Below are positions 1 to 28,819 of a stretch of DNA of 28,819 nt, in pieces (position 1 is the stretch's first letter; the number at the start of each line of letters is the position of its first letter). This stretch comes from a virus: positions 1 through 28,819 of the IMG/VR virus record IMGVR_UViG_3300009420_000061, one strand, 5' to 3'. Position numbers and translations under genes: made by a program. The notes under the pieces were generated by a model. The model had not been told where the DNA came from, did not search any database, and worked only from the letters and a program-made list of their open reading frames with translations.

Positions 1-434
1 AGTTTCTTAATTTTTACATGACCGTTGCTTTCTACAACACCAGCAGCTCTGCTAGATATGTGAATAGGGATACCTCCATCAACTAAAGCCTTAGCTTGCT
101 TTCCAGCATCAGTATCTAATAATCGAATCTTTCCAGTAACTTTTTTATTAGCTTTATCGTATTTGATTTCTTCTATAACATGGGATACGTTCTTTAACGA
201 TATGTCAAATTGTTTCGGGTGATCTAATTCCCCTAATAGCTTTCCGCTTTTGATTTTTTCCTGTAACTCGTCGATATGAGGAATAAGTTCTTTCTCATCG
301 TAAATACGATTATTCTTATTCTTCTTTCCGATCTCTGAAAAAGTTCCTTCTAAAACGTACTTGTCGTCACCAGTTCCGTTTGCTTCTAGTACACAGGTAG
401 ATCTTTCCAGTACTAATAAATTTGCTTCATTCAT
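1..434 (-). CDS. 21: Prohead maturation protease, T4 gp21-like (C terminus beyond window)
   Basis: The first 144 codons are visible, read from the ATG at 434 to the window edge; the 3' end is missing. The product should be the serine protease that cleaves scaffold, capsid and internal proteins during head maturation. Seen directly: an N-terminal beta-rich segment, then G-E-L-D-H-P with His72, and an I-S-S-R-A segment with Ser127/Ser128. These match the position and spacing of the catalytic His and Ser of the gp21 family (T4 His85 and Ser140). It follows the portal gene by 61 nt, as expected for the T4 head cluster. A GATATATAA element lies about 35 nt upstream of the start, and there is no Shine-Dalgarno sequence. 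The family assignment is strong. Confidence 0.92.
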   Translation of the reverse strand, partial: MNEANLLVLERSTCVLEANGTGDDKYVLEGTFSEIGKKNKNNRIYDEKELIPHIDELQEKIKSGKLLGELDHPKQFDISLKNVSHVIEEIKYDKANKKVTGKIRLLDTDAGKQAKALVDGGIPIHISSRAAGVVESNGHVKIKK

Positions 435-468
435 TTTGAAAGATTATTTTATTTTTGTATTATTTTAA

Positions 469-477
469 TTATATATC
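469..477 (-). promoter_or_regulatory. Candidate late promoter of gene 21 (GATATATAA)
   Basis: The minus strand reads AAAGATATATAATT about 35 nt before the gene 21 start. The same 9-mer recurs before other virion genes in this window. It resembles the T4 late promoter TATAAATA in composition and lack of a -35 box. The late role is inferred. Confidence 0.5.
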
Positions 478-495
478 TTTGGGATTCTATTGAAA

Positions 496-2079
496 TTACA
501 TTTCTTCGTCGGCCATCTGATCTAAATGATCTTGTTCCTTTTTCTTCATAAGATCATTTGACTTGATTTCTTCTTCGTTAAGTCCCATAAATCGTCGAAT
601 TAACCATTCGGAAGAGAAGTATTTAATTTCATTTCCATTAGGATCGTAATCGACAAGTCCATCTTTCATTGCAGTTACAAAGTCAATTCGTTTCTGCAAT
701 AATTCCATTTCCTTCATTTCCTCGAAGATGTTATATTTATTAAATTTAACACCGACTTGAGCTTTGAATGAATCATCATTCATAAGATCTGGATAATCTA
801 AAGTCATTTGAATCCATAGTGGTTTTACTATGATTTCTTGAAATACAGATCTAAGTCTATTAATGAATCTACCAAATTTGATTTCATCTCTAGTCATTCC
901 TTCTGCATTGATTTCCCATGATGGAGGATTTTCAACATCGAATCTATTCATAGGTATTTTAGATACTCTACGTAAATTTTCTTTGAAGTAATTTAGAGAA
1001 TCTGTATCTGATAAATCTGGTCCATCTCCACCAATTGTTTCTATTTGTGGAGAACCAGCATCACCTTCAGGTAACCAATATTCTTTATTAAATGGCATCA
1101 TCGGACGTCCATTAGTTTTTAATTCTCCAGAATCAAAGTTAAAGTCAACTTGTTCTCGATAGTTTTGCATAAGAACACCAAGAGATTGTTTTGCTCTTGT
1201 TTTTGACTTACCACCTACAGGTATAATAAATTTAGTTTTGAATGATGAATTAACCACCGACCATATAATTCTAGAATGTTCCATAATTCTAAGAAGATTA
1301 AAAGATCTAATAAGACGTTCAACATAAGAAATTCTAGTTGGCGAATTTAAGTTTGCATACGATAGGTATATAATTTGTGAATCATATAAGGTTCTAGCTT
1401 TTGCTGGAATATCTTTGAATTGTTTCCATACTCGTTTTCCTTGATCATCAATTCCAGGTTCTAAAGAAATTGGATCTAATTCTTTGAAACCGATAATGTT
1501 TCTTTGTTCATTATCAAATATAATCTCAAACGCAAGATATCCATCAACTAAAAATTTTCTAAAGTATGACCATGCTGTGATATCATTATTAAAACCAAAG
1601 TACTGATAAATTCGTTTGAAGTTTATAGAAATAGCTCCTCTAATTTCATCTACTTTATCGTTTGCTAATAAATCATCATCAAATAATAAAGGATCTGCAA
1701 AATAGTTTTTATCATCATATACAATACATTCATCACACAAAGTATCTAGAATTTCTTCAATTTCATCTTGTACCGCAAATCTACGAAGTTCTTCTCGTTT
1801 CTTAGGATATGATTTATCAAATACTGATATTGATTTTTTAAGTGCTATATCAGATAATGCTAAGTTAGCAAATAATGCATAATCATCATAATCTCCACCA
1901 ACTAACCCTCTTGGATCGTAAGTCCAACCAAATTGATCTTCAACTATACCAACCGCTTGAGAATTTCGAAGTACCATATCATCGTACTTCATTCCAAACG
2001 AACTTAATTGTTTTAACGCACCTGAAGCAACAAATCGGTTACCTGCGTTTGAATCGCCTCTTTCTACAAATCCAGCCAT
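496..2079 (-). CDS. 20: Portal vertex protein, T4 gp20-like
   Basis: This 527-aa protein is close in length to T4 gp20 (524 aa). It should form the dodecameric portal through which DNA is packaged and to which the neck attaches. Family hallmarks by eye are the segment around V-E-R-L-I-R-S-F-N-L-L-R-I-M-E (about residues 254-268), the K-E-Y-W-L-P-E-G-D region followed by I-E-T-I-G-G-D, and N-Y-F-K-E-N-L-R-R-V-S-K-I-P. Each has a direct counterpart in gp20 (EYWLP, then a tip loop, then the F-x-x-K-L-Y-R-A-L motif). The C terminus is very acidic and Met-rich. Gene 21 follows downstream and an unrecognised 228-aa gene precedes it. A GATATATAA element sits 22 nt before the ATG, in a leader without a Shine-Dalgarno sequence. 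Confidence 0.96.
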   Translation of the reverse strand: MAGFVERGDSNAGNRFVASGALKQLSSFGMKYDDMVLRNSQAVGIVEDQFGWTYDPRGLVGGDYDDYALFANLALSDIALKKSISVFDKSYPKKREELRRFAVQDEIEEILDTLCDECIVYDDKNYFADPLLFDDDLLANDKVDEIRGAISINFKRIYQYFGFNNDITAWSYFRKFLVDGYLAFEIIFDNEQRNIIGFKELDPISLEPGIDDQGKRVWKQFKDIPAKARTLYDSQIIYLSYANLNSPTRISYVERLIRSFNLLRIMEHSRIIWSVVNSSFKTKFIIPVGGKSKTRAKQSLGVLMQNYREQVDFNFDSGELKTNGRPMMPFNKEYWLPEGDAGSPQIETIGGDGPDLSDTDSLNYFKENLRRVSKIPMNRFDVENPPSWEINAEGMTRDEIKFGRFINRLRSVFQEIIVKPLWIQMTLDYPDLMNDDSFKAQVGVKFNKYNIFEEMKEMELLQKRIDFVTAMKDGLVDYDPNGNEIKYFSSEWLIRRFMGLNEEEIKSNDLMKKKEQDHLDQMADEEM

Positions 2080-2100
2080 TTCATTTTTATTTTTATTAGT

Positions 2101-2109
2101 TTATATATC
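2101..2109 (-). promoter_or_regulatory. Candidate late promoter of gene 20 (GATATATAA)
   Basis: The minus strand reads TTAAGATATATAAACT, 22 nt before the portal ATG and directly after the stop codon of the preceding gene. It is an exact copy of the 9-mer seen upstream of genes 21, 15 and others. Confidence 0.5.
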
Positions 2110-2796
2110 TTAACGTTTTTTCTTTGGTTTTCTAACCTTTTGTAAGTATTCATCGTAAAGACGTTTTAATTCATTTTCTTGTATAGGATGAAAGTCATTC
2201 CAATTTATCATAACGGCTCTAACCCAATCTTCATAGCAAATTACTGCTAATTTACTCATTTTATTTATGTGATATTGTCTCACACAAAAGTCTAAACCAA
2301 ATTTACCCAACCATCTTTTAATTGTCTCATAATCGATTTGTACTTGTTGTTGTGCAGTTGCTCTTCTATAATTCTTTCCTGCAGCTGCAGCAATAATCAT
2401 ACCTTCATATACCTGAAACACCTTACCTACCATCCAGTATCTAACGGTCTTTGGTAAGAAATTTATGTTCATTCCTAATATGTTTCCATTTGGGTGACGT
2501 CCTAATGAAATAACCATAGGAGATTTGTCCCAATACGCTAATCGATCTGCAGTAACAGGATCATATTCGAAATGAAACATTTTACCCCATGTTAATTCTC
2601 TATCTGAAAATTCTTCTACAGCAGTTTCATCTTTATCAGCTAATGCCTCTTCAAACCACGTTAATGCATATTGCTCAGCTTGTTTACCACCACCATATTT
2701 CTTTTCCCAATTATTAACATACCCTTCGAAATCTCTGTTGATTTCACTTAGTTCTGGTAATTCTGCAAAAGCTCTTCCGACGTAATTATCTGCCAT
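2110..2796 (-). CDS. Unrecognised protein, probably virion-related (228 aa)
   Basis: I do not recognise a named family. The protein is soluble-looking with no signal peptide. Aromatic-rich N-terminal helices are followed by a conserved-looking core near residues 77-117 (F-E-Y-D-P-V-T, Y-W-D-K-S-P-M-V-I-S-L, then G-M-N-I-N-F-L-P). The C-terminal tail is Lys/Arg-rich (K-V-R-K-P-K-K-K-R), which would suit DNA or RNA contact. It lies between head-completion gene 4 and the portal gene, with only 3 nt to gene 4 upstream, so a head or neck assembly role is plausible by context. It does not resemble T4 gp53, which neighbours gene 4 in T4. Confidence 0.75.
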   Translation of the reverse strand: MADNYVGRAFAELPELSEINRDFEGYVNNWEKKYGGGKQAEQYALTWFEEALADKDETAVEEFSDRELTWGKMFHFEYDPVTADRLAYWDKSPMVISLGRHPNGNILGMNINFLPKTVRYWMVGKVFQVYEGMIIAAAAGKNYRRATAQQQVQIDYETIKRWLGKFGLDFCVRQYHINKMSKLAVICYEDWVRAVMINWNDFHPIQENELKRLYDEYLQKVRKPKKKR

Positions 2797-2799
2797 ATC

Positions 2800-3270
2800 T
2801 TAAAGTGTTTTGAAAAATGCTTCGGTTACTATCTTATATTGCCATCCTCGTTTTCTACAATACTCTTCTGCGTAAGAAGCTTTACACATATTTGTTACAT
2901 ACATTTCATATGCATACTTATAATTTTTAACTGCTTTAGTAGTTTTTCTTTTAGGATGGGTTGGTTTTTTTAATTGAGCAGATGGCTTAACTTCTATAAG
3001 ATATTCTTTACCGCTATCCAATTTCATATAATAATCAGGAAAGTAATTATGTTTTCTACCATCTAAAGAATTTATATACTCAATTTTACAAGGTTCCGAT
3101 GACCAATGCATAACGGATGGATTTGATTCACAATACATACAAAACTTTCTTTCCCATGAAGATCTATAAATAATAGGTCCTTTACCGACATATTTTTTAC
3201 ATTCATTCAAAGGAAAATAGCCTTGACTAAATCCTGAGTTCTTTTTAGGTTTATTGTTTTTAATATCCAT
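2800..3270 (-). CDS. 4: Head completion protein, T4 gp4-like, with PD-(D/E)xK-type motif
   Basis: This 156-aa protein corresponds to T4 gp4 (about 150 aa), which is needed to finish filled heads before tails join. Shared features are Y-R-S-S-W-E-R-K-F at about residues 35-43, P-S-V-M-H-W-S-S-E-P at 51-60, and the Y-F-P-D(79) ... I-E(93)-V-K(95)-P block. The last block is the PD-(D/E)xK nuclease signature, so a nuclease fold is likely. The reading frame could also begin at TTG 3273, but the ATG at 3270 is preferred. The gene follows gene 55 by only 8 nt and probably shares its transcript. Two Cys pairs are present (Cys24/Cys61 and Cys44/Cys47), but no clear zinc site. Confidence 0.88.
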   Translation of the reverse strand: MDIKNNKPKKNSGFSQGYFPLNECKKYVGKGPIIYRSSWERKFCMYCESNPSVMHWSSEPCKIEYINSLDGRKHNYFPDYYMKLDSGKEYLIEVKPSAQLKKPTHPKRKTTKAVKNYKYAYEMYVTNMCKASYAEEYCRKRGWQYKIVTEAFFKTL

Positions 3271-3278
3271 CAAGCAGA

Positions 3279-3638
3279 TTATAGAGAATAAATACCACCA
3301 TCATCGCTGGATCCTGATAATCTAATGGTATTTGAGTATTTTTTTGGATATAATTTATTCCATCCTTTTGCATATCCTTTTTTTGCAATTTGTGTAAAAT
3401 ATGCAAATGCATTTGTGGATTTTTCAGGTTTGAAACGATCCCAATACTTAAATAGATCTAACTGTGCAAATGCTAAACAATCATCTCGATCATCTGGGTT
3501 TCTATATTGCAATCGTCGTATTGCTCTTTCCGATAATAAAACTAACATCCTAACGCCTTCTGGTGTTAATTTGCCTTGTTCTTTTGATAAGATTATTTCT
3601 GCTAATAAATCTTTGTTTCTTAAATATACTTTTGCCAT
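3279..3638 (-). CDS. 55: Late transcription sigma factor, T4 gp55-like, short form
   Basis: This 119-aa protein is the likely late sigma factor that would direct host RNA polymerase to late promoters. It matches the conserved core of gp55: Y-L-R-N-K-D-L-L near residue 5, a helix with L-L-S-E-R-A-I-R-R-L, then D-D-R-D-D-C-L-A-F-A-Q-L-D-L (about 49-62), F-K-P-E-K-S-T-N-A-F-A-Y-F-T-Q-I-A (69-85) and a basic K-K-G-Y-A-K-G-W-N-K segment. T4 gp55 is about 185 aa; this one stops soon after the core. It lacks an obvious C-terminal clamp-binding tail of the kind T4 uses (S-L-D-F-L-Y-E). A middle-type promoter (TGAAAC-N16-CATATAAT) and an AATATATAA element lie upstream. Confidence 0.82.
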   Translation of the reverse strand: MAKVYLRNKDLLAEIILSKEQGKLTPEGVRMLVLLSERAIRRLQYRNPDDRDDCLAFAQLDLFKYWDRFKPEKSTNAFAYFTQIAKKGYAKGWNKLYPKKYSNTIRLSGSSDDGGIYSL

Positions 3639-3659
3639 GTGGTCCGATGTTTTTATTAG

Positions 3660-3668
3660 TTATATATT
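3660..3668 (-). promoter_or_regulatory. Possible late-type element before gene 55 (AATATATAA)
   Basis: A one-base variant of GATATATAA lies 22 nt before the gene 55 start. It overlaps the downstream end of the middle-type promoter, so gene 55 could be expressed in two phases. This is weaker than the exact copies. Confidence 0.3.
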
Positions 3669-3695
3669 ATATGCAGATCCAAAAGAATTGTTTCA
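3666..3695 (-). promoter_or_regulatory. Candidate middle/early promoter of gene 55
   Basis: The minus strand reads TGAAAC (3690-3695), 16 nt, then CATATAAT (3666-3673), about 27 nt before the start codon. Box sequences and spacing equal those before the clamp and dut genes. The layout resembles a -10 hexamer plus an activator box, as in T4 MotA-dependent promoters. The regulator is unknown. Confidence 0.6.
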
Positions 3696-3716
3696 TTCCT
3701 TAGCCAGAAACAACAA

Positions 3717-3739
3717 AATCGAGGCCAGAGACCTCGATT
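3717..3739 (-). terminator. Intrinsic terminator after the 492-aa gene
   Basis: A perfect 8-bp stem (AATCGAGG at 3717-3724 paired with CCTCGATT at 3732-3739) closes a 7-nt loop. On the minus strand it is followed by a T-rich run (TTGTTGTTT). It lies 36 nt after the stop codon of the 492-aa gene and just upstream of the gene 55 promoter, so it separates two transcription units. The plus-strand 3' flank is also AT-rich, so it may work in both directions. Confidence 0.75.
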
Positions 3740-3774
3740 CTATTTATATTATATCTAAAATTTATATTCAATTC

Positions 3775-5253
3775 TTAGATTTCAACAGAAAGATATTTCT
3801 TTTGAATGTTTTCCATTTTATTATCTGGTAAAATAATTGCTATAGAATCTTTAGCGCCTCTTTCAGCATATTGTCCAGCAGAAACCTGTACTTTAGTTCC
3901 AGGACCAAAAGTATCAACTTTAATTTTTATTTCACCAGGTACATAATCACCATCAGAAGAATCTTCGTGCATTACAACGTTTTTAGATTTGAACATTGTG
4001 TTTAATCTATCTTGTTCTTTAAGTAATGCATCGTTAAGAAGTTTTTTAGCTTCTTTAATTTCTTGCATATCTTCCATATCTAAAGAAGATAATTTAGAAA
4101 TTTCATTTTTAATATGATCGATTCTTTCATAAACATCAGTTTCTTGTTGCTCTTTAGCTTCATCTTCAGTTTTCTCAGCCTCAAGTAAATCTTGTACGCT
4201 ATTAGTAATATCATAATCAACGAATTCAGAAACTAAATTAATTGCATCTCTTGTAGAATCTGGTTTGATTAATGTATTTTCGTTCATGTGTGAATTTATC
4301 TTGTTGATATAAACTCCATTATCGGTTTTGATAACATTTACTTGAACGCCTTCATAGACATTAGAAGTAATTGTATCTACAAAATCTAATTCATATAAGT
4401 TTTTATATTCAGATACTGCATGTTCTAAAACTCGTATTGAACTATATTCATCTGTTCTAAATTTTCCACTTGACATTAAAGCCGCTGATAAATGATTTTC
4501 ATTTATTTTAGCTCCGTCTAATTCTACTGAAATTGATTTCACACCTTCAGATTCAGAAATGATTAAGTCTACAATTTTATTATGTGTTGTTAAACGTAAT
4601 CCATTTTCTGTTGCAGTAAAGTTTTCTGATAAACCAACTAGACTTAAGAATTTATCACTAACTTCATCTCTGCTAGCTAATCTTAATTCCTCAGCTTCAT
4701 TCATTGAATAAACTCTATTTCCTACACAAAATAATGTGTTACCTTGTTCGCATTCCATGATAGGAGAAATTGGAGATTTGTGAGTAAATCGTTTATCACT
4801 GGTATCGTTGTTTCCTAAAAGAGCTTCTGTTTCAGAAACTAATTCTTTAATACCTGGAACCCATGCATGAGTTCTCATTTTGTTTGGTAATCTCTTTTGA
4901 AGATCGGATTCACTTAAATCCTTTAATTCTTCTAGAGTGTTTATCGCTCCTATATAAGAACGATGATTTTTATCTTTTCTTAGATTTTCTAAAGTATTAG
5001 AAACACCAATAGAGACCGCATTTTCTCGTACATAAGTAACGGTTTCATTAATAAATGCATCTACACTAGGAATCCAATCGTATTGTTTCATTTCAAAACA
5101 AATATCTCTCATTATGAAGTAATCACTTGCAAGATCAATCTGTCCTATATATTTTTCAACAATAGCTTTAGAAGAACCATTTGCATCACTTAATGATCCG
5201 TAAAGGTTTTCTAGTCTTGATCTCAAATCTAGATCTTTAATCGCTTTTGACAT
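3775..5253 (-). CDS. Unrecognised large protein, probably late/virion (492 aa)
   Basis: I recognise no family. The protein is acidic and soluble, with no signal peptide or membrane segment. Residues about 1-130 look helical. A middle section (about 165-345) has alternating beta-like stretches. A Glu/Lys-rich predicted coiled coil follows (about 355-425, around E-K-T-E-D-E-A-K-E-Q-Q). The C-terminal domain is Gly/Val-rich (V-D-T-F-G-P-G-T-K-V-Q-V-S-A-G-Q-Y-A). A GATATATAA element 31 nt upstream and an intrinsic terminator downstream make it a self-contained late unit. It lies between the 578-aa acidic protein and gene 55. A structural or assembly role is inferred from expression context only. 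Confidence 0.8.
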   Translation of the reverse strand: MSKAIKDLDLRSRLENLYGSLSDANGSSKAIVEKYIGQIDLASDYFIMRDICFEMKQYDWIPSVDAFINETVTYVRENAVSIGVSNTLENLRKDKNHRSYIGAINTLEELKDLSESDLQKRLPNKMRTHAWVPGIKELVSETEALLGNNDTSDKRFTHKSPISPIMECEQGNTLFCVGNRVYSMNEAEELRLASRDEVSDKFLSLVGLSENFTATENGLRLTTHNKIVDLIISESEGVKSISVELDGAKINENHLSAALMSSGKFRTDEYSSIRVLEHAVSEYKNLYELDFVDTITSNVYEGVQVNVIKTDNGVYINKINSHMNENTLIKPDSTRDAINLVSEFVDYDITNSVQDLLEAEKTEDEAKEQQETDVYERIDHIKNEISKLSSLDMEDMQEIKEAKKLLNDALLKEQDRLNTMFKSKNVVMHEDSSDGDYVPGEIKIKVDTFGPGTKVQVSAGQYAERGAKDSIAIILPDNKMENIQKKYLSVEI

Positions 5254-5283
5254 TTTTTGAATAGTTTTTTTTATTATTATTTA

Positions 5284-5292
5284 TTATATATC
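5284..5292 (-). promoter_or_regulatory. Candidate late promoter of the 492-aa gene (GATATATAA)
   Basis: The minus strand reads GAAGATATATAATAAATAA, 31 nt before the start codon. It is an exact copy of the recurring 9-mer, followed by a TAATAAATA stretch that is also close to the T4 late consensus. Confidence 0.5.
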
Positions 5293-5308
5293 TTCAACCC
5301 TATTTTGA

Positions 5309-7045
5309 TTAAGCGAACTTTTTTCTCAATAAAGGTTTAACTGCTTCTAAGTTTTGTTTATCCTTAGGTTTAAGTAATTTACCAGCTCTGTTTATATAGA
5401 AATCTATTCTCGACATTGCTTGGTCTAAATCTTTACTTGCATCAGCTAAAACGGTTGCGATCTTAGTAGCTGGTTCTGTAAATAATCCTGCAGGTGGAGT
5501 CCATTTAGTTTTTACATCGTCGCTCCATTCATCAGATTCTTTAGTTAGTTTAGGTCCTTTTTTCATCTTCATCACCTCAACCTCATCACCGTTATCAGCA
5601 ACTTCCATATTTTCAGCATCTTCAACCTCTTCTCCGTCGTCATCCAATTCTATAGTATCTGCTTCAATAAGTTCGTTAGCCTCTCCTAAAAGTTTTTTAA
5701 TCTTCTCTAATTTTTTAGAATCTTTAGCTAATTCCTTAGCAGCATTTTGAAGTTTATCGCTTGGTGATGCATTATCATCTTCGTCACCTTCAACTGCATC
5801 AGCTGGAGATTCACCATCTTTAATTTTTTCTTCTGGAGAATCATCAGGTGCATCATCGTCAGGTCCTTGAGTTTCATCTTCATCGCCATCAACTAAATCG
5901 TCGATCATATCATCGATATCTTCTCCGTCAGCTTCAACTTGAAGAGTTTTTTTATTTAATTTCTCTTCAACCTTTTCATCATCATCTTCATTAAGAGTTT
6001 TTAAGAATTTATCAGCAACTTCTTCAAATGCAGCTTTTTTAGGCTCTTCTTCTTCGTTTATATCCTTTAGAAGTTTAGTAGCATTTTCTTCAAAAGTAGA
6101 TTTTACTTTTTTAGATTCTACAACTTCTAGTGCATTACCAGGATAAAAAGTTATATCGCCATTATCTATATTGCTTACAGCAAAAACTATGTCGTTTGAA
6201 CCAGCTTTATATTTATTAGCATTTGTAGGATCTAAATCCTTTTCTTTTTTATTCCATTCTTTATATTGGAATGCTTCTACAAAATCAACATCGTTTCCAT
6301 CAACATAAACATCGGCACCGCCTTTAGCCGCAGATTCTTTATCTTTGTCTTTTTTAACAATTCCTTCATTTACTTCTGATTCATTCATTACATGAACCAT
6401 ATTAGGAAAACCTTCCTTAGCAAGTTCTTTAGAAACCTTTGTAGCTTGTTTTATGTTCTTAAATTTCATAGCAAGTTTTAAGTCATGTGTAGTTTCAGTT
6501 CTACTCGTTCCACTTCCTCCATAGAAACCATTTCCGCTAGATACTAATGTCCAAACCTTACCTTCAGTAACTGGTTTGCTTTCCATTATACGTTTAGCAA
6601 AACCTTTAACATGAGCATTAGTTTTTATGCCATAGTCAGCTAATCTATCCTCATCTCCATATCCATTTATATACTCGATCATATCTTTAACGTTTCCGTT
6701 ATCTTCGATATCTTGAAACTTCTCAATAGATTCTTGATCATCTCCGAAGATTTTATCCATTTGATATTTTGCTTCATCATAATCAGGACCTTCATTAACT
6801 GATTTTTCATTTACTTTCTTTTCGCCGATAGCTAATTCCATTTCGAATTTTGCCATTGCTTTATTTATTCGCTGAGCATCAACACCTATTGATGTTAAAT
6901 ATGAACGTATAATTGATACATTTTTACCTTCACCTAGTAATTGTTGAATTATCGGGTCTAGTGAACCAGGTCCGAAATATCTATAATTACCTTGGAGTAC
7001 CAAGTTCTCGTTTACAAACTCATCAAAGCTTTTAATTTTAGCCAT
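5309..7045 (-). CDS. Acidic protein with internal-protein-like N-terminal targeting peptide (578 aa)
   Basis: This is a highly acidic, low-complexity protein of unknown family. Its N terminus, M-A-K-I-K-S-F-D-E-F-V-N-E, closely resembles the T4 internal protein capsid-targeting peptide (M-K-T-Y-Q-E-F-I-A-E), with a possible gp21 cut after Glu13. Residues about 90-155 form a compact domain (Y-Q-M-D-K-I-F-G-D-D-Q-E-S-I-E-K-F) nearly repeated in the 204-aa protein at 20837-21451. Further possible cut sites (V-N-E, I-N-E, L-N-E) and a short internal repeat (F-E-E-x-A-x-K-x-L-K) follow near residues 320-355. An Asp/Glu-rich run covers about 370-440. It lies downstream of gene 15 with a late-type element. 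A processed scaffold or packaged protein is the best guess. Confidence 0.8.
   Translation of the reverse strand: MAKIKSFDEFVNENLVLQGNYRYFGPGSLDPIIQQLLGEGKNVSIIRSYLTSIGVDAQRINKAMAKFEMELAIGEKKVNEKSVNEGPDYDEAKYQMDKIFGDDQESIEKFQDIEDNGNVKDMIEYINGYGDEDRLADYGIKTNAHVKGFAKRIMESKPVTEGKVWTLVSSGNGFYGGSGTSRTETTHDLKLAMKFKNIKQATKVSKELAKEGFPNMVHVMNESEVNEGIVKKDKDKESAAKGGADVYVDGNDVDFVEAFQYKEWNKKEKDLDPTNANKYKAGSNDIVFAVSNIDNGDITFYPGNALEVVESKKVKSTFEENATKLLKDINEEEEPKKAAFEEVADKFLKTLNEDDDEKVEEKLNKKTLQVEADGEDIDDMIDDLVDGDEDETQGPDDDAPDDSPEEKIKDGESPADAVEGDEDDNASPSDKLQNAAKELAKDSKKLEKIKKLLGEANELIEADTIELDDDGEEVEDAENMEVADNGDEVEVMKMKKGPKLTKESDEWSDDVKTKWTPPAGLFTEPATKIATVLADASKDLDQAMSRIDFYINRAGKLLKPKDKQNLEAVKPLLRKKFA
6584..6780 (-). 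repeat. Dispersed repeat copy 1 (duplicated 66-aa domain)
   Basis: This stretch matches 20849-21045 closely at both DNA and protein level. The shared core includes runs such as cttgaaacttctcaatagat in both copies. Each copy encodes a small acidic helical domain. The only other copy I found lies about 14.3 kb away. Confidence 0.8.
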
Positions 7046-7066
7046 TTTTCTGTAGTTTTATTTTGT

Positions 7067-7075
7067 TTATATATT
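7067..7075 (-). promoter_or_regulatory. Candidate late promoter of the 578-aa gene (AATATATAA)
   Basis: The minus strand reads GATAAATATATAAAC, 22 nt before the ATG. It differs from the recurring GATATATAA by one base. Confidence 0.4.
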
Positions 7076-7100
7076 TATCTATTGTTTGCATACTATTTTA

Positions 7101-7976
7101 TTAAGGGTTCTTAGAATGCGATCCACCAGTTGGATGAAGTGGATTAGATCCACCAGGTGGATTGATTGGCCAAGCATCTTCTCCAATATAAGGACTTGTT
7201 GCAAGAGTATTTTTTATGCCCTGTGTACTTCCTGTTACATTTGTACTCAAATTCCATGCTTGAACTATATTAGATGCATCCATTTCTGTATTAGCAGCAC
7301 CAGTAAATCCATTTTCTTCATTTTTGAATATAGGCATAAATGTGTTTACTTCTATAGCAAACGAAACTTTCCATGTTTTTTTATCGCTAAAAGTATATTC
7401 TAATGGTCTTTCCTTTTCGTAATCTTCTGGTAAGCTTGCCATTGCTGGTATTCTAGTTCCGTCTATATCTACTTGAAAAACCTGATGTTTATAGAAAATT
7501 TCAATAACTCTCTGAATAGCCTTAAATATATCTAAATTAGAATCCACATAAATTTCACACGAAAATGGAAGTTTTAATGGTATCATAAATACTTCAGAAT
7601 TTAATGTTTTTAATGTTCCATCTGCTTGAACTCTTTGATAAAAGGCTCTTACAAATTTATTAGTCATAGAACCTGCGTCTATATTGATTCCATCTAATTG
7701 TATAATTCCTCTAGGTATTTTATTATAAGGTCCTTCAGCTTTACCACTCGGTAATGTCGGATCTTCGTATGCAACATCGTTCATAAAAGAATCCATTAAG
7801 AATCGTTCATCACCGGTAGTGCTAAAATAAAAAGGTACGTTGATTTTCTTCTTTTCCGTTTGAGAAATTTGATTATACCAGTACATCCTGTTGTTTAATG
7901 TAGCTAATACACCAACTAAGATATTCCGTAAGACAACATCGTTTTTATTAAATTCTAAGTCATATAATTGAGCCAT
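7101..7976 (-). CDS. 15: Tail terminator / sheath stabiliser, T4 gp15-like
   Basis: This 291-aa protein resembles T4 gp15 (272 aa), the ring at the top of the contractile tail that docks the tail to the neck. The N-terminal half carries R-M-Y-W-Y-N-Q-I (about 30-37) and K-I-N-V-P-F-Y-F-S. The diagnostic core is P-L-K-L-P-F-S-C-E-I-Y-V followed by an amphipathic helix D-I-F-K-A-I-Q-R-V-I-E-I-F-Y-K. Next comes R-P-L-E-Y-T-F-S-D-K-K-T-W-K-V-S-F-A-I-E-V-N-T-F-M-P, aligning with the R-R-I-E-W-S-L-T-F-E-V-N-G-W-M-Y-P segment of gp15. The C-terminal tail is Pro/Gly/Asn-rich and probably flexible. Identification is by motif order only; the related gp3 is less likely. An exact GATATATAA precedes it by 19 nt. 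Confidence 0.8.
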   Translation of the reverse strand: MAQLYDLEFNKNDVVLRNILVGVLATLNNRMYWYNQISQTEKKKINVPFYFSTTGDERFLMDSFMNDVAYEDPTLPSGKAEGPYNKIPRGIIQLDGINIDAGSMTNKFVRAFYQRVQADGTLKTLNSEVFMIPLKLPFSCEIYVDSNLDIFKAIQRVIEIFYKHQVFQVDIDGTRIPAMASLPEDYEKERPLEYTFSDKKTWKVSFAIEVNTFMPIFKNEENGFTGAANTEMDASNIVQAWNLSTNVTGSTQGIKNTLATSPYIGEDAWPINPPGGSNPLHPTGGSHSKNP

Positions 7977-7994
7977 CTATAATTTGTAGTTTTT

Positions 7995-8003
7995 TTATAT
8001 ATC
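7995..8003 (-). promoter_or_regulatory. Candidate late promoter of gene 15 (GATATATAA)
   Basis: The minus strand reads ATGGATATATAAAAA, 19 nt before the ATG and just after the stop of gene 46. It marks the switch from the replication block to late genes. Confidence 0.5.
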
Positions 8004-8005
8004 CA

Positions 8006-9676
8006 TTAAGATATCGTCTCCAAAGATAATTTGGAGAATCCGCCTTCTTTATAGGCTTCTGCTTTGATATCAAATAAATTAACTGGTAATTCAGAATGAT
8101 TAATTACCCATGTATTTAATTTTGTATCGTTAATAGTTTCTTTAAGAATTGCAATTATTTCATGTATCCCAGCTCCATCGATTGATGAGAAAATTTCATC
8201 TAAGAAAAGAAGGTTAATACTTGGATATCTAACCTTTAACAATTTGATCATTGCAATGATAATAATAAAGTCTGTTTTTTTGCGTTCACCTGTACTCATT
8301 GTTTTAGGGTTGATTTCCTCTCCAAGTGCAGTAACTTTACAATTAAACTTTTCATCAAATCTAATTCTATGTGGTATGTGCATTTGTTTAACCATAGAGT
8401 CTATTGATGCGTTTAATGGAGGCAGTATAGTTTTTAATGCTAAGTTTTTTACACCATCTTCTCCTAATATCGTTTCAACTACTTCTAGGAATTTATCGTT
8501 ATTTTCTTCTTTATATTTTTCCTTTGATTTAGATTTTGTTGTTGTAGTATTTTCTGAAATGAGTTGTTTTAAGTATTGAAAGTCTTTCTTTTCTGATTTA
8601 GATATTATACCATCTAACTCAAATTGATATTGACCAATTAATGTTTCTAATCTAGTTATAGAATCTTTACATGTTCTAACATAACCATCACATTTATTTA
8701 GATTCGTTCTAGCTGATTTGATTTCTTCTCGAACGCTTAATAGAATCTTTTTATCGTCTTTAGCGCCTTTGATTAAATTTTCTTTAATATGGCCATGTTC
8801 ACCAGCCATATCGAAAATGCCTCCACATGTAGGACAACAGTCTTTTTCAAACAAATCTAAGCGACGTTTAGTATCTTTCAAATTAGTGACTAAATTTGAT
8901 TCAAGCGGTGACTTCTCTTGAACGATGTTTTCGAATTCGATATATTTATTATTGAGGTTTTTCAATTTCTCTGACGTTTCTATATGTTTTGATCTTACCT
9001 GAGTAAGTTTTTCTTCATATTCTTTTATCAGTTTTTTCTGATCTACTTTCTTTTCCTTCTTTAATAAATCTATCTTTTCGTTGATAGAAATAACAGTATC
9101 ATCTAATATATTAAGCTCATCGTATAAAGTTCTTATGTGTTGTTTAACTTCTCTACGATTTTCTCGTATTGATTCTCGCATATGATTGATAACTGTGAAT
9201 CCGAATAATCTATCAACGATATTTCGTTTATCATGACTGTTCATTGTTAAAAACGATTTGAAATCATTAACAGATAATATAATTATATTCTTAAAGACTT
9301 GATATGGTATATCATATAATTCTGTTTCTAAATACTCTTGAACATTTTTATTACCAGCTTGATCATATTGTTTTCCGTCAATAAATGCTTCAAAATAATT
9401 TGGGCCAATACCACGTTTTAATGTAACGTCTTTTCCTTTACATTTTACATTGATAACAACTTCCATACCCTTGTTTATTCTATTAGCTAAGTCGCCTAAA
9501 CGTTTACCTTCAACTTTACCATATAAGCCGTATGTGATTACTTCTGCAATTGTACTCTTACCAGCTCCGTTTTGTCCAACTAATAAATATAGTTGTCCAT
9601 CTTTAGAAAAATCTATATGTTGTGCTATGTTACCATAGCCATTAAAATTTTTCCATTCTATACTTTGTATTCTCAT
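8006..9676 (-). CDS. 46: Recombination exonuclease subunit gp46 (Rad50/SbcC family ATPase)
   Basis: At 556 aa it is essentially the length of T4 gp46 (560 aa). It should pair with gp47 to resect DNA ends for recombination-dependent replication. Seen directly: Walker A G-Q-N-G-A-G-K-S at residues 34-41; long coiled-coil arms at about 165-275 and 300-370; a zinc hook C-P-T-C at 281-284 at the apex; the ABC signature M-S-T-G-E-R-K-K-T-D-F; and Walker B I-N-L-L-F-L-D-E followed by I-F-S-S-I-D. All core elements are intact. It starts 1 nt after the gene 47 stop, the usual paired arrangement. There is no separate promoter, so it belongs to the replication transcript. Confidence 0.96.
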   Translation of the reverse strand: MRIQSIEWKNFNGYGNIAQHIDFSKDGQLYLLVGQNGAGKSTIAEVITYGLYGKVEGKRLGDLANRINKGMEVVINVKCKGKDVTLKRGIGPNYFEAFIDGKQYDQAGNKNVQEYLETELYDIPYQVFKNIIILSVNDFKSFLTMNSHDKRNIVDRLFGFTVINHMRESIRENRREVKQHIRTLYDELNILDDTVISINEKIDLLKKEKKVDQKKLIKEYEEKLTQVRSKHIETSEKLKNLNNKYIEFENIVQEKSPLESNLVTNLKDTKRRLDLFEKDCCPTCGGIFDMAGEHGHIKENLIKGAKDDKKILLSVREEIKSARTNLNKCDGYVRTCKDSITRLETLIGQYQFELDGIISKSEKKDFQYLKQLISENTTTTKSKSKEKYKEENNDKFLEVVETILGEDGVKNLALKTILPPLNASIDSMVKQMHIPHRIRFDEKFNCKVTALGEEINPKTMSTGERKKTDFIIIIAMIKLLKVRYPSINLLFLDEIFSSIDGAGIHEIIAILKETINDTKLNTWVINHSELPVNLFDIKAEAYKEGGFSKLSLETIS

Positions 9677-9677
9677 A

Positions 9678-10754
9678 TTATTTTAACGCTTCTAAATAAG
9701 CTTGTTTAAGTTTTTTTAGCACCTTCTTTTTTGTTCCATCATCTAAACTCATACCACCTACAAATTTTTCACATAAATTATAGGTATCTAAAGTTTTATC
9801 GTAATCAATATCATATTCTTGCATATTAGATTCTTCGTCTAATTCAAATGGAATAACATCCAATCGTTTTGATACTTTACTAATTTCGTCTATTAAAGGA
9901 GTTACCTGATATTTCATTAAATAATCATTAGGCACATACACATCAACAAAGTTATTATTAGATACTTTAACTATATCCTCAGTAGTATTTTCTAATGCTT
10001 TATTTACGTATATTTTTACGAACTTTGGTGAGTATGTATTTTCAAAAAATAGTTCTTTTCCTGATTCTAAATCTAAGCATCTAAATCCTTTCATATTGTT
10101 AGTATCTGATCGAGTCATTTGGTAAGGATTACCTACATAACATATATTCTTATAATCTTGTGATGTATGAATATGTCCAGTATAAACTTTCTTAAACTGT
10201 TTGCATTCAGTTGAATCAATACCTGCACCACTATGTCTATACTTATCGAATTTAGCACCCATTATTGTAGTGTGGCAAAATAAATAATCTGCGTTAGAGC
10301 CGTTAACTACCACAGATTCATCAGCCTCTGATTTTCTCCATGGCATTAATAAACAATCTGCATAATTAGTTTTTAGAGTTATTGGTTCTTTATGTATATT
10401 TACACCAGGAATATATTTCAAACTATCTAGAGAACAAATATCATTAGAATTCTTTCTCATTATATCATGATTACCTGCGATAACATAAACACCATCTTCA
10501 AATAACTTAGTAAAGCTTTCGAAAAGAGATAACGTTTTATGTAATACTAATAAATTAATCGATTGTCTATTATCGTAAACATCTCCACAATGAATAAGTA
10601 TATCTCCTGGTTTATAATGTTCTTTAACAGTAGGAATGAAAAAATCTTCAAAATACGATATCATTCGCTCTAACCATTCTACACTATTATTTCTAGCTCC
10701 GAAATGTGAATCGGATATGATCCAAACTCGTTTTGCGTTTTTATTTTCAGTCAT
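9678..10754 (-). CDS. 47: Recombination endonuclease subunit gp47 (Mre11/SbcD family)
   Basis: This 358-aa calcineurin-like phosphoesterase is close to T4 gp47 (339 aa). It should be the nuclease partner of gp46. Metal-binding motifs appear in canonical order: S-D-S-H-F-G at about 14-19, H-C-G-D-V-Y-D-N-R near 55-63, A-G-N-H-D-I near 92-97, C-H-T-T near 160, and Y-T-G-H-I-H near 191-196. The C-terminal part (about 250-358) is the less conserved cap and gp46-binding region. It sits immediately before gene 46, with 2 nt separating it from the 173-aa gene upstream, and looks fully functional. Confidence 0.95.
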   Translation of the reverse strand: MTENKNAKRVWIISDSHFGARNNSVEWLERMISYFEDFFIPTVKEHYKPGDILIHCGDVYDNRQSINLLVLHKTLSLFESFTKLFEDGVYVIAGNHDIMRKNSNDICSLDSLKYIPGVNIHKEPITLKTNYADCLLMPWRKSEADESVVVNGSNADYLFCHTTIMGAKFDKYRHSGAGIDSTECKQFKKVYTGHIHTSQDYKNICYVGNPYQMTRSDTNNMKGFRCLDLESGKELFFENTYSPKFVKIYVNKALENTTEDIVKVSNNNFVDVYVPNDYLMKYQVTPLIDEISKVSKRLDVIPFELDEESNMQEYDIDYDKTLDTYNLCEKFVGGMSLDDGTKKKVLKKLKQAYLEALK

Positions 10755-10756
10755 AT

Positions 10757-11278
10757 CTAAAATAAAGGTCCGCCTAATTTATCTTCTAAATATCCGTCTG
10801 CTCTTAATTCTTCAACTAATTCCTTTTTGAATGTATTTGATAGAGAATCGTAGAACTTATTAGAATTTACATCGAAGTATTCTTGTAATATCGAAAACAT
10901 TTTAATTCTAGAAAAATTTGGTAATTGCATTGCAGTGAATGAATATACTTCGTTGATCTGTAGTTTATTTAATTTCTTAAAACTTCCTTCAGAATCTGGT
11001 TTATTATATGCAGTGAATTTGCTTTTATCTAAAATCGCTGATATAACCTCAAACGCCATATCTTGTTCTAATCTATCCTCAAAAGATAAATTAGAAGCTC
11101 CTCCTTGATAATCATCAGATACTTTGAATTTTATCGGAGTTGTGTCAATATCAGTTGATTCATAATTATTATTGAATATCTTATCTTTTTGTAAATCAGT
11201 TGTTTGATCTAGTGGATCAGGAGTCTGTGATTTTGCAGGCTCTATGTCTGGATTTTCTTCGTCTTCGAATATACTCAT
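10757..11278 (-). CDS. Unrecognised protein in the replication operon (173 aa)
   Basis: I do not recognise the family. The first 60 residues are polar, acidic and probably disordered (rich in Asp, Glu, Thr, Pro). From about residue 65 there is a compact helical domain containing F-E-D-R-L-E-Q-D-M-A-F-E-V-I, then L-N-K-L-Q-I-N-E-V and a C-terminal K-K-E-L-V-E-E-L-R-A-D-G-Y-L. It lies 10 nt after helicase gene 41 and 2 nt before gene 47, so it is almost certainly co-expressed with them. A helicase accessory or single-strand-binding partner is conceivable, but no motif supports one. Confidence 0.7.
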   Translation of the reverse strand: MSIFEDEENPDIEPAKSQTPDPLDQTTDLQKDKIFNNNYESTDIDTTPIKFKVSDDYQGGASNLSFEDRLEQDMAFEVISAILDKSKFTAYNKPDSEGSFKKLNKLQINEVYSFTAMQLPNFSRIKMFSILQEYFDVNSNKFYDSLSNTFKKELVEELRADGYLEDKLGGPLF

Positions 11279-11288
11279 AATGTTTGTT

Positions 11289-12590
11289 TTATAATAGTGA
11301 ATTTAATATCTCATCTGTTTCTTCTAGTCGCATATAATCATAATTTATTAGATAACGACATTTTGAATTTTTACCTGATCCTTTTCTAATTTTTAGAATC
11401 TTTAACCAGTATTCATTTTCTAAATGCATCGATGAATCTTGTATAATACCGTACATCATATCGGCAGTGTGAGATAAACCTGCAGATTCAGCGATGTTAC
11501 CCATGTTAATTTCTGATGAATCATAACCACTTCTGTTAATTTGAGTACCTGTGATTATTATCCATTCGTTTCTTTGTGCCATTGCTCGAAGATCTTCTGC
11601 AATTTGCTTAATCTTCATATATGTATTTTCAGTATTTGGATTTCGTTGATTTGCTAGTATATTGATGTAATCAACTATAATTACTTTCAATTTAATACCT
11701 TTGGAATCTTCCAATGTTCGTAAGTAACTTTCTAAATCTCCAACGGTTGCCTGAGAAGTTGGAAACTCCTTTACATATAAATTTCCTGGTGGTATGATAG
11801 CACCAGATAACGCAGATAATTTCTTTTTAAGTTTTTCAGGATTCTTTGCAAATTGTTCATATTTAGACATAGGGATATTTAACATATTTGCACCTATTCT
11901 TTGAACCACATCACCTTCAGCCATTTCTGCAGATATGAATGCAACATCCATACCTTCTTTAATATATTTAACAGCATCATTAGCTAACCAAATAGATTTT
12001 CCTATATTTTGTTCACCGGCATATACAATTAAAGTTTTGGTTGAATATCCACCAGAACTTCGATCATCTACCCAATTGTGTGTTGATGTTATTCTATTTT
12101 CACTTGATACTTTGTGAGATTCTGGATCAAAGAAATTAAGTCCTAAAGATTCATCAAAAACAATAGAATTATTTTCAACAAAAAGACCTTTAGTTTTACT
12201 TACAATCTCTTTTATATTCTGTGGTGTAACTTTAGCTGATTTTACATATTCAATTGTATCAACAATTGTTTTATCTAAGTTCTTCCATAGTATCCAAGCT
12301 TCTGTAGTTTCCATCAACCATTCATCGTCATATGATTTCATATTCTGATCAAATACAAGATCTACTAACGATTCTGTTAATCTTTCCTTAAATTGTTTTT
12401 GTCTAGTTAATAATTTTATTTGGTCTTGGGAAGGTGATTCTTTGAATCGTTCAAAGAAAACTGAAGATACCTTATACATTAAACCAAGCTCTTCATTATC
12501 GAAAAACTGTTGTTTTATCGTCTTAAAGTATTTGGGATTCTCTAATGTGTAAAGGTAAAATACCTTTTCAAATTCTACAATATCTAACAT
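11289..12590 (-). CDS. 41: Replicative DNA helicase, T4 gp41/DnaB-like
   Basis: This 433-aa protein is slightly shorter than T4 gp41 (475 aa). It should be the hexameric fork helicase. The N-terminal region (1-165) is helical and would contact primase and loader. The RecA-like motor begins near residue 180, with Walker A G-E-Q-N-I-G-K-S at 192-199, the D-V-A-F-I-S-A-E-M motif shortly after, and Walker B K-V-I-I-V-D-Y-I-N-I-L near 302-312. The I-I-I-T-G-T-Q-I-N-R-S segment is the sensor/arginine-finger region typical of DnaB-family helicases. Its own middle-type promoter overlaps the end of the preceding 103-aa gene. Primase and loader genes are not in the window. Confidence 0.93.
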   Translation of the reverse strand: MLDIVEFEKVFYLYTLENPKYFKTIKQQFFDNEELGLMYKVSSVFFERFKESPSQDQIKLLTRQKQFKERLTESLVDLVFDQNMKSYDDEWLMETTEAWILWKNLDKTIVDTIEYVKSAKVTPQNIKEIVSKTKGLFVENNSIVFDESLGLNFFDPESHKVSSENRITSTHNWVDDRSSGGYSTKTLIVYAGEQNIGKSIWLANDAVKYIKEGMDVAFISAEMAEGDVVQRIGANMLNIPMSKYEQFAKNPEKLKKKLSALSGAIIPPGNLYVKEFPTSQATVGDLESYLRTLEDSKGIKLKVIIVDYINILANQRNPNTENTYMKIKQIAEDLRAMAQRNEWIIITGTQINRSGYDSSEINMGNIAESAGLSHTADMMYGIIQDSSMHLENEYWLKILKIRKGSGKNSKCRYLINYDYMRLEETDEILNSLL

Positions 12591-12593
12591 ATA

Positions 12594-12905
12594 TTATCTT
12601 TTGTTTATTATATGATATCTAGTGTGTTTGGTTTCCTTGAATACCGATATATCACCAGAGTCTAATAATTCTGATAATAAAAGTTTTGTTTTTTCTTTAG
12701 GTAATCCTTTGTGTGAAATTAAGTCTTCTGTAAAAATAGTTTCTCCTGCGTTTTCTAAACCTCGATAACTATGGATAAATGCATGGCCTCCTTCTATATG
12801 ATACCACATATCTGCCATTGCAAACAAATCTTCTTTAGATGGATAATCAGGATCATCTTTATAAGTTCCTATTACATACTTAATTTTGAAATCATTTTTA
12901 TTCAT
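12594..12905 (-). CDS. Unrecognised small protein between uvsX and 41 (103 aa)
   Basis: No family is recognised. The protein starts with a short beta-like segment, then an aromatic and His-rich stretch (M-W-Y-H-I-E-G-G-H-A-F-I-H). Its second half (K-T-K-L-L-L-S-E-L-L-D-S-G-D-I-S-V-F, then T-R-Y-H-I-I) could be a winged-helix fold. Its start overlaps the uvsX stop by 8 nt, an arrangement that favours translational coupling. Its last codons contain the promoter boxes for gene 41. A DNA-binding or regulatory role is only a guess from the shape. Confidence 0.7.
   Translation of the reverse strand: MNKNDFKIKYVIGTYKDDPDYPSKEDLFAMADMWYHIEGGHAFIHSYRGLENAGETIFTEDLISHKGLPKEKTKLLLSELLDSGDISVFKETKHTRYHIINKR
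12607..12636 (-). promoter_or_regulatory. Candidate middle/early promoter of helicase gene 41
   Basis: The minus strand reads GGAAACCAA (from 12636), with CATATAATAAA beginning after 13 nt (CATATAAT at 12607-12614). This equals GAAAC-N16-CATATAAT, the same boxes and spacing as before the clamp and dut genes. It lies inside the 3' end of the 103-aa coding region, 16 nt before the gene 41 start. Confidence 0.55.
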
Positions 12906-14100
12906 CCTCTGAGCTTTCTACGATAGCCTCTAATTCGTCGGCTATATTTTCATTTGTACCGTATGAAAAGCTAGGTTGAATAATAGTATTATCTAATTCT
13001 GTTAAAACCTCTATAGGAAACCCAGTTGAAGAAAACAATTGTTGAATATCTATTGTATCATCATGGTGACGAGCAACATATTTTCTAGCAGTTTCTTTTT
13101 CCATAAATGCAAGTTCGAGTCCATTCTTTTTCGATGTCCAAATAGTTTCCCTAAGTTTATCCTTTTCTTTATCTGATATTTTTTGTTTATCGATATCTTT
13201 AGCTTGAATAATGTTTCCTTTTGCAATTCCACAATTCTCCCAGGATATGTAATCTTGAAGACCCATATATCGGTTCATTCCTTTACTAAAATGTATAACA
13301 AATTTAACAGGAGTAGGTTTAGCAAATCTATTTTTATTTGGAGTCGCTGTCACCACAATACCGGCCTTTTCTTGACCCTCCTTTAACTGTGCCTTTCTCA
13401 AAAAGAGAATAATAGAGGCGAAGTATTCGGGTCCAGTACCACCACCAGCAGTAACCATAGGGATAAACGATTGACCGGAGTAGGTATGGTTAGTAAACAC
13501 AAATGGAATTTTACATTCTGCCAATTGAGTTCCGAGAATTCTAAACAATGATTTGATAGTTTTTGCTCTTGTCATATCGGCTTTTTCACTACCACTCATT
13601 GCATCATCAATTTCTTTTTGAGAAGCAAGATTACCTAAGGAATCTAAGCAAACCATAATTTTAGGAACTTTCGCTCCTTTTCGTTTTTGTTCACTTAAGA
13701 TCTTAACTAAATTAGTTATAGATGTTCTAAATTCTTGAATTGTATTACAAGGTTCATATCTAAATAATTTAGGATCAATACCAAATTTTTCTATTAGATC
13801 TATATCTATTGCAGTCTCTGAATCGTAGAATACAATTTGATATCCTTGAGCTTGTGCTTGTCTTACTACATTAAGTAATAAGAATGTTTTACCTGTTCCA
13901 GAAGGACCAGCGAAACAAACGGATCTATTGTTAGGTACTCCTCCAAATACACTACCTGAAAGGCATGCATTTAATAAGTAGTTTCCTGTACCAATAAATT
14001 CATCTATTTTTGAGAATGTACTCCTATCCATAGTTTCTCCATAAAGAGAATGTTTAGATAGAGATTTGTTCAAATCGTCGAATGAAAATTCTTTTGCCAT
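12898..14100 (-). CDS. uvsX: Recombinase UvsX (RecA family)
   Basis: This 400-aa protein is close to T4 UvsX (391 aa), the strand-exchange protein for recombination-dependent replication and repair. Walker A is G-P-S-G-T-G-K-T at 65-72. A motif with the catalytic Glu follows (V-F-Y-D-S-E-T-A). Walker B appears as K-I-M-V-C-L-D-S-L-G-N-L. The L2-type region is Gly-rich (V-T-A-G-G-G-T-G-P-E-Y). The last 20 residues are strongly acidic (E-L-E-A-I-V-E-S-S-E-D-E), as in RecA-type C-terminal tails that tune DNA binding. It lies after a 26-codon ORF and overlaps the next gene by 8 nt. Confidence 0.95.
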   Translation of the reverse strand: MAKEFSFDDLNKSLSKHSLYGETMDRSTFSKIDEFIGTGNYLLNACLSGSVFGGVPNNRSVCFAGPSGTGKTFLLLNVVRQAQAQGYQIVFYDSETAIDIDLIEKFGIDPKLFRYEPCNTIQEFRTSITNLVKILSEQKRKGAKVPKIMVCLDSLGNLASQKEIDDAMSGSEKADMTRAKTIKSLFRILGTQLAECKIPFVFTNHTYSGQSFIPMVTAGGGTGPEYFASIILFLRKAQLKEGQEKAGIVVTATPNKNRFAKPTPVKFVIHFSKGMNRYMGLQDYISWENCGIAKGNIIQAKDIDKQKISDKEKDKLRETIWTSKKNGLELAFMEKETARKYVARHHDDTIDIQQLFSSTGFPIEVLTELDNTIIQPSFSYGTNENIADELEAIVESSEDE

Positions 14101-14102
14101 AT

Positions 14103-14183
14103 TTAATTTTTGTTTTTATTGTTTGTAATTTCGTAAATTATTTCGTAATCTCCGAATGTTGTAGTTGTTATCCAGTATTTCAT
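14103..14183 (-). CDS. Small ORF of 26 codons between polymerase C-half and uvsX
   Basis: An ATG at 14183 opens a frame ending in TAA at 14105-14103. It encodes a 26-residue Thr/Tyr/Asn-rich peptide beginning M-K-Y-W-I-T-T-T-T-F-G-D-Y. It starts 14 nt after the polymerase C-half stop and ends 2 nt before the uvsX ATG, the same tight packing as real genes here. It fills what would otherwise be the only 97-nt gap in the operon. No function is recognised. Its length allows chance, so the call is tentative. Confidence 0.4.
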   Translation of the reverse strand: MKYWITTTTFGDYEIIYEITNNKNKN

Positions 14184-14197
14184 AATTTTAATTTATT

Positions 14198-15331
14198 TTA
14201 GAATAGTGATAGTGTATATGCTAAGCTTCTATTTAATCTTGGCATTCCTGAAGGTATTATAATTCTGTTTAATGGTTCTAATATAAACATTTCAAATTGT
14301 CTCTCAACATCAATTTTAGGAGCGAGTTGATATGGATATGCTCCAGGTAAATAACCGAACACATCGCAAAATTGATCTTTAGCATAGTACCATCGAATCT
14401 TGTCGCTAGATTTTGTTAGATCATAATTATTTTTATGTTTAGAATTATTTACTAAGTAATTATGGTAACCACCAGCTCTAACATGAATAGGACATCCTTT
14501 AGCAATTTCAAATTCATTAGTATCATTAATCATAAATTTATTATAATCACCTATTCTACGATTAGAAGATATTTGTTCAATATCAGCTAGTTTGAATTGT
14601 GTTTTAATATCTTTAAGTACTTGAGTTAGTCCACTAATTGCATCGTTATCTAATTTATCTTTAGAAAATAAGAACTTAACTAGATCCGTAAGTTTATCTC
14701 TACAAAATGCTGGAGTAGATGATTGTATAATTTCTAAACCTTTTGTAGATATGTAAGAAAGTGGTTCATATTCTTTACCATCTTTCCAAACAATGTTTTG
14801 TACATATTTCTTTTTTGCAACCCAAATAGCGTTATTTGCAATTGTTTCTAATTCAAAATCTAAGAAGTTTTCGGAATTATAAGAATCTGCGTATTTTTGC
14901 AAGGTCATCTGAATGTACGATGATAACCTTAATTTATTCATTTTTAGAATAAAGTCTGTAACCGTACCTTCCCATTGACAAGATTCCATAACTTCTTCAA
15001 AGATAATATATCCTGAATCCGTATCTGTATATTTCCATACATGAGATGTTAACGGAGTAACTTCACATGTTACACCTAAAGCTTCGTGTAATTTTTTATC
15101 TTTATGCCAATGTTCTTTGAAATACTTTTCAACCGCCCTTTCTGTATATTTAATAGCATCTTGACCTTGTAACGTAACTGTTTCTGCTATATCAGTACTT
15201 CTAAAATGAAAATAATCGTTTGCAAACGCACCATAAATAGAGTTAATACAAAGCTTTATTGCTTGTTCTAAATTATAGTTTTGGAGACTTTCCTTTTCTA
15301 GTGCAATTATTTTAGTTTGTAATTCAGTCAT
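14198..15331 (-). CDS. 43: DNA polymerase gp43, C-terminal half (split subunit)
   Basis: This 377-aa protein is the C-terminal portion of a family B, T4-type DNA polymerase. It begins within the fingers and carries motif B K-L-C-I-N-S-I-Y-G at residues 26-34 and motif C Y-T-D-T-D-S at 101-106 with both catalytic aspartates (103, 105). The thumb region follows, with K-G-L-E-I-I-Q-S-S-T-P matching the G-M-E-T-Q-Q-S-S-T-P segment of T4 gp43. The C-terminal end S-L-A-Y-T-L-S-L-F resembles a clamp-binding tail (T4 ends S-L-D-F-L-F-G). It lacks exonuclease and motif A, which are encoded at 17992-19377. Its ATG overlaps the clamp stop by one base (TAATG), favouring coupled translation. The start and motifs are intact, so it is not a pseudogene. 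Confidence 0.93.
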   Translation of the reverse strand: MTELQTKIIALEKESLQNYNLEQAIKLCINSIYGAFANDYFHFRSTDIAETVTLQGQDAIKYTERAVEKYFKEHWHKDKKLHEALGVTCEVTPLTSHVWKYTDTDSGYIIFEEVMESCQWEGTVTDFILKMNKLRLSSYIQMTLQKYADSYNSENFLDFELETIANNAIWVAKKKYVQNIVWKDGKEYEPLSYISTKGLEIIQSSTPAFCRDKLTDLVKFLFSKDKLDNDAISGLTQVLKDIKTQFKLADIEQISSNRRIGDYNKFMINDTNEFEIAKGCPIHVRAGGYHNYLVNNSKHKNNYDLTKSSDKIRWYYAKDQFCDVFGYLPGAYPYQLAPKIDVERQFEMFILEPLNRIIIPSGMPRLNRSLAYTLSLF

Positions 15332-16077
15332 TAAGCTTTGATTGCTAAATTCAGTGCGATATTTGTGTTAGAATCTTCCGAATCTAAAACTAATTTATTT
15401 TGACATACTGAAACGTTATATGATTCCTTTGCAATTCTAGAAAAGAAGCTTTTGAATAAAGTAACTTCTTCGTGTTTTTCTGTGTGTGTATCATCGATTA
15501 CAATATCATATGTATCACCAGCAACATGGATTCCTCGATCATCTGAATAAATTCTGAATAATTCATTTTTATCAAGTGTGATAAGGTTATTTAATTTAAT
15601 TAAAGTTTCTTGTGAAAGACCGAAAGAATAAACTTCGTTATCTTTACCGAATGCTGCCGTTACTTGTGCATCGGACATTGTAGTAAATCCTAAAGAAACA
15701 TCCGCACAATGCAATGTTATTTCTAATGAATGGTCTCTAATAACTAATTTTTCTGCAAATTTTTCGTCGCCTTCTTCGTAACAATGTAATGTACCAGTAA
15801 GATTATGAATATCAAAATACTTAAGACAATCAATTAGTTTCTGTCCTGCGAAAAACGAAACTTTAATGTTTGTACCAATATCATCAGAATTTTCAAATTC
15901 CATAATATCTTTAGTATCGACAGTAACTATCTTAGCCACATCCTTTGTAGGTAAGTATGAGTTCGAAAAAATTCTATCTTCCGTTAAATTAAGATAAATT
16001 GCACTGTCCATTAACAATAGCTTTTTAACCATTGCTGTAAGTGGAGCTGGGTAAATTTTTGTGATTTCTAAATTCAT
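15331..16077 (-). CDS. 45: Probable sliding clamp, T4 gp45-like
   Basis: This 248-aa protein has the length of phage sliding clamps (T4 gp45 is 228 aa). It should encircle DNA to tether the polymerase and, in T4, also activate late transcription. The sequence alternates beta strands with helices in two similar halves (about 1-125 and 126-248), as expected for a two-domain clamp protomer. Sequence similarity by eye is weak, and the call rests largely on fold pattern and position. The gene lies directly before the polymerase C-half with stop and start overlapping (TAATG). It has its own middle-type promoter 22 nt upstream. Confidence 0.68.
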   Translation of the reverse strand: MNLEITKIYPAPLTAMVKKLLLMDSAIYLNLTEDRIFSNSYLPTKDVAKIVTVDTKDIMEFENSDDIGTNIKVSFFAGQKLIDCLKYFDIHNLTGTLHCYEEGDEKFAEKLVIRDHSLEITLHCADVSLGFTTMSDAQVTAAFGKDNEVYSFGLSQETLIKLNNLITLDKNELFRIYSDDRGIHVAGDTYDIVIDDTHTEKHEEVTLFKSFFSRIAKESYNVSVCQNKLVLDSEDSNTNIALNLAIKA

Positions 16078-16096
16078 TTAATAATATATTTGTTTT

Positions 16097-16130
16097 ATTA
16101 TTATATGAACTTATAGCTAATTGGTTTCAA
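16097..16130 (-). promoter_or_regulatory. Candidate middle/early promoter of the clamp gene
   Basis: The minus strand reads TTGAAACCAA (16121-16130), 13 nt, then CATATAATAAT (16097-16107). The dut promoter has the same TGAAACCAA box, the same 13-nt gap and the same 11-mer. It occupies the gap between nrdJ and the clamp gene. Confidence 0.65.
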
Positions 16131-17990
16131 TTATGTGATTTCACATGCACCACCTGCACAAGCTAATTCTTCACTTAATGCAGTGTTATCATCAACCTCT
16201 GTTATTTGATCTATATTAACTTCTGATAACGTTTTCATCATTTCGTTATATTTAGATTTTGTGATATCTTCAAAAGGTGCTTGTACATAGGTTCCGCCAT
16301 TGTATGGTAATACTGAAAGTCCATTATAATGGTTTCTATTCTCCCACATCCATTCTCCGGCTAAATCCCATTCATTATCTCTTAATGATATCGTTGCAGA
16401 AACATTATGTGTATTAGAACCTTTTCTATGTCCTGGTCTAACCCATTCTGTTGCAACTTGTTTAACTCTATCTAAAAGTTGAAATGGAGATTCTGTTCTC
16501 ATAATTGAACCTTCAGGAGCTTTTTGTGGTATACTAATTACTGCCGTATCATGTGGTCTAAAATAATCGTCTTCTATTAGTTCAGGATGATTTGTTAAAA
16601 GATGATGATACATAGATTCGTTTTTACCAACTCGTAATCTTCTAATATAATAATCATTATGCCATGCATGAATTCCAGATGATGTACCTAAAACTAATGA
16701 TGTAGTTCCTGCAGGTTTAACAGTAGTTGATCGTGCTGCTTTATTTACTCCAATTAGTTTCGCAACTCTAGAATTTTCTCTTTTAACTACGTCTGCAGCC
16801 TTTTTCATATCGTAACCTAAAACTTTACCACTACCAATTCCAGTCATTGATACACCAACTAAAGCATCTTTCTCGGTAGTTTCTCTCCATATTTCTCTTA
16901 GATAATGAAATTCAGTATAGCCTGCTTGAAGAGTTCCTATAAATGCAGCGCCTTTTACTCTTTCGTTTAGATCATCTTGATCTTCTATATTAGATACATT
17001 TACTTCACATAAATTACAGAATTGATATGGTCTTAACGCAATCTCACAACATGGATTTGTTCCCCAATCTTTATCATTATTTAGATAAATGCCAGGTTCA
17101 CCAGATCCTGATAATTCGACTCTCTTCCATAACTCCATAAAGAATTCTTTAGTGATTTTATGTCTCATTAAACAAGCAGAGTTATTAGATCTACCTCGTT
17201 GAGGGTTTAATTCCCACCAATTTCCAGATTTACAAGAAATCATTTCATTATCATCTGCGCTAAATAAACTAATAAGAGCAGCTCTTCTAATACCACCAGC
17301 AAGAACAGCATCAGCTATATGACATATAATATCATGTACTTCTAAGGTTGATAATGAATCTCCATTTTCCTTTTCTTCTAAAATACCAGTTACTTTTAAT
17401 ATACATTCCTTAAGTGGTTGAGGTCCTGGAGCTTTACCGCCAGATGTTACAAGTCTTTCACCTTTAGCACGAATATCTGAATAATCAAAAACAACTCGAC
17501 TACCACCACCATTCATATAAGACTTCATTAAAACTTTAACGGCATCCGCCCATCCTTCAATAGAATCTCCAATTAAGAATCTTCGTTTTCTTTTTGGATA
17601 TGGTTTTTGAATTGTAGGTAATTGATTAACATGGTGTTTCTGTACTGAATATCCAACCCCAGTACCTCCTAATAACAAAAACATTGTTTCACTAAAAGAA
17701 TCAATGTGATCTATAGGAAGATACGCACAGTTATAAATTCTATTTGGAGAAATCTCAATAGGCTTACCTCCAAATTGTAAGCTCCTCATTGATGGAAGTA
17801 TTTTTTTATCATATACTAGCTTATAAACATTTTCAATCTCATCCTTTAATTTAGGATAATGTTTTATATGCATAGCTTTGTTTCTGGTAACGATTTCTTC
17901 CCAGGTCTCTCTTCTATTTTTTTCTTCATTAAACTTTGCATATTTCATATACACCGTTATGTCGGATAAAATTCTGCTTGATATCTCCAT
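16131..17990 (-). CDS. nrdJ: Class II (B12-dependent) ribonucleotide reductase NrdJ
   Basis: This 619-aa monomeric-type reductase converts ribonucleotides to deoxyribonucleotides using adenosylcobalamin. Key residues are visible: N-C-A with Cys88 (active-site redox pair), N-P-C(314)-C-E(316)-I as the radical-site Cys and Glu, and F-C(325)-N-L-C, the second Cys of the redox pair. The spacing is that of Lactobacillus RTPR (408, 410, 419). The C-terminal A-C-A-G-G-A-C pair (Cys611, Cys616) is the shuttle that reduces the active site. L-G-G-T-G-V-G-Y-S near 107-115 is also family-typical. Its start lies 1 nt after the polymerase N-half stop, so it sits physically between the two polymerase genes. 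Cobalamin availability in the host is implied. Confidence 0.94.
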   Translation of the reverse strand: MEISSRILSDITVYMKYAKFNEEKNRRETWEEIVTRNKAMHIKHYPKLKDEIENVYKLVYDKKILPSMRSLQFGGKPIEISPNRIYNCAYLPIDHIDSFSETMFLLLGGTGVGYSVQKHHVNQLPTIQKPYPKRKRRFLIGDSIEGWADAVKVLMKSYMNGGGSRVVFDYSDIRAKGERLVTSGGKAPGPQPLKECILKVTGILEEKENGDSLSTLEVHDIICHIADAVLAGGIRRAALISLFSADDNEMISCKSGNWWELNPQRGRSNNSACLMRHKITKEFFMELWKRVELSGSGEPGIYLNNDKDWGTNPCCEIALRPYQFCNLCEVNVSNIEDQDDLNERVKGAAFIGTLQAGYTEFHYLREIWRETTEKDALVGVSMTGIGSGKVLGYDMKKAADVVKRENSRVAKLIGVNKAARSTTVKPAGTTSLVLGTSSGIHAWHNDYYIRRLRVGKNESMYHHLLTNHPELIEDDYFRPHDTAVISIPQKAPEGSIMRTESPFQLLDRVKQVATEWVRPGHRKGSNTHNVSATISLRDNEWDLAGEWMWENRNHYNGLSVLPYNGGTYVQAPFEDITKSKYNEMMKTLSEVNIDQITEVDDNTALSEELACAGGACEIT

Positions 17991-17991
17991 T

Positions 17992-19377
17992 TTATTCTTT
18001 GATTTTTTTTAATTTTTGTATTTCAATTTCTAATTCTAGGTGTCGTTTCTTGTGTGTTTTTCTTTTAGAGTACAATTCTGTTAAAATTGCTTTCATAGCA
18101 CTTGGTTTATTATCGTATACTGCACCTGTAACTGATACTATTTTTGTAGGATCTTTCCTATATTCTTCTAATTTTTCTGGATCAGATTCTTTCTTTACGA
18201 ACGATTCAGGAGATATATTTATTTGTCTCATTATCGATGGATATAGAGAAGCAAAATCAAAACATGCAGCACCCTTAAAGAATCCAGTTTGCGGTTCTTT
18301 TACATAAGCTCCTTCATAACCTCGTTTTTCACCAGGTCTAATAAATTCATCGGCTACTACCATATCTCGTTCATAATACTTTTTCCATAAAAATGCTTCA
18401 GTAATGTTTACTGCAGAAGTACATTTATACATAGATATATTGCATAAAACCGATACGGAAAGTACCGCATTTATAGTTGCAATTTTTTCATGGATTTCTG
18501 TAACCACAGCAGCATCAACCGCATTGTAGAATACATATTTATCGTAATCATTCTCGTAAAGTTCTTGTAATGAACCGTTATATTTAATCTTTCCTACACC
18601 TAATACTGCGTTTGCAACGAAATCTAATGTATTATTTTCTTTAACTGCGACGGTTCTATCAAATTGTCTATAAATTTGCAAGTAATCCATCATTCCGATA
18701 TGTAATGGTATATTATCTCGATTAACTTTTTTAGATGGGCTTGCTTGAGCACAATCAATTCCAAGTTTTTTGCAACGATTATAAATGTATTTCCAATCAA
18801 ATCCTATAAAATTCCAACCGGTTACGAATGCCATATTTGGTAAGAATCTATTAATGAATGTGTATAACATATTATATTCATCATCAAAACATTTATACTT
18901 AAATTCCCAATCACCAAATTTTTCTAAGTGTTTTTTAGTATTATCGTATATTTTCTTTTCTTGATCTTTTGTAATAGGCTTCCATCCTAAAACAAGTACC
19001 TTTTTATCTTGAGTAGCAATTGCAATAGTTGTTATTCTTTCTCTACAAATATCAGGGTTTGGGAATCCATCGATAACCTCAGTCTCAATATCAATTGAAT
19101 AAATTTTAGGAAAATTAAGTGCAGATAATTCTTCGATGTCTAGGCTGTTGTTTATAAACTCGTATATTGACCATTTATTTAGCCATTTAGCACGAACTTT
19201 TTTAACTGGTTTTCCATCCCAATTTCTATATCTAGCATCTTTTTGTGGATCTGTTTCTGAGCAGACTGCCCAATTTTGAAGTGTTCCTAATTTATAATCC
19301 TTTAATTTAACATCTCCGTTATGATCAAAGTAGGAGATTCGTAAATCATTAAAGCGTGTTTCTATATCTAATATCAT
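17992..19377 (-). CDS. 43: DNA polymerase gp43, N-terminal half (split subunit with 3'-5' exonuclease)
   Basis: This 461-aa protein holds the N-terminal and exonuclease domains, plus the palm up to motif A, of a T4-type family B polymerase. Exo I is S-I-D-I-E-T (Asp96, Glu98), Exo II is G-W-N-F-I-G-F-D (Asp194) and Exo III is Y-N-A-V-D (Asp288). Motif A is F-D-F-A-S-L-Y-P-S-I with catalytic Asp374. The protein stops in a Lys/Glu-rich helix that corresponds to the fingers (Y-S-K-R-K-T-H-K-K-R-H). The missing fingers half, motif B and motif C are on the separate 377-aa protein at 14198-15331. Together they total 838 aa against 898 in T4 gp43, so little is lost. The start overlaps the zinc-ribbon gene stop (ATGA). 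Confidence 0.95.
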   Translation of the reverse strand: MILDIETRFNDLRISYFDHNGDVKLKDYKLGTLQNWAVCSETDPQKDARYRNWDGKPVKKVRAKWLNKWSIYEFINNSLDIEELSALNFPKIYSIDIETEVIDGFPNPDICRERITTIAIATQDKKVLVLGWKPITKDQEKKIYDNTKKHLEKFGDWEFKYKCFDDEYNMLYTFINRFLPNMAFVTGWNFIGFDWKYIYNRCKKLGIDCAQASPSKKVNRDNIPLHIGMMDYLQIYRQFDRTVAVKENNTLDFVANAVLGVGKIKYNGSLQELYENDYDKYVFYNAVDAAVVTEIHEKIATINAVLSVSVLCNISMYKCTSAVNITEAFLWKKYYERDMVVADEFIRPGEKRGYEGAYVKEPQTGFFKGAACFDFASLYPSIMRQINISPESFVKKESDPEKLEEYRKDPTKIVSVTGAVYDNKPSAMKAILTELYSKRKTHKKRHLELEIEIQKLKKIKE

Positions 19378-19598
19378 ATTTCTTCTATCTTAAACTCTTC
19401 ATTAACATTTCCACAATCTGCACACCGCATAGTTGGTATTGGAATCATAGTATCTTTTGCAGCACCAGTAAGTAATCTAGATGCCTTTCTAAATTGTGTA
19501 GCTTGTTGAAAATACTCAGAATCACATTCGCTGCATTTAACAGGAGTTGTGTTTTTTATATCTATTTTAGGTCCACCTTTATTTATTGTGTTTTTCAT
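19374..19598 (-). CDS. Small zinc-ribbon protein (74 aa)
   Basis: Two C-x-x-C knuckles (K-C-S-E-C-D near residues 21-26 and R-C-A-D-C-G near 58-63) define a zinc ribbon separated by a basic helical segment. The frame is open to an ATG at 19658, which would give 94 aa and overlap dut by 56 nt. I prefer the ATG at 19598: it lies 4 nt after the dut stop and gives tight non-overlapping packing. The gene ends in ATGA with the polymerase N-half start, suggesting coupled translation. A nucleic-acid-binding accessory of replication or transcription is a reasonable guess. No specific family is identified. Confidence 0.75.
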   Translation of the reverse strand: MKNTINKGGPKIDIKNTTPVKCSECDSEYFQQATQFRKASRLLTGAAKDTMIPIPTMRCADCGNVNEEFKIEEI

Positions 19599-19602
19599 AT
19601 AT

Positions 19603-20046
19603 TTATTTTTCTCCAGTACTTCCGAATCCTCCATCACCACGTTCAGTTTTTTCGCCATTCCACATATCCTCTTCTGATTCTGCTAATTCTACAATATCAT
19701 AATTAACTGGTAACAATACACATTGAATTATTTTATCACCGCCTTCAATAAATGTAGATTGATTTCCTACGTTTGTTAAATGGATATGGATTTCTCCTTG
19801 ATAATCTTCATCGATTACACAGGCTCCAACTTGTAAATTCTTTTTAAGTGCAATTCCGCTTTTATTCATTGCAATTAAAACATTATTTGTAGGAACATTT
19901 ATTTTAAGACCGGATGGAATAAAAATAGAGTCCTGTGGTTTAACTTCTGTTATAGGATAATCGTTTGGTATGTAAAGATCTATACCAGCTGATTGACTAG
20001 TACCTCGAGTAGGTGTCTTTACGTCTTTAATTTTTAGGAATTTCAT
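19603..20046 (-). CDS. dut: dUTPase (dUTP pyrophosphatase)
   Basis: This 147-aa trimeric-type dUTPase hydrolyses dUTP to dUMP, keeping uracil out of phage DNA and feeding dTMP synthesis. All five motifs are present: S-A-G-I-D-L-Y (19-25), N-K-S-G-I-A (61-66, where many relatives have R-S), G-A-C-V-I-D-E-D-Y-Q-G-E (74-85), G-G-D-K-I-I-Q (102-108) and the C-terminal R-G-D-G-G-F-G-S-T-G (136-145). It is the first gene of the nucleotide/replication block. A middle-type promoter lies 18 nt before the ATG. Confidence 0.96.
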   Translation of the reverse strand: MKFLKIKDVKTPTRGTSQSAGIDLYIPNDYPITEVKPQDSIFIPSGLKINVPTNNVLIAMNKSGIALKKNLQVGACVIDEDYQGEIHIHLTNVGNQSTFIEGGDKIIQCVLLPVNYDIVELAESEEDMWNGEKTERGDGGFGSTGEK

Positions 20047-20061
20047 TGTACATATAATTTA

Positions 20062-20095
20062 ATTATTATATGTAAAAGATGTTGGTTGGTTTCAG
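20062..20095 (-). promoter_or_regulatory. Candidate middle/early promoter of dut and the replication block
   Basis: The minus strand reads CTGAAACCAA (to 20095), 13 nt, then CATATAATAAT (20062-20072). It is identical in both boxes and spacing to the clamp promoter. It lies in the gap between the 241-aa gene and dut. Confidence 0.65.
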
Positions 20096-20096
20096 C

Positions 20097-20822
20097 TTAA
20101 GATATATCTGAATTTTTATTTTCAAATTCGTCAAATGATTTTATATTATATGAAGGATGAGATTCTTTAATTTTTTGCTCGGCCCATTTGTTAAGAGAAT
20201 TAACACTACCTCTCATCATTCTTGCATCTTCGAGTTCTTCACCTAAATTATGAACATTTTCATCAATAGTATCTACATATTCGGTTGCTGCTACCATTGC
20301 GTTATCTATGTTCGTAAATTCGCTTTCACCTGGTATAGGCATTCCGCTTTTAGAACTCTTAATTACAATCTTACCATCTCCATCTAAACGCAATCCATTG
20401 TCTATCATCGCACCATCTCCAAATCCACCTTTAGGTCTTACTACTGGTATCTTACCACCGGCACCATAACTAGAATCCATCATTATTTCATATTTTCTAG
20501 ATAATTTGAATTTCTTAAATGTATCAGTTAATTGCTTTATGTAAACAGAATCTCGTGCTTCATTTACCACTGATTCTTCTACAAAGGCATTATATTTTAG
20601 AAAGTCATATATCTTTTTTGCCTTTTTCTTTTTATCATCTTTATCTGTTAATGAGCTAGTTGCAGGTATATCACCGGAACCAGTTTCTTGAGTATCAAAA
20701 GAATCTTGAGAACCAGGATTTCCAGGAAAACTTATATCACCCATTCCATTAACGGATGCTGGTGTTGCAGCTGCATCCATTTCATCTAATTCATTCTTTT
20801 GTGATTTACCTAATGTTGACAT
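20097..20822 (-). CDS. Unrecognised protein with gp21-type cleavage-like motifs (241 aa)
   Basis: No named family is recognised. The first 65 residues are polar and Gly/Ser/Asp-rich, followed by a basic patch (D-D-K-K-K-K-A-K-K). Then comes F-L-K-Y-N-A-F-V-E-E-S-V-V-N-E-A, which contains F-V-E-E and V-N-E, two [ILV]-x-E cleavage-like sites near residues 78-90. A folded-looking middle follows (about 90-215). The last residues include I-K-S-F-D-E-F, the same words as the N-terminal peptide of the 578-aa protein. The stretch E-E-S-V-V-N-E is also present in the incomplete protein at the window end. It follows the 204-aa gene by 14 nt, probably on one transcript. Confidence 0.7.
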   Translation of the reverse strand: MSTLGKSQKNELDEMDAAATPASVNGMGDISFPGNPGSQDSFDTQETGSGDIPATSSLTDKDDKKKKAKKIYDFLKYNAFVEESVVNEARDSVYIKQLTDTFKKFKLSRKYEIMMDSSYGAGGKIPVVRPKGGFGDGAMIDNGLRLDGDGKIVIKSSKSGMPIPGESEFTNIDNAMVAATEYVDTIDENVHNLGEELEDARMMRGSVNSLNKWAEQKIKESHPSYNIKSFDEFENKNSDIS

Positions 20823-20836
20823 AATTGTTATTTTTT

Positions 20837-21451
20837 TTATCGCTTTCTCATTATATGTTTAGCAAATTTCTTAACATGTGCATCAGAGGTGATACCATAA
20901 TCAGATAATCTATCCTCATCTCCCCATTCCTCTATATAATTTACCATATCTTTCCAATCTCCATTATCTTCTATATCTTGAAACTTCTCAATAGATTCTT
21001 GATCGTCTCCAAAGATTTTATCCATATTAAAGGACGCTTCCTCTACATCAATAGCTTCGTTAACCGATACAAATTCAGATAACGATGGAATGTTTCTTAA
21101 TGTAGATTCATTTAATGCTGGTGGAGTTTTTTTATCTTGTTTTATAAGTTCTAAAACTCTTTGTCCATATTTAGAAAGACTAATATATTTCTCTCCATTT
21201 TTTTCGAAAGTACTAAAAAATTTTTGATTTCTCTTAAAAAATTTAACTTTGTTTATTTTAGAATGTCCATCTCTATCTTCCTCTAAACGAATTAAGTAAT
21301 TATTAAGATCTTGTTCTCTTACATAATTTTTACCTACATAGTTAATTATTGTATCTCTTACATTTGCACCCTTTTCATTGATTCTAATTCTAGGATGTTC
21401 GCCATATTTTCGCTTCACTTGATGTCTTCCTTCGTTTAATGATTCTAACAT
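20837..21451 (-). CDS. Protein carrying the duplicated 66-aa domain (204 aa)
   Basis: Function is unknown. Residues 1-110 are basic and could be a winged-helix nucleic-acid-binding region (R-K-Y-G-E-H-P-R-I-R-I-N-E-K-G-A-N-V-R-D and, later, I-S-L-S-K-Y-G-Q-R-V-L-E-L-I). A linker with S-L-S-E-F-V-S-V-N-E-A follows, again a cleavage-like F-V-x-V-N-E. Residues about 137-202 are nearly the same as residues 90-155 of the 578-aa protein. The architecture suggests a DNA-binding head joined to a shared virion or scaffold interaction domain. A late-type GATATATAG lies 26 nt upstream. Confidence 0.72.
   Translation of the reverse strand: MLESLNEGRHQVKRKYGEHPRIRINEKGANVRDTIINYVGKNYVREQDLNNYLIRLEEDRDGHSKINKVKFFKRNQKFFSTFEKNGEKYISLSKYGQRVLELIKQDKKTPPALNESTLRNIPSLSEFVSVNEAIDVEEASFNMDKIFGDDQESIEKFQDIEDNGDWKDMVNYIEEWGDEDRLSDYGITSDAHVKKFAKHIMRKR
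20849..21045 (-). repeat. Dispersed repeat copy 2 (duplicated 66-aa domain)
   Basis: This is the counterpart of 6584-6780. It encodes the C-terminal domain of the 204-aa protein, with nearly identical residues M-D-K-I-F-G-D-D-Q-E-S-I-E-K-F-Q-D-I-E-D. Conservation at DNA level points to a recent duplication or gene conversion. Confidence 0.8.
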
Positions 21452-21476
21452 TTTATTTAATTTTTTTAATTATAAT

Positions 21477-21485
21477 CTATATATC
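21477..21485 (-). promoter_or_regulatory. Candidate late promoter of the 204-aa gene (GATATATAG)
   Basis: The minus strand reads AAAGATATATAGATT, 26 nt before the ATG. It differs from the exact 9-mer in its last base. Confidence 0.4.
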
Positions 21486-21486
21486 T

Positions 21487-23226
21487 TTAAGATTGTAACA
21501 ATTCTGTTCTTAATTGTTTGTAATATCTATGCTCAGCCTTTGGCGTTAATTTCTTAAATAATTTTTCATCATCAGCCTCAATTGCATCTCTAACTTGAGT
21601 AGCACTTATATTTTTACTATCTCGTTTAACTTCGAACGGTCTAAAATCATCTAAAACATTGCATTCAGGTCCATAGTTTTTTATCATTCTTACATAATCT
21701 TTATAACGATCTGTTCCTGTACCCCATAAAACTGGTTCATATTTAGAACGCAACGCATCGAGAACTGGTACTAAAAAACCAGTTTGAGCTTCTTCAACTG
21801 ATACTATAAATGAATACTGTTTAATGATATCCATCCAAATTTTTGTAATTAAGCTTTCGTCAAATTTAAGATTACCCTTAGATTTAGATCTAACTTGTAC
21901 TATTACACAAGGTAGGCTGTTTTCTGCATTTAATTTTCTAAGTAATTTAATGTGTCCTAATGTCGGTGGTTGAAATCTACCAACGATGATATTAACCGGT
22001 GTTTTCCCTGGTTCTTTATGTACTAAATCTTTAGAAACATTTTCTAATAATATAGCTTCTTTCAAAAAGTAATCTGATTCTAATAAAGCACGTTTTTGAT
22101 ATTTATTGTAAAAATAATCTTCAAATGTAGGAACTGTTTCTTTATTTTCTGGTGTTTCTATTGCTCTATCACTTATCATATCTACTAATTTATTTATTTC
22201 AAATCGCATATTGTCATCTATTAAAACCGATGTATTCTTTTTCTTTTTAGTAAATGTGCCTAAAAACAATTTGAATAATTCTTGATTGATTTGAGATTTT
22301 TCTAAATACTTTATTGTATTTTTATTTACAACAAATTTAAGATTAACATCGAATTCCGGTATATTTTTTGCGAAATCAGGACCATCTAAATCTGTCATAT
22401 CTTGATATTTGCTACCGTTCTTTTGTATATACTTAGAATATATGTCAGATAATAAATTTAAGACTCTTTGTACCTTAGTTTCTCCTTTTATAGCAAAGTT
22501 ATCTAAATTAATAGTTTGTACAAATTCTAATATATCTTGTAATGCTAATGCATACGTATCAGATGGAGTTCTAGATTTCCTTTTAATTTTTATATCACTT
22601 TTTGGATTCAACACCTTTAATGATATATCTTCATTTAGTTTATCTAAAAACTTAATTGTATATCCATCGGACATATCTTTGAAATAACCAAACAATGTTT
22701 TCATATTTTCATATAATTTTTCTGGTTTATCTATCCCTTCAACAATGATATTTTTTTGCTTCTTATTTAATCTACCGTGATAACATACCGGAGATCGTTC
22801 AATTTCTAATAAATGAGCTAAATAATCTAATACTTTTGGATCGTCAACAAACTTTAATATCTTTCCATTTTTATCTAAAGTTCTAACATCCTCTAATATC
22901 AATCCGTTCTTAGGTCTATTCTCGTAGTTAGAAGGAAAATATCTTAAATTAAATCTATAATTATCTAAAGATTTTTTAATATCTTCAGGTAATGATTGTA
23001 TATGATGTATTGTGTTTTCGTAAATAGAATGAATTGTTCTATCTAATTCGGTAAGATTTTTACCTGAAGCGGTTTTGAAAAACTTAAATTTACCTGATTC
23101 TCTAATGAAAGATATACCAGTACCATTAAGTTTTTCTTTAATTACTACAAATTTATCAAAAAGACCGAGAGTTTGATCTCGGCCTTCCTGTATAAATAAA
23201 TCTTTTAATTCTAATAATTTAGACAT
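21487..23226 (-). CDS. Two-domain nucleotidyltransferase: ligase-like N-terminal part plus NMN-adenylyltransferase-like C-terminal domain
   Basis: This 579-aa protein is an apparent fusion. The C-terminal domain (about 410-579) has G-R-F-Q-P-P-T-L-G-H at 416-425 and N-I-S-A-T-Q-V-R at 539-546. These are the H-x-G-H-type and I-S-x-T-x-x-R signatures of NMN/FMN adenylyltransferases and cytidylyltransferases. The N-terminal region has K-E-K-L-N-G-T-G (Lys32), like ligase motif I (K-x-D/N-G), and later D-G-Y-T-I-K-F (187-193), like motif IV. This ligase-like reading is moderate. Residues 380-395 contain A-L-L-E, F-L-K-E and L-L-E, possible gp21 sites between the domains. The N terminus L-K-D-L-F-I-Q-E loosely fits the targeting peptide. 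NAD synthesis or RNA-end repair are possible roles. A terminator-like hairpin overlaps codons 15-22. Confidence 0.75.
   Translation of the reverse strand: MSKLLELKDLFIQEGRDQTLGLFDKFVVIKEKLNGTGISFIRESGKFKFFKTASGKNLTELDRTIHSIYENTIHHIQSLPEDIKKSLDNYRFNLRYFPSNYENRPKNGLILEDVRTLDKNGKILKFVDDPKVLDYLAHLLEIERSPVCYHGRLNKKQKNIIVEGIDKPEKLYENMKTLFGYFKDMSDGYTIKFLDKLNEDISLKVLNPKSDIKIKRKSRTPSDTYALALQDILEFVQTINLDNFAIKGETKVQRVLNLLSDIYSKYIQKNGSKYQDMTDLDGPDFAKNIPEFDVNLKFVVNKNTIKYLEKSQINQELFKLFLGTFTKKKKNTSVLIDDNMRFEINKLVDMISDRAIETPENKETVPTFEDYFYNKYQKRALLESDYFLKEAILLENVSKDLVHKEPGKTPVNIIVGRFQPPTLGHIKLLRKLNAENSLPCVIVQVRSKSKGNLKFDESLITKIWMDIIKQYSFIVSVEEAQTGFLVPVLDALRSKYEPVLWGTGTDRYKDYVRMIKNYGPECNVLDDFRPFEVKRDSKNISATQVRDAIEADDEKLFKKLTPKAEHRYYKQLRTELLQS
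23163..23184 (-). terminator. Terminator-like hairpin inside the 5' end of the 579-aa gene
   Basis: The minus strand reads GGCCGAGA, a 6-nt loop, then TCTCGGTC and TTTTTG. The 8-bp stem has one G-T wobble. It resembles an intrinsic terminator but lies at codons 15-22 of the gene. It could end transcripts from the upstream 209-aa gene or attenuate this one. Chance is not excluded. Confidence 0.35.
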
Positions 23227-23234
23227 TTCATTTT

Positions 23235-23864
23235 TTAAGAAGTCATTCCGGTAAAGAAATTATCTTCATCCGTAGTAGTCATATCCTTAAAATTTGTCTC
23301 TAGATATTTTTCCATATCTTTATATGCAGCTGGATCTTTTTGCTTTAAGAAATCTAGAACTTTTCCGAGTGTCATAGAGGTTAATCTAGAATCATATTTA
23401 TCATGTTTCTCTTGCATTTCATCGATTGATTCTTCATTAGATTCGTTTGCTTTGTCGATATGTTGACCATCTCTATCTTCACTATCTCTTTTACCAAACT
23501 TACCGTAAGAATCATCTCTTCTATCTTTATCAGATTGTTTCTTATCTTTTTCAGCACCATCTCTAGCTCCAATAGACTCATCTTCTCTATCATCGTAACC
23601 TTGTCTTGCAGGTTCTGTTGGTTTATCTGAAGATAATTCCTTTTTAATAGAATCCATTTCTTTAGATTTGTCATCATGACCACCATCAGTAGTTGTTGCA
23701 GATTTTATTTCAGCTTTACTCAGATCTCCAGTTTTATCATCTAGATCCTTTTGAATATCGCCAGCTTTATCTTGTACTTCACCGATTTTATTAACTCTAT
23801 CTTCGATAGCTTTAGCTGAATCAGATTCTAAAAGGTATTCATCGTAACTTTTAATATGTTTCAT
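23235..23864 (-). CDS. Hydrophilic internal-protein-like protein (209 aa)
   Basis: This small, extremely charged, low-complexity protein is rich in Asp, Lys, Glu, Ser and Arg, with runs such as D-R-R-D-D-S-Y-G-K-F-G-K-R-D-S-E-D-R-D. Its N terminus, M-K-H-I-K-S-Y-D-E-Y-L-L-E-S, is a close match in pattern to the T4 internal protein targeting peptide (M-K-T-Y-Q-E-F-I-A-E), with a probable gp21 cut after Glu13. The middle (about 40-140) is probably disordered. The C-terminal third looks helical (T-L-G-K-V-L-D-F-L-K-Q-K-D). It is preceded by an exact GATATATAA. I infer a packaged and processed head protein. No enzymatic motif is seen. Confidence 0.78.
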   Translation of the reverse strand: MKHIKSYDEYLLESDSAKAIEDRVNKIGEVQDKAGDIQKDLDDKTGDLSKAEIKSATTTDGGHDDKSKEMDSIKKELSSDKPTEPARQGYDDREDESIGARDGAEKDKKQSDKDRRDDSYGKFGKRDSEDRDGQHIDKANESNEESIDEMQEKHDKYDSRLTSMTLGKVLDFLKQKDPAAYKDMEKYLETNFKDMTTTDEDNFFTGMTS

Positions 23865-23890
23865 TCTAGTTTTGTTTTTTTAATTATACT

Positions 23891-23899
23891 TTATATATC
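23891..23899 (-). promoter_or_regulatory. Candidate late promoter of the 209-aa gene (GATATATAA)
   Basis: The minus strand reads ATGAGATATATAAAGTATAAT, 27 nt before the ATG, directly after the glycosylase stop codon. It is an exact 9-mer copy. Confidence 0.5.
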
Positions 23900-24289
23900 T
23901 CATTGCTCTGTGAATTCTCCATTCAAATACCTAAGAAGAATTTTATCAGTAGGTTCTACATTTGTATTACCATTGATGAAGATTTCATAAGAATCTGATG
24001 CGTATTTACCAATACCATACAATTCAGAGATATGTTTGAATTGTTTACTTATATATTCTTGACTAAACTTGAGAATAGATCTAGCTCTTCTATTATAGAA
24101 ACCTAGAGGTCTTAATCTCTCAGTTATATCTGGTATAGAATCTTCTGTTATAGATTGCGGATTTGGATATGTCTCGAAAAAATCATAAATTACTCGTCTA
24201 ACTTGTTTATTATTAGTTTGATTAAGCATTATGCAACCCACCAGCATTTTCCATGGATCGTGTTGAAACTCTTGTTGTATTATAGCCAT
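23900..24289 (-). CDS. HhH-GPD DNA glycosylase, MBD4-like, minimal
   Basis: This 129-aa base-excision glycosylase is little more than the catalytic core. The pattern follows the vertebrate MBD4 glycosylase domain: D-P-W-K-M-L-V-G-C-I-M-L-N-Q-T at 11-25, L-R-P-L-G-F-Y-N-R-R-A at 59-69, the helix-hairpin-helix L-Y-G-I-G-K-Y-A at 90-97 and the catalytic Asp115 in N-V-E-P-T-D-K. MBD4 has the same order (P-W-K-L-L, L-K-P-L-G-L-Y, H-G-I-G-K-Y, H-P-E-D-H-K). Known family members remove T or U from G mismatches. There is no iron-sulfur Cys cluster. It may repair deaminated bases or act on modified DNA; the substrate cannot be read from sequence. Confidence 0.85.
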   Translation of the reverse strand: MAIIQQEFQHDPWKMLVGCIMLNQTNNKQVRRVIYDFFETYPNPQSITEDSIPDITERLRPLGFYNRRARSILKFSQEYISKQFKHISELYGIGKYASDSYEIFINGNTNVEPTDKILLRYLNGEFTEQ

Positions 24290-24311
24290 ATATAATTATA
24301 TGACACATATA

Positions 24312-24686
24312 TCAAATAGATTCATTTATAGTAAATGTTATATCTGCATCTATAGTTCCTTGTGGTTCTAAATCGCTATTTATATGAAGATACCATATTC
24401 GAGAATTATCATTGAATGCTGGAAAGTCGGTTTCGCTTAAAACTAAAGTAGCACCAACTGGTAACCTAAGTTCTTTAAGAATATAAAACTTAGGTGATTC
24501 TGGGTTACTTCGCTGACTTCTATCTATTGAATATAGATCTATCGTATTACCTTTTTCTGTTAACGAATTTACTAAATTTATATTCTCTAAAAGGAAATTT
24601 GGTAAATCTAACATTGCAGGAGTAATAAGTTCTGTATCAATATTTGGTATTGATGTTACTTGTATATAACGAGTTTCTGTTTGCAT
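24312..24686 (-). CDS. Small beta-rich virion-type protein (124 aa)
   Basis: This 124-aa protein has no signal peptide. Alternating strands are seen (Y-I-Q-V-T-S-I-P, F-Y-I-L-K-E-L-R-L-P-V-G-A-T-L-V-L, I-W-Y-L-H-I-N). The L-P-V-G-A-T-L-V-L segment recalls small beta-sandwich proteins common in tailed-phage virion clusters. It lies 10 nt after the collagen-like fibre gene and 22 nt before the glycosylase gene. A fibre accessory or decoration role is inferred from neighbours. Confidence 0.6.
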   Translation of the reverse strand: MQTETRYIQVTSIPNIDTELITPAMLDLPNFLLENINLVNSLTEKGNTIDLYSIDRSQRSNPESPKFYILKELRLPVGATLVLSETDFPAFNDNSRIWYLHINSDLEPQGTIDADITFTINESI

Positions 24687-24696
24687 GTTTTATATA

Positions 24697-25713
24697 TTAA
24701 GGTATTGATTGTAGAATTCTATAAGAAAATTGTCCTGATATTCGATCTTCACCATCAAAGCTAGTAAATGATACTATAAATTTTTGATTACATGTGATTT
24801 TCACTGCAGGAATCGTAGGTGTTACGAAAGTACCATTAAAGCAAATAGAACCATTATCATTTGCAGTTCCTTCAATAGACCCTAACGTTGTCCAACTTGG
24901 CCAGTTTCTTGCTCCAGCTAAAGAACAATCTCCAAAAGAAACTGTTATTCTTATTTTTGAACCTCTTACTCCTGTATATCCGGTTCCACATATTGAGAAT
25001 GTTGTTTGACCTTTAATGATATTATAAACTCTAGAAGTAGTACATGATGTTTGAAGTAAAGCAAGGGTAGATAAATCCCATGTACTATCCCATGAACTCC
25101 CAGACCAACCTTTATAAACTCTAGATACCGCACCTTCTCCGATATAATGTAAATCTTTATTCATTGCTGGTATAGTAAACGAATTATTAACTAATTCTAC
25201 TTGGGCTGGTTTATCTTGGCCGGCAGGTCCAGCAGGTCCTTGTATTCCAGTAGATCCAGTAGATCCACTCATTCCAGTTAATCCAGTTAATCCTGTTAAT
25301 CCTGTTTGGCCGCTCATTCCAGATAAACCAGTAAGACCTGTCATTCCAGTTTTACCAATAGCTCCTTGGATACCAGTAAGACCAGTAGATCCAGTTTTAC
25401 CAATAGCTCCTTGGATACCAGTAAGACCAGTAGATCCAGTTTTACCAATAGCTCCTTGGATACCAGTCATGCCAGTAAGACCTGTTAAGCCAGTCATTCC
25501 AGTAGATCCAGTTAAACCAGTATTACCAGTAAGACCAGTTGCACCAATGCTATTAATAGAATCTATTTCATGTGGTGTTCTAAACGTTATCTTATTATTA
25601 TCATTTAACGTTAAAACTTTAGTAGGGTTATTTGTATGCTTTATATCGTCAAGATATACATCGGAACGAAGTCTAGTAATTAAATCTACTATGTGTTGGC
25701 CTATCCATTTCAT
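24697..25713 (-). CDS. Collagen-like tail fibre or decoration protein (338 aa)
   Basis: The N-terminal about 55 residues ([12 protein letters not shown] and [10 protein letters not shown]) look like a fibre attachment domain. Residues about 57-167 form an uninterrupted run of about 37 Gly-x-y triplets dominated by G-L-T, G-M-T and G-S-T, with [10 protein letters not shown] at the end: a collagen-like triple helix. The C-terminal about 165 residues are beta-rich and probably form a trimeric head (two Gly/Thr-rich segments such as [10 protein letters not shown]). An AATATATAA-like element sits close to the start (25718-25726). Host adhesion is the usual role for such fibres and is an inference here. 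Confidence 0.85.
25346..25467 (-). repeat. 45-bp tandem repeat in the collagen-like gene
   Basis: About 2.7 copies of a 45-bp unit start at 25346, 25391 and 25436, each beginning ccagttttaccaatagctcc on the plus strand. The unit encodes 15 residues, five collagen triplets ([15 protein letters not shown]). The copies are essentially identical, so length variation between isolates is likely. Confidence 0.9.
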
Positions 25714-25724
25714 ATAATTATATA

Positions 25725-27014
25725 TTAGCCGTATCTAAGAATTCCAAGAATCTGATTAACCGGGGCGAATGCTCCAGTAAGTTTATAAGTCTTTCCTTTA
25801 TGTTGAAATACTATTCCTTCTGAAGGTAATACTGCATCAAATCCTCCAATAGCTTGTAATTTTTTTAATTGAGCCTCTAATTTAGCTTTTGCAGCTTCAC
25901 TTCCGGAAGATCTAAGATTTTTAATTCCAGATTCTAATTCAGTTTTAATATCTTTAACTACTTTATCAGGATTCAATGCTAAGAATCCAGTAGCTAATTG
26001 TATAACTCTCACACCTAATCTCAAGAAAAGATTTTCAAATGGTGAAATAATTTGTTTGTAATAATTTGCTACGTTTTTTTCTTTAGCAAAATCTAATGTC
26101 CATTTCAAAAAATCTTTATTAGTTATTGCCTTTTTAATATCAGGAATTCTAAAACTTTTATCTTGAAATGCGAATCTATTTATTAAACCTTCTAATATAT
26201 TAGGTGCTAAATCATAACCATACTTAGAAGCCATACCTTCGATTGTTTCGGCGTATTGTTTTCTAATATAATCTTTTATCGATTGATTATCTTTAAGACC
26301 TGTAGATTTTTGAATTTTTGATAATTCTGTATAAAAACTAGCTCGATCCGATTCATAATTTATATTCTTAGAAAATTCAACAGCCTTTGGAGGATCTATT
26401 TGAAAATTCTTTTGAACGTCTGCATTAACATCCTTAATAAGTTTTGTTAACGTAGATGCATTTGACTTATCTTCACCTACTGCGTTACCAGCTTCATCAT
26501 ATTCTGTTGTATTATGGAATATCAATTTAGGTGTATCATAATTTATTACATTCGATGTTTTTGGATAAATCAATTCTAAATGCATAAAACGCTTTCCCTC
26601 TCCGAAAATTTTCTCTCGTTCCTTTGGGTTAATCTTAGATATTGCAGATTCTAGATCTTGCATTGCAAAAGTAAAGGCATCTGCTAGATCTCCACGACCT
26701 TCAAATTTAGTTATTACATCTTGTATAGTTAAACCTGCAGCACCAAAGTTCTTTCGATCGCCTTTGTTTCTAGATGCAATCAATCTACCATCTTTCCATG
26801 ATACTGCGATTGCTTGGCCATCTAATTTTTCAGTTGTAACAACCTCTTTATTTAAGCCTCCTTGAAGTGCATCTGAAATTAAATCTTTGATTTCGCTGAA
26901 TGTTAAATTAACATCATCGTATGGATGAGCCATATGTCCAAAAGAACCACCCTCAAATAAAAATTGATTGATAGCACTTTCTGAAACAAATTGCGAGTAG
27001 TTATAAAAACCCAT
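25725..27014 (-). CDS. Ligase-like nucleotidyltransferase with targeting-like N terminus (429 aa)
   Basis: The core has the ordered motifs of covalent nucleotidyltransferases (DNA/RNA ligases): motif I T-E-K-L-D-G-Q-A (about 61-68, adenylylated Lys), motif Ia A-S-R-N-K-G-D-R, motif III-like F-M-H-L-E-L-I-Y-P, motif IV P-S-E-G-I-V-F and motif V Y-K-L-T-G-A-F near the C terminus. A helical insertion separates motifs III and IV. The N terminus has Y-S-Q-F-V-S-E and N-Q-F-L-F-E, two F-[LV]-x-E segments like internal-protein cut sites, then [13 protein letters not shown]. No OB-fold domain is evident after motif V. RNA or DNA end sealing is inferred, and the true substrate is unknown. It lies before the collagen-like gene. 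Confidence 0.75.
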
Positions 27015-27028
27015 TATATTGTATTATT

Positions 27029-28225
27029 TTATCCTTTTACGATTGCATCAACATCAGCAACATATTGAGTAATTTCTTTTCTATAACCCATTGCCTTTGT
27101 GTTATATCGATCCATTGATTTTGAATAATAACTTACTTCTGCTTCGTATTGAAGTTTTTTCTGATCATCATCAGAATCCTTAATCTTTTCAGCGTATTTT
27201 TCTGCAGCTTCCATATCTCTCATTGCATAGTCATATTCTCTAGACATATCTTCAATAGTTCTAAGCATTTGATTGATTGGTCTAATTAAACTCTCTTGTC
27301 CCCAACCTCCAAATTTTACTTTTGTATTAAGATCTTTAGCATTTTTTGGAGTAATATCGGTAAGCTTAGTTTGAAACCAATTCATATACTTAGTTAATGC
27401 ACCACTGATATCTTTCCATAATTGATCTGGTGTTGTTTTATCTTGTAGTGCTTGTTCGTATCTTCTTTGATTATCCTTTTTAACTTGTTCTGGTGTAGTA
27501 AATGCTGCAGCTCCTGATTTAGCTTCGGCTCTTGCAGTTTGTAGTTCTGAATTACTATATTTAGATTCTAATGCACTCATATCAAGAACATATACTTTAG
27601 TTGCAACTAATTCAAGATTCTTTCTAGTTATTTTTGCATCTGGTGAAGGAACACCTTCATAACGATATGAAGAATCAGTTCTCCATTGATCGGCAAGAAC
27701 ACCATATCGTTGATCTGGTGATTTTTTATATCTACGATAACCACTAGTTCCAGCATCTTGTTCGAATCCGTACCACATACCAACCTTACCTCTCATGATT
27801 GTTAATACAAGTCCAACACCTTGTGCATTCTTAAGAATTTTATTTAATTTTAATTTCTTACCTTCATTATCCATTCTTTGCTGTAATCTTGTATCCCAAG
27901 ATTTGAATAATTCAGGATTATCATCTACAAAGAATCCAATAGCTTGATTGTTCTTTGAATATCCTTGAGACCACCATTCAGCTGGGCTAATCTGAATAAA
28001 ATCTTCGTTAGTAATTTTATCTAGTTTAATGTTAGAAAATTTGAAGAAGTCTTTAGCAAATTTGTTTGTCCATCTACTACCACTTTCTTGACTAGATAGT
28101 TGTCTAAGTATAGAAGAATCAAAAGCTTCGTTAATTGGCTCGTAAGAATCAAATTCGTTTTTTCGTTTTTCTATAATTGATTGGTATTCATTGAATACTT
28201 CAAAATTCATGTAATTGTTTTTCAT
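27029..28225 (-). CDS. Unrecognised protein (398 aa)
   Basis: I recognise no family. The N terminus contains F-E-V-F-N-E and S-Y-E-P-I-N-E-A-F, where I-N-E-A fits an [ILV]-x-E cleavage site near residue 33. Residues about 35-215 look like a folded domain (W-W-S-Q-G-Y, V-G-L-V-L-T-I-M-R-G-K-V-G-M-W-Y-G-F-E, and Y-R-R-Y-K-K-S near 165). From about residue 225 it is charged and strongly helical, with probable coiled coil up to the C terminus. The start could also be the Met6 codon at 28210. It lies 14 nt before the ligase-like gene, probably in one operon. A packaged protein is possible. Confidence 0.75.
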   Translation of the reverse strand: MKNNYMNFEVFNEYQSIIEKRKNEFDSYEPINEAFDSSILRQLSSQESGSRWTNKFAKDFFKFSNIKLDKITNEDFIQISPAEWWSQGYSKNNQAIGFFVDDNPELFKSWDTRLQQRMDNEGKKLKLNKILKNAQGVGLVLTIMRGKVGMWYGFEQDAGTSGYRRYKKSPDQRYGVLADQWRTDSSYRYEGVPSPDAKITRKNLELVATKVYVLDMSALESKYSNSELQTARAEAKSGAAAFTTPEQVKKDNQRRYEQALQDKTTPDQLWKDISGALTKYMNWFQTKLTDITPKNAKDLNTKVKFGGWGQESLIRPINQMLRTIEDMSREYDYAMRDMEAAEKYAEKIKDSDDDQKKLQYEAEVSYYSKSMDRYNTKAMGYRKEITQYVADVDAIVKG

Positions 28226-28264
28226 ATCTACGCGTGATTATATTTATTATCTGTTTAGTTTAGT

Positions 28265-28819
28265 TTATCCTCCGAACCCTGAAGATAAAGCTCCAACTGC
28301 AGCTCCATAATCATCTCCGTATTTCTTTTTAAGACCATCCTTAACTTTCTTTGCGATCTTTTCGTCAAAATCGTCTGGATGCGCTTTTTTTAACATCTCA
28401 TCTGCATATTTATCAAATTCAGCATCAGATTTAATTTCCTTTGCTTCTAAGATAGAAGATTCAGTAACTGATTCAAAAGCTGAACCAACTTTTTTTCCAG
28501 CAAGAACATCCTTGCAAGCTTTATTGAATTGCTTTAATTTTTTAGTAGCATCTCCAGGATAACCATCTTGCATTAATTCAATAGCCATATTTAAGTGGCT
28601 TCCTATATTATCAGCATCTTCATCGCCTAAAGCGTCAAAGTCATCAGAAAGTTTTAATAATGCTTCCTCACCAGTCTTCTTAGTAATAGTTAAACCTATA
28701 GTTAATAGAGGCTTTAATCCTTTTGCTAATTTTTCGTTAACTACTGATTCTTCTAATTCCTCTTCTTCCTCTTCTTCCTTTTTGTCAAAATCAGCATCTT
28801 TTTTAAGAGCTTTGATTTC
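28265..28819 (-). CDS. Charged protein with VNE-type motifs, N terminus beyond window
   Basis: The frame is open from the stop at 28265 to the window edge without a required start, so the ATG at 28588 is probably internal; 184 codons are visible. The visible part begins with an acidic run (K-K-E-E-E-E-E-E-E-L) followed by E-E-S-V-V-N-E-K. Its E-E-S-V-V-N-E is identical to a stretch of the 241-aa protein at 20097. A hydrophobic helix (L-L-T-I-G-L-T-I) and charged helices follow, including E-S-S-I-L-E-A-K. The tail ends A-L-S-S-G-F-G-G. No family is recognised. The composition resembles the other presumed scaffold or packaged proteins. Confidence 0.7.
   Translation of the reverse strand, partial: EIKALKKDADFDKKEEEEEEELEESVVNEKLAKGLKPLLTIGLTITKKTGEEALLKLSDDFDALGDEDADNIGSHLNMAIELMQDGYPGDATKKLKQFNKACKDVLAGKKVGSAFESVTESSILEAKEIKSDAEFDKYADEMLKKAHPDDFDEKIAKKVKDGLKKKYGDDYGAAVGALSSGFGG

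Follow-up and report, generated by a model that had tools for sequence, protein, structure and literature searches.

A short, apparently cleavable N-terminal address that probably loads dozens of proteins into the heads of giant T4-like phages

The prohead protease of phage T4, gp21, cleaves at L/I-X-E, and in herpesvirus-type systems the maturation protease and the scaffold are made as one polypeptide. The T4 internal proteins IPI-III carry a capsid-targeting sequence (CTS), a 10-13 aa N-terminal peptide on unlike proteins (Mullaney and Black, PMC9026906); mutagenesis described there assigns targeting mainly to residues 4 and 7 and processing to residues 8 and 10. The same article describes Alt, an ADP-ribosyltransferase that is packaged, loses a 7-residue propeptide to gp21 and is ejected into the host (PMC9026906). 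The giant phages phiKZ and SPN3US have many head proteins, some of them protease-processed and ejected; PMC5694885 and PMC10052503 give SPN3US propeptides of mostly 111-254 aa (two have 20 and 24) and the motif A-X-E. In MuF-toxin fusions, according to PMC11699363, a module is hypothesised to steer the effector to the capsid.

We analyzed a window of 28,819 nt, one strand of IMG/VR record IMGVR_UViG_3300009420_000061 (positions 1-28,819), together with a clade set of nine records comprising this phage and its relatives (G001-G006, G008, G009 and LR756500). A strict tag motif was defined as [FY]xx[FY][ILV]xE starting at residue 2-13, and the number of matches expected in the window was taken from its frequency deeper inside the same proteins. 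Among the 28 called ORFs of the window, three (the 578-, 209- and 429-aa proteins) carry the motif versus 0.082 expected (P 7.7e-5); with shuffled window N termini, matches averaged 0.115 and never exceeded 2 in 2000 rounds. A preliminary description of this DNA had recognized T4 internal-protein-like N termini on the first two proteins and a looser version on the third, which is ligase-like. All three are borne out, the last with a second site in addition, and the gp21 that it placed in the window is present, though incomplete at the window edge (Table 1). Judged from sequence, the tag is very probably a capsid-targeting sequence of the kind found on the T4 internal proteins that has been extended to serve as a general address, and giant T4-like phages probably use this 13-aa, apparently cleavable address to load dozens of proteins into the head.

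Table 1. Features of the window (all on the minus strand; a slash within a sequence marks a cut site, here and in the text)
Feature	Coordinates	Strand	Basis
N-terminal 144 aa of a gp21-like prohead protease, truncated by the window edge	3..434	-	S77, phrog_207
Portal protein (gp20-like)	496..2079	-	phrog_213
578-aa tagged protein, presumed prohead core protein	5309..7045	-	tag, homologues
Tag MAKIKSFDEFVNE of 578-aa protein, predicted cut after residue 13, then N	7007..7045	-	strict motif
Internal tag-like YNAFVEE/SVVNE/A, residues 77-90 of 241-aa protein (ORF 20097-20822)	20553..20594	-	sequence
MCP N-terminal arm copy, residues 7-55 of 241-aa protein	20658..20804	-	identity
MLESLNE/G start of 204-aa protein (ORF 20837-21451), possible 7-aa propeptide, weak	21431..21451	-	LNE/G in relatives
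579-aa ligase-like/NMNAT fusion, judged not tagged	21487..23226	-	CTP_transf_like match
209-aa tagged, charged protein, function unassigned	23235..23864	-	strict motif, homologue
Tag MKHIKSYDEYLLE of 209-aa protein, predicted cut after residue 13, then S	23826..23864	-	strict motif
429-aa tagged RNA-ligase-like protein	25725..27014	-	EKLDG, EGIVF, YKLTG motifs
Second predicted site NQFLFE/GG of 429-aa protein, after residue 21	26952..26978	-	boundary conservation
Tag of 429-aa protein, predicted cut after residue 12	26979..27014	-	strict motif
Presumed propeptide of 398-aa protein (ORF 27029-28225)	28127..28225	-	homologues
Window-end protein, C-terminal part	28265..28819	-	orthologues

The genome-wide search of N termini that had been suggested returned from 4/71 genes (G009) up to 44/431 (G004), with 11/129 in G001, 27/316 in G005, 28/286 in G006, 15/144 in G003, 17/228 in G002, 6/153 in G008 and 21/660 in LR756500. 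With 0.3-1.9 genes expected per record, these counts are higher by a factor of about 11 to 57 (lowest P 4.5e-55), and the proposal of a large set of proteins with T4-CTS-like N termini and a gp21-type ending holds at the level of sequence. Strict matches elsewhere (phage K 1/137, S-PM2 1/202, PTm1 2/301, P-SSM2 3/289) recall that a short degenerate motif can arise by chance at the N termini of AT-rich phage genes, but the excess in all nine records refutes this explanation for the clade and leaves it a negligible probability; moreover, no excess was seen in shuffled N termini or in C termini (G001, G008, G009 and the window).

The clade consensus is MKxI(P/K)xFxEFxNE/S, and 183 of 2418 genes score above 9 on the clade tag matrix versus 1.6 expected. 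Tags terminate in a gp21-type site, [ILV]-x-E, and have aromatics at both targeting positions by definition of the motif; at positions that the motif leaves free, a hydrophobic residue (I/L/F/V/M) stands at -9 in 157/159 tags and N at -1 in 115/159. Tag length is 13 in 112/159, and the consensus fades past the E. Bare [ILV]xE forms a sharp peak at residue 13 in G004 (43 vs 7.9), G005, G003, G006, G002 and LR756500; no such peak was found in G001, G008 and G009, where tag length varies. When homologues were paired without their first 25 residues, 162/245 partners of tagged proteins were themselves tagged versus 74/4728 partners of untagged ones, the remaining 83/245 falling below the tag threshold, some with a displaced site.

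Tagged genes sit in tandem arrays (e.g., G004 167613-180218), and in G006 the codons of 11 tags agree above expectation (0.670 vs 0.552), patterns that recent paralogous duplication or recombined tag DNA without present function could have left. We nevertheless consider common descent of this kind very unlikely. When 150 tagged proteins were aligned, column identity averaged 4% and a consensus emerged in the tag alone. Agreement among tag codons (observed/expected) is what codon usage predicts in G004 (0.615/0.593) and in G005 (0.665/0.669), and it falls short of that in LR756500 (0.717/0.778). In the largest records, the tag peptide is kept while its codons are scrambled.

A matrix derived from the clade only and limited to the last seven positions returned IPII, IPIII and a 54-aa ORF when applied to T4, the next best score being 1.2; it did not return IPI or Alt, and it gave 11.4 to one gene of phage K, which is not T4-like. 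Strict N-terminal matches occur in 3/254 called T4 genes, the gp23 site FGSFLTE/A fits the motif (internal matches occur in 11 T4 ORFs, gp23 among them), and the strict motif is absent from T4 gp22. CTS residues 4, 7, 8 and 10 correspond to positions conserved in clade tags. The two share aromatics at -6 and -3, [ILV] at -2, E at the cut and an S77 protease in the genome, whereas the clade tag has a commonly fixed length of 13 aa, the extra hydrophobic -9, N at -1 and sometimes a second site. While T4 Alt is one enzyme with a short propeptide, the clade tags several enzyme families. Propeptides of mostly 9-17 aa, [ILV]xE and a single shared address set the clade apart from phiKZ and SPN3US, and a short, predicted-cleavable peptide takes the place of the MuF module, a whole protein domain (PMC11699363).

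In the isolated phage PAU, 21/291 genes bear a 9-residue form of the tag. Its pattern was derived from PAU itself and fixed before gene labels were viewed, and four of the five genes labelled 'internal capsid protein' have a tag-like start (P 1e-4), these labels being the depositor's and given without a basis in the record; the tag is absent from gp70, also among the five. The strict clade motif occurs in 0/287 PAU genes. An amphipathic N-terminal helix could have other uses, and the tag might direct proteins elsewhere than the prohead (membrane, replication compartment or degradation), its likeness to the T4 CTS being coincidental. This is very unlikely given the gp21-type ending, the sharp boundary, the recovery of T4 internal proteins, the PAU labels and the presence of the same unit in repeats fused to gp21.

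The complete gp21 of G001 has 585 aa, the protease being followed by a long region of YxxY[ILV]xE repeats every 14 residues. Its His (GELDHP) and Ser (ISSRAAG), which we take to be the catalytic residues, align with T4 gp21. Across 46 gp21 homologues of 564-663 aa, the repeat region holds 176 motif copies (shuffled control: mean 3.2, maximum 8), 85 of 89 spacings of <=60 between copies are multiples of 14, and the first 180 residues contain none. Although the repeats carry the tag 7-mer, their scores on the full tag matrix are low. With this 7-mer repeated at 14-residue intervals in the scaffold-like extension of gp21, the tag resembles a single unit borrowed from the scaffold. In T4, gp21 is short (212 aa) and apart from the scaffold gp22, whereas here the protease is fused to the repeat region; in G001, no separate gene lies between gp21 and MCP. 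Herpesvirus-type fusions likewise join protease and scaffold in one chain, but the clade is T4-like and appears to reuse the repeat unit as a cargo address. Tenacibaculum phage PTm1 has a gp21 frame of 597 aa but no clear tag excess (2/301).

The 578-aa protein of the window consists of the tag, a short conserved domain, an acidic region with repeated xNE sites and a C-terminal DUF3175; its N-terminal region is common to, and tagged in, G009, G004, G005, G006, G003 and G002. The G009 homologue of the 209-aa protein is likewise tagged (MNNLKSYDEFLFE). The 429-aa protein has what we take to be the nucleotidyltransferase motifs I (KxDG) and IV/V, read as EKLDG, EGIVF and YKLTG, and its second site directly precedes the ligase-like domain. 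Residues E21, G22 and G23 as well as K63, D65, G66, E399, G400 and K411 are invariant among 33 sequences, and [ILVM]xE-G stands at the second-site boundary in 54/56 distinct segments. In the predicted model (pLDDT 84), residues 1-26 lie below 50 and order begins near residue 27, just past that site. The best 25 Foldseek matches in the PDB comprise 23 named RNA ligases and 2 entries for a putative DNA ligase, with weak scores (none below E 1e-3, best 5.1e-3; TM-scores about 0.2), and the VIA Z of 7.8 lies in the range where a chance match is possible.

The 398-aa protein keeps its proposed membership through homologues: it has a core NFEVF and a predicted cut INE/AFDSS after residue 33, and the FxxF/Y core and xE/AFxS boundary are kept in G009, G006, G003, G002 and LR756500, with propeptides of 22-37 aa. 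For the window-end protein, complete in G001 (376 aa, start MALSKFSSFKKERSTIKE), the proposal is supported through orthologues, the tag being clear in relatives G004, G005 and G008 and degenerate in this phage. The 204-aa protein is a weak candidate; LNE/G is common to G009, G006, G003 and G002, is absent in G004 and G005, and comes without the FxxF core. The 241-aa protein, listed earlier as tagged, has no N-terminal tag; a copy of the MCP arm is found there (53% identity over 49 aa to G001 MCP residues 36-84), and the tag-like stretch, which reads FLKYNAFVEE, is internal. The tag claimed for the ligase/NMNAT fusion is not supported either, since eight homologues show a conserved domain start in which the site is not kept (IQE here vs NQE, AEK, KEQ, QRE and RKE).

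Enzymes had been anticipated in the set, and sequence matches place RimK-like ATP-grasp, RNA-ligase-like, NMNAT-like and HAD-IIIA phosphatase proteins among the tagged ones; other matches are to KTSC and leucine-rich repeats, with one weak ART-PolyVal (ADP-ribosyltransferase) match. Of 150 tagged proteins scanned, one matches phrog_2667 'internal head protein' (E 6.1e-4). The folded domains and enzymes, together with the predicted order of the ligase-like model right behind its second site, argue against tags that mark prohead core blocks only, which gp21 would cut and which would mostly leave the head, with no injected enzyme set. We regard that explanation as rather unlikely, although the 578-aa protein lies near the portal gene, is xNE-rich and is tagged in G001 and six further records. 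Second [ILV]NE sites are also 3.5 times commoner within 20 residues past the tag (25/2862 positions vs 59/23941), an enrichment confined to [ILV]NE and not found for [ILV]xE as such, and greater variability does not clearly set tagged proteins apart from untagged ones (88/177 vs 1144/1965 have a homologue in another record). Part of the tagged set, for example the 578-aa protein, is more likely core or structural than delivered.

The tagged proteins begin with M-K-x-[IL]-x-x-[FY]-x-[ED]-[FY]-[ILV]-N-E. If this is a packaging address, the hydrophobic face of the short tag helix would dock into the prohead core, the most likely partner being the fused protease-scaffold, whose 14-residue repeats with Y-x-E-Y-[ILV]-x-E resemble it. 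Cleavage by gp21 behind [ILV]-x-E would break the scaffold into pieces and release the cargo, which may sometimes be cut again at a second [ILV]NE site. By analogy with T4, the cargo would remain in the head with the DNA and be delivered at infection, and loading probably serves entry into the host cell together with the DNA.

Such a sequence rule predicts, from the genome alone, which proteins of such giant phages are packaged and probably injected, and offers a testable answer to how a targeting peptide may recognize the prohead core, namely by copying the scaffold's own repeat. Most tagged proteins match no family and could act in host take-over or anti-defence, for which T4 IPI and IPIII provide a precedent (PMC9391042). 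A search limited to open-access journal articles found no prior description of the tag expansion or of the likeness between tag and scaffold repeat. Because PAU has a version of the tag and its record names a reference-collection host strain, the idea is testable on a cultured phage.

A further reading, on which we are evenly divided, is a programmable cargo code: the YxEY[ILV]xE scaffold unit would serve a second time as an address, present in one copy and removed by the protease, on up to 10% of genes (44/431), each virion would inject dozens of proteins before phage gene expression, and new cargo would be gained by prefixing the address to any gene. Cargo under such a code would include RNA-ligase-like, NMNAT-like, RimK-like, ADP-ribosyltransferase-like, leucine-rich-repeat and many unknown proteins.

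The N-terminal signal of the window's phage is of a known kind: it is a new version of the T4 capsid-targeting sequence, and one that has been greatly expanded. When tags were defined strictly as [FY]xx[FY][ILV]xE starting at residues 2-13, with a predicted cut by the S77 prohead protease gp21 after the Glu (marked here by a caret), they were present in 3 of the 28 genes called in this 28.8-kb record of a T4-like phage (0.08 expected) and in 11 of 129 genes of G001 (0.52 expected), a contig of 132,786 bases that holds a near-identical, inverted copy of the window at 52490-81309. The related contigs, which are probably fragments, gave 44/431 genes in G004, 27/316 in G005, 28/286 in G006, 15/144 in G003, 17/228 in G002 (160,000 of 160,448 bases counted), 6/153 in G008 and 4/71 in G009, with 21/660 in LR756500, a 462-kb metagenomic phage record. 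The contig set G001-G010 was used without G007 and G010, and the counts of G003 and G006 are not independent, since the two are near-duplicates over their common parts. Counts elsewhere were 3/254 in T4 (0.76 expected), 3/289 in P-SSM2 (0.42 expected; 240 of 252 kb counted), 1/202 in S-PM2 (160 of 196 kb), 1/228 in Mel-JY01 (180 of 190 kb), 2/301 in PTm1, 1/137 in phage K, which is not T4-like (100 of 148 kb), 0/188 in HTVC008M and 0/287 in PAU. Given high counts throughout the clade and low counts in T4 and the other phages, the great expansion of the strict tag form is therefore clade-specific among the phages tested. Gene calls followed an ORF rule of ours that takes the first ATG, and they include wrong starts (e.g., G006 136570 and G002 20179).

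Across the 159 distinct proteins that bear a tag, the most frequent residues were M-K-[NHY]-[IL]-[KPQ]-[TKS]-[FY]-[ED]-E-[FY]-[LVI]-N-E, then [SANG]; the tag was exactly 13 residues long in 112 of them, positions left free by the motif were also conserved, and the consensus weakened past the Glu. An alignment of 150 tagged proteins confined the consensus to the tag. A scan for bare [ILV]xE, which requires no aromatics, peaked sharply at residue 13 for G004 (43 vs a mean of 7.9) and likewise for G005, G003, G006, G002 and LR756500, with no such peak in G001, G008 and G009, where tag lengths vary. LR756500 also had a second [ILV]xE peak, ending at residue 6 (33 genes vs a mean of 12.9 per position). 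A second [ILV]NE occurred within the 20 residues past the tag at 3.5 times its frequency in the remainder of the tagged sequences, and general [ILV]xE was not enriched there. Cross-record homologues were then compared by their mature parts only, leaving out pairs more than 95% identical, G003-G006 pairs and alignments covering less than 40% of the query: partners of tagged proteins were tagged in 162 of 245 cases, those of untagged proteins in 74 of 4728. Such comparisons indicate that the tag is kept as a peptide. In a codon test for copying of tags, synonymous agreement inside tags equalled the codon-usage prediction in G004 and G005, fell below it in LR756500 and exceeded it only in G006 (11 tags). 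Among the 2245 proteins lacking the strict motif, 47 had at the N terminus an aromatic core whose site is shifted, vs 11 when one random internal place was taken in each of the same proteins; the core for targeting and the site for cleavage thus look separable, as in T4, for which PMC9026906 assigns targeting mainly to residues 4 and 7 and processing to residues 8 and 10. A C-terminal version of the core (32 proteins vs 18.8 +/- 3.7 internally, maximum 28 in 200 draws) was set aside as unproven because the rows look mixed.

The same motif recurs in gp21 itself, which is 564-663 aa long in the clade. Across 46 distinct full-length sequences, 176 strict-motif copies lay past the protease part, with no copy starting within residues 1-180 (shuffled sequences: mean 3.2, maximum 8), and 85 of the 89 neighbouring spacings of up to 60 residues were multiples of 14. 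A weak predicted model (mean pLDDT 58) draws the repeat region as long helices, and G001 has no separate gene lying between those for gp21 and for the major capsid protein (MCP). We read the extension, from its sequence, as a putative gp22-like scaffold built from repeats of 14 residues, with one core unit that would be reused as the cargo tag; the full tag matrix did not single out the scaffold repeats, and the 7-mer core alone does so. The molecular reason for the shape of the tag is likely that it represents the core unit of the scaffold repeat. The tag would bind a scaffold repeat, and tagged proteins would dock, be cut, be packaged and be delivered.

A clade score matrix built without T4 sequences, of which the last seven positions were used, scored T4 IPII and IPIII at 13.0 each, and a 54-aa ORF starting MKTFKEFIKE, possibly a small packaged protein, at 13.7, as high as the internal proteins. 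IPI and Alt were not recovered, because the next-best T4 gene after these three top ORFs scored 1.2. The matrix also found two genes in P-SSM2 (14.0 and 12.6), one in S-PM2 (15.6) and one in phage K (11.4). The T4 gp23 maturation site FGSFLTE^A fits the strict motif, for which 11 T4 ORFs, gp23 included, have internal matches; the motif is absent from gp22. We take T4 ORFs 65416, 65834 and 104945 to be IPII, IPIII and gp23, respectively. The cultured phage PAU has a form of its own, M..[LIMV]xxL[YFLHI]E, derived from PAU itself before its annotation was seen and found on 21 of the 287 genes called, where 0.7 would be expected. Eighteen of these 21 starts are MK[STG][LI]xxL[YF]E, mostly followed by A or S, and bare [ILV]xE peaks at residue 9 (24 vs 6.3). 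Five PAU genes are labelled 'internal capsid protein', on a basis that the record does not state; gp142, gp154, gp199 and gp270 carry the tag and gp70 is without it, an overlap with P = 1e-4 when 21 of 291 genes are tagged. The gene labelled 'scaffolding', gp152, is tagged as well. The host strain of PAU is HER1398; according to PMC3738902, the host strain has been reassigned to Sphingobacterium.

The preliminary description had proposed tags on eight window proteins. Its two best N termini (578 and 209 aa) carry the strict motif as described, together with a third, that of the 429-aa ligase-like protein, and the tag of the 398-aa protein stands because its FxxF/Y core and xE^AFxS boundary are preserved among homologues, with a propeptide of 22-37 aa. 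The protein at the window end (376 aa in G001) is tagged in three relatives and degenerate in the window, the 204-aa protein offers LNE^G and nothing more, a weak case, and the 241-aa protein has an internal tag-like stretch and no N-terminal tag. Homologue comparison led us to reject a tag on the ligase/NMNAT fusion. Copies of the MCP N-terminal arm in small proteins may offer another route into the head or act as a mimic that binds the capsid.

Features of the window (its identified genes are encoded on the minus strand), related contigs and T4
Feature	Record	Position	Strand	Details
gp21 protease	window	window edge, cut	minus	
Portal, gp2-like end protector, head closure, late sigma factor	window		minus	
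SbcC/SbcD, helicase, UvsX, ribonucleotide reductase, dUTPase	window		minus	
Collagen-like fibre, several unknown proteins	window		minus	
DNA polymerase, split in two genes	window	14198-19377	minus	halves of 461 and 377 aa; ribonucleotide reductase and 248-aa protein in between
DUF3175 match	window	5315-5425		residues 541-577 of the 578-aa protein (presumed prohead core protein), E 3.4e-7
Shared 76-aa domain (MDKIFGDDQESIEKFQDIEDNG...)	window	20837-21451 (204 aa); 5309-7045 (578 aa)		70% identity
MCP N-terminal arm copy	window	20097-20822		residues 7-55 of the 241-aa protein, 53% identity over 49 aa
MCP N-terminal arm copy, small protein	G002	20541-20777		
MCP N-terminal arm copy, small protein	G009	30095-30679		
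Example clade tag	G005	92872		MKNIPSFEEFVNE
1122-aa protein	G008	71312-74680	minus	ligase-like and NMNAT-like regions, then internal tag copy VKSFNDFINE^S at residues 609-618
794-aa protein	G001	84523-86907		immediately past MCP gene; start MKIISRNSFNHINE^A; no Pfam match
54-aa ORF	T4 (NC_000866)	18966-19130		

Family scans covered 150 of the 159 distinct tagged proteins (five crossing piece borders and four others were left out) and returned tallies without member names, with 25 of 36 and 25 of 86 matching families listed. Among the matches listed were leucine-rich repeats (5), KTSC (3), ATP-grasp (3), a HAD-IIIA phosphatase family to which polynucleotide 3'-phosphatases belong as well (2), cytidylyltransferase/NMNAT (2), a putative metallopeptidase/VWA pair and a glycosyltransferase; by motif, leucine-rich repeats occur in five tagged proteins, all from LR756500. 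An ADP-ribosyltransferase match of one tagged G004 protein was weak (E 0.0011) and fell short of the family cut-off. The RimK-like ATP-grasp gene lies a few kb from the MCP gene, and its product bears an N-terminal or shifted-site tag in all 7 contigs with a full-length homologue (two being near-duplicates). That tagged proteins are prohead core building blocks only, with no injected enzyme set, seems to us unlikely, if marginally less so because the share lacking homologues is scarcely larger among tagged than among untagged proteins; we retain the reading in which cargo would be packaged and delivered.

The 429-aa protein carries motifs of the nucleotidyltransferase/ligase superfamily. In its predicted structure the chain is ordered from around residue 27 onward, and RNA ligases head the structural matches, at values that are suggestive only (E 5e-3, Z 7.8); a profile search gave matches only at E >= 0.25, and a PDB sequence search with the 579-aa ligase/NMNAT protein returned nothing. 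Starts of relatives on other virus contigs were tabulated for 48 of 70 loci, and in 31 of the 48 an NMNAT-like region, FPGGFKP, opens the chain instead. The ligase-like domain is immediately preceded by [ILVM]xE-G in 54 of 56 distinct segments, while upstream residues vary widely. In G004 and G005 an NMNAT-like part forms a protein of its own, which is tagged. The 1122-aa protein of G008 looks as if two genes had fused with the tag of the second kept. The 794-aa protein of G001 is likely a further processed head protein.
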